Source of the DNA: Flavonifractor sp. An10
GTDB lineage: Bacteria; Bacillota; Clostridia; Oscillospirales; Oscillospiraceae
Reading direction: 5' to 3'
Length of the DNA stretch: 64,000 nt
Assembly (NCBI RefSeq): GCF_002161215.1
Contig: NZ_NFMB01000003.1
Location: 372,001-436,000 of the forward strand
The notes under the pieces are model-generated. The model saw only the letters and a list, made by a program, of their open reading frames with translations. It did no database searches and was not told the origin of the DNA. Positions within the stretch are counted from its first letter, which is position 1, and each line of letters starts with the position of its first letter. This document shows, piece by piece, positions 1 to 64,000 of the stretch. The position numbers and the translations under genes were made by a program.

Positions 1-848
1 AGATCAGCTTCCTGCTGGCCAAGCCTTGGACCAGCATCACCATCGCCCTGTTTGCCGAGCTGGGCACCTTTGTCACCCTGGCGGTAGGCATCCTAGGCTT
101 CGGGCTGGAGCCGGGCCAGGCCGCCGCCGTGGCTACTATCGGAGGGGCCGACGGCCCCATGGTGCTGTTCACCTCCCTGATCCAGGCACCGGAGCTGTTT
201 GTCCCCATCTCCATCATCGCATACCTGTACCTGAGCCTTACTTACGGCGGCTATCCCTATCTGATCCGTCTAATGGTGCCGAAAAAGTACCGCGGCATTG
301 ACGTGGAGGTCTATCCCCCCGAGGTGCCCCAAAAGACCAAGTTCATCTTCTGCGTGGTGGTCTGCGGCGTGCTCTGCCTGCTGCTGCCCATGGCCGCTCC
401 CCTGATCCTCTCCTTCTTCATCGGCGTAGCCGTAAAGGAGGCGGAGATCCTCCCCTTCCAGGAGCTTCTGGAAAAGGGCATCCTGTACTTCTCCACCTTC
501 TTCCTGGGTCTCACCCTGGGCATCCTCTGCGAGGCGTCCACCCTTTTGAACACCGCCGTCATCAAGATCCTGATCCTGGGCATCCTGGCCCTGGCCATCT
601 CCGGCGTGGGCGGCCTGCTGGGCGGCTGGGTGATGTACCTGGTCAAAAAGAAGCAGTTCAACCCGGTCATCGGCATTGCCGGCGTATCCTGCGTGCCCAC
701 CACCGCCAAGCTGGCCCAGCACGCGGCGGCGGATGAGAACCCCTTCGCCGTGATCCTGCCTGTGGCGATGGGTGCCAACATCTGCGGCGTCATCACCAGC
801 GCTATTGCGGCAGGCGTGTTCGTCACCACCATCTCCATGATCGGCTGA
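1..848 (+). CDS. madB: Malonate decarboxylase, Na+-pumping carboxybiotin decarboxylase beta subunit (5' end outside window)
   Basis: Membrane subunit that decarboxylates carboxybiotin and exports Na+, the energy-conserving step of anaerobic malonate fermentation. The open frame runs in from the window edge (first whole codon at base 3), so the N-terminus is missing. The visible 281 residues are a run of hydrophobic segments; the family hallmark GGADGPM lies near residue 47, matching the GGADGPT of OadB/GcdB/MmdB, whose Asp is needed for Na+ transport. A second re-entrant-like stretch is seen at IAGVSCVPTTAKLA, and the end VAMGANICGVITSAIAAG is typical of the family. The next gene starts 32 bp downstream behind a GAGAGGAG site, so it is the first visible gene of the mad operon. 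The family is certain; the malonate assignment comes from the neighbours. Confidence 0.93.
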   Translation, partial: ISFLLAKPWTSITIALFAELGTFVTLAVGILGFGLEPGQAAAVATIGGADGPMVLFTSLIQAPELFVPISIIAYLYLSLTYGGYPYLIRLMVPKKYRGIDVEVYPPEVPQKTKFIFCVVVCGVLCLLLPMAAPLILSFFIGVAVKEAEILPFQELLEKGILYFSTFFLGLTLGILCEASTLLNTAVIKILILGILALAISGVGGLLGGWVMYLVKKKQFNPVIGIAGVSCVPTTAKLAQHAAADENPFAVILPVAMGANICGVITSAIAAGVFVTTISMIG

Positions 849-880
849 CCGGCCGAAGCGCAAAGAGAGGAGTCATTGCC

Positions 881-2551
881 ATGCAAGAGACACAGCAGCG
901 TCAATGGGATACTCTGCGGCAGGATACCGCCCGGAGGCTGGCAGCCGCCGAGGAGGCAGTGGGGGCCGGCAAGCTGGTGAAGGCCAAGGACACCGTCAAG
1001 CTGTTGGAGGCCGTCATCCACCCCGGTGATAAGATCAATCTGGAGGGCAACAATCAGAAGCAGGCCGACTTTTTGGCCGAGCGGCTGTGCCGTGTGAATC
1101 CCGAGAAGATCCACGGCCTGCACTTGGTACAGTCCGCCATCGCCCTGGACAGCCACACCAAGCTGTTTGAAAAGGGTATCGCGGAGAAGATCGACTTCTC
1201 CTACTCTGGCGCCCAGGCCGGCAAGCTGGCCCAGGCTGTGCAGGAGGGCAAGGTGAAGCTGGGAGACATCCACACCTATCTGGAGCTCTTCGGCCGGTAT
1301 TTCATCGATCTGATCCCCCGGGTTGCCCTGGTGGCCGCCTACCAGGCGGACAAGGACGGCAATCTTTACACCGGCTCCAACACCGAGGATACCCCCGTAG
1401 TGGTGGAGGCCACCAAGTTCAAACAGGGCATTGTGATTGCCCAGGTCAACGAGGTGGTGGACCGTCTCCCCCGGGTTGACATCCCCGGCGACTGGGTGGA
1501 CTTTGTCATTCAGTCCCCCCGCCCCTTCTACCTGGAGCCCCTGTTTACCCGCGACCCCGCCCTGATCACCGATGCCCAGGTGCTCCGTGCCATGATGGCC
1601 ATTAAGGGCATCTATGCCGAGTACGGTGTCCAGACGGTAAACCACGGGATCGGCTTCGATACGGCAGCCATCGAGCTTCTGTTGCCTACCTACGGCGAGC
1701 AGCTGGGCCTGAAGGGGAAAATCTGCACCTCCTTCGCTCTTAACCCCCACCCCACCCTGATCCCCGCCATCGAGAGCGGCTGGGTAAAGAACATCCACTG
1801 CTTTGGCGGAGAGTTGGGCATGGAGGAGTATGTCAAGGCACGGCCCGATGTGTTTTTTGTGGGGCCGGACGGCACGCCCCGCTCCAACCGCACCTATGCC
1901 CAGATCGCCGGCCACTACGCCGTGGATCTGTTCATCGGAGGCACCCTGCAGATTGATGAGGACGGCAACAGCTCTACCGCCACGGCTACTCGTATTGCTG
2001 GATTTGGCGGAGCGCCTAATATGGGCTGTGATCCCCACGGACGCCGGCACGCCAGCCAGGCATGGCTCAAGTGCGGCGCAGAGTCCGGCACAGCGGAGGC
2101 CGCTCTGGGCGGCATGCCCCGGGGCAAGCGTCTGGTGGTCCAGCTCCAGGAGACCTTCCGGGAAAAGATGGCCCCTGGGTTTGTGGAGCGGCTGGATGCC
2201 TGGGAGCTGAAGGAGAAGGCCGGTCTGGCCCTGCCTCCGGTCATGATCTACGGCGACGATCTGACCCATATTGTGACCGAGGAGGGAATTGCCTATCTGC
2301 ACAAGTGCAGAAGCCTGGAGGAGCGGCGCGCAGCCATCCGCGCGGTGGCCGGCTATACCGCGGTAGGCCTCAAGGCCAACCCCAAGGAGACCCGGGAGCT
2401 CCGGGCCAGCGGGATTGTCAAGACCCCGCAGGATCTGGGCATTGACCCGGCCAAGGCCAACCGGAGCCTTCTGGCGGCCAAGAACGTCCGGGATCTGGTA
2501 AAGTGGTCTGGCGGCCTGTACCAGCCCCCCGGCAAATTCAAAAACTGGTAA
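881..2551 (+). CDS. madA: Malonate decarboxylase alpha subunit (acetyl-S-ACP:malonate ACP transferase)
   Basis: Soluble 556-residue transferase that swaps acetyl for malonyl on the prosthetic thiol of the decarboxylase ACP. Full length and colinear with MdcA/MadA: N-terminal CoA-transferase-like half (LLEAVIHPGDKINLEGNNQKQADFLAE near residue 45), central NHGIGFDTAAIELLLPTYGE, and a C-terminal DDLTHIVTEEGIAYLHKC block that resembles the citrate lyase alpha subunit. Starts at ATG 881 behind GAGAGGAG. Followed 13 bp later by the ACP gene. Nothing looks damaged. Confidence 0.95.
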   Translation: MQETQQRQWDTLRQDTARRLAAAEEAVGAGKLVKAKDTVKLLEAVIHPGDKINLEGNNQKQADFLAERLCRVNPEKIHGLHLVQSAIALDSHTKLFEKGIAEKIDFSYSGAQAGKLAQAVQEGKVKLGDIHTYLELFGRYFIDLIPRVALVAAYQADKDGNLYTGSNTEDTPVVVEATKFKQGIVIAQVNEVVDRLPRVDIPGDWVDFVIQSPRPFYLEPLFTRDPALITDAQVLRAMMAIKGIYAEYGVQTVNHGIGFDTAAIELLLPTYGEQLGLKGKICTSFALNPHPTLIPAIESGWVKNIHCFGGELGMEEYVKARPDVFFVGPDGTPRSNRTYAQIAGHYAVDLFIGGTLQIDEDGNSSTATATRIAGFGGAPNMGCDPHGRRHASQAWLKCGAESGTAEAALGGMPRGKRLVVQLQETFREKMAPGFVERLDAWELKEKAGLALPPVMIYGDDLTHIVTEEGIAYLHKCRSLEERRAAIRAVAGYTAVGLKANPKETRELRASGIVKTPQDLGIDPAKANRSLLAAKNVRDLVKWSGGLYQPPGKFKNW

Positions 2552-2564
2552 GGAGGTCTGCAGG

Positions 2565-2891
2565 ATGGCACTGCAACATCTGGAATTTTCCTACCCGGGT
2601 ATCCCCGGCGCGTCCATTCCCGACCAGTGGTTCCACAGCGGTGTGGTGGGCTCCGGCGATATGGAGGTCCTTCTGACCCGCAAAGAACAACAGGGGAAAG
2701 TCACTGTCAAAGTCTGCACTCCGGTGCGTGGCTTTGAGCAGGTGTGGGACAAGGTGCTGGAGCGTTTTGTTCTGGAGAGCGGCTGCGGGGACCTGGAGCT
2801 GGAGATCAACGACAACAACGCCACCCCGTTTGTAGTGGGCCTCCGTCTGCGGCAGGCCCTCCAGGATGCGAGAGGAGGGGAGCTGGCGTGA
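2565..2891 (+). CDS. madE: Malonate decarboxylase acyl carrier protein
   Basis: Small (108 aa) ACP subunit that carries the 2'-(5''-phosphoribosyl)-3'-dephospho-CoA group. The serine-containing segment HSGVVGSGDMEVLL near residues 25-38 is where the group is attached in MdcC/MadE (the serine in the VGSGD motif). The C-terminal half matches the family (DNNATPFVVGLRLRQAL). ATG 2565 lies 7-8 bp after AAGGAGG. Its stop overlaps the next start by 4 bp (GTGA), implying translational coupling with the carboxyltransferase subunit. Confidence 0.93.
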   Translation: MALQHLEFSYPGIPGASIPDQWFHSGVVGSGDMEVLLTRKEQQGKVTVKVCTPVRGFEQVWDKVLERFVLESGCGDLELEINDNNATPFVVGLRLRQALQDARGGELA

Positions 2892-3850
2892 ACTATCAGG
2901 AGGGACAGAACCACAGCTTTCTGGAGGCAACCGCCAGAGAGCGGGCTAACCTGCTGGTGGATGAGGGGAGCTTTACAGAGCTCCTGGGTCCCCAGGATCG
3001 TATGACCAGTCCTCACCTGCCCGCATTGGGCGAGGCGGTCAGCTTTGACGACGGCGTGGTCACCGGCGTGGGCCGGATTGGAACCCGCCCCGTCTTCCTC
3101 ATCTCCCAGGAGGGTCGGTTTATCGGCGGCGCCGTGGGCGAGGTGCACGGTGCCAAAATGGCCGGTATCTTCCGCCTGGCCTTGGAAGCCTACGAGGCGG
3201 CCGCCAAAGCGCATCCTGACAACTTGGATCTATATCGCCCCGCAGTGGTGATCTCCTTCGAAACTGGGGGCGTGCGCCTCCATGAGGCCAACGCTGGCCT
3301 GCTGGCCCACGCAGAGGTCATGGATCTGATCCAGGACACCAAGGGCAAGCTGCCGGTGATCTCCCTCATCGGCAGCAAGGTGGGCTGCTTCGGCGGTATG
3401 GGCTTTGTGGCCGCCGCTACGGACGCCATTATCATGAGCCCCCAGGGACGTCTGGGGCTGACCGGCCCGGAGGTGATCGAACAGGAGATGGGCAAGGAGG
3501 AATTTGACGCCTCTGACAAGTCCCTGATCTCCCGCACCACTGGCGGCAAGCACAAGTACATCATGCGGGACTGCAACATCCTGGTGGAGGACAAGGTGGC
3601 GGATTTCCGGCGGGCCCTGTGCGAGCTGCTGGCCCAGCCCTACGAAAAGGTGTGCGCCTGCCGCCGCATCGGCTCCTATGAGCTGGTGAAGGAGCAGATG
3701 GATCTAGTTGCCCTGGCCGCGGAGCTGAACCCCGGCGATGCTAAGGACGTGTGGCGCTACTACGGCAACGAGCATCCGGAGCAGCTGCCCGAACTGGAGA
3801 CAGCGGAGTTCCTGCGCGTGGTACACCGCCGCCCAAAGGAGGTGCGTTGA
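2888..3850 (+). CDS. madC: Malonate decarboxylase carboxyltransferase subunit (beta/MadC)
   Basis: One of two crotonase-fold subunits that move the malonyl carboxyl group; in the biotin-dependent system the acceptor is the biotin protein MadF. 320 aa, with ARERANLLVDEGSFTELLGP at the N-terminus, a GGVRLHEANAGL segment near residue 125 and GCFGGMGFVAAATDAIIMS near residue 168, which forms the oxyanion-hole region in this family. The GTG start at 2888 overlaps the madE stop and is preceded by GAGGAGGGGAG; a longer in-frame extension into madE exists but lacks a fitting site. The stop precedes madD by one base. Confidence 0.93.
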   Translation: MNYQEGQNHSFLEATARERANLLVDEGSFTELLGPQDRMTSPHLPALGEAVSFDDGVVTGVGRIGTRPVFLISQEGRFIGGAVGEVHGAKMAGIFRLALEAYEAAAKAHPDNLDLYRPAVVISFETGGVRLHEANAGLLAHAEVMDLIQDTKGKLPVISLIGSKVGCFGGMGFVAAATDAIIMSPQGRLGLTGPEVIEQEMGKEEFDASDKSLISRTTGGKHKYIMRDCNILVEDKVADFRRALCELLAQPYEKVCACRRIGSYELVKEQMDLVALAAELNPGDAKDVWRYYGNEHPEQLPELETAEFLRVVHRRPKEVR

Positions 3851-3851
3851 C

Positions 3852-4727
3852 ATGGAATCAATGATCGGCCGCGGCCGGGATGCCATCTCCATGATTGTGG
3901 ATCCCGACAGTTTTACGGAAAACCGGGTGGGCGAGGCCCAGGTGCCGGAGGGCTACGGCCCCGGCGCCGTGGTGGGCACCGCCAGCCTCAACGGCAGACC
4001 CGTCACCATCCTGGCCAATGACGCCCAGGCCGTCAACCCCCGTTTCCCGGTGGTCTATTTCGGCGTCATCGGTATGGAGGAAGCCTATAAGATGGCCTCC
4101 GCCGTCTACGAATCCATCCTGGCCGACCGGGACAAGCCCGTGGGAGAAAAGCGGCCCCTGCTGCTGATTGTGGACACCCCGGGCAACGGCCCCGGCAAGG
4201 TGGAGGAGATCTTCGGCATGAACAAGGCCACCGGCGCCTATCAGCTTGCCCTGGCGGAGGCGCGGAAGGCGGGCCATGCGGTGATCGCCATGGTCATCGG
4301 CCGGGCCATCAGCGGCGCGTTCCTGTGCCACGGCCTTCAGGCGGATCACATCCTGGCCTTGCCCAAGGAGTGCGGCACCATGATCCATGTGATGCCCCTG
4401 ACCAGCATCTCCCGCATCACCAAAATGGACATCGAGCGGCTGGAGGAGCTCTCCCAGGAGAGCCCGGTGTTCGCCGCCGGCGTGGATTTCTTCTACCGCC
4501 TGGGCGGCGTGGAGGAGATCGTCCCCGCCCCGGAGGGCATGCGGGACGCCCTGGCCCGGCATGTGGAGCTGGTGGAGGCCCTGAAGCGCGAGGGGCACTA
4601 TGAGCAGACCGGCCCCTGGAGCCGGGGCGCTCTGGGCGCGGAGCGGGGCGGGCGGACAACCCGGCCGGAGGTGCTCCGCCGGATGGCGGAGGAGTTTGCC
4701 GCGGTATCCTCCTCCTATCTCGCCTGA
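3852..4727 (+). CDS. madD: Malonate decarboxylase carboxyltransferase subunit (gamma/MadD)
   Basis: Partner of MadC in the carboxyltransferase complex, 291 aa. Family blocks seen: GRGRDAISMIVDPDSFTENR at the N-terminus, LLIVDTPGNGPGKVEEIFGMNKATGAYQLALAEARKAGH in the middle and GRAISGAFLCHGLQADHILALP, the second crotonase-fold core. ATG 3852 is one base after the madC stop, with GGAGG at the end of madC serving as ribosome site. The C-terminal 40 residues (WSRGALGAERGGR) are less conserved. Tightly packed in the operon. Confidence 0.92.
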   Translation: MESMIGRGRDAISMIVDPDSFTENRVGEAQVPEGYGPGAVVGTASLNGRPVTILANDAQAVNPRFPVVYFGVIGMEEAYKMASAVYESILADRDKPVGEKRPLLLIVDTPGNGPGKVEEIFGMNKATGAYQLALAEARKAGHAVIAMVIGRAISGAFLCHGLQADHILALPKECGTMIHVMPLTSISRITKMDIERLEELSQESPVFAAGVDFFYRLGGVEEIVPAPEGMRDALARHVELVEALKREGHYEQTGPWSRGALGAERGGRTTRPEVLRRMAEEFAAVSSSYLA

Positions 4728-4728
4728 C

Positions 4729-5802
4729 ATGGGTGCCGGAGCGGAGCTGCGCCGGGCCCTGCTGGAGTTCGGCACGGGCCCGCTCCTGGCCGAGATGCCC
4801 CGCCGCACCCTGGCGGACAAGGGGATCGCCGGCCCCACGGCGGCCCATGTGATTGAGGAGCTCCACACCCCGCTGAACCTGGCCTATACGACCTTTACCA
4901 CAGGCACCACCGCATTCCAGACCCCTGTGGGCGTCACCTGGCAGGAGCTTCCTGACCGCGCGGCGGCCGGTGTCCGGGCCCTGGAGCGGTGCGGCGTCCC
5001 CCGGGGCGCGGAGCTTCTGGTGACCTACCCGCCGCTGGTCAATGTATTCAGCCGGCAGGCCCTGGAGGAGTATGGCTCGAAGGCCCGCTTCATCCTGCGC
5101 CCCTCCAGGGACGCGCTGCTGGCCGAGCTGTGCAGCGGTGCCCGCTTTGTGGTGGGGGAATCCTCCTTCCTGCGGGCAGCTCTGCAGGACGCACACCGGC
5201 TGGGCCTGTCCCGCGAGCTGCCGGAGAACCTGGTGCTCATCGCCGCCGGCACCCCGCTGGATCCGGAGCTGGCTGATGAGGCCGCTAGGCTACCCGGCGC
5301 GCAGGTTCACGATCTGTATGGCTGTCAGGAGTTCGGCTGGCTGGTGTTGGACGGTGCCCCCCTGCGGACAGATATCACTCTGTGCCGGGATCCGGGGGAT
5401 GCGGGCAGGCACCATCTTCTGGTGGGCGGACTCCCCACGGGAGACTGTTTCCGGCTCGGAGCACACCCGCTGAACCCGGAGGGTGCCATCTGTACCAATA
5501 CCAAGGTTCGCTCCCCTCTGGAGCTGGAAACCACCCTGTTGGCAGGGAATGTCTCCAGCCGGGATACGGCGCTCCGCACCGCTCGCACCATCCTGCGCAT
5601 CAAGTCCCGTATCATCCGGGTATCCCCAGATTATGTCTGTGGGGCGGAGCAGACGCGGTTGACGGTGGGGCCTCCGGGCGGCCCACCCCTGCTGGAGCTG
5701 GAGGGCCCGGAGGCTACCCGCATGCTGGACACGCTGGTACAGGCCCAGCGGCAGTACCAGAGACAGGCCAAGACCGATCCGGTCTGGAGGAAGAAATGCT
5801 GA
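4729..5802 (+). CDS. madH: ACP-SH:acetate ligase of malonate decarboxylase (adenylate-forming family)
   Basis: Predicted to load acetate onto the ACP prosthetic thiol with ATP, which primes the decarboxylase. The 357-residue product has the signatures of an adenylate-forming enzyme: a P-loop-like TTFTTGTTAFQTPVGVTW near residue 48 (compare YTSGTTG) and YGCQEFGWLVLDG near residue 203 (compare YGxTE). It is short, with a reduced C-terminal domain. The position between madD and madK is that of madH in Malonomonas rubra. ATG 4729 follows the madD stop by one base and has no good ribosome site, so translation is probably coupled. The family is likely; the exact reaction is by synteny. Confidence 0.8.
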   Translation: MGAGAELRRALLEFGTGPLLAEMPRRTLADKGIAGPTAAHVIEELHTPLNLAYTTFTTGTTAFQTPVGVTWQELPDRAAAGVRALERCGVPRGAELLVTYPPLVNVFSRQALEEYGSKARFILRPSRDALLAELCSGARFVVGESSFLRAALQDAHRLGLSRELPENLVLIAAGTPLDPELADEAARLPGAQVHDLYGCQEFGWLVLDGAPLRTDITLCRDPGDAGRHHLLVGGLPTGDCFRLGAHPLNPEGAICTNTKVRSPLELETTLLAGNVSSRDTALRTARTILRIKSRIIRVSPDYVCGAEQTRLTVGPPGGPPLLELEGPEATRMLDTLVQAQRQYQRQAKTDPVWRKKC

Positions 5803-6491
5803 CAGAAATTCCGCGCCGCCATACGCTGCTCCGCCTCTCCAGAGCCGGGGAGGAGTCCCTCTGGCTCCGCAGAGAGACCGTCTACCCCGATCCCGCCGCC
5901 TGGGAGGCGGTTTGGGAGCGATTCCGCGGCATCCCTGTGATCACCCGGCGGCGGGCCGCCCCCGGGGAACTGATTCCTGTGGGGGTATCTCTCCCCATCC
6001 GGCGGGACGGCGGGCGATGGCGCATGGCCTCACAGGTGCCTTTGGACGGGGTAACGAAGGCCGTTTCCGCCGTACAGGCGGCGGAAATGTGCGCCGAAGG
6101 CTCTTTGCCCTTCAGCGGCCTGGTGACGCAGCTGCTCCGTCAGGTGCCTCGGTATGGGGCTGCGGCGGGCTTGTTCGGCTCCGCCGCCCTGGAGGCGGTT
6201 ACAGGTCTGCCCTACTGCCACGCCGGTTCCGATCTGGACGTACTGCTCCTGCCCCAAGAGGACGCGGATCTCCCAGCTCTGGGAGGTCTGCTACGCCGGC
6301 TGGAGGAAAAATGGAGCCTGCGCATAGACGCGGAGGTGGCCCTGGGCAGCGGGCGATATGGAAAACTGGCGGAGCTGCTGTCCGGCTCCGGCACCATCCT
6401 GGTCAAAGGCGGTTCAGCCCCTGTATTGTGTTCCACCCGCGCTGTCCTGGCAGGCCTGGGCAGCGGCGGTAAATCAATTCTGAAAAAGTGA
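5796..6491 (+). CDS. madK: Malonate decarboxylase holo-ACP synthase (phosphoribosyl-dephospho-CoA transferase, MdcG family)
   Basis: Transfers the triphosphoribosyl-dephospho-CoA made by MadG onto the ACP serine. 231 aa; the nucleotidyltransferase signature GLFGSAALEAVTGLPYCHAGSDLDVLL near residues 127-152, with the two acidic metal ligands in SDLDVLL, matches MdcG. ATG 5796 overlaps the end of madH by 7 bp with GGAGGAAG immediately upstream. A longer in-frame extension lies inside madH and is rejected. Rich in Arg and Leu like its neighbours, no sign of damage. Confidence 0.88.
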   Translation: MLTEIPRRHTLLRLSRAGEESLWLRRETVYPDPAAWEAVWERFRGIPVITRRRAAPGELIPVGVSLPIRRDGGRWRMASQVPLDGVTKAVSAVQAAEMCAEGSLPFSGLVTQLLRQVPRYGAAAGLFGSAALEAVTGLPYCHAGSDLDVLLLPQEDADLPALGGLLRRLEEKWSLRIDAEVALGSGRYGKLAELLSGSGTILVKGGSAPVLCSTRAVLAGLGSGGKSILKK

Positions 6492-6502
6492 GGTTATCAG
6501 TT

Positions 6503-6712
6503 ATGGAAATCAAAGCGCGTGTTCCCGGTATGATCGTGGATGTGAAGGTCAATGAGGGCGACCATGTGGAGGTCAAGGACGTCCTGATGGTCATGGAGGC
6601 CATGAAGATGGAACAGCCCATCCCCTGCCCTGTGTCCGGCGAGGTTGTGGAGCTGCGTGTGGAAAAGGGCGACCGGGTCCGCAGCGGCGACGTACTGGCT
6701 GTCGTCGAGTAA
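6503..6712 (+). CDS. madF: Biotin carboxyl carrier protein of malonate decarboxylase
   Basis: 69-aa biotinyl domain that shuttles the carboxyl group from MadC/MadD to the membrane pump MadB. The attachment motif MVMEAMKMEQP (biotinyl Lys in AMKM) lies near residues 31-41 and the hairpin partner VEKGDRVRSGDVLAVVE closes the barrel. Unlike most carriers it has no Pro/Ala-rich linker, so it is a free-standing domain. Start chosen at ATG 6503, about 9 bp after GAGG; a GTG at 6488 is in frame but less likely. Its presence shows that this is the biotin-dependent, Na+-pumping type, not the soluble Mdc type. Confidence 0.93.
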   Translation: MEIKARVPGMIVDVKVNEGDHVEVKDVLMVMEAMKMEQPIPCPVSGEVVELRVEKGDRVRSGDVLAVVE

Positions 6713-6730
6713 ATCTGATCACCGCAGGCT

Positions 6731-6768
6731 GGGCCGCACCGCGCATCATTCGCCGGTGCGGCCCTTTT
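6731..6768 (+). terminator. Rho-independent terminator between madF and madG
   Basis: A perfect 10-bp stem GGGCCGCACC / GGTGCGGCCC with a 14-nt loop is followed by TTTT. It sits inside the operon, between the structural genes and the cofactor gene, so it should lower madG transcription relative to the subunits. Confidence 0.8.
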
Positions 6769-6787
6769 AGATAGGAGGTAGTTGGCC

Positions 6788-7651
6788 ATGACCGCAAATG
6801 CGCAATCCGCGGTTCTGGAACAGGAGGCGGCCTTTGCGGCGCGGCAGGCCACCCGCAGCCTGCTCTATGAGGTGAGTGTATCCCCCAAGCCGGGCCTGGT
6901 GGATCGCTTTGACAGCGGAGCCCATGCTGATATGGATTTTTTCACCTATTTGGACAGTTCGGCAGCCTTAACCGAATATTTCCGCATAGCCTATCTGGAA
7001 GGCGCTGCCTCCTCCTGCCTTACTCCACCGGAGCTATTTCCTCGTCTGAGACGGCTAGGTGTCCAGGCAGAGCAACAGATGTACACTGCTACTGGGGGTG
7101 TAAACACCCACAAAGGGATTATTTTTACCCTGGGGCTGTTTTGCGGCGGGCTGGGCTGGCTTTTCGGACGCGGTGAGTCTGCGGATGAGATGGGATTGCT
7201 GCATCTGTGCAGTCAAATCGTGACATCGGAATTTGAACGTGAACTAAAAATGCTGCCACGCACATCGATGCGAAGCGGTGGAGAGCGTTTTTATGCTGCT
7301 ACCGGTCACTCCGGCATCCGTGGCGAGGCGGCCGCCGGGTACCCCAGCATTGCTTACTGTGGACTTCCTGCCCTTCGTAGCGCTCTGCAGCAAGGATATT
7401 CCATCAACGATGCCGGTATCATTGCTCTGCTGGAACTGCTGTGTTGCGTCCACGATTCCAATCTCTTTGTACGCTGTGGGGAGAAGAAACAGCACGAATT
7501 GGCTCAGGCAGCCAGAGAAATCTTGGATGCGGAACAACTAGATCTTGGGCGGGTAGCACGGCTGAACCAGCGGTGTGTCCGCGACTGGGCCAGTCCCGGA
7601 GGCTGCGCAGACCTGCTTGCCGCAACGTTTTTTTGCATTTTTATTTTATGA
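6788..7651 (+). CDS. madG: Triphosphoribosyl-dephospho-CoA synthase (CitG/MdcB family)
   Basis: Makes 2'-(5''-triphosphoribosyl)-3'-dephospho-CoA, the precursor of the ACP prosthetic group, from ATP and dephospho-CoA. 287 aa with the family blocks SPKPGLVDRFDSGAHADMDFFTYL (residues about 29-52), TGGVNTHKGIIFTLGLFCGG and SPGGCADLLA near the C-terminus. Start chosen at ATG 6788, 8 bp after AGGAGGT; a TTG two codons upstream is possible. The C-terminus ends abruptly as ATFFCIFIL over a T-rich tract right where the mobile element region begins, so the last few residues may have been altered by insertion; the core is intact. Confidence 0.9.
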   Translation: MTANAQSAVLEQEAAFAARQATRSLLYEVSVSPKPGLVDRFDSGAHADMDFFTYLDSSAALTEYFRIAYLEGAASSCLTPPELFPRLRRLGVQAEQQMYTATGGVNTHKGIIFTLGLFCGGLGWLFGRGESADEMGLLHLCSQIVTSEFERELKMLPRTSMRSGGERFYAATGHSGIRGEAAAGYPSIAYCGLPALRSALQQGYSINDAGIIALLELLCCVHDSNLFVRCGEKKQHELAQAAREILDAEQLDLGRVARLNQRCVRDWASPGGCADLLAATFFCIFIL

Positions 7652-7746
7652 AGCCTGAGAAAATTGGAGAGAGTATTTCATCCGAGAAAGGCAGTTTGGA
7701 AAGTTGAATCTCTTTTACGGAACTGTTTTTCAACAAGCCGGAATCG

Positions 7747-7790
7747 TCCACGCTGTATTGCCTGCCCAGGTACCACAGCGTGGATTTTTT
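7747..7790 (+). terminator. Rho-independent terminator after the mad operon
   Basis: A perfect 10-bp stem TCCACGCTGT / ACAGCGTGGA with an 18-nt loop is followed by six T. It lies about 95 bp after the madG stop. Confidence 0.85.
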
Positions 7791-7861
7791 ATAGCCACCT
7801 TCCTTGTATACTCACATTCATGAGAGGAAAGGGAATATCATAATATACCTGGGTTCACTGT

Positions 7862-7954
7862 GGCATTAAGAAGTGCCTGCGCCTACCGGCGCACCGCACC
7901 GCCTTTACCTATGCAGCAAAAAGAACCTGGATCTGCTGCAGACTTCTTAATGCC
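7862..7954. repeat. Inverted repeat pair near the left end of the recombinase element
   Basis: GGCATTAAGAAGT at 7862-7874 is repeated in reverse complement at 7942-7954, with 67 bp between. No U-run follows, so it is not a simple terminator. It lies in the 440-bp gene-free stretch between madG and the sigma-like gene; the rest of that stretch holds only the terminator above. It could mark an element end or a regulator site. Confidence 0.45.
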
Positions 7955-8090
7955 GCAAATCAGGCCGACGGCTTTGTGCGTTGGCTCAAACCCGATGGTC
8001 TTTGTTTTCCCTATTGGCACACGGTAGGGTGCCGCGGTCCTCCGTTTCTGAATTTTGGACTTCCAAATTCAGAAGAACGGAGGAAACAGC

Positions 8091-8555
8091 ATGGGCTTTA
8101 ACTATGCAAGGGAACGCAGGAAGTTCGAAGCAGAATGGAGAAAGCTCCGTCAGGAATACGAACAGGCAGGAATGGATCCGAGCTCAATAGAGGAAATATA
8201 TCTCTTTGATCTGGCTGAATTTTGCTCCCGCAGGAGATTCGAGACACGGACACAGCCTCTGCCTGATATGTATGAAGCAGCTGAAGGAGCAAGTCAATCT
8301 TTTTTGCTGAGAAAGCAAAAAAGATTTTCCACAGGATTTGATGAGGCTGACTTTTTAGGGGAAGATTCATGGCTGGAAACAATAGAGGATCCTACCCTCT
8401 GGAAACGCTTGAATCAGCTGAATCATAGGGATCTGGAGCTGCTGAAATACCTCGTTTTGGAAGGACATACTCAGAAAGAGCTTGCACAGAAGTGGCACTG
8501 TTCACAGAGGCTCATATCTAAGCGGCTCAAAAAAATTAAAAAATTTTTGAAATAA
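8091..8555 (+). CDS. Small sigma-70 region-4-like regulator of a mobile element
   Basis: 154-aa protein ending in a helix-turn-helix typical of sigma region 4: LNQLNHRDLELLKYLVLEGHTQKELAQKWHCSQRLISKRLKKIKKFLK. The N-terminal 90 residues are charged and helical without a recognisable region 2, so it may be a sigma-like activator and not a complete sigma factor. Similar small proteins open recombinase and conjugative elements in Clostridia. ATG 8091 follows GGAGG by 7 bp; a longer start 36 bp upstream is less likely. Base composition is lower in GC (about 44%) than the flanks, a sign of transfer. Confidence 0.7.
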   Translation: MGFNYARERRKFEAEWRKLRQEYEQAGMDPSSIEEIYLFDLAEFCSRRRFETRTQPLPDMYEAAEGASQSFLLRKQKRFSTGFDEADFLGEDSWLETIEDPTLWKRLNQLNHRDLELLKYLVLEGHTQKELAQKWHCSQRLISKRLKKIKKFLK

Positions 8556-8561
8556 GGTTCT

Positions 8562-8606
8562 AAAAATTGACCTCTCGCTGCCTATAGCAGTGAGAGGCCA
8601 ATTTTT
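8562..8606 (+). terminator. Terminator after the sigma-like gene
   Basis: A long stem pairs AAAAATTG-CCTCTC-CTGC with GCAG-GAGAGG-CAATTTTT, with two single mismatches and a 5-nt loop. The A-run on one side and T-run on the other make it bidirectional. Confidence 0.85.
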
Positions 8607-8629
8607 CAGCCTTTCTGGTATATTGAAAA

Positions 8630-9015
8630 GTGAATATCCGGCAGCGGGATACGTCCGCTGACGAGAGGCCCTCCGGGAAGGGGGCCAAAGCGACGCTGGA
8701 GGATGCGCCAAGACCACCTGTGCGGGAGACCGCATCAAAGACGGCCAAGGAAGGTGCAGAGCGGTACCCATCCGTCCACAAAGCAGCCTGTGGCGGGCTG
8801 TTTCGCATTGCGGCTGGTTTTGAACCAGTCCGACCCTCGTCAGCAATCCAGTAATGATACTCCTGTCCAGCCACAGCCCCGGGTGATACCGGGACCAAGC
8901 AATGGGGGCAGCTCGGAGAGATCCTCGGAGGGGTGAGATTCCCGTGATGTGTGCCAACACAGTCCGTCTGCTGCCGCCCTGCCGCCTGGGGGAGTAGTGT
9001 CGAATACAGGCGTGG
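8630..9015 (+). ncRNA. Candidate structured RNA between the sigma-like gene and the recombinases
   Basis: No convincing open frame covers this 390-bp stretch. Reading it as plus-strand RNA gives many short, stable hairpins: TGCGG-GAGA-CCGCA (a GNRA tetraloop), CAGCC...GGCTG, CTGGTT-TTG-AACCAG, CCCGG-GTGATA-CCGGG, TGTG...CACA, and CGCCTG...CAGGCG closing the 3' end. A distant pair CAGCG (8641-8645) / CGCTG (8693-8697) encloses the first domain. This density and the GNRA loop suggest a folded RNA. I cannot name a class; relatives of HEARO/omega RNA or a group I intron would be candidates to test. Confidence 0.45.
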
Positions 9016-9059
9016 AACGATTGCATTTTAGAAATTCAAAATTTCAGAAGATAGGGAGT

Positions 9060-9094
9060 GGAGGCCGCTCCCTGCCCATTTGGGAGCGGCCTCC
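9060..9094 (+). promoter_or_regulatory. 13-bp perfect hairpin upstream of the recombinase operon
   Basis: GGAGGCCGCTCCC at 9060-9072 pairs with GGGAGCGGCCTCC at 9082-9094 across a 9-nt loop. There is no T-run, and the small gene at 9115 follows 20 bp later. It could be an attenuator or a site that limits translation of the recombinase operon. Confidence 0.5.
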
Positions 9095-9114
9095 GCCTGA
9101 AACGAGGGTTGGTT

Positions 9115-9258
9115 ATGAACCAGAATATCAACTACATCGGGATGGTGAACCTCCTCCGCCGCCTCCAGAGCACCGGCCTTGTCAGCCGGAAGGAGGCCAG
9201 GAGGATCGCCGCCCGGCTCCGGGCAGAAACCGGGGCAGACGTCATATTTTATCCCTGA
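9115..9258 (+). CDS. Small SHOCT-like protein preceding the recombinases
   Basis: 47-aa basic protein, MNQNINYIGMVNLLRRLQSTGLVSRKEARRIAARL and so on. It is built of two predicted helices with the pattern of short SHOCT-type domains (helix, LVSRKE turn, helix), often found just before serine recombinases in clostridial elements. ATG 9115 is preceded by GAGGGTTGG. Its stop is 73 bp before the first recombinase. The family call is tentative; that it is translated is supported by position, ribosome site and clean codon pattern. Confidence 0.6.
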   Translation: MNQNINYIGMVNLLRRLQSTGLVSRKEARRIAARLRAETGADVIFYP

Positions 9259-9331
9259 TTTTTGTTGTGTTTGGATATGGATATTTTGCGGAAGTGCTGG
9301 TATTGTGTGTTGCTGAAAAGGAGACGATTCC

Positions 9332-10936
9332 GTGGACGAGCAGAAGAAAACCAGCGGTTCCCTGGCGCTGAGCGGAGCGCCCCAGGTGATCACCATCCCG
9401 CCCAGTGACCCGGTCAGAGCCCGGAAGCTGCGGGTGGCGGCCTATGCTCGGGTGAGCTCCAGCTCAGAAGACCAGCTCAACTCCTTCGCGGCCCAGAATG
9501 CCTACTACACAGAGCTCATCACTGCCAACCCGGAGTGGGAGTTCGTGGATGTGTATGCGGACAAAGGCATCACCGGCACCTCGGCGGAAAAACGGGAGGA
9601 TTTCCAGCGCCTGCTGGCGGACTGCCGCCGGGGCCGGGTGGACAAGATCCTGGTGAAGTCCTCCTCCCGGTTCGCCCGGAACGCCAAAGAGTGCCTGGAG
9701 GTCATCCGGGAGCTGAAGGCCCTGGGGGTGGGGGTGTGCTTCGAGGAGCAGGGCATCGACACCTCAGAGCTGGCCGGTGAGTTTCTGACCGCCATCTTCG
9801 CCATGATGGACCAGAAGGAGAGCGAAAATATCTCGGACAATATCCGCTGGAGCATCCAAAAACGGATGGCAGGCGGTACATTCGTCCCCTCTTCCCTTCC
9901 CTTCGGCTACAAAAAGGATGAAGAAGGCGGAATCACCATAGACCCTGGGCGGGCAGAGTATGTACGGGGAATCTTCTCGGATTTCCTGAAGGGATACAAC
10001 ACGCAGGAAATCGCCGACCGCATGAAAAAGTGCCAGAGCGTTGACCCTGCGCTGAGTCCCTATCAGTGGACAGTCAAGGCGGTTGCCCGTATTTTGAAGA
10101 ACGAAAAATACACAGGGAACTCCCTTTGGCAGAAGTCGTTCCGGACGCAAACGCTCCCCCGCCGCTCACTGACCAACAGAGGAGAGTTCAATCAATACTA
10201 TGCGCTGAACACACACCCCGCAATTATCGACCAGGCCGTATTTGACAAAGTGCAGAGCCTCCTGCGAGAGCGGAAGCAGCACTATTTCAGCAAGGTAAAA
10301 TGCGGTACCCCCATAAGCGGGATGTTGAGGTGCGGCCACTGCGGCACTCTCTTCCGGAAACAGGTGAATAGCGGGATTACTTACTTTATCTGCCGCACCC
10401 ACACTGTGGATCTGGATGCATGCCCCATCGGCCCCGTTCCAGAGCGTACCATATATGAAGCCTTCCTCCGGCTGTACCACAAGCTCCGGCACCAGGGGAT
10501 GCCCATTCTCACCCAACTGCTTACAGATCTCCAGGCGGCCCGGAAGGGCAAGCTGCTCTGGAGCTTGGACATCGTGGCACTCAACCAGAAAATTGCAGAC
10601 ATCACCCGTCAGGATCGGCTCTTGGCCCAGCTCAGGCAGCAAGGGCTTGTCGACCCTGATATTTTTATATCACGCAAAAACGAGCTGGCGGAACAGCTCC
10701 GCTCCGCGAAGCTGGAGAAGGAACGGTTCCTGGAGGCCGAGGAGGATCAGACAATCCAGCAGACCCAGGAGCTGATAGAAGCCCTGGAGGCCGGGCCGGC
10801 CTTCCTGGACACCTTCGATGGGGAGCTGTTCCGCGAGCTCGTGGACAAGATCATCGTGGAGAGCAATGACCGCCTGCGGTTCCGGCTGATCAATGGCCTG
10901 GAGCTGACAGAACCCATAGAACGGACGGTGAGATAA
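9332..10936 (+). CDS. Large serine recombinase 1
   Basis: 534-aa site-specific recombinase expected to integrate or excise the element. N-terminal resolvase domain (residues about 25-170) with the catalytic serine in AAYARVSSSSEDQ and the arginines in KSSSRFARN; then the recombinase domain with GGTFVPSSLPFGYKKDEEG, a zinc ribbon (CGHCGTLFRKQ with later Cys), and a C-terminal coiled-coil segment (LAEQLRSAKLEKERFLEAEED). GTG 9332 follows GGAGACG. Its TAA shares a base with the next ATG (TAATG), so the next gene is translationally coupled. Confidence 0.93.
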   Translation: MDEQKKTSGSLALSGAPQVITIPPSDPVRARKLRVAAYARVSSSSEDQLNSFAAQNAYYTELITANPEWEFVDVYADKGITGTSAEKREDFQRLLADCRRGRVDKILVKSSSRFARNAKECLEVIRELKALGVGVCFEEQGIDTSELAGEFLTAIFAMMDQKESENISDNIRWSIQKRMAGGTFVPSSLPFGYKKDEEGGITIDPGRAEYVRGIFSDFLKGYNTQEIADRMKKCQSVDPALSPYQWTVKAVARILKNEKYTGNSLWQKSFRTQTLPRRSLTNRGEFNQYYALNTHPAIIDQAVFDKVQSLLRERKQHYFSKVKCGTPISGMLRCGHCGTLFRKQVNSGITYFICRTHTVDLDACPIGPVPERTIYEAFLRLYHKLRHQGMPILTQLLTDLQAARKGKLLWSLDIVALNQKIADITRQDRLLAQLRQQGLVDPDIFISRKNELAEQLRSAKLEKERFLEAEEDQTIQQTQELIEALEAGPAFLDTFDGELFRELVDKIIVESNDRLRFRLINGLELTEPIERTVR

Positions 10937-11688
10937 TGGGGAGCAACCGGAAGCGGCCCTTCGGCTACCGGATGGAGCTGGGAGAGGTGGTGTTCCACCC
11001 GGCAGAGGCGGAGACAGTGCGTTGGATCTATGACAGCTACCTGGCCGGGGCCAGCTACAACGCCCTGGTGGACAAGCTCCGGGAGCGGGGCATCCCCTAC
11101 GACGAGGGCAGGCCCTGGAACAAGAACATGGCCGCCCGTATCCTGGCAGACCGCCGGTACACCGGCGATGGTGGATTTCCGTCCATCATCCCGGAGGGCC
11201 AGTTCGGCATGGTTCAAGCCCGAAGGCAGGAAAAAGTCTCCCCTCGCAAAAAGACGCCAGCCCAGAAGGAACTGCGGAAGCTGTGCGGCGGCAGCCCGCC
11301 GGCCTGGGTGGAACGGCAGATGTCGGGCCTCCTGAACCGCCTGATCCGGCACCCGGAGCTCATCACCTGCCCCGTGTTGGAGGAGGAGCCCCCGCCAGAG
11401 GCAAAGAAGCTGCGCCGGGAGCTGGACGAACTCCTGCACCGCCCGCCGGTGGACGAAGCCCAAGCCAAAAGGCTGGCCCTCCAGCTTGCAGCCCTCCAGC
11501 TAAACGACATCGGGCCGGAGGAGTATGAAACTCTACGCCTCCAGAGGCTGTTTCAGGGGCGGACTCCCATGGAGGAACTGGAGCAGGTGCTGCTCCACGA
11601 TAGCGTCCGCCGCATCACCGTCAGCAACGGGGCAATCACTGTCCTGCTGAAAAATAATCAGACCTTGGAAGGAGGAAATGGTACATGA
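10936..11688 (+). CDS. Serine-recombinase-like protein lacking the catalytic domain
   Basis: 250-aa protein that begins directly with the recombinase DNA-binding domain (RPFGYRMELGEVVFHPAEAETVRWIYDSYLAGASYNALVDKLRERGIPY...AARILADRRYTGDGG) and ends with a coiled-coil region. The resolvase catalytic domain with its serine is absent and there is no remnant of it upstream, since the start overlaps the stop of recombinase 1. It cannot cut DNA itself; it may act as a DNA-binding partner or directionality factor for the two flanking recombinases. Intact ORF, overlaps the next start by 4 bp. Confidence 0.85.
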   Translation: MGSNRKRPFGYRMELGEVVFHPAEAETVRWIYDSYLAGASYNALVDKLRERGIPYDEGRPWNKNMAARILADRRYTGDGGFPSIIPEGQFGMVQARRQEKVSPRKKTPAQKELRKLCGGSPPAWVERQMSGLLNRLIRHPELITCPVLEEEPPPEAKKLRRELDELLHRPPVDEAQAKRLALQLAALQLNDIGPEEYETLRLQRLFQGRTPMEELEQVLLHDSVRRITVSNGAITVLLKNNQTLEGGNGT

Positions 11689-13331
11689 ACGATACCGCGC
11701 CTCAAGTGATTGTGATCCCAGCCAAAGCAGAGACGCCCCAGGAACAGGAGAAGAAGCGCCACCTGCGGGTGGCCGCCTACTGCCGGGTGTCCACAGACAG
11801 CGAGGAACAGCTGTCCAGCTATGAGAACCAGCTGGCCTACTACACGGAGAAGATCATGAAGGAACCGGGCTGGACCATGGCCGGGGTGTTCGCGGACGAG
11901 GGCATCACCGGCACCTCCACCTGCAAGCGCAAGGAGTTCCTTCGGATGATCCGCCAGTGCAGGCAGGGGAAAATCGACATGATTCTGGCAAAGTCGGTCT
12001 CCCGCTTCGCCCGCAATACCGTGGACACCCTCAACTTCACCCGGGAGCTGCGAGGCTTGGGAATTCCGGTGATCTTTGAGGAGCAGAACATCAACTCCAT
12101 CTACCCGGAGAGCGAGTTCCTCATCACCCTCCACGGGGCATTTGCCCAGGCGGAGAGTGAGAGCACCAGCAGCCGGGTGCGCTGGGGCAAGCGCCAGGCC
12201 ATGAAGTCCGGCCACGCCGCCATGCACTACGAGCGGCTGCTGGGCTATGAGAAGGGGCCGGACGGCAGGCCCAGGATTGTTCCGGAGCAGGCGGAGACAG
12301 TCCGCTTTATATATGACCGCTATCTGGCCGGAGACAGTATCCGGGAGATCAAGGCGGCCCTGGAAGAGAGGAAAGTCCCCACAGTCTCCGGGAAAGAGGT
12401 GTGGATGGGCTCCCATATCCGGAGCATCCTGACCAACGAGAAATACTGCGGGGACGTCCTGCTCCAGAAGACCTTCATCGCCGACTGCATCAGCAAGAAG
12501 GTCATTCCCAACACCGGGCAGCTCCCCAAATACCTGATTCAGAACCACCACGAGGGCATCGTCAGCCGGGAGGCGTTCGATGCCGTCCAGCTGGAGATGG
12601 CCCGGCGGAACGCCAAAGCGGGCGCCACGAGAAAGAGCACCCCCACTGGCCGGGGCAAGTACAGCGGCAAGCATGTACTTAGCAACCTGCTATTCTGCGG
12701 GGAATGCGGCACCGCCTACCGGCGGTGCGTGTGGACCCAGCACGGGGTCAAGCGGCCTGTATGGCGGTGCGTCAGCCGGCTGGACTACGGGAAGAAGTTC
12801 TGCACCCAGTCCCCCACCCTGGACGAGGAACCGCTTCAGCAGGCCGTCCTGGCCGCCGTCAACACCGCCATGGCCGACCACGACACCCTGGCCCGGCAGC
12901 TCACCGCCGCCATGGAGCGGGAGCTAGCCCCCATCCCCGGGGAGAGCATGAGTCTGGCGGACATGGATCGGGCTCTGGAGGAACTGAGCACCCAGTTTAA
13001 TGCCCTGCTGGCCGAGGCGTCTGCCAACCCTGGGGCGGACTACACGGAGCAGTTCCGGGAGCTGTCTGAGTCCACCGCCCAGCTCAGGGAGAGAAAAGCC
13101 GGGCTGGAGGGTGCCTGCCAGGAACAGGGCCGGGTACAGAAGCGTCTGTTGGCGGTGTCGGCCGCCATGGAACATATGACGGCGGCGCTGACAGAGTGGG
13201 ATGAGGAGGTCATCCATCAACTGCTGGAGAAAGTAACGGTGCTCTCCCGGGAGAAGATCCGGGTGACCTTCCGGGACGGCAGGGAAATCGAGCAATACGT
13301 GGCACAGCCAAAAAGGAGGAAGCTGGCGTGA
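11685..13331 (+). CDS. Large serine recombinase 2
   Basis: 548-aa recombinase. Resolvase domain with catalytic serine in AAYCRVSTDSEEQ (residues about 30-42) and KSVSRFARNTVDTL; recombinase domain with RWGKRQAMKSGHAAMHYERLLGYEKGPDGRP; zinc ribbon LLFCGECGTAYRR...C; C-terminal coiled coil. Only distantly similar to recombinase 1 (about one third identical by eye in the catalytic domain), so this is not a recent duplication. ATG 11685 overlaps the previous stop, after GGAAGGAGG. The three genes form one operon that continues into the phosphoesterase. Confidence 0.93.
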   Translation: MNDTAPQVIVIPAKAETPQEQEKKRHLRVAAYCRVSTDSEEQLSSYENQLAYYTEKIMKEPGWTMAGVFADEGITGTSTCKRKEFLRMIRQCRQGKIDMILAKSVSRFARNTVDTLNFTRELRGLGIPVIFEEQNINSIYPESEFLITLHGAFAQAESESTSSRVRWGKRQAMKSGHAAMHYERLLGYEKGPDGRPRIVPEQAETVRFIYDRYLAGDSIREIKAALEERKVPTVSGKEVWMGSHIRSILTNEKYCGDVLLQKTFIADCISKKVIPNTGQLPKYLIQNHHEGIVSREAFDAVQLEMARRNAKAGATRKSTPTGRGKYSGKHVLSNLLFCGECGTAYRRCVWTQHGVKRPVWRCVSRLDYGKKFCTQSPTLDEEPLQQAVLAAVNTAMADHDTLARQLTAAMERELAPIPGESMSLADMDRALEELSTQFNALLAEASANPGADYTEQFRELSESTAQLRERKAGLEGACQEQGRVQKRLLAVSAAMEHMTAALTEWDEEVIHQLLEKVTVLSREKIRVTFRDGREIEQYVAQPKRRKLA

Positions 13332-14077
13332 AGCTCTATGCGACGGGCGACACCCACGGGAATTTTGAGCGGTTCCGCCCGGAAACCTTCCCGGAGGGCC
13401 GGGAACTCACCAAGGAGGATGTGGTGCTCCAGCTGGGAGACTTCGGCGGAGTGTGGTTTGGGGATGAACGGGATGACGAGGCCCTGGATTGGCTGGAGGG
13501 ATTGCCCTTCACCGTGGCCTTCCTCTCGGGAAACCATGAAAACTATGACGCCTTGGCCCAATACCCGGTGGAGACCTGGCACGGCGGCAGGGTACAGTCC
13601 ATCCGGCCCCACGTGCTCCACCTGATGCGGGGACAGGTCTATGAACTGGCTGGGTTCACCTTCTTCACCATGGGCGGCGCGGCCTCCCACGACATTGAAG
13701 ACGGCATCCTCAGCCTGGATGACCCCAACTTTGAGCGGAAATACCTGACATTGAAGCGAAAGGAACGGGCCCGGTTCCGCATCGACCACCTGTCCTGGTG
13801 GAAGGAGGAACTGCCCTCAGAGGAGGAGTACGCGGAGGCCAGGAGAAACCTGGACGCCCATGGCTGGGCGGTGGACTATATCCTCACCCACTGCGCCCCC
13901 ACCAGCATCGCCCTCCGGCTCTCGCGGCACAACGTGGCGGACCGCCTGACGGACTTCCTCCAGGAGGTCAAAGACCGGGTCCAGTACCACTACTGGCTGT
14001 TCGGCCACTACCACGGCAACAGAGCTGTTGACACCAAGCACATCCTCCTGTGGGAGCAGATCGTGCAGGTCCCATGA
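13328..14077 (+). CDS. Metallophosphoesterase (calcineurin-like)
   Basis: 249-aa enzyme with the complete metal-binding motif series: GDTHGN at residues 7-12, GDFGG near 36, GNHEN near 63, the His in LTHCAPTS near 193 and GHYHGN near 230. It lacks a signal peptide and should be a cytosolic phosphodiesterase or phosphatase; the substrate is unknown. The GTG start overlaps the end of recombinase 2 by 4 bp after GGAGGAAG, so it is the last gene of the recombinase operon, then a terminator follows. Its regular company with recombinases suggests an element function, possibly nucleic acid or nucleotide cleavage. Confidence 0.85.
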   Translation: MKLYATGDTHGNFERFRPETFPEGRELTKEDVVLQLGDFGGVWFGDERDDEALDWLEGLPFTVAFLSGNHENYDALAQYPVETWHGGRVQSIRPHVLHLMRGQVYELAGFTFFTMGGAASHDIEDGILSLDDPNFERKYLTLKRKERARFRIDHLSWWKEELPSEEEYAEARRNLDAHGWAVDYILTHCAPTSIALRLSRHNVADRLTDFLQEVKDRVQYHYWLFGHYHGNRAVDTKHILLWEQIVQVP

Positions 14078-14083
14078 CGTAGA

Positions 14084-14128
14084 CCGCAAAGGAAAGGGCA
14101 GCCCGCCACCTTTTCCTTTGCGGCTTTC
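14084..14128 (+). terminator. Terminator after the recombinase operon
   Basis: A 12-bp perfect stem CCGCAAAGGAAA / TTTCCTTTGCGG with a 16-nt loop is followed by CTTTCATTT. Confidence 0.75.
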
Positions 14129-14163
14129 ATTTGAGAAAATATCTCGCCCCTATGGCACGGATA

Positions 14164-14181
14164 GAACAAATGTGCTATAAT
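14164..14181 (+). promoter_or_regulatory. Promoter with a LexA-type SOS box
   Basis: TATAAT at 14176-14181 is preceded by TGTGC. Immediately upstream and touching it is GAACAAATGTGC (14164-14175), which matches the Gram-positive LexA (DinR) box GAAC-RNRY-GTTC at 11 of 12 positions. A repressor bound there would cover the -10 region. The genes downstream include a Y-family polymerase, a classical SOS target. Confidence 0.55.
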
Positions 14182-14213
14182 CGAGACAGAACATGCTCAG
14201 GGAGGCGGTCACC

Positions 14214-14945
14214 GTGGCAGTGGAGGACGGCGTGTGGATCATGCGGGGGCTGGACTGGGACGACCCCAGCCGCATCCAGAGCTGAGAGGAGCTCATCGGC
14301 TGGATTGACGAGGTGGGTTTCCTGCCCCTGTTCAAGAACGAGGTGGACGGCTTTTCCGCGGAGGAGAACACCTCCGACCTCTACTGGTGGACGGGGGACG
14401 AGGAACAGGACCCCTGGGAATGGCGGCGGCTGATCGCCCGCAGCGGCAAGGTGGCCTACGGCAAGTTCTTCGGCGGCAAGGCCGGGTTCATCTCCAAAGC
14501 CTGGTTCCCCCACTTTGCCAACTGGCGGCGGGACGGCTATGACTTTGACAGCCGCTGGGAGGACGAGCTGGCCTCTATGCGCCAGAAGCGGATCATGGAC
14601 TGCTTTTCGGAGCAGGACGAGTGGTTCTCCTCTGAGCTCAAGCGCCGGGCCGGCTTTGGCAAGGGCGGGGAGAAGAACTTCGAGGGGACGGTGACCGACC
14701 TGCAGATGGGCGGCTATCTGCTCATCCGGAACTTCCGGCAGCGGGTCAACAAAAAGGGCCTTCCCTACGGCTGGCCCATCTCGGTGTACGCCACCCCGGA
14801 GGCCCTGTGGAGCTATGACCACGTCACCTCCGCCTACGGCGCAAATCCGGCGGAGTCCAAAGCCCAGGTCTATGAGCAGGTGCGGGAGCATTTCCCGGAG
14901 GCGGCCCAGGAGGAGCTGGACGAGGTGCTGGGCTGGTCCCGATAA
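14214..14945 (+). pseudogene. AlkZ-related protein gene interrupted by a TGA stop
   Basis: Reading from GTG 14214 (after GGGAGGCGG) gives VAVEDGVWIMRGLDWDDPSRIQS, then TGA at 14283-14285, then EELIGWIDEVGFLPLFKNEVDGF and 210 further residues in the same frame to 14945. A tryptophan at the stop would give QSWEELIGWIDEVGFLPLF, which reads as one continuous helix, so a single TGG-to-TGA change is the likely cause. The remaining body looks undamaged (WWTGDEEQDPWEWR, FFGGKAGFISKAWFPHFANWRRDGYDFD). I recall such proteins annotated as AlkZ-related beside Y-family polymerases. A shortened protein from an internal start (for example 14313) is possible. Confidence 0.65.
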
Positions 14946-14994
14946 TGGGACCGGCGGTGTGAGATACTAACGCGGAGAAGGGAGTGACCGGGGC

Positions 14995-16515
14995 GTGAAG
15001 GAAGAGTGCTATGTGTGCTGCGACCTGAAGAGCTTTTACGCCTCGGTGGAATGCGTGGAGCGGGGCCTGGATCCCATGACCACCAACCTGGTGGTGGCGG
15101 ACAAGCGCCGGACGGACAAGACCATCTGCCTGGCGGTCTCTCCCTCCCTGAAAGCCTATGACATCTCCGGCAGGGCCCGGCTCTTTGAGGTGGTCCAGCG
15201 GGTGCGGGAGGTCAACGCCCGCCGGCAGCAGCGGGCGCCGGAACATCGGTTCACCGGCTCCTCCTGGCACGACCCGGAGCTGCGGAGAAACCGCTCCCTG
15301 GCCCTGGACTACATCGTGGCTCCGCCCCGGATGGCCAAGTATATCGAATGGAGCACGAGGATCTACCAGGTGTACCTGAAATACGTGGCCCCGGAGGACA
15401 TTTTCCCATACAGCATCGACGAGGTGTTCATGGACGTCACCAACTACCTGGACACCTACAAGATGACCGCCCGGGAGCTGACCCGCACCATCATCCTGGA
15501 TATCCTCCAGACCACCGGCATCACCGCCGCGGCGGGGATGGGCACCAATCTGTACCTGGCCAAGGTGGCCATGGACATCGGGGCCAAGCACGTCCCCGCC
15601 GACGAGTACGGGGTGCGCATCGCCTGGCTGAACGAAACGGACTACCGCCGGGCCCTGTGGACCCATCAGCCCCTCACCGACTTCTGGCGGGTGGGAAAGG
15701 GATACGCCGCCAAGCTGGAGGCCCACGGCCTGTACACCATGGGCGACATCGCCCGGTGCTCCATCGGCAGGCCGGAGGACTTCCATAACGAGGAGCTGCT
15801 GTATAAGCTGTTCGGGGTCAACGCGGAGATCCTTATCGACCATGCCTGGGGCTGGGAGCCCTGCACCATCGCGGACATCAAGGCGTACAGGCCGGAGAAC
15901 AAGAGCATCGTCTCCGGCCAGGTGCTCCAGCACCCCTATGACTTCGACAAGGCCCGGCTGGTGGTGCGGGAGATGGCGGACGCCCTGGCCCTGGATCTGG
16001 TGGACAAGGGGCTGGTGACCAACCAGTTTGTCCTGACCGTGGGCTACGACAGGGAGAACCTGGACGACCCGCGCCGCCGCCAGAGCTACCACGGTCCGGT
16101 GACCACCGACCACTATGGGCGGCAGATCCCCAAGCACGCGGTGGGAACGGAGAACTTCCCCTACACCTCCTCAGGCACAGACCTGCTCCGTGCGGCGACG
16201 GCGCTCTATGACCGCATCGTGGACAAAAACCTGCTGATCCGCCGTCTGAGCATCAGCGCCAACAAGCTGCTGGATGAGGCGGAGGCGGCCCGGCAGTGCC
16301 CCGCGGAGCAGCTGGACCTGTTCACCGACTACGCCGCCAGGGAAGAACAGGAACAGGCGACCGAGGCCGCCCATGCCAGGGAGCGGAAGCTCCAGGAGGC
16401 TATGCTGGGCATCAAGAAGCGATATGGCAAGAACGCCATCCTCAAGGGCATGGACCTGGAGGAGGGCGCCACCGCCCGGGAGCGGAATCAAACCATAGGA
16501 GGACACCACGAATGA
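14995..16515 (+). CDS. Y-family DNA polymerase (UmuC/DinB type)
   Basis: 506-aa translesion polymerase. Catalytic carboxylates are visible: Asp in YVCCDLKSFYASVE (residues 6-19) and Asp-Glu in YSIDEVFMDVT (about residue 140). The helix-hairpin-helix thumb follows at WRVGKGYAAKLEAHGLYTMGDIARC, then a little-finger domain, and a Glu/Arg-rich C-terminal tail near residues 445-505 where a beta-clamp-binding peptide may lie (QLDLFTDY fits the QLxLF pattern). GTG 14995 follows GAAGGGAGTG. Overlaps the YolD gene by 4 bp. Common cargo of clostridial mobile elements. Confidence 0.9.
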   Translation: MKEECYVCCDLKSFYASVECVERGLDPMTTNLVVADKRRTDKTICLAVSPSLKAYDISGRARLFEVVQRVREVNARRQQRAPEHRFTGSSWHDPELRRNRSLALDYIVAPPRMAKYIEWSTRIYQVYLKYVAPEDIFPYSIDEVFMDVTNYLDTYKMTARELTRTIILDILQTTGITAAAGMGTNLYLAKVAMDIGAKHVPADEYGVRIAWLNETDYRRALWTHQPLTDFWRVGKGYAAKLEAHGLYTMGDIARCSIGRPEDFHNEELLYKLFGVNAEILIDHAWGWEPCTIADIKAYRPENKSIVSGQVLQHPYDFDKARLVVREMADALALDLVDKGLVTNQFVLTVGYDRENLDDPRRRQSYHGPVTTDHYGRQIPKHAVGTENFPYTSSGTDLLRAATALYDRIVDKNLLIRRLSISANKLLDEAEAARQCPAEQLDLFTDYAAREEQEQATEAAHARERKLQEAMLGIKKRYGKNAILKGMDLEEGATARERNQTIGGHHE

Positions 16516-16955
16516 GCGGACGCTACGACGACATCATCGGCCTGCCCCACCCCACGTCCCAGCGGCATCCCCGGATGCCCATCCGGGAGCGGGCTGCGAT
16601 TTTCAGCCCCTTCGCCGCCCTGAGCGGCCACGGGGCCGCCATCGCGGAGACCGCCCGGCTGACGAAGCGGCGGATGGAGCTGGACGAGGATACCAAGGCG
16701 GAGTTGGACCGCAGACAGGCCGTCCTGCTGGCGCACATCGGGGAGCAGCCGGAGGTTACGGTCACCTGGTTCCAGCCGGACGAAAAGAAGGACGGCGGGA
16801 CCTACGTCACCACCACAGGTCGGCTGAAAAAGCTCGACACCGTCCAGCGGGTCCTGGTCCTGCTGGACGGAACCAGCATCCCGCTGGAGGATGTGGTCGG
16901 TCTGGAGGGCGATATCTTTCAGGAGTTCATTGACGATTTGATATACGGGAGGTAA
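16512..16955 (+). CDS. YolD-like protein
   Basis: 147-aa protein with the family block HPRMPIRERAAIFSPFAALSGHGAAIAETARLT (residues about 18-51) followed by a beta-rich half (EVTVTWFQPDEKKDGGTYVTTTGRLKKLDTVQRVLVLLDGTSIPLEDVVGLE). YolD proteins pair with UmuC-type polymerases and may serve as a UmuD substitute. The start overlaps the polymerase stop (ATGA), fitting coupled translation. Confidence 0.88.
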   Translation: MSGRYDDIIGLPHPTSQRHPRMPIRERAAIFSPFAALSGHGAAIAETARLTKRRMELDEDTKAELDRRQAVLLAHIGEQPEVTVTWFQPDEKKDGGTYVTTTGRLKKLDTVQRVLVLLDGTSIPLEDVVGLEGDIFQEFIDDLIYGR

Positions 16956-16962
16956 GCAGCAG

Positions 16963-17799
16963 GTGAATAAACTGGTTGTCCGTGGGACAGAGGTCAGTAT
17001 CCAATGGAATATGGAGCGGGATGACTATATCAGTCTGACTGATATTGCGAAAGTGAAGGACAGCGATAACCCCAGATACATTATCCAGAACTGGATGCGG
17101 AACCGAAATACAATAGAGTTTCTTGGGGTCTGGGAATCTCTCTACAATCCAAATTTTAACCGTGTCGAATTCGATACGTTTAAAAGCCAGGCCGGCCTGA
17201 ACAGCTTTGTGATGACTCCGCAGAAATGGATCGAGGCCACATCCGCGATAGGGATCGTTTCCAAGGCTGGCCGTTACGGCGGGACGTATGCCCATAAGGA
17301 AATTGCCTTCGAGTTTGCCTCCTGGATCTCGGTTGAATTCAAACTATACCTGGTCAAAGAGTTTGAGCGGCTCAAGGCAGAAGAGATGCGGCGGTTTGGC
17401 TGGGACATCAAGCGCAATCTAGCTAAAATCAATTATCGCATCCATACCGACGCCATCAAGGAGAACCTGATCCCGCCGGAACTCTCCTCCAAGCAGATTT
17501 CCCTCGTTTACGCCAGTGAAGCAGATGTCTTGAACATGGCTCTGTTTGGCATGACCGCACAAGAGTGGCGGGATCGTCACCCGGAGCTGAAGGGCAATAT
17601 CCGGGATCACGCAAATGTTTCTCAGCTCGTGTGCCTTGCCAATCTGGAAAATCTGAACGCCGTATTTATCGGCGAGGGGATGCCCCAGGCGGAACGGCTG
17701 GCAAGGCTGAATGCCATAGCAATCAGCCAGATGCAGGTGCTGACTCAGGATCACCGGATCGAAATGCTGGAGGCGCAAGTAGATACAGGGAACAAGTAG
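16963..17799 (+). CDS. KilA-N domain protein
   Basis: 278-aa protein with an N-terminal KilA-N DNA-binding domain: YISLTDIAKVKDSDNPRYIIQNWMRNRNTIEFLGVWE, then SKAGRYGGTYAHKEIAFEFASWISVEFKLYLVKEFERLK, the conserved helix of the family. The C-terminal half (residues about 150-278) is helical and of unknown role. KilA-N proteins are typical of phages and mobile elements. GTG 16963 follows GGGAGG and lies 7 bp after the yolD stop, so it probably belongs to the same transcript. GC content drops here relative to the polymerase. Confidence 0.88.
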   Translation: MNKLVVRGTEVSIQWNMERDDYISLTDIAKVKDSDNPRYIIQNWMRNRNTIEFLGVWESLYNPNFNRVEFDTFKSQAGLNSFVMTPQKWIEATSAIGIVSKAGRYGGTYAHKEIAFEFASWISVEFKLYLVKEFERLKAEEMRRFGWDIKRNLAKINYRIHTDAIKENLIPPELSSKQISLVYASEADVLNMALFGMTAQEWRDRHPELKGNIRDHANVSQLVCLANLENLNAVFIGEGMPQAERLARLNAIAISQMQVLTQDHRIEMLEAQVDTGNK

Positions 17800-17862
17800 A
17801 GTGATTGAGGCGTTGTCATTTGTATTCCATTGAAAAAGAGGAAAGTTAGTTGAGAGGTCATT

Positions 17863-18885
17863 ATGAAAGAATTTAATGATTACGACAGAAAATATCCGAA
17901 TCTTGTAATGGATATTCTTGATTACTTCAAAATTGAATCCGGTATTGATAAGAAGTCAATTCTTAAATTTTGTACAATGCATGGTAAGAAAAATGGTGGC
18001 GGAGTCGATCTTGTATATCAACCTGAAATAGTAAGCAGAATTTGTCAAAAACTTTGCAAAAAGAATAAGCTATCAGCGTTGCGAACAGGTAGCGGCCTGG
18101 GCTTTGATGACAATTATGGATTCATTATCCACAACAAACACGAGTGGGAACGAAACTACAACAAGTTGCGCCATTACTATAATTCTTTAGTATACGGATT
18201 CGAATATATTTATTACTTTTATAAAGAATTAGTTATTCCGCTTGTATGGGAAAAAGGAAATGGAGATTACTCTGCAGGCACGGGTTTCAAGTTTTATGGC
18301 GGTATTGTTACAGCGAGGCACTGCATAGAAGATCCTAAACACCTATCGATTAAAGGTTTTTCGGCGGCTGAACTACGGGAAAGCCAAATTCTTGTACCAA
18401 ACAATCCAAATCTTGACATTGCATTTATCGATGTAGGTCGATCTGATGATTTAGAGGTATTTATTGATGATGGAACAATTTTACAAGATGTTCTAGTAAT
18501 GGGCTATCCCAAAATTCCTGCATTTACTGATTTTCTAACTGCAGAAAAAGGAACAATTTCAAGCAAGGCTGAATCCAGATTGACTCCAACGAAAGGAGCC
18601 GTTGCGGCTTTCGGAGACAACTATTTATCTGGGGCCGAACTCATGCTTATTACTGCAAGAATTAGGGGTGGGAACAGCGGCGGGCCCGTAATAAATGAAG
18701 ATGGTTCAATTATAGGAATCGCCTGCCAAACGCCATACTATGACGATGAGATTGGAGATTACGATGATTTAGGCTATGGAATCGCCGTGCCTATAAAATA
18801 TTTGCTAGAGGTTTTACGGGGGAAAAATCAAACCACAAGGAAAAATAAAGATTTTTTTAGAGATAATACTTTATGTGGCGAATGA
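17863..18885 (+). CDS. AT-rich trypsin-like serine protease with an unknown N-terminal domain
   Basis: 340-aa protein. The C-terminal half is a trypsin-fold protease with all three catalytic residues visible: His in VTARHCIED, Asp in NPNLDIAFIDVGR and Ser in IRGGNSGGPVINEDGSIIGI. The N-terminal 130 residues (YPNLVMDILDYFKIESGIDKKSILKFC...) match nothing I know and contain aromatic-rich helices. There is no signal peptide, so it acts in the cytosol. The gene is about 38% GC against about 60% around it, so it is recent cargo. A cytosolic trypsin-like protease on a mobile element could be a defence effector, but that is inference. Confidence 0.8.
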   Translation: MKEFNDYDRKYPNLVMDILDYFKIESGIDKKSILKFCTMHGKKNGGGVDLVYQPEIVSRICQKLCKKNKLSALRTGSGLGFDDNYGFIIHNKHEWERNYNKLRHYYNSLVYGFEYIYYFYKELVIPLVWEKGNGDYSAGTGFKFYGGIVTARHCIEDPKHLSIKGFSAAELRESQILVPNNPNLDIAFIDVGRSDDLEVFIDDGTILQDVLVMGYPKIPAFTDFLTAEKGTISSKAESRLTPTKGAVAAFGDNYLSGAELMLITARIRGGNSGGPVINEDGSIIGIACQTPYYDDEIGDYDDLGYGIAVPIKYLLEVLRGKNQTTRKNKDFFRDNTLCGE

Positions 18886-19020
18886 ACGCACTCGATGAAA
18901 ATGAATTCAGCCTGCGCTGGGGTATAACCCATGGCAAACACTCATACGGTGCAAAAGTGCCGCCAAGCAGAAGGCCGACATTCGCATTCTTCAAATATCC
19001 AGATTGGAGTCCAAAGACAT

Positions 19021-19057
19021 AAAAGTACCGCATTCCGTTGGAATGCGGTACTTTTTT
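19021..19057 (+). terminator. Bidirectional terminator after the protease gene
   Basis: A perfect stem AAAAGTACCGCATTC / GAATGCGGTACTTTT with a 5-nt loop has an A-run before and a T-run after. The 18886-19020 stretch before it holds no gene I can support. Confidence 0.88.
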
Positions 19058-19153
19058 CACTTTTTCGACCACTTGTTTTTTGCGTTTCTAACACTTTTCT
19101 AACACACCGTCCTGTGAAATAGCCTGTGGCAGCTGTAATTTGCTGATACCGGG

Positions 19154-19503
19154 CTTTATCCTAGTACTAAAATCGAACGCCCCCAAAGGGCCCAAAATCG
19201 GGGCCCTAGGAGGCGTTCTTTCTCTGGAACTGAATGGCCTAGATGGTCAGGATTACCGCGTCATGACTGCCCTGGACAGCCGCCGCCCCACACGCGGCCC
19301 AACGCCGCCGAAATCCCCGTTTCAGTAGCACCGCCTTCACCTCCACCCCCAAAACCGGCACACAGGGGAGGCACGGCCGCGACAGGGAGCTTCCTTGTGG
19401 TTATCTGCCTCTCCTTCTGGAGTGGGTGTGAGCCGTGCCCGCAAATGCGCCGTGCAGTAGCTTGCGGCAAGCCAGGGTGCTCTGCTTGCCCCACCCAAGG
19501 GTG
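19154..19503 (+). repeat. Dispersed structured repeat, copy A
   Basis: Begins CTTTATCCTAGTAC, then a hairpin with outer arms GAACGCC / GGCGTTC and inner arms AGGGCCC / GGGCCCT. Shared blocks follow: GTCATGACTG, GCCCCACACGCGGCCCAACG, AAACCGGCACACAGGG, CACGGCCGCGACAGGG, GCCCGCAAATGCGCC and GCTTGCGGCAAGCCAGG. The same blocks in the same order occur at 25859, 36706 and 38262. No coding pattern is conserved. This copy is the most diverged of the long ones. Confidence 0.8.
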
Positions 19504-19576
19504 AGTGATCGAGCTTTAGAGGCTGCTCCATTCCCAGGTACAATACCCGTCTGACTGACTTGTACTGCCCAGAGAA

Positions 19577-19605
19577 TTGTCCAATCGCGGCTTTTATGGT
19601 ATATT
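19577..19605 (+). promoter_or_regulatory. Sigma-70-type promoter of the sigma-54 activator gene
   Basis: TTGTCC (19577-19582), 17-bp spacer, TATATT (19600-19605), about 100 bp upstream of the ATG at 19705. Confidence 0.55.
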
Positions 19606-19704
19606 GATCAGGAAACCATGGGCACAACCAGCGCAGAGGAATCTACCCAGGACACGTCTGGTGCGGAAAGCGCTAGCTTTGGATAGCGGTGAGGTGAGCA
19701 GCAC

Positions 19705-21069
19705 ATGATCGGAAAATGGCTCAATTACATGGCCAGGCTGCACGACGGCGTGGACGCCATTCTGATTGCAGATCGTCATGGAATAATTGAATATTCCGCT
19801 ATGTTTTCAGAGCGGGAAAATGGCATGATTGACGAGGGCTTTATCGGGAAAAGCATCCTGGAGGCATACCCGGAGCTGACTGAGGAGACCTCCAGCCACT
19901 TCCGGGTGATGCGGACGGGCAAACCGGTGCTCAATGAAAAGCAGGAGCTGACGGACTTCTACGGCCGACGGATCATGCTGGTCAGTTCCACCTTTCCCCT
20001 GGAGGACGGCGGGGAGCTGATCGGCACCATGGAGACCTCGGTGTTCTATCACAAGGACTCCCAGCTGGACGGGAAGAACCACTGGCTGACCAATTCCCAC
20101 ACGGGCCTGTTTCGCCTGGAGGACATCATCACCCGGAATTCGGAGATGCTGGCCCTGAAGGACACCGTGCAGCGGGTGGCCGCCAACCCCTCTCCGGTGC
20201 TGATCTGGGGGGAGACCGGCACGGGCAAGGAGCTCTTTGCCCAGGCCCTCCACAGCCACAGCACCAGATCCAAGGGCCCCTTCATCTCCCAGAACTGCGC
20301 GGCCATTCCCACCACCCTGCTGGAGAGCACGCTGTTCGGCACCACCCGGGGGAGCTATACCGGCGCGGAAAACCGGAAGGGCCTGCTCAAGCAGGCCGAC
20401 GGTGGCACCCTCTTTCTGGACGAGGTCAACTCCATGGATCTCTCCCTCCAGGCCAAGATATTGAAGGCCATTGAGGAGAAGAAGTTCAGGCCCGTGGGCG
20501 GAGAGCAGGATGTGCACAGCGATGTGCGCATCGTCTCCGCCATGAACGTGGATCCCATCACCGCCGTGCGGGACGGACTGCTCCGGCGGGATCTGTTTTA
20601 CCGGCTGGGGGTGGTGCAGCTGGCCCTGCCGCCCCTGCGGAAGCGGCCGGAGGACATTCCGCTGCTTACCGACTTCTATGTGGAGCGGTACAACCGGAAA
20701 ATGGAGCGGACGATCACAGGGGTCAGCGAGCTGGTGCGCAACGCCCTGCTGGCCTACGACTGGCCCGGCAACGTGCGGGAGCTGCGAAACGCGGTGGAGT
20801 CGGCCTTTAACCTGTGCACCGGCTCTGTGATCCAGCTCAGTGACATCCCGCGGTACATCTTTTACCACGAGGAGGAAAAGGCGGCGGAACCGGCGGCGGA
20901 GGCCCTGCCGGACGGCATGGGCCTGCAGGAGGCGGTGCGCCGCTATGAGAAGGGCCTGATTGTCCGCACGCTGGAGCAAAGCCGCACCATTACGGAGGCG
21001 GCGGAGAAGCTGAAGCTGACCCGCCAGGCCCTGCAGTATAAGATGATGAAATACCATCTGAACAGCTAA
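19705..21069 (+). CDS. Sigma-54-dependent transcriptional activator (RocR-like)
   Basis: 454 aa: N-terminal PAS-like sensor domain (residues 1-115; DAILIADRHGIIEYSAMFSE), AAA+ domain (about 140-370) with Walker A GETGTGKE, Walker B GGTLFLDEVNSMD and a sigma-54 contact loop reading GSYTGA instead of GAFTGA, and a Fis-type HTH at the C-terminus (ITEAAEKLKLTRQALQYKMMKY). The PAS plus AAA+ order and the agmatinase-family gene downstream resemble RocR, the arginine catabolism activator. ATG 19705 follows GTGAGGTGAG. It should act on the -24/-12 promoter at 21208. The F-to-Y change in the contact loop occurs in active members and is not evidence of loss. Confidence 0.9.
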   Translation: MIGKWLNYMARLHDGVDAILIADRHGIIEYSAMFSERENGMIDEGFIGKSILEAYPELTEETSSHFRVMRTGKPVLNEKQELTDFYGRRIMLVSSTFPLEDGGELIGTMETSVFYHKDSQLDGKNHWLTNSHTGLFRLEDIITRNSEMLALKDTVQRVAANPSPVLIWGETGTGKELFAQALHSHSTRSKGPFISQNCAAIPTTLLESTLFGTTRGSYTGAENRKGLLKQADGGTLFLDEVNSMDLSLQAKILKAIEEKKFRPVGGEQDVHSDVRIVSAMNVDPITAVRDGLLRRDLFYRLGVVQLALPPLRKRPEDIPLLTDFYVERYNRKMERTITGVSELVRNALLAYDWPGNVRELRNAVESAFNLCTGSVIQLSDIPRYIFYHEEEKAAEPAAEALPDGMGLQEAVRRYEKGLIVRTLEQSRTITEAAEKLKLTRQALQYKMMKYHLNS

Positions 21070-21072
21070 ACG

Positions 21073-21118
21073 AAAGGCAAGAATTTTTGCAATTTTGCGC
21101 AAATTTTCTTGCCTTTTT
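21073..21118 (+). terminator. Terminator after the activator gene
   Basis: AAAGGCAAGAA pairs with TTCTTGCCTTT with an inner TTTGC / GCAAA pair, followed by T-rich sequence. It lies about 110-160 bp upstream of the predicted sigma-54 start site, so the same palindrome could also be the enhancer site of the activator. Confidence 0.75.
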
Positions 21119-21207
21119 CTGTTTCTGCCGTTCTGGATCTACTGCCGCCTGAGCCGGACAGCCCTATTCACAAGGGTGTCTGACAAAATCAGGCCCATCT
21201 GAAAACC

Positions 21208-21223
21208 TGGCATCTCTCTTGCT
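21208..21223 (+). promoter_or_regulatory. Sigma-54 (-24/-12) promoter of the antiporter-agmatinase operon
   Basis: TGGCATCTCTCTTGCT fits TGGCACG-N4-TTGCW with correct spacing (GG and GC 10 bp apart). It lies about 100 bp before the ATG at 21327 and downstream of a matching sigma-54 activator gene. Confidence 0.8.
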
Positions 21224-21326
21224 AAATATCCAGGCAGTGATCTGCTGGGAGCCCCATAGGCAAGGTCAGGAGAGGGACGTCAGGCTCCGGTGATCCAGCA
21301 TGCTGTGAAAGGAACGGTGAAAGAAG

Positions 21327-22811
21327 ATGAACTCCAACCAGTCCGCTCAAGAACCCCGAGCCCTACCCCTCCCGGTGGCACTGCTTCCCATCCTGGCTTT
21401 GGTGCTGATCATGGGCAGCGCAGTTCTGCTGTTCGGCGCAGACCCCCATGTGCCACTCCTGATGAGCACCGTCGTATCCGTCATTATCGGTCTGATCTAC
21501 GGCCACAAGTGGAAGGATATCCAGAGCCGGATCATCGAATCCGTTAGCTCCGTGTCTGAAACGGTGCTGATTTTGATGCTGATCGGTGGCCTTGTGGCCA
21601 TGTGGATTGTCTCCGGCACGGTTCCCGCCATGGTCTATTACGGCCTGAAGGTCATCAACCCGTCCTTTTTCCTGGTTACCAGCTGTGCGCTGTGCTGCAT
21701 CGTCTCGGTGGCCTGCGGCAGTTCCTGGACCACAGCGGCCACTGTAGGCATCGCACTGATGGGAATCGGCGCCGGTCTGGGCATCAACCCAGCCATGACG
21801 GCCGGCAGTGTGGTCTCCGGCTCCTTCTTCGGTGACCGGCTCTCCCCTCTGTCCGACATCACCAACCTGACCTCGGCGGTGACCAAGGTCAACCTGTTCG
21901 AGCATATCCGCCATATGATTTACACATCCGCCCCCGCGCTGATCCTGGCGATGATTATCTACTTCTTCCTGGGTCTGCAGTATTCCAGCGACAGCATGGA
22001 CATGAGCACCATCTATTCCATGCAGCAGACCCTGGCGGCAAACTTTGACCTGAACCCCATCCTGCTGCTTCCCCCTGTCCTGGTGGTGCTGATGGTGGTC
22101 TTCCGGGTACCTGCCATCCCCGGTCTGGCAGGGGGCATTGCCCTGGGCGGCGTGTTCTTCATCTTTTTCCAGGGCGGGCTGCAGATGGGCTTTTCCGCCA
22201 GCTTCCAGACCATTATCGAGTGCATCAATTACGGCGCGGTGGTGGAAACCGGCGACGCTTTCATCGACGGCCTGCTCACCAGAGGCGGGATCCAGGGCAT
22301 GCTCTACACCATCTCCCTGATGATTTGCGCCATGGTGTTCGGCGGAAGTCTGGAGCAGATCGGCTCTTTGCGCGTAGTCTCCGACAAACTTTTGAATCTG
22401 GCCAGAGGAACCGGCTCCCTGGTTCTGGTCACTATTCTGTCCTGCATCCTCACCAATGCGCTAACGGGCGACGTCTATCTGTCCCTGATGATCCCTGGCC
22501 GCATGTACTCCAACGAGTACAAAAAGCGGGGCCTGCAGGGAAAGAATCTATCCCGAGCTCTGGAGGACGGCGGTGCGGTCAGTTCCTGCTTCTTCCCCTG
22601 GAACGCCTGCGGCTCTTATATGAGCAGCACGCTGGGCGTGAGCTGTGCTGCCTATGTACCCTTTGCTTTTGTCAACCTGATCACCCCCATCGTTTCCATT
22701 TTGTTTGCCTATGCCGGCATTACCATCATAAAAATGACCAAAGAAGAATGGGCACAGGCTAAGGCCCAACTGGCTGAGACCGGCGAACCCTCCCTGTCCG
22801 AGGAGCGCTGA
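21327..22811 (+). CDS. NhaC-family Na+/H+ antiporter-type transporter
   Basis: 494 aa with about 11-12 hydrophobic segments. Family signatures: SCALCCIVSVACGSSWTTAATVGIALMGIGAGLGINPAMTAGSVVSGSFFGDRLSPLSDITNLTSAV (residues about 120-187) and a repeat-related DGGAVSSCFFPWNACGSYMSSTLGV near the C-terminus. NhaC-type proteins beside arginine or amine genes may exchange amino compounds or Na+, so its substrate could be arginine/agmatine-related; that is inference from the neighbour. ATG 21327 after AAGGAACGG. It is the first gene after the sigma-54 promoter. Confidence 0.87.
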   Translation: MNSNQSAQEPRALPLPVALLPILALVLIMGSAVLLFGADPHVPLLMSTVVSVIIGLIYGHKWKDIQSRIIESVSSVSETVLILMLIGGLVAMWIVSGTVPAMVYYGLKVINPSFFLVTSCALCCIVSVACGSSWTTAATVGIALMGIGAGLGINPAMTAGSVVSGSFFGDRLSPLSDITNLTSAVTKVNLFEHIRHMIYTSAPALILAMIIYFFLGLQYSSDSMDMSTIYSMQQTLAANFDLNPILLLPPVLVVLMVVFRVPAIPGLAGGIALGGVFFIFFQGGLQMGFSASFQTIIECINYGAVVETGDAFIDGLLTRGGIQGMLYTISLMICAMVFGGSLEQIGSLRVVSDKLLNLARGTGSLVLVTILSCILTNALTGDVYLSLMIPGRMYSNEYKKRGLQGKNLSRALEDGGAVSSCFFPWNACGSYMSSTLGVSCAAYVPFAFVNLITPIVSILFAYAGITIIKMTKEEWAQAKAQLAETGEPSLSEER

Positions 22812-22846
22812 ATGATATTTAAAGAAATAAGAAAGAGGCGATCATT

Positions 22847-23770
22847 ATGTTGCTGCAAAATTCCGTCATCCACGATCCCGCCATCTGGGCGGGGCTGAAC
22901 CACCCCGAGCTTTCTCTGGAGGAGGCGGACATCGCTGTTTTCGGCATCCCCTACGATGGAGGGGTCAGCTTCCGCTCCGGCACCTGCGAGGCGCCCCAGG
23001 AGCTGCGGAAGATCACCCACACCATCTCTCCCACTACCGAGGACTTCCGGGACATCTCCCCCCTGAAGGTGAAGGATCTGGGGGACTGCGTCGGAAAAGA
23101 CCGGGACGAGATGTTCGCCGAGGCGGAGGAGCTGGCCTTCCAGGCCGTGAAGGCGGGCAAGTTCTTCACCATGATCGGCGGCGACCACTCGGTGACCATC
23201 CCCGTCCACCGGGGCATCAACCGGGCCGTGGATGAGGACTTCGGCATCATCCACATCGACGCCCACTTCGACCTCTGCCACGAGATGCACGGCGACACCC
23301 TCTCCCACGGCTCCACCGAGCGGCGGGCCACGGAGCTGTCCCACGTGGGGGACAGCGACCACCTCTACTTCCTGGGCATCCGCTCCATCGAGTCCGACGA
23401 GCTGGACTTCTACCACAGCAACAAGGTCAACGTCCTCTCCGCCGCGGAGATCGACCACCAAGGCGTCCCGGCGGTGCTGGAGCAGGTGGTGGGCCACATG
23501 AAACGCTTCTCCAAGGTCTACATCACCCTGGATATCGACTGCCTGGATCCCGCCTACGCCGCCGGCACCGGCACCCCGCAGTTCGGCGGCCTCACCGCCC
23601 GGCAGCTGCTGGACATCCTGAAGGGGCTCTTTGACGGCCTGAACATCATCGGCATGGACGTGGTGGAGGTGGCCCCCAAGCTGGATCCCTCCCTGGCCGC
23701 CCTGTTTGCCGCCCGGAAGATCGTTACCGAGTGCTGGGCGCATCACTACTTTAAGAACCTGAACCCCTGA
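22847..23770 (+). CDS. Agmatinase / arginase-family ureohydrolase
   Basis: 307-aa binuclear manganese hydrolase. Metal ligands are all visible: MIGGDHSVTIP (about residue 108), IIHIDAHFDLCHE (about 137) and LDIDCLDPAYAAGTGTPQFGG (about 226). SHGSTERR lies in the substrate region. The family releases urea from agmatine, guanidinobutyrate or related guanidino compounds; DxDxxDP and length favour agmatinase-like substrates over arginase. ATG 22847 after AAGAGGCG, 35 bp behind the transporter, same transcript. In the usual annotation this would be speB-like; the true substrate is not settled. Confidence 0.88.
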   Translation: MLLQNSVIHDPAIWAGLNHPELSLEEADIAVFGIPYDGGVSFRSGTCEAPQELRKITHTISPTTEDFRDISPLKVKDLGDCVGKDRDEMFAEAEELAFQAVKAGKFFTMIGGDHSVTIPVHRGINRAVDEDFGIIHIDAHFDLCHEMHGDTLSHGSTERRATELSHVGDSDHLYFLGIRSIESDELDFYHSNKVNVLSAAEIDHQGVPAVLEQVVGHMKRFSKVYITLDIDCLDPAYAAGTGTPQFGGLTARQLLDILKGLFDGLNIIGMDVVEVAPKLDPSLAALFAARKIVTECWAHHYFKNLNP

Positions 23771-23873
23771 CAGAGGCGCCCTCCCCAATAGGGCAGCTAT
23801 TAGAGCCTCAAAAGGCTTCAAGGCAGCTGCTGCCGCGGCTGAAGATTCAAAATGCTCCCCCTTCAGCCAGAGA

Positions 23874-23912
23874 AGGCCCGGCAGAATAGAATTCTGCCGG
23901 GCCTCTCTTTTT
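23874..23912 (+). terminator. Terminator after the agmatinase gene
   Basis: A 14-bp perfect stem AGGCCCGGCAGAAT / ATTCTGCCGGGCCT with a 3-nt loop is followed by CTCTTTTTT. The rest of 23771-24060 shows nothing else. Confidence 0.9.
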
Positions 23913-24062
23913 TGCCCTTCGTTGCATTGATAGGGCAAATGGTTGCTTTCTATAATGGAATTAGCGGCAACAAATCATCTCCTGCCAATGGTGAAGTTTC
24001 TGCTTCTGAAGCGGGCCATTCTCTTGTTTATTGCAACGCAAAATCTGAGGTTGGCAAAACTT

Positions 24063-24242
24063 TGACCCAGAATCTGACCCAGAACAGGAAAAATCCCGGC
24101 GGAGCGGAGAGCATATGACCTCCGGGATCTGGAAGATTTCCGGAACAAAAAGGACCGGAAAGGGCCGGAAATCAACGGATTGAACCTCTGATAGCAGCTC
24201 ATAACCCGGAGGTCGAAGGTTCAAATCCTTCCCCTGCAACCA
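24063..24242 (+). repeat. Island right end 1 with attachment site (3' half of initiator tRNA-Met)
   Basis: 24198-24242 reads as the 3' half of an initiator tRNA-Met gene from the anticodon loop CTCATAA onward: CCCGG stem, GGTCGAAGG, TTCAAAT, CCTTC, acceptor strand, CCA. The 5' half is not present (the preceding AGCAG does not pair with CCCGG), so this is an att copy and not a functional tRNA gene. The 135 bp before it, with two TGACCCA direct repeats (24063 and 24074), recur before the att copies at 35045 and 45452 and before the decayed one at 37358. It marks the right end of an island extending leftward. Confidence 0.85.
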
Positions 24243-24243
24243 T

Positions 24244-24284
24244 AAACCCGTCAGAATTCGTGGATTCTGACGGGTTTCCTTTTG
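24244..24284 (+). terminator. Terminator directly after att copy 1
   Basis: A 14-bp stem AAACCCGTCAGAAT / ATTCTGACGGGTTT follows the CCA of the att copy by one base, then CCTTTTG. It originally terminates the tRNA transcript or the convergent integrase transcript. The same sequence lies at 35091-35124. Confidence 0.85.
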
Positions 24285-24327
24285 TTTTCATCACTTTTTC
24301 GGGCTGATTATTTTTGCCGTTTTGGTC

Positions 24328-24346
24328 TGACCCAAACCGCGACCCA
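24328..24346 (+). promoter_or_regulatory. Putative integrase arm-type sites, left end of island 1
   Basis: TGACCCA at 24328-24334 and CGACCCA at 24340-24346 resemble the pair of TGACCCA repeats, 11 bp apart, at each island right end. Such short direct repeats on both sides of the core are what tyrosine integrases of the lambda type bind with their N-terminal domain. Confidence 0.5.
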
Positions 24347-24364
24347 TACGGGATCTCGGAGCGG

Positions 24365-25522
24365 TCAGGGCTGGAGAGTTCCAGAGAGGACGCTGCCCAT
24401 GGTTTTTGCCGCCTGGCGTTGGGATGCCGTGGTCACGTGGGCGTATGTGTCCAGGGTGAACCCCGCAGAGAAGTGCCCCAGCATCCCGGACACCGTTTTC
24501 ACATCCACCCCGTTCTGCAGGGCCAGGGTGGCAAAGGTGTGGCGCAGATCATGGAACCTAACCCTAGGCAGCCCCGCCCGTTTCAGCACCCGGTGGAGCA
24601 TGTGCAGCACGCTGTCCGGGGAGATTGGACCGCCGGTAGGGCTGGGGAACACCCAGGGGCTACCGCCCACTTTTTCCTTCTGCTCTAACAGAATGCTTAC
24701 CGTATCCTCTGCCAGCGGCAGGGTGCGGTAGGCATTTTTCGTTTTTAGTGGCGCATCCACCACCTCGCCGTTGATTCGGGCAATCTGCCGCCGAACCCGG
24801 AGGTCGCCCCGCTCTAAATCAATATCCTCCCATTTGAGGCCGAGAAGTTCTCCCCGGCGGAGCCCGGTGGCCAGCTCCAGGTAGTAGAGCTCATACACAC
24901 CGCTTTCTTTTGCCTCTCTCAGGAAGGACTGTAGCTGTTCCACCGGCAGAGTTTTCATCTCCCGGTGCTCCAGCCTGGGCAGGGCGCAGCCCTCCGCCGG
25001 ATTGGCGACGATTAGTTTCTGCTCTTTGGCTAAGCTCATCGCAGAGGAGATGATCTGGTGGATGTTCCGCACTGTCTTGGGGCTCAGCCCTTTGGCCTGG
25101 TGCCTGGATTCCAATCGGTCTACGCGACCGTTGGCCAGCAGCTTCTTGTAGAACTTCTGTAGTTCCGGAGAAGTGAGCTTTTCCAGCGGGATTCTTCCAA
25201 TATTGGGCTTGATGTGGTTGTCGATGTACCCACGATAGGTCTGATGGGAGGAGGGCCGCACCTTCACCTTGGCGTAGTGCTCGAACCACACCTCCATCCA
25301 CTGGCCAACCGTGTACCGACCAACCTTGGCCGCATCCAGCCCCTTCGCTTCCTCGATTGCCTGCTTCAACTTAGCCTTGACCTCCGCCTGGGTCTTTCCC
25401 AGGACGTTTTTGTAGATAGCCTTGCCCGTCTCCGGATCGCGGCCGGCGGTATATCGTCCTTCCCATCGGCCATCTTTCCGCTTGCGGAGGTTACCCTCCC
25501 CGTTGGCCCTTCGTTTTGCCAT
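24365..25522 (-). CDS. Tyrosine integrase of island 1
   Basis: 385-aa phage-type integrase. N-terminal arm-binding domain (RRANGEGNLRKRKDGRWEGRYTAGRDPETGK), core-binding SAM-like domain (about 70-170), catalytic domain with Arg in LATGLRRGELLGLKW, Lys in the beta-hairpin LKTKNAYRTLPL, HDLRHTFATL, the second His in SGMLGHFSAG and the Tyr nucleophile in LDTYAHVT. ATG 25522 after GGAGGTAATAAGCC. It points toward the att copy at 24198-24242, the usual att-int arrangement. About 90% identical over the whole length to the integrase at 35212, with an identical C-terminal block. Confidence 0.95.
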   Translation of the reverse strand: MAKRRANGEGNLRKRKDGRWEGRYTAGRDPETGKAIYKNVLGKTQAEVKAKLKQAIEEAKGLDAAKVGRYTVGQWMEVWFEHYAKVKVRPSSHQTYRGYIDNHIKPNIGRIPLEKLTSPELQKFYKKLLANGRVDRLESRHQAKGLSPKTVRNIHQIISSAMSLAKEQKLIVANPAEGCALPRLEHREMKTLPVEQLQSFLREAKESGVYELYYLELATGLRRGELLGLKWEDIDLERGDLRVRRQIARINGEVVDAPLKTKNAYRTLPLAEDTVSILLEQKEKVGGSPWVFPSPTGGPISPDSVLHMLHRVLKRAGLPRVRFHDLRHTFATLALQNGVDVKTVSGMLGHFSAGFTLDTYAHVTTASQRQAAKTMGSVLSGTLQP

Positions 25523-25802
25523 GGCTTATTACCTCCTTTGCAGCAACACAGCATACCGCAGAAGGGGAGAAATAGCCATGCCAACGGTGCAGAGTTAACA
25601 GAACATTATCATTTGCCTTTTCTTTGTTTTATGCGGCGCAGGATTTGCGTATCCTATGCAGGGAAGGGTGCTCCTAGCCCAAACGCCCCCACAGCGTCGG
25701 TTAAAAAGGCCGGAACCAGCTGAAAACACTGGATTTCTCAAATTGACGACCACCTAAAACCGCTGTCTGTGGTGAAAAGGTGCACCTTCCGCGAAAGCCG
25801 GA

Positions 25803-25825
25803 AAAGCCCCGCACCGCGGGGCTTT
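25803..25825. terminator. Hairpin between repeat copy B and the integrase
   Basis: AAAGCCCCGC / GCGGGGCTTT with a 3-nt loop, followed by CTTTTCC on the minus strand. It would stop transcripts arriving from the frl operon before the integrase gene. The same structure is at 36650-36672. The rest of 25523-25858 has no gene I can support. Confidence 0.65.
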
Positions 25826-25858
25826 GTGGCCGGTAGGTGGACGCTTGCGACCACCTAC

Positions 25859-26192
25859 CTTTATCCTAGTACGAAAATCGAACGCCCCCAGAGGGCCCAA
25901 ACAGGGCTTCCCGGAGGCGTTCTTCTGTTGGAATTGAATGTTCTGGATGGTCAGGATCACCGCGTCATGACTTGTCCAAGACAGCCACCGCCCCACACAC
26001 GGCCCAACGCTGTCCAAATACCCTCGACAGGGGCACCCGCCTCCATCCGCTCCGAAACCGGCACACAGGGCCCACACGGCCGTGACAGGGGTCTTCCTGT
26101 GGGCGTCTGCCCCTTCCCGGAGAGTGGGTGCGGGCCACGCCCGCAAAAGGCGTTTGGCGGCCGCTTACGGCAAGCCAGGTGCTCTGCTTGCC
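25859..26192 (+). repeat. Dispersed structured repeat, copy B
   Basis: Same block order as copy A. The first hairpin keeps GAACGCC / GGCGTTC outer arms; its inner arms are GGGCCC and GGGCTT, so two G-C pairs become G-U pairs, which keeps the fold only if the plus strand is the RNA. The right end (CAAGCCAGGTGCTCTGCTTG...) stops exactly at the stop codon of frlD on the opposite strand (26193-26195). Confidence 0.8.
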
Positions 26193-26990
26193 TTACCATG
26201 CCCCGGCATAGCCCAGGGTGACGCTACTGTTTTCGGCCCCCAGGGCCATGCAGGCTGGGATGTCCTCCCCCCGCATAAGGCCGTAGAGGAAGCCGGCAAT
26301 GAAGCTGTCTCCGGCGCCCATGGTGTCCACCACCGTGCAGGGCACGATGCCCCCCCGGTAAAACCGGCTCCCGTCAAAGGCCAGGCTGCCCCGCTCTCCC
26401 CGGGTGGCCACTACGAGCTCCGGTCCCTTGGTGTGGATGGCGCGGAGGATGTCCTCCAACTCCCTGTCTCCGGCGGAGTCGTTGGAGAAAAAGGCGTAGT
26501 CCACCCAGGGCAAGGCCTTTTCCGCCGCCGGGTCCTCCGGCCGGTTGGCGCAGTCGAAGGCCACCGGTACCCCCCGGGTCTTCAACCGGGGCAGGTCGCC
26601 CTCCACCCGGCCCCACAAACCGGACACCACCAAGTCGTGGCCACAGAGGAAGTCCACGTCCTCCTCCGTCAGGCGGAAGTTCTCCATCACCCCCTCCTCG
26701 TAGTCACCGAACACCCGGTCTCCGTTTACGACCGTCACGTGGGACAGGGCGGTGGAGCCGGGCTCGGTGTGCAGGTGGGATACGTCCACCCCTTTGGCCG
26801 CCACAGCCTGCCGCATGAGTCTGCCATATTTGTCATCCCCCACCACGCCGGTATAGGAGGCGCTACCCCCCAGCCGCACGGTGTATACCGCAACATTCAC
26901 CGGGTTTCCGCCGGGGTAGGCGTCCCCCGTCTGGTCGTATAGGTCGATGCAGTTGTCCCCCACGGCGGCCAGCCTGATGTCGTCCTTCAT
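26193..26990 (-). CDS. frlD: Fructoselysine 6-kinase
   Basis: 265-aa PfkB/ribokinase-family kinase that phosphorylates fructoselysine at O6. Colinear with E. coli FrlD from AAVGDNCIDLYDQTGDAYPGGNPVNVAVYTVRLG at the N-terminus to the final YAGAW; the DRVFGDYEEGVM segment and the catalytic DTMGAGDSFIAGFLYGLM (Asp base) are conserved. ATG 26990 overlaps the frlC stop by 4 bp. Last gene of the frl operon. The stop codon abuts repeat copy B. Confidence 0.93.
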   Translation of the reverse strand: MKDDIRLAAVGDNCIDLYDQTGDAYPGGNPVNVAVYTVRLGGSASYTGVVGDDKYGRLMRQAVAAKGVDVSHLHTEPGSTALSHVTVVNGDRVFGDYEEGVMENFRLTEEDVDFLCGHDLVVSGLWGRVEGDLPRLKTRGVPVAFDCANRPEDPAAEKALPWVDYAFFSNDSAGDRELEDILRAIHTKGPELVVATRGERGSLAFDGSRFYRGGIVPCTVVDTMGAGDSFIAGFLYGLMRGEDIPACMALGAENSSVTLGYAGAW

Positions 26991-27847
26991 AGCTTCCTCC
27001 CAGCGCTTGTGCGCGTTTTTCGCAGATTTTCCGTCTCCATGGCCCGCACCCGCTCCAGGGCCCGGCGGGCATAGAGGGCGGGCTCGGACAGGTAGGCGGT
27101 GACCAGCTCGATGGTGGCCTTCCCCTGGTAGCCCCGCTCTGCCAGTTCCCTCAGAAGCTCCGGCAGAGGCAGGATCCCATCGCCGGGGATCAGATGATCG
27201 TCGCTGTGCCCATCGGAGTCCACCAGGTGCAGATGGGCCAGCTTCTTCCCCAGAAGATCCAGATAGTTTTCCACTGGCTCCCCCGCTGCCGCTGGGGGCA
27301 CCACGTCGCACATGCCCAGCAAGCAGGGAGAATCTACCTCCTCCAGGGCCTGAGCCAGCTCCCCGGCGGTGGTGCACAGGTTACTCTCCCATGGGGTAAG
27401 GCTCTCCAGCAGAATTTTATGATCCAGTGCCTCCGCTCTGTCCGCCAAACGGCGCAGGCTCTCCACCAGCCGGGCCCACAGCGCCCGCCGGGGCACGCTA
27501 TATCCCCCGTGGCCCACGGAGATGAGGGTGTACTCAGCCCCTAGGGCCTTCCCCATCTCCAGACACAGCTCCAAATATTCCATGCTGTCCTCCCACTGGG
27601 CGCGTCCTCCGGCCATATAGTTGTAGGGGTAGGCGTTGTGTTCCGGCGTGTAGACGTATACAGGCATCTGGTATTTTTCCACCATAGACCGGATTTCTGC
27701 CACACCGCCCAGCCGGAGATCCGGGGCGAAGGCGTGGGGGCGGCCTCCCCAAAGCTCGATATAGTCATACCCCAGCCGCCCGGCATCGGAAAAGGCCCGC
27801 TCCAGGGGATAGCGCTGATAGCCGCTGGTAAACATACCCAGTTCCAT
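26987..27847 (-). CDS. frlC: Fructoselysine 3-epimerase
   Basis: 286-aa TIM-barrel enzyme of the xylose isomerase-like/AP endonuclease 2 family that interconverts fructoselysine and psicoselysine. Closely follows E. coli FrlC: MFTSGYQRYPLERAFSDAGRLGYDYIELWGGRPHAFAPDL, YTLISVGHGGY, HLHLVDSDGHSDDHLIPGDG (metal-binding His/Asp) and ATIELVTAYLSEPALYARRALER. ATG 27847 after GGGAGGACGAA. The C-terminal tail ENLRKTRTSAGRKL is extra compared with E. coli. Confidence 0.93.
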   Translation of the reverse strand: MELGMFTSGYQRYPLERAFSDAGRLGYDYIELWGGRPHAFAPDLRLGGVAEIRSMVEKYQMPVYVYTPEHNAYPYNYMAGGRAQWEDSMEYLELCLEMGKALGAEYTLISVGHGGYSVPRRALWARLVESLRRLADRAEALDHKILLESLTPWESNLCTTAGELAQALEEVDSPCLLGMCDVVPPAAAGEPVENYLDLLGKKLAHLHLVDSDGHSDDHLIPGDGILPLPELLRELAERGYQGKATIELVTAYLSEPALYARRALERVRAMETENLRKTRTSAGRKL

Positions 27848-27908
27848 TTCGTCCTCCCGAAAAGGGCGGCCCCGAAGGCTGTTCGGGGCCGCCCTTTGAT
27901 GGCGTGAC

Positions 27909-28904
27909 TCAGTAATCCAGCCGCCGGTAGTAGCGCCGGATCTCCATAGGATGGCAGTTGATGGCCTCCATGTGAGCGTCAATGCGCTGGGTGACGGCGT
28001 GGGTCACCAGATGGGACAGGTTTCCCCGATACTTGTCGTCGATACCGGGCAGAGCGTAGTCCCTGGAGTCGATGACGGTATAGTTGGCACACACGCGGGG
28101 CAGGAACTTCACCACCCGCTCGCCGAGGGGCCGCTGGGCATCCTCTCCCACAAACACGGTCACCGGGGTGTCCCGATCCACGATTTCCAGCATGCCGTGG
28201 AAGAACTCGGCGGCGTGGATGCTCTTGGTGCGGATCCAGTGCTGCTCCTCCCAGTAACACATGGCGTAGGAGTAGGTGGAACCGTACTGGTTGCCAGCGC
28301 CCACGAAGTAGTGGAGCCTGTCATCGTGGTGCTTCTGGGCGAACTCCAGGCCGAAGGCGTCGGCGGCCTTCTCCACTTCCACCAGATCCCGGGCCAGATG
28401 GGCATCCAGTTGGGCGTAGTACTCGTCGTACTCCGGGAACTCCCCCCGGTTGTACATAAACCGGTCGGCCACCATGAAGAACTTCAGCTGCTCATTGGCG
28501 GGGTAAGCGATCTCCCAGTCCACCATTCCAGCCAGCTGGGCGGTCTCCACGTCGATAAAACCCAGCACCCTGGCACCGGCGGCCTTGACTTTCTCCACGC
28601 CCCGCACCATCTCCTCGGTGCTGCCGGTGACGGAGGAGATCACTACAATGGTTCCATCCCCCACCCGCCGGCTGCCGGTGGTCAGGTACTCCGCCGCGTT
28701 CTCCACAAAGAGCTCCAGGTCGGAGCGCTCCTTCATGTGGACCTCGGCCTGGAGGCAGGAGGCCCAGGTGCCCCCGATGCCCAGCCAGCATAGGTTGCGG
28801 AACCCCTTCTCACAGATCTCGTCCACAATGGCCTCGATCCGCTGCCGCAGGGCCAAGGCCCCCTGTACGCTGGCAATCTGTTTTTCCTCGTCAAATTTCA
28901 GCAT
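27909..28904 (-). CDS. frlB: Fructoselysine-6-phosphate deglycase (SIS domain)
   Basis: 331-aa protein with two SIS sugar-isomerase domains that splits fructoselysine 6-phosphate into lysine and glucose 6-phosphate. Seen: LCWLGIGGTWAS and VVISSVTGSTEEMVRGVEKVKAAGARVLGF in the first domain, HAAEFFHGMLEIVDRDTPVTVFVGED (the catalytic His/Glu region, compare FRHGPLEIVEPGVPF of E. coli FrlB) in the second, and the family ending RRYYRRLDY. ATG 28904 after GAGGAGG. Assignment among SIS enzymes rests on the frlC/frlD neighbours and that ending. Confidence 0.88.
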   Translation of the reverse strand: MLKFDEEKQIASVQGALALRQRIEAIVDEICEKGFRNLCWLGIGGTWASCLQAEVHMKERSDLELFVENAAEYLTTGSRRVGDGTIVVISSVTGSTEEMVRGVEKVKAAGARVLGFIDVETAQLAGMVDWEIAYPANEQLKFFMVADRFMYNRGEFPEYDEYYAQLDAHLARDLVEVEKAADAFGLEFAQKHHDDRLHYFVGAGNQYGSTYSYAMCYWEEQHWIRTKSIHAAEFFHGMLEIVDRDTPVTVFVGEDAQRPLGERVVKFLPRVCANYTVIDSRDYALPGIDDKYRGNLSHLVTHAVTQRIDAHMEAINCHPMEIRRYYRRLDY

Positions 28905-28926
28905 AGAGTCCTCCTCGGCTGGCGGT

Positions 28927-30024
28927 TTACTCGCCGACCTTCAGCATCTGATAGTAGTCGTTGTAGATGGTCAGGGCCTCGCCCACATCCTCCTGGAAGA
29001 ACACATTCTCTTTGTAATCGAAATCCTTGGAGGGGTCGTTGCGGTAGGACTCGGGGGCGGCGGCCACAGCGGCGTCGTTGGGGCAGAAGTAGGGGAATTC
29101 CTCCAGGTTCTGGGCCATGACCTCGGGGTCGCAGATATAGTCCAGGAACTTATATGCCAGGTCGGTGTGCTTGGCGCCGGTGGGGATAACATACATGTCA
29201 AAGCCCAGCTGCACCGCGTCGTCGGTGAAGGGGGCCACAGTCAGGGGGCTGTCCGCGCCGCCGGTCTCGGCAAAGGCCCAGGAGGCGTTGCCATCATAGG
29301 TGAAGGCCACGCTGGCGGTGCCGTTGGTCAGGTTCTGCTCGGCGTTGCCGTAGGCCACCACGTTGTCGTTGTACTTCACCAGCCACTCATAGGCCTCGGC
29401 CAGCTCCTCCTCGTTCTCGGAGTTGGGGTCGTAGCCCAGGGCCACCAGGGCCATGGGGAACAGGTTGCGGGCGCCGTCGATGGAGGTGATCTGCCCCTTC
29501 AGGGCGGGGTCGATCAGGTCGTTGTAGCAGGTGATCTCGATGGGGCAGGTCTCGGTGTTGTACACCACATAGATGTAGTTGCCCAGGTAGGGGATGCTGT
29601 GGTTAGGGGAGGACCAGTAGGCGGGGTTGATGTTGGAGGAGTTGGGGATGCGGGACAGGTCCAGCTCCTCCACGTAGCCGCCGGCGATCAGGGACTCCAT
29701 GTAGGCGTCGCAGGTCATGATCAGGTCGTACTGGTCGCCGCCGCCGGAGGTGAGCCGGGTGACGGCGTCGGCGTTGTCGCTCATGTAGGAGATGTTGACG
29801 GTGCAGTTGTTGGCCTCCTCAAAGTCGGAGACCACCTGGTCGGAGATGTACTGCTGCCACATGTAGATGTTCAGCTCGGTGCTGGCGGTCTCCTCGCCGG
29901 TGGGGGTCTCGGCGGCGGGGGTCTCCCCGGAGGGGGGCTCGGCGGCGGGCTCGTTGCCGCCGCCGCAGGCGGCCAGGGCCAGAGCCATGGTCAGGGCCAG
30001 GATCAGTGCAAGAAACCGTTTCAT
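28927..30024 (-). CDS. ABC transporter substrate-binding lipoprotein (PotD/F-like), predicted fructoselysine receptor
   Basis: 365 aa. Lipoprotein signal MKRFLALILALTMALALAACGGG with lipobox LAAC at residue 20, then an acidic Pro/Glu/Thr linker to about residue 48, then a type-2 periplasmic-binding fold (ELNIYMWQQYISDQVVSDFEEANNCTVNISYMSDN) as in polyamine and spermidine receptors. Position between frlB and the permeases makes an Amadori compound the likely ligand; polyamines cannot be excluded. ATG 30024 after AAGGAGGCAGAC. Confidence 0.88.
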   Translation of the reverse strand: MKRFLALILALTMALALAACGGGNEPAAEPPSGETPAAETPTGEETASTELNIYMWQQYISDQVVSDFEEANNCTVNISYMSDNADAVTRLTSGGGDQYDLIMTCDAYMESLIAGGYVEELDLSRIPNSSNINPAYWSSPNHSIPYLGNYIYVVYNTETCPIEITCYNDLIDPALKGQITSIDGARNLFPMALVALGYDPNSENEEELAEAYEWLVKYNDNVVAYGNAEQNLTNGTASVAFTYDGNASWAFAETGGADSPLTVAPFTDDAVQLGFDMYVIPTGAKHTDLAYKFLDYICDPEVMAQNLEEFPYFCPNDAAVAAAPESYRNDPSKDFDYKENVFFQEDVGEALTIYNDYYQMLKVGE

Positions 30025-30103
30025 TTGTCTGCCTCCTTGTGATGTTTGGTTGAGACTGCTTCTATGCCGTATCCGCCGCGTCCTCCCGCGGCGGGGTGGG
30101 CCG

Positions 30104-30931
30104 TTACCGGGCGGCCGCCTTCTCCCTCCTGCGGAGCAGGGCCTTGACGCCGTTGCTCAGCAGCATGGCGGCCACGATCACCAGGATCATGATGGTGGTC
30201 AGGGCGTTGACGTCGGGGGTGACGCCGGTGCGGTTCATGGACAGGATCAGCACCGGCAGGGTGGAGTTGCGGGCGCCGGAGAGCATGTTGCTCATGACCA
30301 CGTCGTCGATGGACAGGGTGAAGGACAGGAAGGCGGCGGACATGATGCCGGGCACCATGCTGGGCAGGGTGACCCGCAGGAAGGTCTGGATGCGGTTAGC
30401 CCCCAGATCCATGGAGGCCTCCTCCAGTTCGTAGCCGTCGCCGCTGATGCGTCCCTTAATGGTGACCACCGCGTAGGGGATGCAGAAGGTACAGTGGCCC
30501 ACCAGGATGGATCCCAGCCCAAGGGACAGGCCCACGTTCATGAAGATGATGAGCAGGGCCACGGCCAGCACGATCTCGGGCACGATGATGGGCACGTAGA
30601 GCATGCTGTTGATGAAGCGCTTGCCCCTGAACTCGTACCGCTTCAGGCCCAGGGCGCCCAGGGTGCCGATGACCACCGAGATCACCGTGGCCAGCACCGC
30701 GATGACCAGGGAGTACCACAGGCTGCCGATGAGGGCGTCGTTCTCCAGCAGCTTGCCGTACCACTGGGTGGTGAAGCCGTTCCAGTAGAAGTTGTACTTC
30801 TGGTCGTTGAAGGAGAAGACCATCATCACCGCCACGGGGATGTAGAGCACGGTGTAGATGAGGATGGCGTACACGTCGCCCAGAATGCCGAGGCGCCGCT
30901 TGCGCCGCTGAGTCTTGGACAGGGCCGCCAT
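30104..30931 (-). CDS. ABC transporter permease, PotC-like
   Basis: 275-aa inner-membrane permease with about six hydrophobic segments and the EAA loop EASMDLGANRIQTFLRVTLPSMVPGIMSAAFL that contacts the ATPase. Positively charged start (MAALSKTQRRKRRLGI). One base separates it from the PotB-like gene. Heterodimer partner of the next permease. Confidence 0.9.
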   Translation of the reverse strand: MAALSKTQRRKRRLGILGDVYAILIYTVLYIPVAVMMVFSFNDQKYNFYWNGFTTQWYGKLLENDALIGSLWYSLVIAVLATVISVVIGTLGALGLKRYEFRGKRFINSMLYVPIIVPEIVLAVALLIIFMNVGLSLGLGSILVGHCTFCIPYAVVTIKGRISGDGYELEEASMDLGANRIQTFLRVTLPSMVPGIMSAAFLSFTLSIDDVVMSNMLSGARNSTLPVLILSMNRTGVTPDVNALTTIMILVIVAAMLLSNGVKALLRRREKAAAR

Positions 30932-30932
30932 G

Positions 30933-31847
30933 TCACACCACCTCCATGTCTTCCAGCTTGGCGAAGCGGGTGTAGATGAAGATCAGCAGCCCGGTGATCA
31001 CCAGCAGCAGCACGGACAGGGCCGCGCCCAGGGGCCAGTTGCGGATGGCGCCGAACTGGTTCTTGATGATGTTGCCGATGTAGAGGACCTTGCCCCCGCC
31101 CAGCATGTCGGACACGGTGTAGATGCCCAGGGAGGGGATGAACACCAGGATCACGGCGGAGAAGATGCCGGGGAAGGTGAGGGGCAGGGTGATGCGGAAG
31201 AAGGTCTGCCGGGGGTTGGCCCCCAGGTCGGAGGAGGCCTCCAGCAGGGAGTTCTGCAATTTCTCAATGGTGCTGTACAGGGGGAGCACCGCGAAGGGGA
31301 GCATGTTGGTCACCAGGCCCAGCATCACCAGGGGGTCGGTGTAGATGAAGGTGATGGGCCCGCTGGTGATGCCCGCCCACTGGAGGAAGGTGTTCACCGG
31401 GCCGCTGGTCTGGAAGAGGAGCAGCCAGCTGTTCAGCCGCATCAGGGAGTTGGTCCAGAAGGGGATCATGATGAGCATGATCAGCTTGGAGGCCACCTCC
31501 GGCGGCTTGCGGGCGATGTAGTAGGCGAAGGGGTAGCCCAGCAGCAGGCAGGCCACGGTGGTGAACAGGGCCACCTGGAGGGACTTGACGATGACCTTGA
31601 AGTAGATGCTGTCCAGCAGGGTCTGATAGCTTTCCAGAGAGAACTCGTACACCACATCGCCGAAGACGCCCCGGGACATGAAGCTGACATAGATGATGTA
31701 GAGCATGGGGATGGTGACGAAGAGCACCATCCACGCCGACACCGGCCCGGCCTGGGCCAGAGCGGGGATGGTCTTGCGGCGCACGTCCCGCCGGCGGTTG
31801 ATGGCCTCCAGCTCGCCGGCGCCGGCGTTTGGCTTGTGACGGCTCAT
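30933..31847 (-). CDS. ABC transporter permease, PotB-like
   Basis: 304-aa permease; EAA loop EASSDLGANPRQTFFRITLPLTFPGIFSAVILVF near residue 215. About six membrane segments after a basic N-terminal tail (RRDVRRKTIPALAQ). Thirteen bases after the ATPase gene. Confidence 0.9.
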   Translation of the reverse strand: MSRHKPNAGAGELEAINRRRDVRRKTIPALAQAGPVSAWMVLFVTIPMLYIIYVSFMSRGVFGDVVYEFSLESYQTLLDSIYFKVIVKSLQVALFTTVACLLLGYPFAYYIARKPPEVASKLIMLIMIPFWTNSLMRLNSWLLLFQTSGPVNTFLQWAGITSGPITFIYTDPLVMLGLVTNMLPFAVLPLYSTIEKLQNSLLEASSDLGANPRQTFFRITLPLTFPGIFSAVILVFIPSLGIYTVSDMLGGGKVLYIGNIIKNQFGAIRNWPLGAALSVLLLVITGLLIFIYTRFAKLEDMEVV

Positions 31848-31860
31848 TTCCGCGCCCCCT

Positions 31861-32940
31861 TTACTGGGCGGCGGCCGACTTCTTGATGGCCACCGATTTT
31901 TCCGGGCTCCAGCGGAGGAAGAGCTGCTCCCCCTCCCGCAGGCCGTAGTCCTGCTCGAACCGGGAGAACTTGACCTCCTGGCCGTCCCGCAGGTCCAGGG
32001 CGGTCTTGACTACCGTGCCCATATAGGTGAAGTCCTTCAGGATAGCCGGCAGATCGAAGCCCTCCGCCGGCGCCAGGCCGTACTCCAGGTGCTCCGGACG
32101 GACAGATACATGCATCTCCTCGCCAACCTGGAACCCCTTGCCGCGTGTGGTGAGCATTCCGGACGGGGTTTCCACCCGCAGCAGGTCCCCCTCCACCGCC
32201 TTCACCGTGCCGTCGAAAATGTTGGACTCCCCGATGAATCCGGCTACAAAGCGGGTCTTCGGATGGTCATAGATCTCCATGGGCACGTCCAGCTGTTCGA
32301 TCACACCGCCATTCATGACGGCAATGCGGTCGGACATGGTGAGGGCCTCTTCCTGGTCATGGGTGACATAGACGAAGGTGATGCCCAGCTTTTTCTGAAG
32401 GCGCTTGAGCTCAATCTGCATCTGCTTGCGCAGCTTGAGATCCAGGGCGCCCAGCGGCTCATCCAGCAGCAGCACTTTGGGGTTGTTGATCAGGGCCCGT
32501 GCGATGGCCACCCGCTGCTTCTGCCCGCCGGACAGTGCGTCCGGCTTGCGCTTTTCAAAGCCAGCCAGCTGCACCAGGGCGAGCATCTCGGTCACACGGC
32601 GCTGGATCTCGTCCTTGGGAACCTTTTTGATGGTCAAACCGTAGGCCACGTTGTCAAACACTGTCATGTGGGGGAACAGGGAGTAATTCTGGAACACGGT
32701 GTTCACGTCCCGCTGATAGGGCTCCTTGCTCTCCACCCGTTCCCCCTGCACCTTGATGATGCCGGAGGTGGCATCCTCAAACCCGGCGATCATCCGCAGG
32801 GTGGTGGTCTTGCCGCAGCCGGAGGGCCCCAGCAGGGTGAGGAACTCCCCCTCCTGGATCTCCATATTCATTTTTCGTACCACTAGGTTGCTCCCGAACC
32901 GTTTCTCCACGTTGATCAGGGATACAATACTCTCTGCCAT
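31861..32940 (-). CDS. ABC transporter ATPase, PotA-like
   Basis: 359-aa ATP-binding subunit: Walker A GPSGCGKTT (about residue 38), Q-loop TVFQNYSLFP, signature LSGGQKQRVAIARAL, Walker B VLLLDEPLGALD, H-loop VTHDQ, then a TOBE domain (about 275-350). First gene of the frl operon. Start chosen at ATG 32940, 9 bp after GAGGTGAGA; a longer in-frame start 12 codons upstream has no such site. Confidence 0.93.
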   Translation of the reverse strand: MAESIVSLINVEKRFGSNLVVRKMNMEIQEGEFLTLLGPSGCGKTTTLRMIAGFEDATSGIIKVQGERVESKEPYQRDVNTVFQNYSLFPHMTVFDNVAYGLTIKKVPKDEIQRRVTEMLALVQLAGFEKRKPDALSGGQKQRVAIARALINNPKVLLLDEPLGALDLKLRKQMQIELKRLQKKLGITFVYVTHDQEEALTMSDRIAVMNGGVIEQLDVPMEIYDHPKTRFVAGFIGESNIFDGTVKAVEGDLLRVETPSGMLTTRGKGFQVGEEMHVSVRPEHLEYGLAPAEGFDLPAILKDFTYMGTVVKTALDLRDGQEVKFSRFEQDYGLREGEQLFLRWSPEKSVAIKKSAAAQ

Positions 32941-33026
32941 GCCCGATCTCACCTCATTTTTGGTTAAAAGCCGCAAAAATCCAGGCGGAAACCGGGTGGT
33001 TTTCCTCCGCCTCTCTCTTTGCCTGC

Positions 33027-33055
33027 ATCATAGCATATCTTCCCAGGGATAGCAA
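33027..33055 (-). promoter_or_regulatory. Probable promoter of the frl operon
   Basis: On the minus strand TTGCTA (33055-33050), 17-bp spacer, TATGAT (33032-33027), 87 bp before the ATPase start. About 30 bp upstream of the -35 lies GGTATGCTTTT (reverse strand 33092-33082), which recurs at the divergent GntR promoter. Confidence 0.55.
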
Positions 33056-33225
33056 TCTCTTTTTACAGATAAGCAAAAAATAAAAGCATACCAATTTGTA
33101 ATTTTAAATATTCTTTGTGCTCCACAGCTTTTGCAGTTGGAAAAAAACTGAAGAAACGCCGGACTTTTTCCTGCAGGCCGGAGCAGAATTGGACTGAAAT
33201 CACCTTCACCTGCCTGGATGCGCCA

Positions 33226-33254
33226 TTGTCAGATCTTTGGAAATGTGGTATGCT
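33226..33254 (+). promoter_or_regulatory. Probable promoter of the GntR regulator pair
   Basis: TTGTCA (33226-33231), 17-bp spacer, TATGCT (33249-33254). The -10 lies inside GGTATGCTTTT, the 11-mer shared with the frl side, so one regulator could control both directions. Confidence 0.55.
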
Positions 33255-33299
33255 TTTGACAGATTTTCCGGCCCGGGGCCGGAGGAGGAGCGATGATGA

Positions 33300-34052
33300 A
33301 TGGAGGAATATAAGCTCAGGCCGGGTGCCCGGGCGCGGGAACTGCTGGAGGGCTTCCTGGTGGAGTACGGCCTGGCGCCGGGGGATCGTCTGCCCTCTGA
33401 GCGGGCACTGAGCCAGCGCTGGGGGCTGAGCCGCTCCACCCTCCGCAACGCTCTGTCCCTGATGGAAGAGGATGGAACCCTCCGCTCCCGGATCGGGGCA
33501 GGCACCTTCGTGGCTCCGGCCAAATACACCCGCAGCCTCCAAGGCCTGCTGTCCATGAGTCAGTCAGCCGCGGGACAGGGGCGTACCGTGACCACCCGCC
33601 TGCTGCGGCTGGAGCAGGCAGAGTGCGACAAGCATCTGGCAAAGCGATTTGGCCAAATGTTGGGCTATCCGCTTTATAAAATCGTGCGCCTGCGCTCGGT
33701 GGATGGGGAGCCGGTGATGATTGAGACATCCTATATCCCCGCAGGGCGTGTTCCCGGCCTGGAAAAGAAGGATCTGGAGCACCAGTCCCTCTTCGCTATA
33801 CTAGAGGAGGACTATGGCGTGATTCCCCGGGAGGGCGATGAAAAAATCGGCATCACTTATGCCACGGATGAGGAAGCTGCACTGATGGGGGTGGAACCGG
33901 AGTCTCCCCTATTCTGGATTGTCAGTACTACCTACGACCAGGGCGGACAGATGATGGAGTACTGCCGGGCAGCAGCCCGGCCGGACCGCCTGCGTATCAC
34001 CACGGTTATGGAGCGTAAATTGGAAGGGGCGATAACTGAATATGAGGCATGA
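33300..34052 (+). CDS. GntR/HutC-family regulator 1 of the frl island
   Basis: 250 aa: N-terminal winged helix (LEGFLVEYGLAPGDRLPSERALSQRWGLSRSTLRNALSLMEEDGTLRSRIGAGTFV, residues about 14-70) and a C-terminal UTRA ligand domain (VRLRSVDGEPVMIETSYIPAGRVPGLEKKDL). UTRA domains sense sugar phosphates or related metabolites; FrlR of other bacteria belongs to this family. ATG 33300 after GGAGGAGGAG. Divergent from the frl operon and overlapping the second regulator by 11 bp. Confidence 0.9.
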   Translation: MEEYKLRPGARARELLEGFLVEYGLAPGDRLPSERALSQRWGLSRSTLRNALSLMEEDGTLRSRIGAGTFVAPAKYTRSLQGLLSMSQSAAGQGRTVTTRLLRLEQAECDKHLAKRFGQMLGYPLYKIVRLRSVDGEPVMIETSYIPAGRVPGLEKKDLEHQSLFAILEEDYGVIPREGDEKIGITYATDEEAALMGVEPESPLFWIVSTTYDQGGQMMEYCRAAARPDRLRITTVMERKLEGAITEYEA

Positions 34053-34809
34053 CGAAGCTGTGGGCCCCCAGTCCCCCCTGTATCTCCAACTTCGCGAGCT
34101 CATCCGCAGCAAGATCGAAAACGGCGAATATCCCCCCGGCACCGCCATCCCCTCAGTAGGCACTTTGGCTGAGAAATACGGCATCCACCGTCTTTCGGTT
34201 CGCTCGGCCATCTCCGCCCTGATCGGAGAAGGGCTGCTCAAGAGTGTCCAGGGCAAAGGGATTTTTGTGGTGGGAGAAAAGCTGGAGCAGGATCTGGAGA
34301 CTGTGGGCGGCTTTGAACAAACGCTGAAGGCATCGGCCAAGCACTTTGAGCAGCGGCTTCTGGTCAAAGCCAGCCGTACTGCCGGCCCTCTCTATGCCAG
34401 CTGGCTGAACTGTCTGGCAGAAGAACCGCTTTATTATGTCAAGCGCCTGAGCCTGCTGGATGGGGAGCCCCTGTCTTTGGAAGAGGCCTACATCCCACAG
34501 TGGCTTGTCCCCAATTTAGCCGATGTGGATCTGAACGTATTTCCACTCCATGAGGTGTACGAATTTTATGGCATACACCTATTACGCGGGGAGCAGAGTT
34601 TGGGTATCACCCGGCTGGATTCTCCCGATGCCAGGCTGCTGGACGTGGATCCCAGGCGGGGGGTACTCACCCTCCAGTGCGTGCGCTATGGCAGCCCCGA
34701 GCGGGCCGACGGGGCCCCCGCCGGCCCCGGGGACGAACAGCCGGTGGAGTTTACTCGTACCCACATCCGAGCAGATAAGTGTGACCTGAGCGTCCATTTT
34801 CACCGTTGA
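34042..34809 (+). CDS. GntR/HutC-family regulator 2 of the frl island
   Basis: 255 aa, same architecture: winged helix (LRELIRSKIENGEYPPGTAIPSVGTLAEKYGIHRLSVRSAISALIGEGLLKSVQGKGIFV) then UTRA (VKRLSLLDGEPLSLEEAYIPQWLVPNLADVDL). It is only weakly similar to regulator 1, so it is an old duplication or independent recruitment. ATG 34042 lies inside the end of regulator 1, implying coupled translation. Two UTRA sensors in one transcript suggest two ligands or a heterodimer. Confidence 0.9.
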   Translation: MRHDEAVGPQSPLYLQLRELIRSKIENGEYPPGTAIPSVGTLAEKYGIHRLSVRSAISALIGEGLLKSVQGKGIFVVGEKLEQDLETVGGFEQTLKASAKHFEQRLLVKASRTAGPLYASWLNCLAEEPLYYVKRLSLLDGEPLSLEEAYIPQWLVPNLADVDLNVFPLHEVYEFYGIHLLRGEQSLGITRLDSPDARLLDVDPRRGVLTLQCVRYGSPERADGAPAGPGDEQPVEFTRTHIRADKCDLSVHFHR

Positions 34810-34910
34810 GTTCTCAACCTTCTTCTTTTATCTTATAGGCTTTCTCTGGCGCAGTTGGCAGCTTCTTTTTCCTATACCTGCTACAAATTCTGCGGCCGGG
34901 CTACTACCTT

Positions 34911-35089
34911 GACCCAAAACTTGACCCAGAACAGGAAAAATCTCGGCGGAGCGGAGAGCATATGACCTCCAGGATTTGGCAGATTTCCAGAGCAAAAAGG
35001 GGCGGAAAGTGCCCAAAATCAATGGATTGAACCTCTGGCAGCAGCTCATAACCCGGAGGTCGAAGGTTCAAATCCTTCCCCCGCAACCA
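34911..35089 (+). repeat. Island right end 2 with attachment site
   Basis: TGACCCA repeats, the conserved 130-bp right arm and the tRNA-fMet 3' half at 35045-35089, ending in CCCCCGCAACCA. It closes island 1 (24.24-35.09 kb, 10.8 kb, integrase plus frl operon plus GntR pair) and serves as left att for island 2. Confidence 0.87.
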
Positions 35090-35090
35090 T

Positions 35091-35124
35091 AAACCCGTCA
35101 GAATTCGTGGATTCTGACGGGTTT
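35091..35124 (+). terminator. Terminator directly after att copy 2
   Basis: Same 14-bp stem AAACCCGTCAGAAT / ATTCTGACGGGTTT as at 24244, followed by CCTTTTG. Confidence 0.85.
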
Positions 35125-35211
35125 CCTTTTGTTTTCATCACTTTTTCGGGCTGATTATTTTTGCCGTTTTGGTCTGACCCAAACCGCGACCCATACGGGA
35201 TCTCGGAGCGG

Positions 35212-36369
35212 TCAGGGCTGGAGAGTTCCAGAGAGGACGCTGCCCATGGTTTTTGCCGCCTGGCGTTGGGATGCCGTGGTCACGTGGGCGTATGTGTCCA
35301 GGGTGAACCCCGCAGAGAAGTGCCCCAGCATCCCGGACACCGTTTTCACATCCACCCCGTTCTGCAGGGCCAGGGTGGCAAAGGTGTGGCGCAGATCATG
35401 GAACCTAACCCTAGGCAGCCCCGCCCGTTTCAGCACCCGGTGGAGCATGTGCAGCACGCTGTCCGGGGAGATTGGACCGCCGGTAGGGCTGGGGAACACC
35501 CAGGGGCTGTCTTCTGCTTTCTTCTTCTGTGCTTCCAGAACGTCTATCGTATCCACCGCCAGCGGCAGGGTGCGGTAGGCGTTTTTTGTTTTCAGAGGTG
35601 CCTCCAGCACCTCTCCGTTGATCCGGGCGATCTGCCGCTTAACCCGGAGGTCGCCCCGCTCCAAATCAATATCCTCCCATTTCAGGCCGAGAAGTTCGCC
35701 TCGCCTCAAGCCGGTGGCCAACTCCAGGTAGTAGAGCTCAAACACGCCGCTGTCCTTGGCCTCTCTCAGGAAGGACTGGAGCTGTTCCACAGGTAGGGTT
35801 TTCATCTCCCGGTGCTCCAACCTTGGCAGGGCGCAGCCCTCCGCCGGATTGCTGGCTATCAGTTTCTGCTCCTGAGCCAGTTTCATAGCCGAGGAAATGA
35901 TCTGGTGGATGTTCCGCACGGTCTTGGGGCTCAGCCCCTTGGCCTGATGCCTGGATTCCAGCCGGTCCACCCTGCCTTCCTCCAACAACTTCTTGTAGAA
36001 CTTCTGTAATTCCAGAGAAGTGAGCTTTCCCAGCGGGATTTTTCCAATATTGGGCTTGATGTGGTTGTCGATATACCCACGGTAGGTCTGGTGGGATGAG
36101 GGCCGTACCTTCACCTTGGCGTAGTGCTCGAACCACACCTCCATCCACTGCCCCACCGTGTACCGGCCAACCTTGGCCGTGTCCAGTCCTTTCGCTTCCT
36201 CGATTGCTTGTTTCAGCTTTGCCTTAGCCTCCGCCTGGGTCTTTCCCAGCACGTTCTTGTAGATGGCCCTGCCCGTCTCTGGATCGCGGCCGGCGGTATA
36301 TCGCCCTTCCCATCGGCCATCTTTCCGCTTGCGGAGGTTACCCTCCCCGTTGGCCCTTCGTTTTGCCAT
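35212..36369 (-). CDS. Tyrosine integrase of island 2
   Basis: 385 aa, full-length with the same catalytic residues as the integrase at 24365 (Arg in TGLRRGELLGLKW, HDLRHTFATL, MLGH, Tyr in LDTYAHVT). The last 100 codons are identical in protein and nearly so in DNA, while the middle differs at scattered positions, so the two share an att specificity and either diverged recently or exchanged ends by recombination. ATG 36369 after AGGAGGTAATAAGCC. The flanks from att to repeat copy C parallel those of island 1. Confidence 0.95.
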   Translation of the reverse strand: MAKRRANGEGNLRKRKDGRWEGRYTAGRDPETGRAIYKNVLGKTQAEAKAKLKQAIEEAKGLDTAKVGRYTVGQWMEVWFEHYAKVKVRPSSHQTYRGYIDNHIKPNIGKIPLGKLTSLELQKFYKKLLEEGRVDRLESRHQAKGLSPKTVRNIHQIISSAMKLAQEQKLIASNPAEGCALPRLEHREMKTLPVEQLQSFLREAKDSGVFELYYLELATGLRRGELLGLKWEDIDLERGDLRVKRQIARINGEVLEAPLKTKNAYRTLPLAVDTIDVLEAQKKKAEDSPWVFPSPTGGPISPDSVLHMLHRVLKRAGLPRVRFHDLRHTFATLALQNGVDVKTVSGMLGHFSAGFTLDTYAHVTTASQRQAAKTMGSVLSGTLQP

Positions 36370-36649
36370 GGCTTATTACCTCCTTTGCAGCAACACAGCA
36401 TACCGCAGAAGGGGAGAAATAGCCAGGCCAACGGTGCAGAGTTAACAGAACATTATCATTTGCCTTTTCTTTGTTTTATGCGGCGCAGGATTTGCGTACC
36501 CTGCGCGGGGAAGGATGCTCCCAGCCCAAACGCCCCGACAGCGTCGGTCAAAAAGGCTGGAACCGGCTGGGAACATTGGATTTCTCAAATTGACGACCAC
36601 CTAAAACCACCGACTGTGGCGAAAAGGTGCACCTTCCGCGAAAGCCGGA

Positions 36650-36672
36650 AAAGCCCCGCACCGCGGGGCTTT
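36650..36672. terminator. Hairpin upstream of integrase 2
   Basis: AAAGCCCCGC / GCGGGGCTTT with a 3-nt loop, the counterpart of 25803-25825. The surrounding gene-free stretch 36370-36705 shows nothing else. Confidence 0.6.
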
Positions 36673-36705
36673 GTGGCCGGGAGATGGGCGCTTGCGACCA
36701 CCTCT

Positions 36706-37079
36706 CTTTATCCTAGTACGAAAATCGAACGCCCCCAGAGAACCCGAAACGGGACTCCCCGGAGGCGTTCTTCTTCTGGAATTGAATGTTCTGGATGGCC
36801 AGGATCGCCGCGTCATGGCTGTCCCAGACAGCCACCGCCCCACACACGGCCCAACACCGCCGAAATTCCCGTTCCGGGGGCAGCTTGCCCCGCTTCCGCT
36901 CTGAAACCGGCACACAGGGTGCACACGGCCGCGACAGCGGTTTCCTCCTGCCTGTCCGCCTCGTGCTTGAGTACGCCGGATGCTCACGGTGCAAAGTGGG
37001 TGCGGGCCACGCCCGCAAATGCGCCGGGCTGCCGCTTGCGGCAAGCCAGGTGCTCTGCTTGCCCCACCCATGGGTGGGT
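36706..37079 (+). repeat. Dispersed structured repeat, copy C
   Basis: Same blocks as copies A and B, with about 35 extra bases (GTGCTTGAGTACGCCGGATG region) before the GTGGGTGCGGGCCACGCC block. The first hairpin keeps the outer arms; its inner arms are GAG-AA-CCC and GGG-A-CTC, again changed on both sides in step. Confidence 0.8.
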
Positions 37080-37221
37080 AAAACGTCCCCTTGACCTCCA
37101 GCCTCCGGATGGGTTACTCCAGGCACGGCACAGAGCCAAGTTCTTCCTTCTGAATTTCCCCGTAGGGGCTAACCCCTTTTTTGTTTTATTGCGGCGCAGC
37201 TTTTGAGGTGGGTCTACCGCC

Positions 37222-37392
37222 TTGACCCTGAATCTGACACAGAACAGGAAAAATCCCGACAGAGCGGAGACTATATGACCTCTGGAATTTGGCAGATTTC
37301 TGGGATAAAAAGGGCCAGAAAGCGCATGAAATCAACGGATTGAACCGTTGGTAGCAACTTCATAACCCGGAGCTCGGAGGTTGACACCCTTC
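37222..37392 (+). repeat. Decayed island right end and att copy
   Basis: The 130-bp right arm is recognisable (TGACACAGAACAGGAAAAAT, CATGAAATCAACGGATTGAA) and 37358-37392 matches the tRNA-fMet 3' half with several changes (GGAGCTCGGAGGTTGACACCC). It lies only 2.3 kb after att copy 2, so an island reduced to integrase plus repeat C seems to be followed by cargo of a further island. Confidence 0.75.
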
Positions 37393-38133
37393 ATCGGAAA
37401 GACCGGGCCCAGTTCCAAGGATCTCTTTTGTATAAATAATTCGGTGATGTTCAAAGGGGCAACAAAAGAAAGTGATATCGAGAAAGAATTCTGGCTTCAC
37501 AACCAGCTTACTGTATTGAGCGTTCAAGAGTTCCTCCAGATCAGTCAGTCCCCATGACTCTGGAATATCCCCGACATGAGCATCGCACAGCACAAAGCGA
37601 CCGTCTTTCGGAAGAAACAGGCCATTTTCTGAGCGGGAATATGGCCCTGAAGTGAGAATCTGGATTTTTGTGGAAAGAGCTGCTCCCATAGCTTCCATGA
37701 GATCTGTGAAATCAAAAGGTGCCATACTAAGTGGATCGGTATAGAAAAGGAAACAGGTGCGATATATGTCCTCCAATGTGCTGAGACTATCAGCACATAC
37801 GACCAGCCATAATGAATCAGATGACTTATTACATTCCTCAGCCTGTTGCCAGAGGCTTAAAATGCTTGGTATGGTCTCTTCGGTGACATTCAGATTACCA
37901 ATCACACGTACTGGAATGGCTCCGTTTATTGAGCCGTAGAATGGTTGTTTATCTTGATCCATTGCAGTTAAAATGGTCGAAAGCTCGGCAGGATCTTTGC
38001 ATTTCCAATCGATTGTATAACAGGAAAATTTATACCCAACCCAACCGTGTGCAATTGAAGCTGGGATGTTTTGGCACTCCAGCGAAACAAGATATCGCTC
38101 TTCTGTAGTCCACATGTCGCTCAACAAGCCCAT
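37360..38133 (-). CDS. Protein of unknown function whose C-terminus runs into the decayed att site
   Basis: 257 aa, no family recognised. Lower GC (about 44%) than its neighbours. Aromatic- and Cys-containing globular sequence without membrane segments (LWLVVCADSLSTLEDIYRTCFLFYTDP, KDGRFVLCDAHVGDIPESWGLTDLEELL). ATG 38133 chosen, 7 bp after GAGGGG; a start five codons upstream is possible. The final ten or so residues (GCQPPSSGL) are translated from the decayed att repeat, so the native C-terminus was replaced when the island junction formed. It may still fold or be a remnant. Confidence 0.6.
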   Translation of the reverse strand: MGLLSDMWTTEERYLVSLECQNIPASIAHGWVGYKFSCYTIDWKCKDPAELSTILTAMDQDKQPFYGSINGAIPVRVIGNLNVTEETIPSILSLWQQAEECNKSSDSLWLVVCADSLSTLEDIYRTCFLFYTDPLSMAPFDFTDLMEAMGAALSTKIQILTSGPYSRSENGLFLPKDGRFVLCDAHVGDIPESWGLTDLEELLNAQYSKLVVKPEFFLDITFFCCPFEHHRIIYTKEILGTGPGLSDEGCQPPSSGL

Positions 38134-38261
38134 AAAATAGCCCCTCATTTCTGTAATCGTTCCAATCCTCTCGTCGTGCGGCTTTGCGCTCCTGACTCAG
38201 GTATCACTTGGACTTTTCTGATATATATCATCTTAAGGCAAGGCGCTGTCATCAGCCGGAA

Positions 38262-38520
38262 CAGAATTCTTCGATGGCCAGGCTCGCCGCGTCATGACTG
38301 TCCCAGACAGCCACCGCCCCACACACGGCCCAACGTCGTCGAAGCCCTCTGGCAGGGGCACACACCTTCTCCACCGCCTCGAAACCGGCACACAGAGGTC
38401 ACACGGCCGCCACAGGGGTCCTGTCCGGCAATCCTGCACATGAGTGTGACTTCCCCCGCCAGGAAAGTGGGTGCGGGCCACGCCCGCAAATGCGCCGGGC
38501 GGTCGCTTGCGGCAAGCAGA
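38262..38520 (+). repeat. Dispersed structured repeat, copy D (5' part missing)
   Basis: Starts within the GATGGCCAGG block and lacks the CTTTATCCTAGTAC hairpin; then GTCATGACTGTCCCAGACAG, GCCCCACACACGGCCCAACG, AAACCGGCACACAG, CACACGGCCGCCACAGGGG and GTGGGTGCGGGCCACGCCCG. Its right end GCTTGCGGCAAGC stops 2-3 bases before the stop codon of the next minus-strand gene, the same placement as copy B. It fills most of the 38134-38522 gap. Confidence 0.75.
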
Positions 38521-38522
38521 GC

Positions 38523-39386
38523 CTACCCTCTGATCAGCTGAGCGCAAAGGGCAAACGCATCCGGACTCCCGATGCCAAAATCCAACAGCCAACTTCGGAG
38601 CTTTTTCAGGGCCCGCGGCTTCGGAGCGGCCTTCTCCATCGGTTCCATGGAGAGCCAGTTCGCCGACCAGTTATGGGTGGAGCAGGAGGCCAGCTTTTCC
38701 CGGTCGTCGTCCCCTACAAAGCAGACACAGGGGTGAGGCGTGCCATCCTCACAGACGCCCTGGAGAAACAGGCCGGCCGGGATGCCGGCGGTTCTGACCC
38801 AGTTGCCGTCGGAGAAGGGAAGCTCCAGGTCGGGCAGATGGTGGAGGATCGGCTCTTTTTCGCCGGGAAGGCGGTGCTCCGCGGCCCCCCGCAGAAATGA
38901 CTCCTCCCGGAGTTCCCCCAGCCCCGCCCGCCGGAGCAGAGCATCTCCCAGGACGGGATAATGGGGAAACCAGACGCCGCACGCATCCCGCACCATCAAA
39001 AAAGCGCCGATAAATCGTGCCTCCCCGCTTGGCAGGGGATCAAACAGTTGCAGCAGCGGGTCTGTCCCGACAGAAGGGCACACAGACGCATGAAGGGCCG
39101 CATCCAGGCGGAAGTATGGTTCCTGGTCTTCCCGCCAAAGATACAACCGGTCCGGGAGGGCCTCATAAAACGCCTGCCAAGCCGCCCGGAAGGTCTTTGC
39201 CAGAAACCGAATGGCGCGGGCCTCCGCCGGGTTCGCCTCCGCCGCCAGCCCCTCCAGCAGCTCCGCCTTCCGGTTCATAGGCAGGGGGGCGCAGGCGATG
39301 ATTTGACCCTGTTCAAAGGGGGTAAGGGACTGGCAGGCGAGCCAGGCGGCGATACGGGGGGATGAGATCAGCGCTGGGATATTCAC
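38523..39386 (-). CDS. Protein of unknown function, AAA+/WYL island module
   Basis: 287 aa, GTG start 39386 seven bases after AAGGAGG. No family recognised. The N-terminal half is helical and Ala/Leu-rich (MNRKAELLEGLAAEANPAEARAIRFLAKTFRAAWQAFYEALPDRLYLW), the C-terminal half mixed with HPCVCFVGDDDREKLASCSTHNWSANW. No signal peptide or membrane segment. Last gene of the minus-strand run that begins with the AAA+ gene; 30 bp after the previous gene. Confidence 0.65.
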   Translation of the reverse strand: MNIPALISSPRIAAWLACQSLTPFEQGQIIACAPLPMNRKAELLEGLAAEANPAEARAIRFLAKTFRAAWQAFYEALPDRLYLWREDQEPYFRLDAALHASVCPSVGTDPLLQLFDPLPSGEARFIGAFLMVRDACGVWFPHYPVLGDALLRRAGLGELREESFLRGAAEHRLPGEKEPILHHLPDLELPFSDGNWVRTAGIPAGLFLQGVCEDGTPHPCVCFVGDDDREKLASCSTHNWSANWLSMEPMEKAAPKPRALKKLRSWLLDFGIGSPDAFALCAQLIRG

Positions 39387-39416
39387 ACAGCATCCTCCTT
39401 CTCAGGATGAAGGCAG

Positions 39417-40163
39417 TCACGGGTGTCGGATTGTTACAGGCTCTTTCAGATTCTTAAGGCTTGGCTCAAAAATATGACAGGCGGGGTGGTACACATAATA
39501 AACGTCAGTCCATTCACTTTTGCCTGGGAGCCACACATGTTGGGGTCCGCCCTTGTTCCAGGGCTGAATCCCGAGCATCTCAGCGACCACATCAAAGCAG
39601 CCACAGCAGACGATGATCTCCGGAGACAGAAGTTCAATCTCCCGTATGATGAAGGCCATGTACTTTTGAACATACTGCTTCAGCTGCGTGTTATTGCAAT
39701 CCCCAAATCCACCCCGTTTATTCAGGTTTATATATCCAAAAGATTCTGTACCGTTCCGCCCCAATGCTTCAAAAACCGCTTGAAACCTATTTGCATATAT
39801 TTTCCTTGTCGAACTATTTATGCACTCGTTGAACCAGAAGCGACCGCTGGTTTCCGGACCAATGGCGCCGTAGCCGCTGAGATTGGCCTCCTTTAAAATA
39901 AAAAGCACCTGCACACTTTGGGTACACGGCTGTCTGACAGGCACCTCCATGCGGGTGACGCCGTCCGGGCAGAAGCTGCCCCTGAATTTTTCCGTGTCCT
40001 CATCGTCTACTTTTTTGCCGCCCCTGCCGATGGGATAGGTGTCCGGATAACCTTCAGAAAGCTGTTCGCACAGATGCGCCGCCCTCCAGAGCACAAAAAG
40101 CTCCTCCAGATTTGAGCATCGTTCAATGCCTTTTCCCCAATCAAAATACTGGTTCATACTCAT
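39417..40163 (-). CDS. Possible uracil-DNA-glycosylase-fold protein, AAA+/WYL island module
   Basis: 248 aa. Two segments resemble the uracil-DNA glycosylase superfamily: VQVLFILKEANLSGYGAIGPETSGRFWF near residue 85 (position of the first active-site strand) and YMAFIIREIELLSPEIIVCCGCFDVVAEMLG near residue 165 (the strand-helix EIxxxxPxxIxxxG pattern). The C-terminal YYVYHPACHIFEPSLKNL could supply the family histidine. The match is by eye and weak; a nucleotide-processing enzyme or a pure structural relative are alternatives. ATG 40163 lies 22 bp after the WYL gene. Confidence 0.5.
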   Translation of the reverse strand: MSMNQYFDWGKGIERCSNLEELFVLWRAAHLCEQLSEGYPDTYPIGRGGKKVDDEDTEKFRGSFCPDGVTRMEVPVRQPCTQSVQVLFILKEANLSGYGAIGPETSGRFWFNECINSSTRKIYANRFQAVFEALGRNGTESFGYINLNKRGGFGDCNNTQLKQYVQKYMAFIIREIELLSPEIIVCCGCFDVVAEMLGIQPWNKGGPQHVWLPGKSEWTDVYYVYHPACHIFEPSLKNLKEPVTIRHP

Positions 40164-40185
40164 CCCGTCTGCTTCCCCTCTCATT

Positions 40186-41241
40186 TTATTGGTACCCCTC
40201 CAGCGCCCGCTCCAGCATCCCCTTCACTCTGTCCCGTAAATCCTCCGGCTCCAGGACGGTCACATGGGGTGCGAAGCTCTTGGCGAACTGCTCCACAGAC
40301 ATTTCGTTGGCGAACACCGTGGCAGTGACACCGTTGTCATCCTCGTCAGAGAAAGCGATATCCATCCCAAATAGGTCGATCATATCGCTGACCAGGAAGG
40401 AGGCGATCCGCAGCCTGGCCCGGCAGTCGCCGCTGGCATACATATAGACATGGCGCCTCATATACTCCGCCAGATCCAATGGGCGGCCATCCGTCCCCGT
40501 CAGGGAGGAGAAGGGCCGGGCGGACTCATTCAGCACCTCCAGGTCACAGATGCGGTCCAGCCGGTAGTTGGCCACATTGTCGTGGCTGTCATGGTTGCAG
40601 ATAAGGTAGTATTTTCCCTCCCTAGCCGCCATCTGGTAGGGAGTGACTACATACTCCCGGACGCTGCCGTCGGACCGGGTACGAAGGTGCTGCTGCTTGT
40701 CCGTGCGGTACTCCAGATAGTGAAAGGAGACCTTCCGGTTTCTGCAGATGGCCTCGTCCAGCAGCTCGATGTTGAGAAAGAGCTGCCGGTTGTCGGTCCG
40801 GTCCTCCGGCATGGGAGCGATATGGCCCACCCGGGAGCGGAAATAGACACTGGACAGCTCCTCCAGCTTCTCCACCAGCTCCCTGCACTGACTGTGGGGC
40901 AGGTGCCGGGAGAAGAGAAGCCCGTCAATGAGCAGCCGCAGTTCCCCGTCGGTAAACTCCCGCACCAGGTAGAATTCAGTGAGGATAGTGTTCTCCGCCA
41001 ACTCCCCTGTCCGGGGGTCCGATGTAGTGCGGGCGATCTCCGTGTATTCAACACCCAGGCCGAACTCCACCAGATCCATCAGGTTGCGTTTGATGGCCTT
41101 CCGGTCGGCGGTCATACCGTACCGGCTGCGCAGCAGGTCGCCAATCTCCCGCTGGCTGAGCCTGTGGTTCTCGTCGGAGTATCTGCGCAGGATGTCCAGA
41201 ATGTTCACGATCAGCAGCTTCTTGGGCTGTTTGGCATACAT
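40186..41241 (-). CDS. WYL-domain transcriptional regulator
   Basis: 351 aa. N-terminal winged helix (LLIVNILDILRRYSDENHRLSQREIGDLLRSRYGMTADRKAIKRNLMDLVEFGLGVEY, residues 7-65), then a WYL domain (RKVSFHYLEYRTDK...YVVTPYQMAAREGKYYLICNHDSHDNVANYRLDRICDLEVL, about 165-230) and a C-terminal WCX-like extension. WYL proteins sense nucleic acids or nucleotides and often control DNA-damage or anti-phage genes. Start chosen at ATG 41241, seven bases after GGGAGGGA. Probably autoregulates this gene set. Confidence 0.9.
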   Translation of the reverse strand: MYAKQPKKLLIVNILDILRRYSDENHRLSQREIGDLLRSRYGMTADRKAIKRNLMDLVEFGLGVEYTEIARTTSDPRTGELAENTILTEFYLVREFTDGELRLLIDGLLFSRHLPHSQCRELVEKLEELSSVYFRSRVGHIAPMPEDRTDNRQLFLNIELLDEAICRNRKVSFHYLEYRTDKQQHLRTRSDGSVREYVVTPYQMAAREGKYYLICNHDSHDNVANYRLDRICDLEVLNESARPFSSLTGTDGRPLDLAEYMRRHVYMYASGDCRARLRIASFLVSDMIDLFGMDIAFSDEDDNGVTATVFANEMSVEQFAKSFAPHVTVLEPEDLRDRVKGMLERALEGYQ

Positions 41242-41282
41242 GGTCATTCCCTCCCCCACTTCAGTATAGCAGAGCTGTCCCC

Positions 41283-42050
41283 TCAGGGCAAGGGCGGGCC
41301 GGAAAGCCTGCTGTAATCGGGCATGGCCGCGTCTTCATCCACGGGGGCGTGGAAGCTGTCCCCTCCGTTCTGGTCGTTCCACAGTGCCAGCAGGGCCTGA
41401 TATACCGTGCCCGGAAAATAATAGCTAGGGGCCGGGCCTGCCAGGACGGCGGCCAGCTCTGAACGTTCCTCCGGGGAAAGCCTGTCTTCTGCCGGGGAGA
41501 GCCAGGCGGGCTCCGTCAGGCTGACCGCCGCTCCCGTGCCGTCCGGCCGGACATAGTGGAAATGGGGCCGGGGCTCACAGTCGTCTGTTCCGATCCGCAG
41601 GGCGAATTTCCCCCGGCGGGTAAAGGCCGTAGCCCAGTCCTCCCGCTGCAGCAGATTAACGTAGAAGGGGCGGTGGAGTTGTTCCGGTACCTGGCAGGCG
41701 TTGTAGGCGTTCCACGCGGCCATGGCCTGTTCCCAGTTAGTGGGGTCGCCCGGCGCTCTCCGTTGGCGAAAGAACCGCTCCAGCTCCCACCGCCGGGAGA
41801 GGGGCAGGTTGTCGTGGGGCTCCATGGGCCGGGCATCTTCCAGCAGCAGGCAGATCTCCCGGCCCCGGCCATACCGAAAGAAGAAGTGGGGCTTGTCAAA
41901 GTCCCGGCACGGGGCGCACACCAGCACCTGCCCGCCCCGGTCAGTCCAGCCCACCAGGAGGAAGGACTGACCGTCGGGGCCGGTAATCCGGCTACCGGTG
42001 ACAGGACGGAGCTTTTCCCTGAGTCGGGCAATCAGCTTCGGCAATCTCAT
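41283..42050 (-). CDS. Protein of unknown function paired with the AAA+ ATPase
   Basis: 255 aa, ATG 42050 nine bases after AGGAGG, 14 bp after the AAA+ stop, so co-translated with it. No family recognised. Two similar-looking halves each contain a beta strand with PHF and an Arg/Gly turn (DFDKPHFFFRYGRGREICLLLEDARP near residue 50 and CEPRPHFHYVRPDGTGAAVSLTEPAWLSP near 155), hinting at an internal duplication. No membrane segments. Likely an adaptor or target of the ATPase. Confidence 0.65.
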   Translation of the reverse strand: MRLPKLIARLREKLRPVTGSRITGPDGQSFLLVGWTDRGGQVLVCAPCRDFDKPHFFFRYGRGREICLLLEDARPMEPHDNLPLSRRWELERFFRQRRAPGDPTNWEQAMAAWNAYNACQVPEQLHRPFYVNLLQREDWATAFTRRGKFALRIGTDDCEPRPHFHYVRPDGTGAAVSLTEPAWLSPAEDRLSPEERSELAAVLAGPAPSYYFPGTVYQALLALWNDQNGGDSFHAPVDEDAAMPDYSRLSGPPLP

Positions 42051-42064
42051 AACGGCATGCCTCC

Positions 42065-44083
42065 TTACGCAAAGCCGATGGTCCTCCGCTCTGGCCGGCT
42101 TTCGCATACCGGCGCCTCAAAATCCTCCGCCAGCAGGAGGCCTACCTCCCTGGAGGATACCCGTTCCGGCCCGACCCGCACCAGGCGGCTGGCCTGACGC
42201 ATGCAGGCCCGTTCCAGCAGGTTCCGGGCCAGACGGCCATTTCCGAAGTCCGGCGTTTTTACCGCGTCCCGGTAGATGGCCAGGAGCTTCTCCGCCGCCG
42301 CTGGCTCCACCGTCAGCTTCTTTTTTTCCGCCAGCAACCGTGTGATGTCCACCAGCTGCTCCGGCGTGTAGTCGTCGAAGGGTACATGGAAGGCGATGCG
42401 GGAGCGCAGGCCAGGGTTCTGTTCCAGAAACTGCTCCATTTTGTCGGGATAGCCGGCGAAGATCACCACCGTGCTTCCCCGGGCGTTCTCCATCTCCTGG
42501 ACGATGGTGTTGATAGCCTCATCGCCGTAGAGACCCCGGCCGTCTGCCAGGGAGTAGGCCTCGTCGATGAACAGGACGGAGCCTTTGGCCTTCCGGAAGG
42601 CCTCCTGTACCAGTTTGGCGGTCCAGCCCACATATTTGCCCACTAGGTCGGCCCGCCCCACCTCATGGAGCCGTCCATAGGGCAGCACCTTGTTTTCCAC
42701 CAGAATCTCCGCCAGCAGCCGGGCCACAGTGGTCTTGGCCGAGCCGGGGTTCCCGGTGAAGGCCATGTGCAGGGCAGGCATGGCGCAGGCCATACCCTGG
42801 GCCGCAAACAGTTTCTGCGCCTTGGCGTAGTCCAGGATTTGATCCGCCACAGCTTTGACCCGCTCCAGCCCCACCAGCTCCTGGAGATGCCGATAGGCGT
42901 CCCCTTTGGGCTTCCGGGCGGCAGCCAGATCCCGGGCGGGGGTCATGTGGGCATACTGCGGATAGACCCGGCTGCGCAGGAGGCAGTTGTGCCAGCGCCG
43001 GTACCGCTCGTCCAGCTCCGTCCGGCGGAGGCTGGGCCCGCTGTCCAGGCCCCGGTAAAGGGTCCGGTCCCCCGGCACCCCGTCCTTTTTCGCCCTTCTT
43101 CGGAGATAGGCCCGGGCCTGCTCCGGTGTGGCGGGCTCCTCCCGGAGTTCCACCAGCACCGTGCCCTCCAGCTGCTCGAGCAGGGCCTCCCGGGCCTCCG
43201 CAGCTCCTGTCGGCAGGCAGACCACCAGCTGGAGGCTGTCCCCGAAGAGGTCGAAGCAATCCGCCAGCAGCTTGATGCCGTTCAGGTCGCTTTTGGCAAA
43301 GGCGTCGCCCCGTTCCACCTCCCCCGCCATCACGACCAGGGCGCCGTGGGCAGCGTTGCCGCAGATCTCGGTCACATCCATGAAGCCCTTTATATCATCC
43401 AAATCGCAGATGCAGTACCGCCGGCTCTCCAGCCTACCGGCCTGGTACAGCGCCTGGAGCAGGAGCCCGGCAATTTCCTGCTGGTCCGGGACATGCTCCG
43501 CCTGAACCAGATAGTGAACCGGATAGCCTCCGGAGAACGTGGCGGCGGCGGGGCGGCGGACGCGCTCCAGTTCGGGAAGGAAGGTGCCGGAGCACATAAG
43601 TTCCTCTGCCCGACGGGCCAGCTCCGCCCAGGGGCGCTTCCGGGCCAGCAACTTGTCCCGGAGTATGCGGCTGTCAGACTCGAAGTGGTGCCCCCCTCGC
43701 CGGTAAAAGTGCAGGCAGGCAAACTGGTCCAGCCAGGAGCGCCAGTCTGCCACCAGCCTCTGATCCTCCGCCTTCTCCAGCATACCCCGCAGCCGGCTGC
43801 CGGTGATCTCCTCTGCCTTCTCCAGCCGGACTCCGGTCAGCCCCAGACTTTGGAGGAAGTCCTGGGGCTCCCGTCCCAAGTGTTCTGTCAGTGCGGCGCC
43901 CAGGATGAGGTGATTCTCATGATATTGCTCCAAAAAGATGAAGTAGTCTTTTTCAAGTCCGTTTTCATCCAGGCGGAACGCCTCGATCTGCTCCCGCAAC
44001 AGCGACCGGTCGGCCTGGTCCTCCTTTTCCGGAAGCACCTGCTCGGCGTTATCCGCAGTAAACGTAAAGCAATAAAACAGCAT
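42065..44083 (-). CDS. Two-domain AAA+ ATPase (CbbX/SpoVK-like C-terminal domain)
   Basis: 672 aa. The C-terminal AAA+ module (about 405-650) has LVGLERVKAVADQILDY, Walker A FTGNPGSAKTTVARLLAEIL, pore segment VGRADLVGKYVGWTAKLVQEAFRKAKG, Walker B SVLFIDEAYSL, sensor 1 VVIFAGY and Arg finger NPGLRSRIAF, as in CbbX and SpoVK. The middle (about 235-350) looks like a degenerate AAA domain without a Walker A (RRYCICDLDDIKGFMDVTEICGNAAHGALVVMAGEVERGD, LQLVVCLPTGAAEAREALLEQL). The N-terminal 230 residues are unknown. ATG 44083 after GGGGGAAG. First gene of a five-gene minus-strand set; it should remodel or unfold a partner protein. Confidence 0.88.
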   Translation of the reverse strand: MLFYCFTFTADNAEQVLPEKEDQADRSLLREQIEAFRLDENGLEKDYFIFLEQYHENHLILGAALTEHLGREPQDFLQSLGLTGVRLEKAEEITGSRLRGMLEKAEDQRLVADWRSWLDQFACLHFYRRGGHHFESDSRILRDKLLARKRPWAELARRAEELMCSGTFLPELERVRRPAAATFSGGYPVHYLVQAEHVPDQQEIAGLLLQALYQAGRLESRRYCICDLDDIKGFMDVTEICGNAAHGALVVMAGEVERGDAFAKSDLNGIKLLADCFDLFGDSLQLVVCLPTGAAEAREALLEQLEGTVLVELREEPATPEQARAYLRRRAKKDGVPGDRTLYRGLDSGPSLRRTELDERYRRWHNCLLRSRVYPQYAHMTPARDLAAARKPKGDAYRHLQELVGLERVKAVADQILDYAKAQKLFAAQGMACAMPALHMAFTGNPGSAKTTVARLLAEILVENKVLPYGRLHEVGRADLVGKYVGWTAKLVQEAFRKAKGSVLFIDEAYSLADGRGLYGDEAINTIVQEMENARGSTVVIFAGYPDKMEQFLEQNPGLRSRIAFHVPFDDYTPEQLVDITRLLAEKKKLTVEPAAAEKLLAIYRDAVKTPDFGNGRLARNLLERACMRQASRLVRVGPERVSSREVGLLLAEDFEAPVCESRPERRTIGFA

Positions 44084-44103
44084 GCAGCTTCCCCCTTCTG
44101 CCC

Positions 44104-44157
44104 ACAGGATAGCGGATTGGATGGGGCGTTTTTGCCCCATCCAATCCGTTATCCTGT
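44104..44157. promoter_or_regulatory. 24-bp near-perfect inverted repeat between divergent genes
   Basis: Arms 44104-44127 and 44134-44157 (ACAGGATAGCGG... against ...CCGTTATCCTGT) match at 23 of 24 positions around a 6-nt loop. It sits in the 104-bp gap between the AAA+ gene (minus) and the gene at 44188 (plus), where a terminator makes no sense. A binding site for the WYL regulator or an RNA switch are the natural readings. Confidence 0.6.
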
Positions 44158-44187
44158 ACCCGTAACATCCAAAGGGAGGGGCTTGTC

Positions 44188-45207
44188 ATGGAAAAGGCGA
44201 CCGCAGCGGTGCTGGAGCTCATCGAGTCCGCGGAAATGCGCGGCTATCTGAAAAAGGTGGGGGACACGCTGCCCCTCCAGGTTTGGCTGGAGGCTGCGGC
44301 AGGCGCACCGGCGCCGCTGGAGAAAAAGCTGGCGGTTCTGGAGCGGATCGCCCTAGCACAGACAGAGCCGGGTGCGCGCCGGCTGGCAGAGGAATACTGC
44401 CGGGCCGCAGCACGGGTGCTGGAGGCGCTCACCGGGCCGCAGATACCGGGCACGGTGTTCCAGCTGGTGCAGATGTCCGCCGCGGAAGATTCAAACCGAA
44501 TAGAACGGGATGATGTATTCCTTTTTACTAAGTGGAAAGCGGTACAGGCCTTCGCAAGGTCCTATCTGGATGAGCTCTATGAGGACGAGCCGCCGGAAGA
44601 GAAAGCCCGCCCCTGGTACTGGTACGAGCTGACCCTGTGCCGGCCGGAAGAGGGCGGTATGCTGCGCCCCGGGGCATACACCTATCTGCTGTCGGCGGCG
44701 GGAGAGGCCTGGCTGTTCATGCGGGAGCGCCCGGACGGGAAGGCCACACCCCAGCCAGAGGAGGACTTCTGGTGGTCCGGCCTGAGTCTGAACCTGCCCG
44801 TCCCGTTCCGGCCCGGCGATATCCTTACAGTGGACTGCCGGCCCTTTGCCGGCCCGGGTCGGTGCCTGGTTCTGGAGGTAGGGGACAACCGGGACTGCTG
44901 CTGCGTGCAGGTGCTCTATCCCTGCCCGGGCGGCCGGGCGGACGTCGGCGCGCTCAAGCACGGACACTGCTTTTGCAGCGGGGTGGTGCAGATCCTCTCG
45001 CCCCTCTACCGGGTATCCCGCTGGACAGGTCAGCTCCCGCCGGAGGAGGTGTTTCTGGAACCGCTCAGCCGAAAGCTCCACGCCGACCCGCTGCTGGGGC
45101 CCAGGCTGTGGACCGCTATTTACCGGTACGAGCTTGAGACCGACCGGCTAGGCGGCCAATCCTCCTCCGGCATCCCGGTGGCGGATCTGCTCGCCCTGGT
45201 TCCATAG
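44188..45207 (+). CDS. Protein of unknown function, divergent partner of the AAA+ operon
   Basis: 339 aa, ATG 44188 after GGGAGGGG. No family recognised. N-terminal 95 residues helical (EKLAVLERIALAQTEPGARRLAEEYCRAAARVLEAL), followed by a beta-rich domain (LRPGAYTYLLSAAGEAWLFMRERPDG, FRPGDILTVDCRPFAGPGRCLVLEVGDNRDCCCVQVLYPC) that has an unusual DCCCVQ cluster. No signal peptide. Divergent from, and sharing a palindromic control region with, the AAA+ gene, so it likely works with it. Confidence 0.65.
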   Translation: MEKATAAVLELIESAEMRGYLKKVGDTLPLQVWLEAAAGAPAPLEKKLAVLERIALAQTEPGARRLAEEYCRAAARVLEALTGPQIPGTVFQLVQMSAAEDSNRIERDDVFLFTKWKAVQAFARSYLDELYEDEPPEEKARPWYWYELTLCRPEEGGMLRPGAYTYLLSAAGEAWLFMRERPDGKATPQPEEDFWWSGLSLNLPVPFRPGDILTVDCRPFAGPGRCLVLEVGDNRDCCCVQVLYPCPGGRADVGALKHGHCFCSGVVQILSPLYRVSRWTGQLPPEEVFLEPLSRKLHADPLLGPRLWTAIYRYELETDRLGGQSSSGIPVADLLALVP

Positions 45208-45313
45208 ACGGAACCCTTCCGATCCACATGCCCGATGGTGCCGTTTTGTCCGCGAGCCGCGCGCTGAGCCATTTTTTGTTTATAGCGGCGCAAATCTTGA
45301 GGCGGCTCTACTG

Positions 45314-45492
45314 CTCTGACCCATAACCTGACCCAGAATAGGAAAAATACCAGCGGAGCGGAGCATATATGACCTCCGGGATTTGGCAGATTTTCGGAGT
45401 AAAAAGTGCCGGAAATCGTCTGAAATCAATGGATTGAATTTCTGACAGCAGCTCATAACCCGGAGGTCGAAGGTTCAAATCCTTCCCCCGCA
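45314..45492 (+). repeat. Island right end 3 with attachment site cut by an IS
   Basis: TGACCCA repeats, the conserved right arm and the tRNA-fMet 3' half from 45452. The match stops at CCCCCGCA (45492); the expected ACCA is missing and hairpin-rich IS200-type sequence begins. It closes the array visible here. Confidence 0.83.
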
Positions 45493-46240
45493 GTCAAAAC
45501 CTCCGGCTAAGCCGGAGGCTTGAGTAGGCCCTATAAGGGCCTGATACGGACGAAGCCCCTTAAGGGGCCCCGAAAGGTTTGCCGACTGCATTTCTTTCTC
45601 GGGCTACCCCTTAAGGGGTTCCTTTTATGCCTTCCTGTTCTCGCGACCCGTAAACGGGTCAACAAACTCTTTCAGGCCTATCTGGTCTGCTATTTGATCC
45701 GATGCCAGTTGGTTTCGGATATACTCTGCTATTTGCTTTTTATTCCGTCCCACTGTATCCACATAATATCCTCTGGCCCAAAAGTGCCGATTTCCATACT
45801 TATACTTCAAATTTGCATGCCGATCAAATATCATCAGACTACTTTTCCCTTTCAAATACCCCATAATCTGTGATACGCTGTACTTGGGTGGGATACTTAT
45901 CAACATATGTATATGGTCTGGGCACGCTCTGGCTTCTATAATCTCTATGCCCTTTTGCTGACACAGTTTTCTTAATATTACTCCTATATCTTGTTTTATC
46001 TGACTATATATCTCCATCCTTCGATATTTGGGTGCAAATACGATGTGATATTGACACCTCCAACTTGTATGCTCTAAACTACTTATGTCTTTGTCTTTCA
46101 CGATGAAGACCTCCCTGTTATCGTAGTTGTGTGGTCGGCAAACCACTTCTACCTTATCAGGGAGTTTTTTCTTTTTCTACTTTTCTCCTCGCTATAAGCT
46201 ATTTTTTACCCCCGGCATAGCCGGGGGTTGCCTTTGGCGC
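45493..46240 (-). mobile_element. IS200/IS605-type insertion sequence (tnpA only)
   Basis: One transposase gene flanked by subterminal hairpins: CCTCCGGCT-A-AGCCGGAGG at 45500-45518 and ACCCCCGGC-ATA-GCCGGGGGT at 46208-46228. There are no terminal inverted repeats and no target duplication, as expected of the family. Ends are approximate (the left is set by the break in the att copy). About 0.75 kb fits the IS200 size. No tnpB. Confidence 0.75.
45625..46101 (-). CDS. tnpA: IS200/IS605-family transposase TnpA
   Basis: 158-aa Y1-type single-strand transposase: SSLEHTSWRCQYHIVFAPKYRRMEIY at the start, the HUH pair in CPDHIHMLISIPPKYSVSQIMGYLKGKSS (about residues 60-88) and the nucleophile Tyr in GYYVDTVGRNKKQIAEYIRNQ (about 105-126; the first YY pair precedes VDTVG). 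GTG 46101 chosen after GGGAGG because family members begin just before SLxHT; an ATG-less upstream extension exists. AT-rich relative to neighbours. Looks intact. Confidence 0.92.
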   Translation of the reverse strand: MKDKDISSLEHTSWRCQYHIVFAPKYRRMEIYSQIKQDIGVILRKLCQQKGIEIIEARACPDHIHMLISIPPKYSVSQIMGYLKGKSSLMIFDRHANLKYKYGNRHFWARGYYVDTVGRNKKQIAEYIRNQLASDQIADQIGLKEFVDPFTGRENRKA

Positions 46241-46249
46241 CACCAAAAC

Positions 46250-46480
46250 GAACGCCCTCCCGGGCCCCAAATGGGGGCCCGGGAGGGCGTTCATTTTCTG
46301 GGCCTTCATCTGCTGGGTCACTTTGGTGTGTTGTCCTGTATTCTCTGAGAAGCCACTTTCTCACGCGCCGCACAAGTCTGCGGAAATCGCTTCCGAGGGG
46401 TACTTTCCTGTGCTTTCCATGAAACCGGCATACAGGGGCGACATGGCTGAGGCAGGGGCCCTGGTATTCTACTCACTCTC
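46250..46480 (+). repeat. Dispersed repeat, diverged partial copy E with a 19-bp perfect hairpin
   Basis: 46250-46268 and 46274-46292 form a perfect 19-bp stem (GAACGCCCTCCC... / ...GGGAGGGCGTTC) around AAATG. It has the same outer arms GAACGCC / GGCGTTC as copies A-C but entirely different inner arms that still pair. Further on, GAAACCGGCATACAGGGG matches the AAACCGGCACACAGGG block; other blocks are lost. The remaining gap to 46560 shows no gene. Confidence 0.6.
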
Positions 46481-46560
46481 ACTCAAAAGCAGCCGAGGGC
46501 TTCTCCCTTCCAAAATGCATTTAACGGTATCACAGTTTCCAATGTACTTGACAGCCTAGT

Positions 46561-47817
46561 TTAGCACTTTTCGAAGATGGTTGCAACACCCATGCCGCCG
46601 CCGATGCACAGGGTGGCCAGGCCCTTCTTGGCCTCGGGCCGCTTCTGCATTTCGTGGAGCAGGGTGACGATGATGCGCGCGCCGGAGGCGCCCACGGGGT
46701 GGCCGATGGAGATGGCGCCGCCGTTGACGTTCACCTTGTCCATGTCGAAGCCCAGCTCACGGGCCACGGCGATGGACTGGGCGGCAAAGGCCTCGTTGGC
46801 CTCCACCAGGTCGATGTCCTCGATCTTCAGGCCGGCCTTCTCCATGGCCTGACGGGAGGCGGGCACCGGGCCCACGCCCATGATCTTGGGATCCACGCCG
46901 CCCTGGCCCCAGCTCACCAGCTTGGCCATGGGCTTCAGGCCGTACTTCTCAACGGCCTCGCCGCTGGCCAGCACGATGGCGGCGGCGCCGTCGTTGATGC
47001 CGGAGGCGTTGCCGGCGGTGACCCGCTGCACGTGCTTGCGGGTGTCGTCGGCGTGCACCTGGGTGGGCTCAAAGGTGTGGACAATCTCGTCCTCCACGCC
47101 CTCGGGGCCCACGGGGAAGGCGCCCTTCAGCTTGGCCAGGCCCTCCACGGTGGTGCCGGCGCGGGGGAACTCGTCCACCTTGAACTCCACCATTTCCTTC
47201 TTCTTCACCATGACGGGGACAATCTCGTCGTTGAACCGGCCGGAGCTGATGGCGGCCTCGGCCTTCTGCTGGGAGGCGGCGCCGAAGGCGTCCAGCTCTT
47301 CCCGGGTGATGCCCCACACGTCGCAGATATTCTCGGCGGTGGTGCCCATGTGGTAGTTGTTGTAGGCGTCCCACAGGCCGTCCTTGATCATGGTATCGAC
47401 GACCTTCTTGTCGCCCATGCGGGCGCCCCAGCGCTCATTGGGCAGGGCGAAGGGGGCGGCGGACATGTTCTCGGTGCCGCCGGCCACAATGATGTCGGCG
47501 TCGCCGGCCAGGATGGCCCGGGCGCCCTCAATGACGCTCTTCATGCCGGAGCCGCACACCATGCCCACGGTGTAGGCGGGGACGGAGTAGGGCAGGCCGG
47601 CCTTCACGCCCACCTGGCGGGCGGGGTTCTGGCCCAGGGCGGCGGTGAGGATGCAGCCGAACATCAGCTCGTCCACCTGCTCCGGCTTCACGCCGGCGCG
47701 GTTCAGGGCCTCCTTCACCACCACGGCGCCCAGCTCGGGGGCGGGCGTGTCCTTTAGGCTGCCCCCGAAGGAACCCACCGCGGTACGGCAGCAGTTCACA
47801 ATATAGATTTCTTTCAT
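46561..47817 (-). CDS. Acetyl-CoA C-acetyltransferase (thiolase)
   Basis: 418-aa thiolase that condenses or cleaves acetyl-CoA units (acetoacetyl-CoA). Active-site Cys in [15 protein letters not shown] (about residue 89), His in [17 protein letters not shown] (about 375) and Cys in [13 protein letters not shown] (about 404). About 26 residues longer than usual because KGAF is followed by [31 protein letters not shown] before [17 protein letters not shown] 47817. It likely splits acetoacetyl-CoA from the neighbouring catabolic enzymes or feeds butyrate synthesis. Confidence 0.93.
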
Positions 47818-47872
47818 ATATGTCTACCTTCCTGTTGTGTCCATATTCAGTAGAGGCTTCTTAAAATCATGT

Positions 47873-48283
47873 TTAGCCCCTCGGCGGCATTGTTGTAGCC
47901 ATACCTATAATTACGGTATCTCCCCGCTGATTCGTACAGACGGTTTCAAATTTGGCGATATTTTTTTCAGGCAGGAGTTCCTTTACGGTACAGGTTGCAG
48001 TAATTGTATCACCAATGCGAACCGGCTTTGTAAACCTCAGCTCCTGCCCAAGATAAATGGTACCGGGTCCCGGAAGTTTCATGCCCAGGACCGCGGATAT
48101 GAAGCCAGCGCCTAGTATACCGTGGGCAATCCGTCCGCCAAACCGTGTCTGACTTGCCGATACTTCGTCTGTGTGGGCGGGGTTTAGATCACCTGTAATT
48201 CCGGCAAAGAGGTAGACATCTGTCTCTGTGACGGTTTTGGTTACACTGGCGCAGTCTCCCAACTTCATCTCCTCAATGGTCAT
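47873..48283 (-). CDS. MaoC-family (R)-specific enoyl-CoA hydratase
   Basis: 136-aa hot-dog-fold hydratase. The catalytic Asp/His motif is AGITGDLNPAHTDE (residues about 28-41) and the hydratase signature RIAHGILGAGFISAVLGMKLPGPGTIYL follows. It interconverts crotonyl-CoA type enoyl-CoA and (R)-3-hydroxyacyl-CoA. Closely similar to the protein at 63046 (about 60% identical by eye). ATG 48283 after TGGAGGATCTTG. Lies between thiolase and CoA-transferase on the same strand. Confidence 0.9.
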   Translation of the reverse strand: MTIEEMKLGDCASVTKTVTETDVYLFAGITGDLNPAHTDEVSASQTRFGGRIAHGILGAGFISAVLGMKLPGPGTIYLGQELRFTKPVRIGDTITATCTVKELLPEKNIAKFETVCTNQRGDTVIIGMATTMPPRG

Positions 48284-48382
48284 AACAAGATCCTCCAGTT
48301 CTTAGCAGTTTATCCTATCAGCTGTTTAAATCGGAGCACTTGCGGCACCTATGGTTTACCCTATTTATATCGCATGGTGCAG

Positions 48383-49930
48383 TTATAGTTTAAGCCCCAT
48401 CAATTCATCGCAGAAAATACGCTCGTCCATGACTTTTACATCCTTTATGACAGGGACGAAGTCCATCTGATCAAGGACATCTTTCTGAATATCGATGCCT
48501 GGTGCAATCTCTTTCAGCTCTACTCCGTCCTCAGTAAGTTCAAATACGGCACGCTCCGTAACATATAGGACGGGTTGCCGGTGTTTCATTGCATAGCTTC
48601 CCGCGAAGGTGACCTGCTCCACCTGATTGATCAGTTTTCTGACCCTGCCTTCCTGAATGATGCTCAATCTTCCGTCATTCACGGCGACTTTCAGCCCTCC
48701 GGCGCTGAACGTACCGCAGTAGACCACTTTTTTGGCATTTTGTGTGATATTAATGAAGCCGCCGCACCCGGCGACTTTGGGGCCGAATTTGCTCACATTA
48801 ATATTTCCCATCTTGTCCATCTGTGCCAGCCCGAGAAATGCCACATCCAGTCCGCCGCCGTCGTAGAAATCAAACTGGACCGGCTGCTCCAGAATGCAAT
48901 CTACATTTGTGGCGGCACCAAAGTCCAGTCCGCCGGCTGGAACGCCCCCTACCGCGCCCACTTCTGTCGTAAGAATCATGCCTGTCAGGCCCTCTTCTGC
49001 CGCAATGGCGGCCACGCCTTCCGGCATGCCGATTCCCAGATTCGTGACTGCATGTGGAATTAACTCCATCGCGGAGCGGCGGGCAATAATCTTACGTTCA
49101 CTCATCGGAAGAGGGGCGAGGGCATCCAGGGGAACCCGAATCTCACCTGAAAACGCGGGATTGTATTGGGTGCCGAAGGTCTGCATATGATGCCTCGGTT
49201 CCGCTACTACCACAGCATCCACATAGATCCCGGGCAGGCGGATAAGTCTCGTATCCAGGCAACCATAGGAGACCACTTCTTCCACCTGAACAATGACCTT
49301 ACCGCCAGAGTTGTGGGCGGCCTGCGCCTGTGCAACGGCCTCGGCGTATATACCCTCCTTTTCAAATGTGCAGTTCCCGTGTTCATCGGCATAGGTGGCA
49401 CGGATGACTGCAACATCGATGGGAAATGATGGGTAAAAAAGCTTTTCTTCTCCCTCTAATTCAATGAGTTTGACAACATCTCCCGCTTCACAGGCAGCCT
49501 GGTTGATCTTCCCGCCTTCCAGTCGGGGATCTACAAAGGTATCCAATCCTACATGGGTGATAACCCCCGGACGCCTCGCCGCGATTTCACGAAACAGCTC
49601 AGAAATGACACCCTGAGGCAGGTTATAGGCCGCGACTTTATTTTCGAGTGCCAGCTTTCCCAATTTAGGCGCCAGCCCCCAATGACCACCGATAATCGTC
49701 TTGCATAGCCCGTCAACGGCCAAATGGTTTAAGCCGCGGTCGGCGCTGTCACCCTGTCCGGAAGCGTATACGATCTTTAAATCTCTGAGGTGTCCGCCCC
49801 GCCCCGCATCTTCCAGAGCCGCCATAATCTCTTCGGGATGCATCAGCCCATTGGCAAATCCGCCGAAGGTGACGGTCGCACCATCAAAGAAAAAGGTTTC
49901 AACTGCCTCTCTGGCTGTTAATATTTTCAT
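48383..49930 (-). CDS. Acyl-CoA:carboxylate CoA-transferase (PCT/YdiF family, alpha-beta fused)
   Basis: 515-aa fused CoA-transferase (family I). N-terminal half with VTFGGFANGLMHPEEIMAAL and IGGHWGLAPKLGKLALENKVAAYNLPQGV; C-terminal half with the catalytic glutamate in LTTEVGAVGGVPAGGLDFGA (about residue 325). Activates short acids, often propionate, butyrate, 3-oxo or 3-hydroxy acids, with acetyl-CoA as donor. Start at ATG 49930; a long upstream in-frame extension has no ribosome site. Less GC-rich (about 53%) than the thiolase. The 98-bp gap to the hydratase gene holds nothing clear. Confidence 0.9.
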   Translation of the reverse strand: MKILTAREAVETFFFDGATVTFGGFANGLMHPEEIMAALEDAGRGGHLRDLKIVYASGQGDSADRGLNHLAVDGLCKTIIGGHWGLAPKLGKLALENKVAAYNLPQGVISELFREIAARRPGVITHVGLDTFVDPRLEGGKINQAACEAGDVVKLIELEGEEKLFYPSFPIDVAVIRATYADEHGNCTFEKEGIYAEAVAQAQAAHNSGGKVIVQVEEVVSYGCLDTRLIRLPGIYVDAVVVAEPRHHMQTFGTQYNPAFSGEIRVPLDALAPLPMSERKIIARRSAMELIPHAVTNLGIGMPEGVAAIAAEEGLTGMILTTEVGAVGGVPAGGLDFGAATNVDCILEQPVQFDFYDGGGLDVAFLGLAQMDKMGNINVSKFGPKVAGCGGFINITQNAKKVVYCGTFSAGGLKVAVNDGRLSIIQEGRVRKLINQVEQVTFAGSYAMKHRQPVLYVTERAVFELTEDGVELKEIAPGIDIQKDVLDQMDFVPVIKDVKVMDERIFCDELMGLKL

Positions 49931-49982
49931 CAAGCTTCCAGTTCCTTTCTGCGTTTTTCTATGCCAATACGCTCCATCTGAT

Positions 49983-50023
49983 AGAAAAGAGGGGCCAGCG
50001 TCTATGTAAATTGACACTGGCCC
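49983..50023 (-). terminator. Terminator after the GntP-type permease gene
   Basis: On the minus strand GGGCCAG-T-GTC pairs with GAC-G-CTGGCCC, followed by CTCTTTTCT. It separates the permease transcript from the CoA-transferase gene. Confidence 0.65.
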
Positions 50024-50060
50024 GCTCAAGCCATTTCCGCCCTGCGTTACTCTGAGGGTA

Positions 50061-51386
50061 TCAGATGATTCCCATAATTGCCATTCCGGCGGCAATCAGA
50101 GCCAGGACAATGGGGGTGATGACGGTCATAATAAGAACATGGGGGTAGGACTCTTTGGTGGTCACGCCACAGACCTGGGCCTCCATCACAAAGGTGGGGC
50201 AGTGGGGCAGCGTATCCATGCCCATCGAGGCCATGCCGACAACCTTGTAGAGAGCCTCTGCATTCACAGTGCCCAGGGACATAAACTGGTCGGCCATCGT
50301 GCTGCAGAAAATCTGCGTACCGCTGAGGGAGGCGCCGGTGATGCCGGAGAACACGTTGGTCACGATCACCGCAGAGATGTAGGGGTTCATCTTATCGGCC
50401 ATCAGCATGGCCAGGTCCATGAAGTACTGGAAGCCTGCGCAGGCATTGACAACGGAGGCAAAACCCATCAGCGCGGCGGTCAGCAGCAGGGGATTGATGC
50501 TGGAGAGGAAGCCATTTACGATATCCGTCGCGATATGGCCCTTCAGGTATTTGTAGTTGGTAATAATCAGAACCACAGCGCCCACCGCCATAGCGGTATT
50601 GATGCCGTCGGAAGCACTCATGACATTGGCCAGGGCCAGCTTCAGAACAATGATGACAATATAGGGCAGGAGGGCAAGGTGAATCGGCGGCAGCTCCTTG
50701 CCGCTGGTGCTGCCCGCAATCAGCTCGGCATCGCTCTCAGATGCCACAAACCCGATGCCGCGTGCCCGGAGAGAGCCGGCGGCCCAGGTGAAGTAGAAGA
50801 TGCCGAAGCCAAACGCCACCACCAGGAGCACGATGGCCATCGTGGGCGCGGCAAAAGTCGTGACGCCCAGCTTTTCGGAGAGCGCGATGCACAGCATGGA
50901 GGGGGCGCCGGGGGTGACGACATTCAGAACCACAGCGCCGTACAGGAAAATGGCGGGCATCAAGAGCTTGGAGACATTGGCCTTGCGGAACATGGGAACC
51001 GCGACAGGGTACACCGCAAAAATAATGATGAAGGCGTTTACGCCGCCGTATGCCAGCAGGAAGGTGATAATCAGGGTGCCTGCGACGGTGGCCTTCACGC
51101 CGAGGAATCTGAACAGGAAGTTTGCAATGGATTCGGCCGCGCCGCTCTTCTTCATCAGCTCGCTGTAGGCCGAGCCGATGGTGAACAGGAACAGATAGGA
51201 GCCGAAGGTGCTCCCCAGGGAGGCCGCATAAGTACCGGTCAGGGTTTCCCAAAAGGGAAGCCCGCTGGTTATAATGACAATGATGGAACCCACGATGGAT
51301 GCCACGAAGCCGTTGATTCCCTTAAAAGTCAGGTAAATCAGGACTGCAACACCCAGAATCATGCCGATTACGCTGATGATTTCCAT
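50061..51386 (-). CDS. GntP-family carboxylate permease
   Basis: 441 aa with about 12 hydrophobic segments. GntP-type features: TFKGINGFVASIVGSIIVIITSGLPFWETLTGTY at the N-terminus, LAYGGVNAFIIIFAVYPVAVPMFRKANVSKLLMPA and TPGAPSMLCIA. Relatives carry gluconate, 3-hydroxybutyrate or other hydroxy acids; with thiolase, hydratase and CoA-transferases nearby, a hydroxy or keto acid is likely. ATG 51386 after AGAGGAGAAAC. Confidence 0.87.
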   Translation of the reverse strand: MEIISVIGMILGVAVLIYLTFKGINGFVASIVGSIIVIITSGLPFWETLTGTYAASLGSTFGSYLFLFTIGSAYSELMKKSGAAESIANFLFRFLGVKATVAGTLIITFLLAYGGVNAFIIIFAVYPVAVPMFRKANVSKLLMPAIFLYGAVVLNVVTPGAPSMLCIALSEKLGVTTFAAPTMAIVLLVVAFGFGIFYFTWAAGSLRARGIGFVASESDAELIAGSTSGKELPPIHLALLPYIVIIVLKLALANVMSASDGINTAMAVGAVVLIITNYKYLKGHIATDIVNGFLSSINPLLLTAALMGFASVVNACAGFQYFMDLAMLMADKMNPYISAVIVTNVFSGITGASLSGTQIFCSTMADQFMSLGTVNAEALYKVVGMASMGMDTLPHCPTFVMEAQVCGVTTKESYPHVLIMTVITPIVLALIAAGMAIMGII

Positions 51387-51445
51387 AGTTTCTCCTCTCT
51401 CTGTCTTGGTTTGATCGTCTTATATCTCTGCGGAAGAATTCCGCG

Positions 51446-52351
51446 TCAGCGAAAGGCGAAGGCCGCGATGGCCCCGCGCCACTGCATGGGATTTTCGGAG
51501 GCCGCCATATGGGTGCACCCATACACCGGCATCAGCTCCGCATGGGGGATCTGCTCTCCCATGTATTTTGCCGTGCCCGGGCAGTATCCGGAGCCGGGAT
51601 CTGCATAGAGGATCAGCACCGGAACGTCAATCTCAGGCAGAACGTCCCGAAAATCCTCGCCCGCCATCGTGAACCAATAGTGATAATTGGCCGCCATATG
51701 TTCAGGCGTGATGTCCACCATCCCCTTGATAAGCGTCTGTGCGATCAGATCGCTGCGCCGGCGCAGAATCCGGGAGCGGATCTCGTCCGCGCATCCGGTA
51801 AAGTCACGGGGGCCCTCGGGCGTGTTCGGAAACAGCAGCCCCTCCGCGACCAGCAGCGCAAAGCGCTTGTAGTCACTGCGGATCCACTCCAGATCCCGTT
51901 CGTACATCTCCCGGGTGTAGTGCCCCTGATACAGGCCCAGGTTCCAGCCGTCCTCATTGATCAGCTTGGGCGACATATCCCCGAGGATGATTTTGGAAAT
52001 TCGGTCGGTGCCGAACTGCCGCACATAGGAGAAGGCCGCCGCGGCCCCCATGGAGTAGCCGTAAAGGATGACTGAATCCAGATTCAAGTGCAGCATCAGG
52101 GCCCTGACATCCCGGGCAGTCCGGTGAATCCCCATCTCGCCTGCGGCCGGTGTCATGCCGAAGGCGCGCTGGTCAAAGACAAGGATTCTGCCCTTGGACG
52201 ACATCTCCTCGATGAAGGACGCCTGAGATTCTATGGTGCTTCCAAACCCGCAGACATATATCATGGGCTGTCCGCTTCCGACGTCCACATAGGAGAGCTC
52301 TGCGCCGTCCTCCGCTTGGAAGGTCTGAATGTGAAAACCCAAATCGCTCAT
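51446..52351 (-). CDS. Alpha/beta hydrolase
   Basis: 301-aa cytosolic hydrolase with nucleophile elbow GYSMGAAAAF (Ser about residue 96), acid in LILYADPGSGY and His in YGCTHMAASENP, preceded by the oxyanion segment YVCGFGSTIESQ. Cap domain between (YTREMYERDLEWIRSDYKRF). Could be an esterase or a C-C bond hydrolase acting on the imported acid. ATG 52351 preferred after GGGG; an ATG seven codons upstream is also in frame. Confidence 0.87.
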   Translation of the reverse strand: MSDLGFHIQTFQAEDGAELSYVDVGSGQPMIYVCGFGSTIESQASFIEEMSSKGRILVFDQRAFGMTPAAGEMGIHRTARDVRALMLHLNLDSVILYGYSMGAAAAFSYVRQFGTDRISKIILGDMSPKLINEDGWNLGLYQGHYTREMYERDLEWIRSDYKRFALLVAEGLLFPNTPEGPRDFTGCADEIRSRILRRRSDLIAQTLIKGMVDITPEHMAANYHYWFTMAGEDFRDVLPEIDVPVLILYADPGSGYCPGTAKYMGEQIPHAELMPVYGCTHMAASENPMQWRGAIAAFAFR

Positions 52352-52439
52352 ATAAACCCCATTATTTATCATTTCATACTTTTATTGGGAATTTTGGGGC
52401 GAAGTTGTCCCGTAAACTCTCCCCACTGGCGGATCCGGC

Positions 52440-53774
52440 TTACCAGATCATGTTTTTCTCGGCTTCCTCCCGGAGCATGTCCCTGAAATCGGGGTGGGCG
52501 ATCTTGATGAGCTCCTCCACTCTCTGGCGGATGTTCAGGCCGCGCAGCCATGCGATACCGTACTCGGTGACCACATAGTCGGTGTCGTTTCTGGAGGTGG
52601 TGACCGCCGCTCCGCGGGCCAGGAAGGGCACAATCTTGGAGTGGAGCACCGTTTTCCCATTTTCATCCGTGGTGGAATAGGTGGAGTGCATGGCGATGAT
52701 GGATTTTCCGCCGGGGGACATCTGAGCGCCCTGCACGGTTTCGGACTGGCCGCCGGTGCCGGACCACTGAAGGTTGCCGACGGTCTCAGAGGCGCACTGG
52801 CCGGTAAGATCAATCTCCAGGCTGGCGTTCACAGAGACGAACTTGTTGTTCCGGGCGATCGTGTAGGGGTCGTTGGAGAAGGTGGCGGACTTGAAGAGCA
52901 CAGACGGATTGTTGTTGACAAAGTCATAGAGCCTCTGGCTCCCCATTGTGAAGGAGCAGACGGAGTACCCGTCCATAAAGCCCTTCTGAGAGTTGTCAAC
53001 CGCGCCGCACTCAATCAGATCCACCATGGTCTCCGTAAACATCTCGGTGTGGATGCCCAGGTGCTTCTTGCTCTTGAGCTCATTGGCCACCGCATTGGGG
53101 ATATTCCCGATTCCCAGCTGAATGGTGGAGCCGTCTTCCACCAGGGACGCGACATACTCGCCGATCTTCTGATCCACCGGGGTATAGGGTGTGAGCTTCG
53201 ACACGGGAATGGGGCGGTCGGACTCCACAAGGGCATCCACCTCAGAGATATGTACCTGTGTGTCGCCGAACGTTCTTGGGAAGTTGGAATTGACCTCCAG
53301 AAGGACCAGCGCGCCCTGATTGATCAGATCTCTCTCGTAAATCGCGCTGATGGAGAGCGACAGGTATCCGTGCTCATCCATGGGAGATACGGTGGCCATC
53401 ACCACGGGCCGCCGGCCGTCGTGCCGGATCCGCTGAAGGGTTTTTCGCAGGACAGAGGTGGAGCTCTGGGGCACGGCGCTGACCAGCTTTCGCTTCTGTG
53501 CGTCGCGAAGTCCGGCATTGAAGAACCACCCGCTGTGATCCATGATGCCTCTCATTTCGGGGTCCTTCATGGCATCGTAGTACTGGATGGGCAGGCAGGT
53601 GTTCAGAGTGGTGCCCTTGACGCCGGTCTTCTTCAGATGCTGAAGCTTGGACAAGATTGCCTGGGGCTCGGCGGCGGCCTGCGCGGAGAACATATAGTCG
53701 CCGTCTCGAATCAGCTCCAGGGCCTGCTCGGCGGTCATTTTTTTCTTTTGGTATAACTCCTCGTACTGATTCAT
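52440..53774 (-). CDS. 4-Hydroxybutyrate/butyryl-CoA:acetate CoA-transferase family protein
   Basis: 444 aa of the acetyl-CoA hydrolase/transferase family. Resembles AbfT of Clostridium aminobutyricum: MTAEQALELIRDGDYMFSAQAAAEP, the GDTQVHISEVDALVES block, LVEDGSTIQLGIGNIPNAV, the catalytic-Glu segment LGIHTEMFTETMVDLIECG and AAVTTSRNDTDYVVTEYGIAWLRG. The usual GGQVDF reads GGQSET here, a possible substrate difference. ATG 53774. Moves CoA between acetate and a C4-type acid. Divergent from the LysR gene. Confidence 0.88.
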   Translation of the reverse strand: MNQYEELYQKKKMTAEQALELIRDGDYMFSAQAAAEPQAILSKLQHLKKTGVKGTTLNTCLPIQYYDAMKDPEMRGIMDHSGWFFNAGLRDAQKRKLVSAVPQSSTSVLRKTLQRIRHDGRRPVVMATVSPMDEHGYLSLSISAIYERDLINQGALVLLEVNSNFPRTFGDTQVHISEVDALVESDRPIPVSKLTPYTPVDQKIGEYVASLVEDGSTIQLGIGNIPNAVANELKSKKHLGIHTEMFTETMVDLIECGAVDNSQKGFMDGYSVCSFTMGSQRLYDFVNNNPSVLFKSATFSNDPYTIARNNKFVSVNASLEIDLTGQCASETVGNLQWSGTGGQSETVQGAQMSPGGKSIIAMHSTYSTTDENGKTVLHSKIVPFLARGAAVTTSRNDTDYVVTEYGIAWLRGLNIRQRVEELIKIAHPDFRDMLREEAEKNMIW

Positions 53775-53922
53775 GGAATGAAGTTCCTTTCATATTTGTT
53801 CTGTTTTATACGGTGCTGAAATCTTCTCCTGTCCGTGTGGAACAGTTCCTTTCTTGTCATCCCCCTTTATGTGTTGTCATATTTGCCCCAAATTACCTTT
53901 CCTTGTTCTTCTTGTTTTGGTG

Positions 53923-53953
53923 ATTTGATTATAATTCAAATCGCGTCATTTGA
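53923..53953. promoter_or_regulatory. LysR-type operator half-sites upstream of the CoA-transferase gene
   Basis: ATTTGA (53923-53928), TCAAAT (53936-53941) and ATTTGA (53948-53953) alternate at 6-7 bp spacing, giving two overlapping T-N11-A-type dyads. More TTTGA/TCAAA half-sites occur to about 54040 (TTTGAAAT, TTTGAATT). They lie in the AT-rich gap between the CoA-transferase gene (minus) and lysR (plus), where LysR regulators normally bind. No other feature is seen in 53775-54277. Confidence 0.6.
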
Positions 53954-54277
53954 TAAATACATCTTTTTTATCGTCGCATGAATCAAAGTTATATGATAGA
54001 ATAATTTGAAATAGCTTTGAATTCCCGAAATTTGTATTGGATATTTTACAAAAACATTATTACTTCAGCAGCTCTTACCCGCCATAGCACCCGTGGATTT
54101 AACGCAAATTGCCATGTTTTTTCTGGCTATATCAAAAAGACATTTGCGAAACACTTCCATATACTTTACAATAAAAGCACAACACGCCCCGTTGTACGAA
54201 TGTTCTTTTTGTCTAGAGTGGATATGGCTTGGGAAGTTGAATCCCGCTTTGGCTGCATGGGGAGGTCACGCTTACTT

Positions 54278-55153
54278 ATGAAACAAATTCAATTGGAATA
54301 CTTTGTGCGTGTTGTAGAAGAAAAAAGTTTCACAAAGGCCGCAGAGAAATTATTCATCAGCCAGCCAGCGCTGAGCAAAGCCATCCGCTCCATGGAGAAA
54401 GAGCTTGGTGTTGTCCTATTCAACCGTGCCCCCAAGGAACTGAGCCTGACCGAGGAAGGTAAAACTGTATATCGCTACGCAGTAGATGTTCTAAACTACT
54501 GTGGCAGCCGCACGACTGAGCTGCTTTCCTTACTAGAGCAGGCAAAGGGCTCCATTAAATTTGGCCTGCCGCCGTCGGTTGGAAGCGTATTTTTTTCCAA
54601 GATCCTGCATGAGTACAGAGCAATGTTTCCACAAATCAATTTGCAGATATATGAAGGCACCTCCAAAAAAATTGAAGCCATGATTATGGGCGAACAGCTT
54701 GATTTGGGGGTAGTTGTCGAGCCATATGAGAATCCTCATATGCAATTGAAAACGGTTTATCGTTCCGATGCAGTCCTAGCGGTTTCTCAAAAACACCGGC
54801 TGGCAAAGCGAAAGACTGTCGGATTTTTAGAGCTAAAAGATGAGCCCATGTTATTGGTATCAAAAGATTACATGTTCCACGATCAGATTATCGTCCGTTG
54901 CCAAGAAGCCGGCTTTACCCCCAATATAGCCTTCACCTCGTCTCAGTGGGATCTGCTGCTTGAGATGGTTGCAGAGAATCAAGGTGTTACGATTATCGGG
55001 AGGCCATTGGTTGAAAAACTTTACAATGATCGGGTCCGCTGTATCTCATTGAAAAATCCTGAATTTCCCTGGATCCTTGGCTTGATATTTAAGAAGGGCC
55101 GCACTCTATCCGGGGCTGCAAAGCGCTTCTGGGATTTCTGCGGCAACGTATGA
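54278..55153 (+). CDS. LysR-family transcriptional regulator
   Basis: 291 aa: N-terminal HTH (LEYFVRVVEEKSFTKAAEKLFISQPALSKAIRSMEKELGVVLFNR) and a type-2 periplasmic-binding-like effector domain (about 90-291; GSIKFGLPPSVGSVFFSKIL). Full family length. ATG 54278 chosen, with GGAGGT about 12 bp upstream; a much longer frame upstream is not coding-like. Divergent from the CoA-transferase and permease genes, which it probably controls. GC about 45%. Confidence 0.93.
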   Translation: MKQIQLEYFVRVVEEKSFTKAAEKLFISQPALSKAIRSMEKELGVVLFNRAPKELSLTEEGKTVYRYAVDVLNYCGSRTTELLSLLEQAKGSIKFGLPPSVGSVFFSKILHEYRAMFPQINLQIYEGTSKKIEAMIMGEQLDLGVVVEPYENPHMQLKTVYRSDAVLAVSQKHRLAKRKTVGFLELKDEPMLLVSKDYMFHDQIIVRCQEAGFTPNIAFTSSQWDLLLEMVAENQGVTIIGRPLVEKLYNDRVRCISLKNPEFPWILGLIFKKGRTLSGAAKRFWDFCGNV

Positions 55154-55630
55154 TCAACAAGAAGGGACACTTCATTTTGAGTGAAAGACGGGACGTCTTC
55201 ATTTGCTCAGGCAGGAGATAGTTATATCTGGTATAGGATTAACTTAGAGAACATCTCGATGGATAATAGTAACGCCAGGACCTCAAAGCGGCCAATGATG
55301 GGGACGCATAAAAGCCCTAATCAATGAGGCTTGAAGCTGGGAGACTGACGCAGCAGGATCTGAAGAGCCTGTGCACTCGCCACTCTGGGTTGTTAGCTGC
55401 TCCACCCTCGTTAGCAGTTCGCGCTGGCAAACATCTTACGGATTTTCTGGCCAAAACCGCGATACTCGGTCGCTCATTTCGTACTGTTTCCTGTTGGACG
55501 CCCCGCATATTAAATAACGCGCCTCACCTAAAAGAGAAAACGGCCTCCACGATAAACTGGTCCAGTAAAAATGGGCAGTGATAAAAGACCCCCTGATGTA
55601 GGAAAACAGGCTGCATCAGGGGGTCTGGTC

Positions 55631-56173
55631 ATGGAAAAGCAGGCGTATGAGATTCAGCGCTTGCAGATGGAAAACAGATTACTGCGAGATTTTCTGCGGT
55701 TTACAGGAGGGCGGTGAGGGCAAAGATAAAATACCACACCATATATCGTTACAGAACAGAGTATTCAGTGCCAGTCATGTGCAAATTCTTTTCAGTATCC
55801 AGAAGCGGCTACTATGCCTTGTCCACTGCCTGGACAGGTCCGAGAAGGATACCGCCCTTGCAGAGATCATCGCACAGCAACAGGAATGCAGCTTCCGTAC
55901 CTATGGCTACCGGCGGATGCGGCTGTGGCTGAAAAGCCAGAATATTTTCCGTGATCCCAAAACAGTGCTGCGGGTCATGAAGAAGTATGGTTTATTCCCA
56001 GATATCCGCCGCCGCAGAAAATGGAAGCAGAACAGAGTGCATTTATCGATGCAAGCCTGTTGCTGTTTCCCCAGGACAATGAGATAATTGACCGATACAT
56101 TCACTTTTGCAGCCATGAACGCATCCTGCAAAAAACTGGAGAGGCGCCGCTGGCGCGGCGCCTCTCCACCTAA
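55631..56173 (+). pseudogene. IS3-family transposase remnant (frameshifted, core deleted)
   Basis: Pieces of an IS3/IS150-type transposase in different frames: MEKQAYEIQRLQMENRLLRDFLRF (end of OrfA), VPVMCKFFSVSRSGYYAL (start of OrfB), then in another frame ALAEIIAQQQECSFRTYGYRRMRLWLKSQNIFRDPKTVLRVMKKYGLFPDIRRRRKW, and finally RYIHFCSHERILQKTGEAPLARRL (end of OrfB). The DDE catalytic core between the last two is gone. A 12-bp hairpin GACCCCCTGATG / CATCAGGGGGTC at 55587-55625 precedes it. The 55154-55586 stretch before it has no supportable gene. Confidence 0.8.
56138..56167. terminator. 13-bp hairpin at the end of the IS3 remnant
   Basis: GGAGAGGCGCCGC / GCGGCGCCTCTCC around TGGC. It encodes the last codons of the old OrfB and lacks a T-run, so it is at best a weak barrier. 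The following 56174-56441 stretch shows no gene. Confidence 0.4.
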
Positions 56174-56441
56174 ATCTCAATATTTCCTACCAGGGCTCTT
56201 TTTTGTTCTGTCCACACTATCTGGAGCAGTTCACAGGCTGACTGCCGTTTCCCCGTTCTGCCTCACATCCGTGTCTTCTTTTTGCCTCGGGACACAAAAA
56301 GTTCACCGGTTCTGCCATGCCGAGGGGATTGCGTAAAAAGGTCCTCAGTCTCTCCAAGACCGCTCCTGCGATTCAGTGCTGTTCAGTATAGCAGAGGCTC
56401 CTCGCTTATCAACCCAGGATTTTCCGGACTTCTTTCCTCCC

Positions 56442-57356
56442 TTATGCCTGTGTCAGGCAGAGAATTTCTCTCGCCTCGTCCGGGGATGCTACGTGACGGC
56501 CCAGTTCTTCGGCAATGCGCCGCACTTTAGCGATGGGCTCAGCGTTGGACTTGGCCAGCACACCGCGGCCCAGGTAGAGGTTGTCCTCCAGGCCCACACG
56601 GGCATTGCCGCCCAGACAGATAGCGGCAGTGACCAGGTCGAACTGGGTCTTTCCCGCCGCGGCGCAGGACCAGGTAAAGTCCTTCCCCAAAACCTTATAG
56701 GCGGTCTCCACCAGGAAGTTCAGGTTGGCGATGGTTGCGGGCATACCGCCCATCACTCCCAGGACAAACTGGAGGTAGACGGGGGGCTTCACCATGCCCC
56801 GTTTGAGGAAATAGTCGATGTTGCTGATCATGCCCGCCTCATAGACCTCAAACTCCGGCTTGACGTTGTGCCTGGCCATGATGGCCATGTAGTCCTCGAT
56901 GTCCTGGAAGGTATTGGCGAAGGGTACCCGGTAGGTGTTCTTCACAAATGGGATTTCCCAGTCAAACTTGGGCTCCTTGATCTTGTCGGCAATGGGGGCA
57001 AAGCAGAAGTTGACCGATCCGGCATTGCAGGAGGCCAGTTCCGGCCTGGCCACGGGGAGGGCCGCCAGGCGCTCCTCACTGCTCATGCCGATGGCGCCGC
57101 CTGTGGTGATTCCGATGACCACGTCGCAGCGGCTGCGTACGCCTTCCACCACCTGCTGCATCAGGACCGGGTCGCCGGTGGGCTGGCCGGTTTGGGGGTC
57201 GCGGGTATGCAGGTGCACCACCGCGGCGCCTGCCTGGCAGGCCGCAACCGCCTCGTCAATGATCTGTTCCGGCGTGATGGGCAGGTAGGGAGACATGCTG
57301 GGGATGTGAACCGCGCCAGTGACGGCGGCGGTCAGGATCACAGTCTGTTGGGCCAT
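56442..57356 (-). CDS. Beta-keto acid cleavage enzyme (BKACE/Kce family) 1
   Basis: 304-aa TIM-barrel Zn enzyme that condenses a beta-keto acid with acetyl-CoA to give acetoacetyl-CoA and a shorter acyl-CoA-type product. Metal motif GAAVVHLHTRDPQTGQ (His pair about residues 47-49) and Glu in ARVGLEDNLYLGRG (about 240) are intact. Substrate segment differs from the other two copies (FDWEIPFVKNTYRVPFANTFQDIEDYM). ATG 57356, 7 bp after the stop of BKACE 2. Last gene of the operon. True substrate unknown; 3-keto-5-aminohexanoate (lysine fermentation) and dehydrocarnitine are known BKACE substrates. Confidence 0.9.
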   Translation of the reverse strand: MAQQTVILTAAVTGAVHIPSMSPYLPITPEQIIDEAVAACQAGAAVVHLHTRDPQTGQPTGDPVLMQQVVEGVRSRCDVVIGITTGGAIGMSSEERLAALPVARPELASCNAGSVNFCFAPIADKIKEPKFDWEIPFVKNTYRVPFANTFQDIEDYMAIMARHNVKPEFEVYEAGMISNIDYFLKRGMVKPPVYLQFVLGVMGGMPATIANLNFLVETAYKVLGKDFTWSCAAAGKTQFDLVTAAICLGGNARVGLEDNLYLGRGVLAKSNAEPIAKVRRIAEELGRHVASPDEAREILCLTQA

Positions 57357-57363
57357 GGCGCGC

Positions 57364-58215
57364 TCATTTTCCCAAGCCCAGGATCTCACGGGCCTCGGCG
57401 GGGGTGGCGACCTCCTTGCCGTACTCGCGGACGACGCGGGCGGCGCGCTCCACGAACTGGACGTTGCTCTCGGCCAGCACGCCCTTGGAGTACATGACGT
57501 TGTCCTCCATGCCCACGCGGATGTGGCCGCCCAGGGCCACGGCGCCGTAGAGCATCTCCATGGCGGAGTGGCCCACGCCGAAGCAGCTCCAGGTGGAGCC
57601 GGGGCACAGGGACTCCATGGTCTCCTTCATGAAGATCAGGTTCTTCATGGAGCCGGGGATGCCGTTGGCGCAGCCCATGCAGAACTGGAAGTGCAGGGGG
57701 GCCTTCAGCACGCCCTTCTTCAGGTAGTAGGCGGCGTTGGCAATCATGCCGGGGTCAAAGGCCTCGATCTCCGGCTTGACGCCCCACTCCTGCATGTTCT
57801 TGCCCAGCTCCTCCAGAAAGGAGGGGGGATTGAGGAACAGGGAGGTGTGCAGCCAGTTCATGGAGCCGCAGTCGTAGGAGCCCATCTCAGGGCGCAGCTC
57901 CTTTAGGTGGATCTGGCGGGTCTCCTCGGTGGCGTTGAGATCGCCGGAGGTGGTCATGTTCAGGATGATGTCGCAGTCGGGGTGGTTGGCGCGGAGCAGC
58001 TCCACCGTCTTGCGGAACTTCTCCTTGTCCATGGTGCCCTTGCCCTCGTCGTCCCGCATGTGCAGGTGGGCCACGGCGGCGCCGGCCTTCCAGCAGGCGT
58101 ACACGTCCTCGGCGATCTCCTCGGGAGTCATGGGCACGTTGGGGTTGTTTGCCTTGGTGGGCCAGGCGCCGGTGGTGGCCACGGTGATGATCGTCTTGTT
58201 CTTCAGGTCGCTCAT
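57364..58215 (-). CDS. Beta-keto acid cleavage enzyme (BKACE/Kce family) 2
   Basis: 283 aa. Zn motif GAAVAHLHMRDDEGKG and Glu in HIRVGMEDNVMYSKG are present. Much closer to BKACE 3 (shared NPNVPMTPEEIAEDVY, NPPSFLEELG, FxIVLGCA-type blocks) than to BKACE 1. ATG 58215, 9 bp after the dehydrogenase stop. Catalysis as for BKACE 1 on a different side chain. Confidence 0.9.
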   Translation of the reverse strand: MSDLKNKTIITVATTGAWPTKANNPNVPMTPEEIAEDVYACWKAGAAVAHLHMRDDEGKGTMDKEKFRKTVELLRANHPDCDIILNMTTSGDLNATEETRQIHLKELRPEMGSYDCGSMNWLHTSLFLNPPSFLEELGKNMQEWGVKPEIEAFDPGMIANAAYYLKKGVLKAPLHFQFCMGCANGIPGSMKNLIFMKETMESLCPGSTWSCFGVGHSAMEMLYGAVALGGHIRVGMEDNVMYSKGVLAESNVQFVERAARVVREYGKEVATPAEAREILGLGK

Positions 58216-58224
58216 GCTAACACC

Positions 58225-59259
58225 TCACTGGTCGTCAGCTGCCAGAAGCGGCAGGAATTCTTCCTTGTTCTTCATGGTGTGGAGCACGCCGGTCTGCTCC
58301 TCCCGCTTGACCAGCTCCACCACCTTGTCATTGTAGGGGGTGTCGATGCCCATCTCATCGCCCTTGCGGCAGACGATGCCGTTGATGAAGTCGATCTCGG
58401 TGGGGCGTCCCTTCTCCAGATCCTGGAGCATACTGGCCTTCAGGGCGGCGTGCTGATCCCACACCCTGTGGTAGATGGGGAACTTGGAGGGGATGTCCGC
58501 CGGGGAGTCCAGCTTGAGCTCCTCGAAGTCGGTGCCCTGCATGATGGCCAGGCGCACGCCGCAGGCGTTGGCCACCCGGACGGTCTCGTCGGCGATGTGG
58601 GCGATGCAGCGCAGGGTGGTCTCGTCGTTGAGCACCGCGCCGAAGGTATCCGCCATGGCGGCGGACATGCCGGAGAAGGTGGCGTTCATGAGTACCTTGG
58701 CCCAGCGGATGCCCATCAGATTGTCCAGCACCTCGGTGTGGCCCACCAGGTTGAGGATCTTCTGGGCCTCCCGGATGCGGGGGGTGTCGGAGCCGTCGAT
58801 CTCGCCGATCTCAAAGGCGAAGTTCTCCATGACCTTCATGGTGGAGGTGAGGCGGGAGACGCCGGGCTCCAGCCAGGTGGCGCCCCAGCCCACCGCGCCG
58901 CCGGCGGTGCGCTCCTTGCCCACGTAGGAGGAGACCAGCTCCTCGGGGATGCCGTTCTGCAGGGTGAGCACCAGGCTGTTCTCGTCCATGTGCTCCATCA
59001 GCTGGGGCATGACGGTATGGAGAGCAGTCTGCTTGGTGGTCAGGAGGAACAGGTCGTATACCCCCTCCATCTCGTCGGTGTGGAGGGCGGACACGGGGAC
59101 GTTCAGCTCCATGGTGCCGGTTACCGTGGCACCCTTGGCCCGCAGGGCGTCGATGGTGGGCTGATAGGAGTCCACCAGGTCCACCTGGCCGCCGTTCTTG
59201 GTGATAAGGGCGCCGATGATGGTGCCCAGAGAACCGATACCGATGACTGCTGTTCTCAT
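58225..59259 (-). CDS. Ketopantoate reductase (PanE/ApbA)-family dehydrogenase 1
   Basis: 344 aa: Rossmann start AVIGIGSLGTIIGALITKNGGQVDLVDS (GxGxxG, residues 6-11), then LLTTKQTALHTVMPQL and LQNGIPEE (the family's substrate-loop Asn), and a helical C-terminal domain with catalytic Lys in WAKVLMNATFSGMSA. Longer than true PanE (about 300) and wedged between two BKACE genes, so it probably oxidises a hydroxy acid to the keto acid used by BKACE and is not a pantothenate enzyme. ATG 59259 after AAGGAG. Confidence 0.88.
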   Translation of the reverse strand: MRTAVIGIGSLGTIIGALITKNGGQVDLVDSYQPTIDALRAKGATVTGTMELNVPVSALHTDEMEGVYDLFLLTTKQTALHTVMPQLMEHMDENSLVLTLQNGIPEELVSSYVGKERTAGGAVGWGATWLEPGVSRLTSTMKVMENFAFEIGEIDGSDTPRIREAQKILNLVGHTEVLDNLMGIRWAKVLMNATFSGMSAAMADTFGAVLNDETTLRCIAHIADETVRVANACGVRLAIMQGTDFEELKLDSPADIPSKFPIYHRVWDQHAALKASMLQDLEKGRPTEIDFINGIVCRKGDEMGIDTPYNDKVVELVKREEQTGVLHTMKNKEEFLPLLAADDQ

Positions 59260-59280
59260 GAAAAACACTCCTTTTCGCGA

Positions 59281-60129
59281 TTAAAACACTTTCCGGGTCA
59301 GACCGAGGATCTTGCGGGCCTCGTCGGGGGTGGCGGCCTCCAGGTCGGCCTCCTCCAGCAGGTGCTTGGCGCGGGCCACGAACTGGGCGTTGTTGTCGGC
59401 CAGGACGCCCTTCCGGTAGTACACATTGTCCTCCATGCCCACGCGCAGGTGGCCGCCCATGGCGATGGTGGCCAGCATGATGGGCAGGTGGCCGTGGCCG
59501 ATGCCGCAGGCCGCCCAGGTGGAGCCCTCAGGCAGCATGTTGCGGAGGAACACCAGGTTTTCCACCGTGCTGGGCAGGCCGCCGGCGCAGCCCAGGACGA
59601 TCTGGAAGTGGCAGGGGGCCTTGAGCACGCCGGTCTTGATGTAGTGGATGGCGTTCTGGATCATGCCGCCGTCGAAGATTTCGATTTCCGGCTTGATGTT
59701 GCTCTCCTGGAGGGCATAGCCCAGCTTCTCCAGGAAGGAGGGCGGGTTCATGAACACGGTGCGGTGCTGCCAGTTCAGGGTACCCGCATCGTAGGAGGCC
59801 AGCTCGGGCAGCAGCTGCTGCAGGGGATAGATGCGCTCCTCGTCCCCGAAGTCCACACTGCCGGAGCTGGTGATGTTGATGCAGATGTCGCAGTCCTTGT
59901 GGGCGCGGATGCGCTCCACGGTCTCCTTGTACTTGGCAAAGTCGGTGGAGGGCGAACCGTCGTCGTTGCGCACATGGATGTGGGCAATGGCGGCGCCCGC
60001 CTTCCAGCAGTTGTACACGTCCTCGGCGATGGCCTCCGGGGTGAAGGGGACGTTGGGGTTGTCGTCGTGGGTGGGCCAGGAGCCGGTGACAGCTACCGAG
60101 ATAACGCGCTTTCTTTTCAGATCAGACAT
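59281..60129 (-). CDS. Beta-keto acid cleavage enzyme (BKACE/Kce family) 3
   Basis: 282 aa; Zn motif GAAIAHIHVRNDDGSPS and Glu in HLRVGMEDNVYYRKG. About half identical to BKACE 2. First gene of the minus-strand operon BKACE3-dehydrogenase-BKACE2-BKACE1, with AGGAGG 8 bp before ATG 60129 and a sigma-54 promoter 54 bp further upstream. Confidence 0.9.
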   Translation of the reverse strand: MSDLKRKRVISVAVTGSWPTHDDNPNVPFTPEAIAEDVYNCWKAGAAIAHIHVRNDDGSPSTDFAKYKETVERIRAHKDCDICINITSSGSVDFGDEERIYPLQQLLPELASYDAGTLNWQHRTVFMNPPSFLEKLGYALQESNIKPEIEIFDGGMIQNAIHYIKTGVLKAPCHFQIVLGCAGGLPSTVENLVFLRNMLPEGSTWAACGIGHGHLPIMLATIAMGGHLRVGMEDNVYYRKGVLADNNAQFVARAKHLLEEADLEAATPDEARKILGLTRKVF

Positions 60130-60182
60130 GAGATTTTCCTCCTAAAATTCCAAGTATAGATTGGGTGTCTGTATGCTGTCTT

Positions 60183-60198
60183 TGCAAACGACGTGCCA
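60183..60198 (-). promoter_or_regulatory. Sigma-54 promoter of the BKACE operon
   Basis: On the minus strand TGGCACGTCGTTTGCA, a full match to TGGCACG-N4-TTGCA. The start site would be near 60172, about 43 bp before the ATG of BKACE 3. Confidence 0.88.
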
Positions 60199-60247
60199 AC
60201 CGGAGAAAAAACGGGCTCCGCAATAGAATTCTATAAGAATGGGGCGC

Positions 60248-60297
60248 AAAAAACGGCGAGTCGGAATCGGTTTACGAACCGATTCCGACTCGCCGTT
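60248..60297 (-). terminator. 20-bp perfect palindrome: terminator of the activator gene, possibly also its enhancer site
   Basis: 60252-60271 and 60278-60297 (AACGGCGAGTCGG... / ...CCGACTCGCCGTT) pair perfectly, followed on the minus strand by TTTTTTGCG. It ends the activator transcript. It also lies 80-125 bp upstream of the BKACE start site, where sigma-54 enhancers sit. Confidence 0.85.
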
Positions 60298-60334
60298 GAA
60301 CCGACCGGCGACTTGCCGCCGGGGTGGGCGGGGG

Positions 60335-61774
60335 TCAGGACAGAGAGTATTTTCGCTTCCGCCGCATGATGGAGGACTGGCTGGTGCCCAGGGCGGCAGC
60401 TGCAGCATAGGAGCTCTTATATGTGGTCAGAGCGTACTGGACATATTCCCGCTCGCATCGCTCCAGATATTCCTGAAGTGAAAGTCCCTTACCCCAGAGC
60501 TGCTGGTATATGGGCATCTGAACTCCGTAGCTCTGAGGCGGCGCGGAGCGGTGGTCAAACCCCACCCGCCTGTCATGGCTGGCGGCGATGCCCTGAATGT
60601 TGGTGATTTCGATATAGTCCCCAGCGCTCATCACAACGGAGCGCTCCACAAAGTTCTTCAGCTCCCGCACGTTGCCCGGCCAATCGTAGTTCCTCATTTC
60701 CTGCATGGTATTGCCAGCAAATGTTTTGCTTTTTGTGTATTTCTTGTTGTAATGGGACAAAAAATGCAGGGCCAGCGGTATGACGTCGTCTTTTCTCTCC
60801 CGCAGGGGCGCAATTTCCAGAGGGATCACATTCAGACGATAGAAGAGATCTGCCCGGAACCGCTTCTCCTCCACCGCTTTCCATAGATCTTCATTTGTGG
60901 CGGAGACCAGGCGGAAATCCACTTTTTTCAGGGAGGTGGAGCCGATCCTCTGAATGGTTTTGGTCTCCAGGGCCCGCAGCAGCTTCCCTTGCAGTGCAAT
61001 GGGGAGGGAGTTGATCTCATCCAGGAACAGAGTGCTGCCGTCGGCCGCCTCGATCAAGCCCTTTTTCCCGGTGGCAGAAGCGCCGGTAAAGGCCCCTTTC
61101 TCATAGCCGAAGAGCTCTGCCTCCAGCAGATTTTCCGGGAGTGAGGCGCAGTTGATGACCACCATCTCCCGCCCGGCGCGGCGGCCGTGGCTGTGGATAT
61201 ACTGGGCGATCACCTCTTTGCCGGTGCCGGACTCCCCGCTGATGAGTACAGAGGTGTCAAAGTCCGAAATCTCCCGCGCTACCCGCAGCAATTCTTTCAT
61301 TGCGTCGCTTTCAGCCACAATGTCGTCCCGGCTGCCTGAGAGTCCCTCGTCCCTTCCCGGGCCGGAGAAGGTGGATATGGTTCCCCTTGTCATGGCCTCG
61401 TTATAAAAATCATTGATGGTGTCAATGGGCCTGCAGATGGCGATGATATTCTGCACCTCTCCGTCCGGGCCGAACACAGGGTTGGAGATCACCAGCTGCC
61501 GGAAGGGGTTGCTGCGCTGGCTGTTGGCGATGTCCACATCCTGAAACATCACCACCCTTCGCTTCTCCCGATAGACCACGTCGGAGATACAGAAATCAAT
61601 CTGGTTGCTGGTCTTGAAGTCGTGGACGTTGTAGGCCAGAAGCTCCGCCTTGCTCATGCCGATGATGTGGATGTAGGCGCTGTTGGCAAACAGGTAGTTC
61701 CCCTGGTTGTCCAGGATGTAGATGCCGTCGGGAATATTGTCCAGCATCAGTTCATAAAACGGGCCGAGATTCAC
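60335..61774 (-). CDS. Sigma-54-dependent activator with PAS sensor
   Basis: 479 aa: PAS domain (about 5-125; LDNIPDGIYILDNQGNYLFANSAYIHIIGMSKAELL), AAA+ domain (about 165-400) with Walker A GESGTGKE, GAFTGA contact loop intact, Walker B GSTLFLDEINSLP and RFRADLFYRLNVIPL, then a Fis-type HTH (SYAAAAALGTSQSSIMRRKRKY). GTG 61774 is 8 bp after AAAGGAGGAG. Flanked by two sigma-54 promoters pointing away from it, so it should activate both operons when the PAS domain senses the substrate. Confidence 0.93.
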   Translation of the reverse strand: MNLGPFYELMLDNIPDGIYILDNQGNYLFANSAYIHIIGMSKAELLAYNVHDFKTSNQIDFCISDVVYREKRRVVMFQDVDIANSQRSNPFRQLVISNPVFGPDGEVQNIIAICRPIDTINDFYNEAMTRGTISTFSGPGRDEGLSGSRDDIVAESDAMKELLRVAREISDFDTSVLISGESGTGKEVIAQYIHSHGRRAGREMVVINCASLPENLLEAELFGYEKGAFTGASATGKKGLIEAADGSTLFLDEINSLPIALQGKLLRALETKTIQRIGSTSLKKVDFRLVSATNEDLWKAVEEKRFRADLFYRLNVIPLEIAPLRERKDDVIPLALHFLSHYNKKYTKSKTFAGNTMQEMRNYDWPGNVRELKNFVERSVVMSAGDYIEITNIQGIAASHDRRVGFDHRSAPPQSYGVQMPIYQQLWGKGLSLQEYLERCEREYVQYALTTYKSSYAAAAALGTSQSSIMRRKRKYSLS

Positions 61775-61935
61775 AGTACAATCTCCTCCTTTACGCAGGG
61801 CCAATCAGGATGATTCTGTGCAAAACAGATGCCAGCATGGGCGTCCGGCTTTTGGATTTTGTCATTATAGCATGGCGGGGGCGAATCTACAAGAAGGGAG
61901 AGGAGAGGAGGCGGTCTCGGCTCTGTCAAAAAATT

Positions 61936-61951
61936 TGGCATGAAATTTGCA
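61936..61951 (+). promoter_or_regulatory. Sigma-54 promoter of the second dehydrogenase operon
   Basis: TGGCATGAAATTTGCA fits TGGCACG-N4-TTGCA with one change and exact spacing. It lies 42 bp before ATG 61993. The mirror arrangement with the BKACE promoter suggests one regulon. Confidence 0.82.
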
Positions 61952-61992
61952 AGTATTCAGAGCAGATTTCAGAAAGGAGGGGAAAAATTTTT

Positions 61993-63036
61993 ATGAGAAT
62001 CGCAATTCTAGGCTGCGGAGCCATGGGAACGGTCCTGGGTGCTTATCTGACCGCCAACGGCTGTCCGGTGGATATGGTGGACAGCTATCAGGCCCATGTG
62101 GATGCCCTGAATGAAAAGGGGGCCCACATCGTCGGTACTGTGGATAAGACTGTGCCGGTGCGGGCGATGACGCCCGAACAGATGGAGGGCATCTACGACC
62201 TGGTGTTCCTGTTCACCAAGCAGACGGCCAACGACCAGGTGCTTCCGGCCCTGCCGCCCCATCTGGGGGAGGACAGCACCGTCTGCACCCTGCAGAACGG
62301 TGTCCCCGAGCCCTATGTGGCCGGCTATGTGGGCCAGAACCGCACCGTGGGCGGCACCGTCCTCTGGGGCGCCACTTTTGTGGGGCCCGGCACGTCGGAG
62401 CTCACCCAGAACATCGAGAAAAACGACCACCTGTTTGAGATCGGTGAGATGGACGGCAGCATCGGCCCCCGCATCCAGAAGGTGGCGGATGTGCTGGGCT
62501 ATATGGGCCGTCCGGCCAAGGTGACGGATGGGCTCATGGCCTCCCGCTGGGGCAAGCTGATCAACAACGCCTGCATGAGCGGCATGTCCGCCGTGTGCGG
62601 CGCTACCTTCGGCGGCGTGCTGGAAAACCCGGTGTCCCGGGCCTGCCTGAGCTACCTGGGACGGGAGGTCAAGCAGTGCTGTGAGGCGGCGGGCTACCAT
62701 CTGCCCTTGCTGCTCAACGAGCAGTCGCCGGACACCCTGGACCTGATTGACGAGGCCATGTACCAGGCCGACCAGCAGATGTTCCAGGTCATGTACCAGG
62801 ACATGCACACGGCCAAGGCCAGCATGCTCCAGGATCTGGAGAAGGGCAAAAAGACCGAGGTCACCATGATCAACGGCTTTGTCTGCCAGACCGGCGACCA
62901 GCACGGTATCCCGACCCCGTTCAACCACAAGGTGGTGGAGATCGTGGAGAAAATCGAGTCCGAGGAGCTGCCCCTGTCCATAGACAATCTCCAGTATTTC
63001 CCGCGGGAATGGTTTACCTATCCCATTGAGAACTAG
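61993..63036 (+). CDS. Ketopantoate reductase (PanE/ApbA)-family dehydrogenase 2
   Basis: 347 aa: Rossmann AILGCGAMGTVLGAYLTANGCPVDMVDSYQAHVDAL, LFTKQTANDQVLPALPP, LQNGVPEPYVAGYVG and WGKLINNACMSGMSA (catalytic Lys). About 40% identical to the dehydrogenase at 58225, with the same extended C-terminus (YHL...AKASMLQDLEKGKKTEVTMINGFVCQTGDQHGIPTPFN). ATG 61993; the long in-frame extension upstream crosses the sigma-54 promoter and is rejected. AAAGGAGGGG precedes it. Confidence 0.9.
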   Translation: MRIAILGCGAMGTVLGAYLTANGCPVDMVDSYQAHVDALNEKGAHIVGTVDKTVPVRAMTPEQMEGIYDLVFLFTKQTANDQVLPALPPHLGEDSTVCTLQNGVPEPYVAGYVGQNRTVGGTVLWGATFVGPGTSELTQNIEKNDHLFEIGEMDGSIGPRIQKVADVLGYMGRPAKVTDGLMASRWGKLINNACMSGMSAVCGATFGGVLENPVSRACLSYLGREVKQCCEAAGYHLPLLLNEQSPDTLDLIDEAMYQADQQMFQVMYQDMHTAKASMLQDLEKGKKTEVTMINGFVCQTGDQHGIPTPFNHKVVEIVEKIESEELPLSIDNLQYFPREWFTYPIEN

Positions 63037-63045
63037 GAGGCAGGT

Positions 63046-63465
63046 ATGAGCCAGACCTTTCAGGTGGGGCAGCAGGCGTCTGTCACCCGCACCATCTCTG
63101 AGAGCGACGTATATCTCTTCGCCGGTATCACCGGGGACCTGAACCCGGCCCACACCAACGAGGAGTACGCCAAGAAGACCCACTTCAAAACACGCATTGC
63201 CCATGGCATGCTGTCGGCGGGACTGATCTCCGCCGTGCTCGGCATGAAACTGCCCGGACCGGGCACCATCTACACGGGGCAGACCATCAAGTTCCTGGCC
63301 CCGGTACACATCGGCGACACCATTACGGCAACGGCAGAGATCCAGTCCCTGGATCTGAACCGCAATCGCGTGGTGCTCACCACGACCTGCACCAACCAGG
63401 ACGGCAGGGTGGTCATCACCGGTGAGGCTACGGCGCTCCTCCCGTGGGATGACGCAGCCGGCTGA
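63046..63465 (+). CDS. MaoC-family (R)-specific enoyl-CoA hydratase 2
   Basis: 139 aa; catalytic AGITGDLNPAHTNE and RIAHGMLSAGLISAVLGMKLPGPGTIYTGQ. Paralogue of the protein at 47873. Nine bases after the dehydrogenase stop, ATG 63046 after GGAGGCAGGT. Hydrates or dehydrates an acyl-CoA made downstream of the BKACE reaction, for example 3-hydroxybutyryl-CoA. Confidence 0.9.
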   Translation: MSQTFQVGQQASVTRTISESDVYLFAGITGDLNPAHTNEEYAKKTHFKTRIAHGMLSAGLISAVLGMKLPGPGTIYTGQTIKFLAPVHIGDTITATAEIQSLDLNRNRVVLTTTCTNQDGRVVITGEATALLPWDDAAG

Positions 63466-63517
63466 ATCCTGGCGCAGATCGTGTCAAACAAGCTGATTCA
63501 GAAAGAGAGGTATTGCT

Positions 63518-63685
63518 ATGGTATCAATGTTCCCGTTTATCGCATGGATCGTCATTATCTTAATCGGGCTGGTCGTTTACCTCATTGTGGCCACCAAGAT
63601 CGAGAAATCCGGTCTGGAGCGCCTGGGCGCTACCGGCCACCTGTTTACCTGCAACCCGGAAGCCAAGAAAAAGCCAAAAAAGTAA
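63518..63685 (+). CDS. Small single-pass membrane protein preceding a symporter
   Basis: 55 aa: one hydrophobic helix (MFPFIAWIVIILIGLVVYLIVATKI, residues 4-28) then a short basic tail ending KKKPKK. ATG 63518 after GAAAGAGAGG. It is 58 bp upstream of an SSS-family symporter; small accessory proteins are known next to such symporters. No family recognised with certainty. Confidence 0.6.
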   Translation: MVSMFPFIAWIVIILIGLVVYLIVATKIEKSGLERLGATGHLFTCNPEAKKKPKK

Positions 63686-63743
63686 TGAGGCTCTCCCAAA
63701 AATCGCCAGTCTGCAAAAGAGGTAATGAGGAGGCAGTAAGGAT

Positions 63744-64000
63744 ATGACAACGAAAAGCATTATCTACCTGGTCGTATTCGTCATCTATTTCGGATTTATC
63801 ATCATCACGTCCATCCAGAGTTCTAAAAAGGTGGAGACCATGAGTGACTTCACCACCGGCGGCAACAAGATGGGCCTGCTGCTGGGCGTGGGTACATCCA
63901 TGGCCACCTGGCTTTCCGTGGCCTCGGTCATGGGCGTGCCCGGCAACATTTACTCCCGCGGCGTGTGCGCTGTGTTCGGCTGGGTCGGCGGCTGGTTTCT
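63744..64000 (+). CDS. Sodium:solute symporter (SSS family), 3' end outside window
   Basis: First 85 residues only: TM1 IIYLVVFVIYFGFIIITSIQSSKKV, then the family segment MSDFTTGGNKMGLLLGVGTSMATWLSVASVMGVPGNIYSRGVCAVFGWVGGWF (compare the DFxxGGRxxg...T-xa-t-wS pattern of TM2). ATG 63744 after GAGGAGG. Last visible gene of the sigma-54 operon; probably brings in the substrate of the dehydrogenase/BKACE pathway with Na+. Confidence 0.87.
   Translation, partial: MTTKSIIYLVVFVIYFGFIIITSIQSSKKVETMSDFTTGGNKMGLLLGVGTSMATWLSVASVMGVPGNIYSRGVCAVFGWVGGWF

Follow-up and report, generated by a model that had tools for sequence, protein, structure and literature searches.

We describe a stack of islands behind the initiator tRNA gene (tRNA-fMet) of Flavonifractor sp. 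An10, which probably arose as small tyrosine-integrase elements accreted one after another, head to tail, at this tRNA's 3' half, with transfer presumed to occur in trans. The stack is a real system of a known kind and is present in many Oscillospiraceae. Judged by its sequence, its unusual features would be the closely related integrases in tandem, the attP-like internal junctions and, on islands in which no relaxase was found, an oriT-like block of MobL type.

The window analyzed, a stretch of 64,000 nucleotides, corresponds to C9:372001-436000 of a 3.88-Mb genome (G000) assembled in 15 contigs. On contig C9 the stack extends from 321.8 to 417.5 kb (about 96 kb), with the tRNA at one end. 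Within the window (coordinates given without a contig label are window positions), islands D, E and F are preceded by the remnant of a fourth, G (19154-24196, forward strand), which retains an oriT-like block, a regulator-like ORF, an antiporter, an agmatinase and the right-hand arm, and whose integrase and left core are missing at this locus.

A tRNA gene and its repeated 3' half

A preliminary description of this DNA had reported three clear copies of the tRNA-fMet 3' half, along with a decayed one, and had placed the true tRNA gene elsewhere; both points proved correct. The good copies, all on the forward strand, lie at 24197-24242 (46 bp, one mismatch to the host tRNA), 35044-35089 (identical to the host tRNA over 46 bp) and 45451-45492 (42 bp identical, then disrupted), and the decayed copy, on the same strand, lies at 37359-37404. 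A 47-bp pattern allowing up to three mismatches recovered exactly the three good copies and had no match in 100 shuffled sequences. The end of the last copy and its right arm are interrupted, and an IS200-type element comes next. None of these copies adjoins a tRNA 5' half, and ARAGORN detected no tRNA within the window.

Searching the whole genome located a complete tRNA-fMet at C9:321806-321882, 74 kb upstream of the window's islands on the same contig and strand, together with additional core copies at C9:329352 and on contig C12 (145743-145786; with its arm, 145743-145921). One more boundary outside the window, at C9:345135, is marked by an arm that is cut off there, its core having been lost. 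The core is thus repeated at boundaries and the intact target gene stands at one end, as in tandem accretion. No chromosomal right end could be located for the stack: no common flank emerged when the DNA downstream of tRNA-fMet in 15 relatives (eight of the pieces being shorter than 1.6 kb) was compared with C9:312001-456000, or when a 5.6-kb query from G018 was compared with the whole genome.

Integrases and attachment sites

Each core copy in the window is preceded by a common left (P) arm, on the forward strand at 24061-24196 (before the first core, with the repeat TGACCCA-N5-TGACCCA), 34908-35043 (D/E junction), 37221-37358 (E/F junction) and 45315-45450 (end of F). These arms measure about 135 bp, close to the 130 bp first estimated, and are 76-87% identical in pairs. 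The right (P') arm at 24243-24364 (forward strand) combines a terminator-like hairpin with a TGACCCA-type repeat. Left and right arms alike carry repeats resembling TGACCCA-N5-TGACCCA, which are probably the arm sites of the integrase.

D and E each possess their own integrase and att sites, and F and G are without an integrase. The integrases of D (24365-25522, reverse strand, 385 aa; PF00589, 3.5e-29) and E (35212-36369, reverse strand; PF00589, 4.7e-29) follow the first two cores, as the preliminary description had it, and share 359 of 385 residues (93%, against the roughly 90% it had given) and 1049 of 1158 bases. Both are intact and open over their full length, and R222, H324, R327 and Y360, which we take to be the catalytic residues, are visible in the D translation. 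Named integrase relatives come from Flavonifractor An306 (91%) and Flavonifractor An82 (97%, the latter over 330 residues). A DUF6809 gene is found in 15 of 44 relative loci and is absent from D and E, for which reason the excision of these two islands may be impaired.

To place these junctions among their relatives, we took 76 named integrase loci and surveyed the 44 most similar ones (L101-L144), several of which come from one genome and are hence not independent. The core was present in 36 of the 44 loci and absent from eight, and 14 loci had at least two. After core matches ending before tRNA position 60 were dropped, 51 cores were kept, and an integrase within 400 bp was counted as adjacent. 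Full tRNAs with an adjacent integrase had the right arm in 12 of 13 cases and the left arm in none; those without one had the right arm in 4/4 and the left in 0/4. At half cores with an adjacent integrase, the right arm was present in 16/16 and the left in 13/16 (two of the three misses have less than 90 bp of contig on that side), and at half cores without one, the left arm was found in 17 of 18 and the right in four. The background frequency of the arm repeat was 554 in 20000 windows of 200 bp (2.8%). The layout in relatives is regular, with attL as tRNA plus right arm, attR as left arm plus half-tRNA, and internal junctions with both arms, which agrees with the earlier reading of the copies as attachment junctions.

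Other boundaries carry other arm repeats, namely GGCGCACA beside a tRNA-proximal integrase of 507 aa, and CTAACAC at the 329-kb copy, on C12 and in G006. Because of these differences between boundaries, the tRNA-fMet site seems to serve at least three integrase classes. In the D/E class, the core is flanked on either side by an arm repeat particular to that class, and units of the same make occur with other neighbors in other species.

By sequence, a full unit starts with a core followed by the right arm, the integrase and the noncoding block, and continues through the cargo to the left arm and a second core. We propose that an incoming circle, whose attP would consist of left arm, core and right arm, is recombined by the integrase with either the tRNA or a junction already in place, and that each insertion would restore the full tRNA and add one half-tRNA. 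E, without cargo, and F and G, without integrase, would represent stages of decay, and F and G would be mobile only if the integrase of a neighbor acts on their ends.

A noncoding block in common with MobL loci

Islands D, E, F and G have in common a noncoding block located between the integrase end and the cargo. On the forward strand, it occupies 19157-19500 in G (motif A at 19157, motif 2 at 19354), 25756-26192 in D (a hairpin, motif A at 25862 and motif 2 at 26057), 36604-37063 in E, and 38273-38517 in F, where the motif-2 part alone is present (76% identical to E over 258 bp). The D block is 86% identical over 96 bp (E-value 2e-27) to the region upstream of a MobL gene, G014:C222, where motif 2 has two mismatches and the MobL gene lies in two frames.

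Motif 2, defined as ACCGGCACACAGGGNNNNCACGG with at most one mismatch, had 13 matches in 6 of 60 genomes, and the reversed pattern, which served as a control, had none. Eleven matches are in or beside island sequence (two of these near contig edges with no integrase in view), and the other two precede a protein of 139-156 aa and a MobL relaxase (PF18555, about 1e-26). Motif A, CTAGTACNAAAATCGAACGCCCC with at most two mismatches, had 20 matches in 7 of 20 genomes of the genus and none in the control. It lies about 0.6 kb upstream of four MobL starts, two in this genome (G000:C10 and G000:C8) and two in another (G014:C210 and G014:C222); at G019:C32, neither an island nor a MobL gene is in view. 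Upstream of the G000:C8 MobL gene, motif 2 was not found even with five mismatches allowed. Seven MobL genes, the C10 gene included, are at least 70% identical to C10 MobL: four have motif A, two are without it and one has no upstream sequence (the query joined two relaxase proteins, and matches to the first alone were counted). The more distant MobL loci examined showed no motif A.

Neither of the two relaxase families sought, PF03432 and PF18555, had a match in C9:396-418 kb or among the proteins of D to F scanned with Pfam, and the loci of the genome's nine PF03432 relaxases, about 3.3 kb each, contain no motif. The block may be a borrowed oriT of MobL type, which would make these islands relaxase-less mobilizable elements of the MGI/iOriT type. 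Because they carry this MobL-like oriT-like block and no relaxase of the two families, a MobL helper could mobilize them; transfer would then take place in trans, a MobL element and a conjugation apparatus mobilizing the excised circle. If so, the shared block would allow islands without transfer genes to move, and the genome would hold a testable pair of helper and hitcher.

The block adjoins the integrase end, contains a terminator-like hairpin and folds no better than shuffled sequences, and motif A also lies next to integrases of other classes (G000:C8:294767 and C11:171009), for which reason this motif may be a general part of the backbone. These features would suit a regulatory or integrase-accessory backbone region in islands that accreted as described and were transferred by phage, transformation or homologous recombination, a reading that we think improbable. 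The hairpin is part of the block similarity and occurs upstream of many MobL genes; however, the order hairpin, motif A, motif 2 recurs before the MobL operons at G000:C10 and G014:C210, where no relative of the D/E integrase was found within the 12-18 kb examined. Moreover, F and G retain the block, or a portion of it, despite having no integrase, and the proteins of D, E and F that were scanned with Pfam included no phage structural gene. A MOBP-like nic hexamer within the block was considered and dropped, as it is not conserved among the blocks. In 24000-46500, all Rfam matches were below threshold.

Islands in related genomes

The units occur independently of one another in other species, as accretion of separate elements would have it. 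Island D matches An82 C12:272374-282946 at 94.3% over 10.6 kb, at a different locus (the rpoB region is 91.5% identical). In An306, G is a discrete core-integrase-cargo-arm-core island between two cores, with a 91% integrase; pieces of G match this island at 93.8% (1401 bp) and 91.6% (1998 bp), and the middle genes differ. Partial cores of at least 85% identity were found in at least G000, G002, G006, G015 and G018, and in G012 at a contig edge, among 20 genomes of the genus that include G000 and of which several are incomplete. The expectation that islands are singly present or absent was borne out among species of the genus, where relatives lack single islands.

The C12 island illustrates how cargo can differ between matching ends. 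At the orthologous loci, An82 has frl-type cargo, and this genome has two GH3 glycosidases and a GHKL/LytTR pair; the right flanks are 96-98% identical in three pieces and the integrase ends also match, and the DNA beyond the left ends had no match in the stretches compared. Together with the broken integrase of C12 here and an island in G006 that has ends of two integrase classes, such loci might suggest that homologous recombination between shared ends (integrase and block on one side, arm and core on the other) is now the main route of module exchange, the integrases being relics. We find this unlikely, since the D and E integrases are open over their full length, with the presumed catalytic residues visible, and almost all junctions in relatives retain arm repeats. 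Three left ends, those of C12 here, An82 C12 and G019 C43, have no adjacent core and are not accounted for by simple integration at tRNA-fMet.

The T-stem of the core at 329 kb, GGAGG/CCTCC, is the allele of G002, G004, G005, G016 and G018, and the tRNA-fMet of this genome has GAAGG/CCTTC; a core on An82 C59 presents the reverse situation. In an rpoB tree of 10 genomes, the GGAGG allele corresponds to one clade of four. Cores with the other clade's allele look like tags of transfer between clades. Overwriting of the tRNA by islands is an unnecessary assumption, as the distribution of T-stem alleles across these 10 genomes is consistent with the rpoB tree. Segmental duplication within this genome, in place of separate insertions, would explain why the D and E ends are so similar (300 bp at 94%, besides the integrases), yet it is very improbable given that cargo differs between islands, that D and G are each separate units in other species, that the four arm copies differ by 13-24% and that one core outside the window bears the T-stem allele of another clade.

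A phage vehicle was considered and rejected: a faecal scaffold with a 75% integrase match carries a repeat resembling the right arm, yet it lacks a tRNA-fMet core, and its ends share no exact repeat of 12-200 bp. Viral contigs contained 15 integrase loci, 14 at no more than 31% identity and one an 84% fragment beside a half core.

Relation to known elements

No paper on this stack was among the matches listed in the open-licence literature. The islands resemble MGIs (e.g., MGIVflInd1; iOriT), as presented in passages of PMC5704250 and PMC11389934, in having their own tyrosine integrase, no relaxase found and an oriT-like sequence resembling that of a possible helper. They differ in that the presumed helper is MobL in a genus of Clostridia, the target is the initiator tRNA and the units stand in tandem with close integrases. 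As in the tandem accretion of ICEs, IMEs and CIMEs, full and decayed units are stacked with one core, and F resembles a CIME. Tandem functional elements generally carry distantly related integrases, according to a passage of PMC5704250. Here, in contrast, two neighboring integrases are 93% identical and the junctions have both arms of one class.

With tycheposons, whose described families have replication or packaging modules, the stack shares a tRNA site, a tyrosine recombinase and cargo. The passages cited present tycheposons as tRNA-anchored tyrosine-recombinase elements with nutrient cargo and tRNA-Met among their sites (PMC10872708), describe them in marine and freshwater bacteria and list them among proposed phage satellites (PMC11389934). 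We do not class the stack with them.

Like the cassette arrays of integrons, the stack is a row of exchangeable modules behind one anchor; unlike them, its units have their own integrase and whole operons, and the integrase is not of the integron type (41 bits to the integron integrase model, cut-off 265). We tentatively suggest, as a broader possibility that we rate as somewhat doubtful, a family-wide plug-in system in gut Oscillospiraceae, in which operon-sized cassettes with an integrase and a borrowed MobL-type oriT would be stacked at the initiator tRNA. With full sites of left arm, core and right arm at the internal junctions, a single resident integrase could release or accept any neighbor, including those without an integrase; the result would be an integron-like stack of whole operons, and resident MobL elements would drive its spread.

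Cargo of the islands

The cargo of D looks like a fructoselysine-type operon. On the reverse strand, it encodes an frlD-like fructoselysine 6-kinase (26193-26990; NF007321, 362 bits, cut-off 247), an frlC-like fructoselysine 3-epimerase (26987-27847; NF007360, 377 bits, cut-off 305), a SIS-domain deglycase candidate (frlB-like, 27909-28904) and an ABC transporter of the spermidine/putrescine type with a binding protein, two permeases and an ATPase (28927-32976); two GntR/UTRA regulators follow on the forward strand (33300-34809). For the SIS protein, FrlB is the best NCBIfam model, though far under its cut-off (NF008481, 57 bits against 430); PDB 3eua matches with an E-value of 4e-33, and the best PDB matches are 8glr and 2a3n. 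From these assignments, we infer that the cargo serves fructosamine use. In Faecalibacterium prausnitzii, a fructoselysine operon that is variable among strains was reported to be enriched in healthy subjects relative to IBD, and its mobility was suspected (PMC12136445). Stacks of this kind would offer a concrete vehicle by which gut bacteria of this group could acquire and lose catabolic operons.

In the G remnant, one ORF aligns with a sigma-54-type regulator of An306, the antiporter matches PF03553 and the agmatinase matches TIGR01230 (207 bits, cut-off 174). No cargo gene was found in E (35.0-37.3 kb), which has only the integrase and the conserved block. F (38523-45207) encodes a WYL regulator, a CbbX/SpoVK-like AAA ATPase and unknown proteins. 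As a defense island, F was rejected: PADLOC returned a WYL regulator model (7e-27), a weak IetA match (6e-7) and no system. The earlier picture of islands with complete metabolic or unknown gene sets thus applies to D (metabolic) and F (unknown function) and fails for the cargo-less E; that of a stacking platform for adaptive modules stands for D, the G remnant, the C12 island and several relatives, and does not extend to the empty E or to F.

Across the genomes, 21 stretches run from one core to another, and three of these have one end that belongs to a different integrase class. Transport or catabolic cargo occurs in seven: D, agmatinase/M20/DcuC (L101), AbgT/glutaminase/MFS/M20 (L108), TRAP/transketolase (L117), octopine-dehydrogenase-like/M24 (L121), GH3 (L132) and an aminotransferase (L050). 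Eight of the other 14 had no cargo protein scanned with Pfam, and the remaining scanned stretches are E, F and those with an LRR protein, a LysR regulator and nucleotidyltransferase, a mechanosensitive channel and a PdaC-like protein.

Atypical island ends and an IS200-type element

In this family of islands, three left ends, each in a separate locus (L092:6393, L095:6739 and L096:11931), lack an adjoining core (the tRNA-fMet 3' half) and have unrelated DNA in its place. An island in a relative's genome, G006 (L050:11965-18169), is a hybrid of two integrase classes, which differ in the repeat of their arms (the flanks of the core), with a CTAACAC-type left end and a TGACCCA-type right end; it contains the oriT-like noncoding block, and no integrase was called in it.

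The fourth core copy is directly followed by an IS200-type element (window 45493-46300) encoding a Y1 transposase (45625-46146). The same left end adjoins a truncated arm at C9:345136 (L010:13136), placing this element type at two junctions.

Integrases and a candidate directionality factor

In the 507-aa tRNA-proximal integrase (L009:9977-11500), a helix-turn-helix domain separates the SAM-like and catalytic domains. A small DUF6809 protein (PF20648), encoded immediately 5' of the integrase in L101:8574-8852 and at other loci, is a candidate directionality factor. Its relatives were found in 15 of 44 named integrase loci; the window held no match to it.

Further units and gene clusters

Two large serine recombinases lie with small proteins nearby at window 8949-14945. 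An 86% match between G019:C43 14120-18240, in another relative, and C9:386128-382013 suggests that this region is another mobile unit.

Another stacked unit occupies C9:329-345 kb (L009:18049-19254; L010:36-5963) and encodes a CobN-type chelatase and a radical SAM protein alongside MoxR-like and VWA proteins. A conjugative coupling-protein gene (T4SS-DNA_transf) at C9:347.7-349.5 kb (L010:15710-17488) is possibly the remnant of a conjugative element within the stack.

Stacked units flank a malonate decarboxylase gene cluster (window 881-7651). Window 46561-55153 holds a Thiolase/MaoC/CoA-transferase/GntP/LysR cluster. In G033, a genome from another genus, part of this cluster occurs in inverted orientation 13-18 kb downstream of tRNA-fMet.
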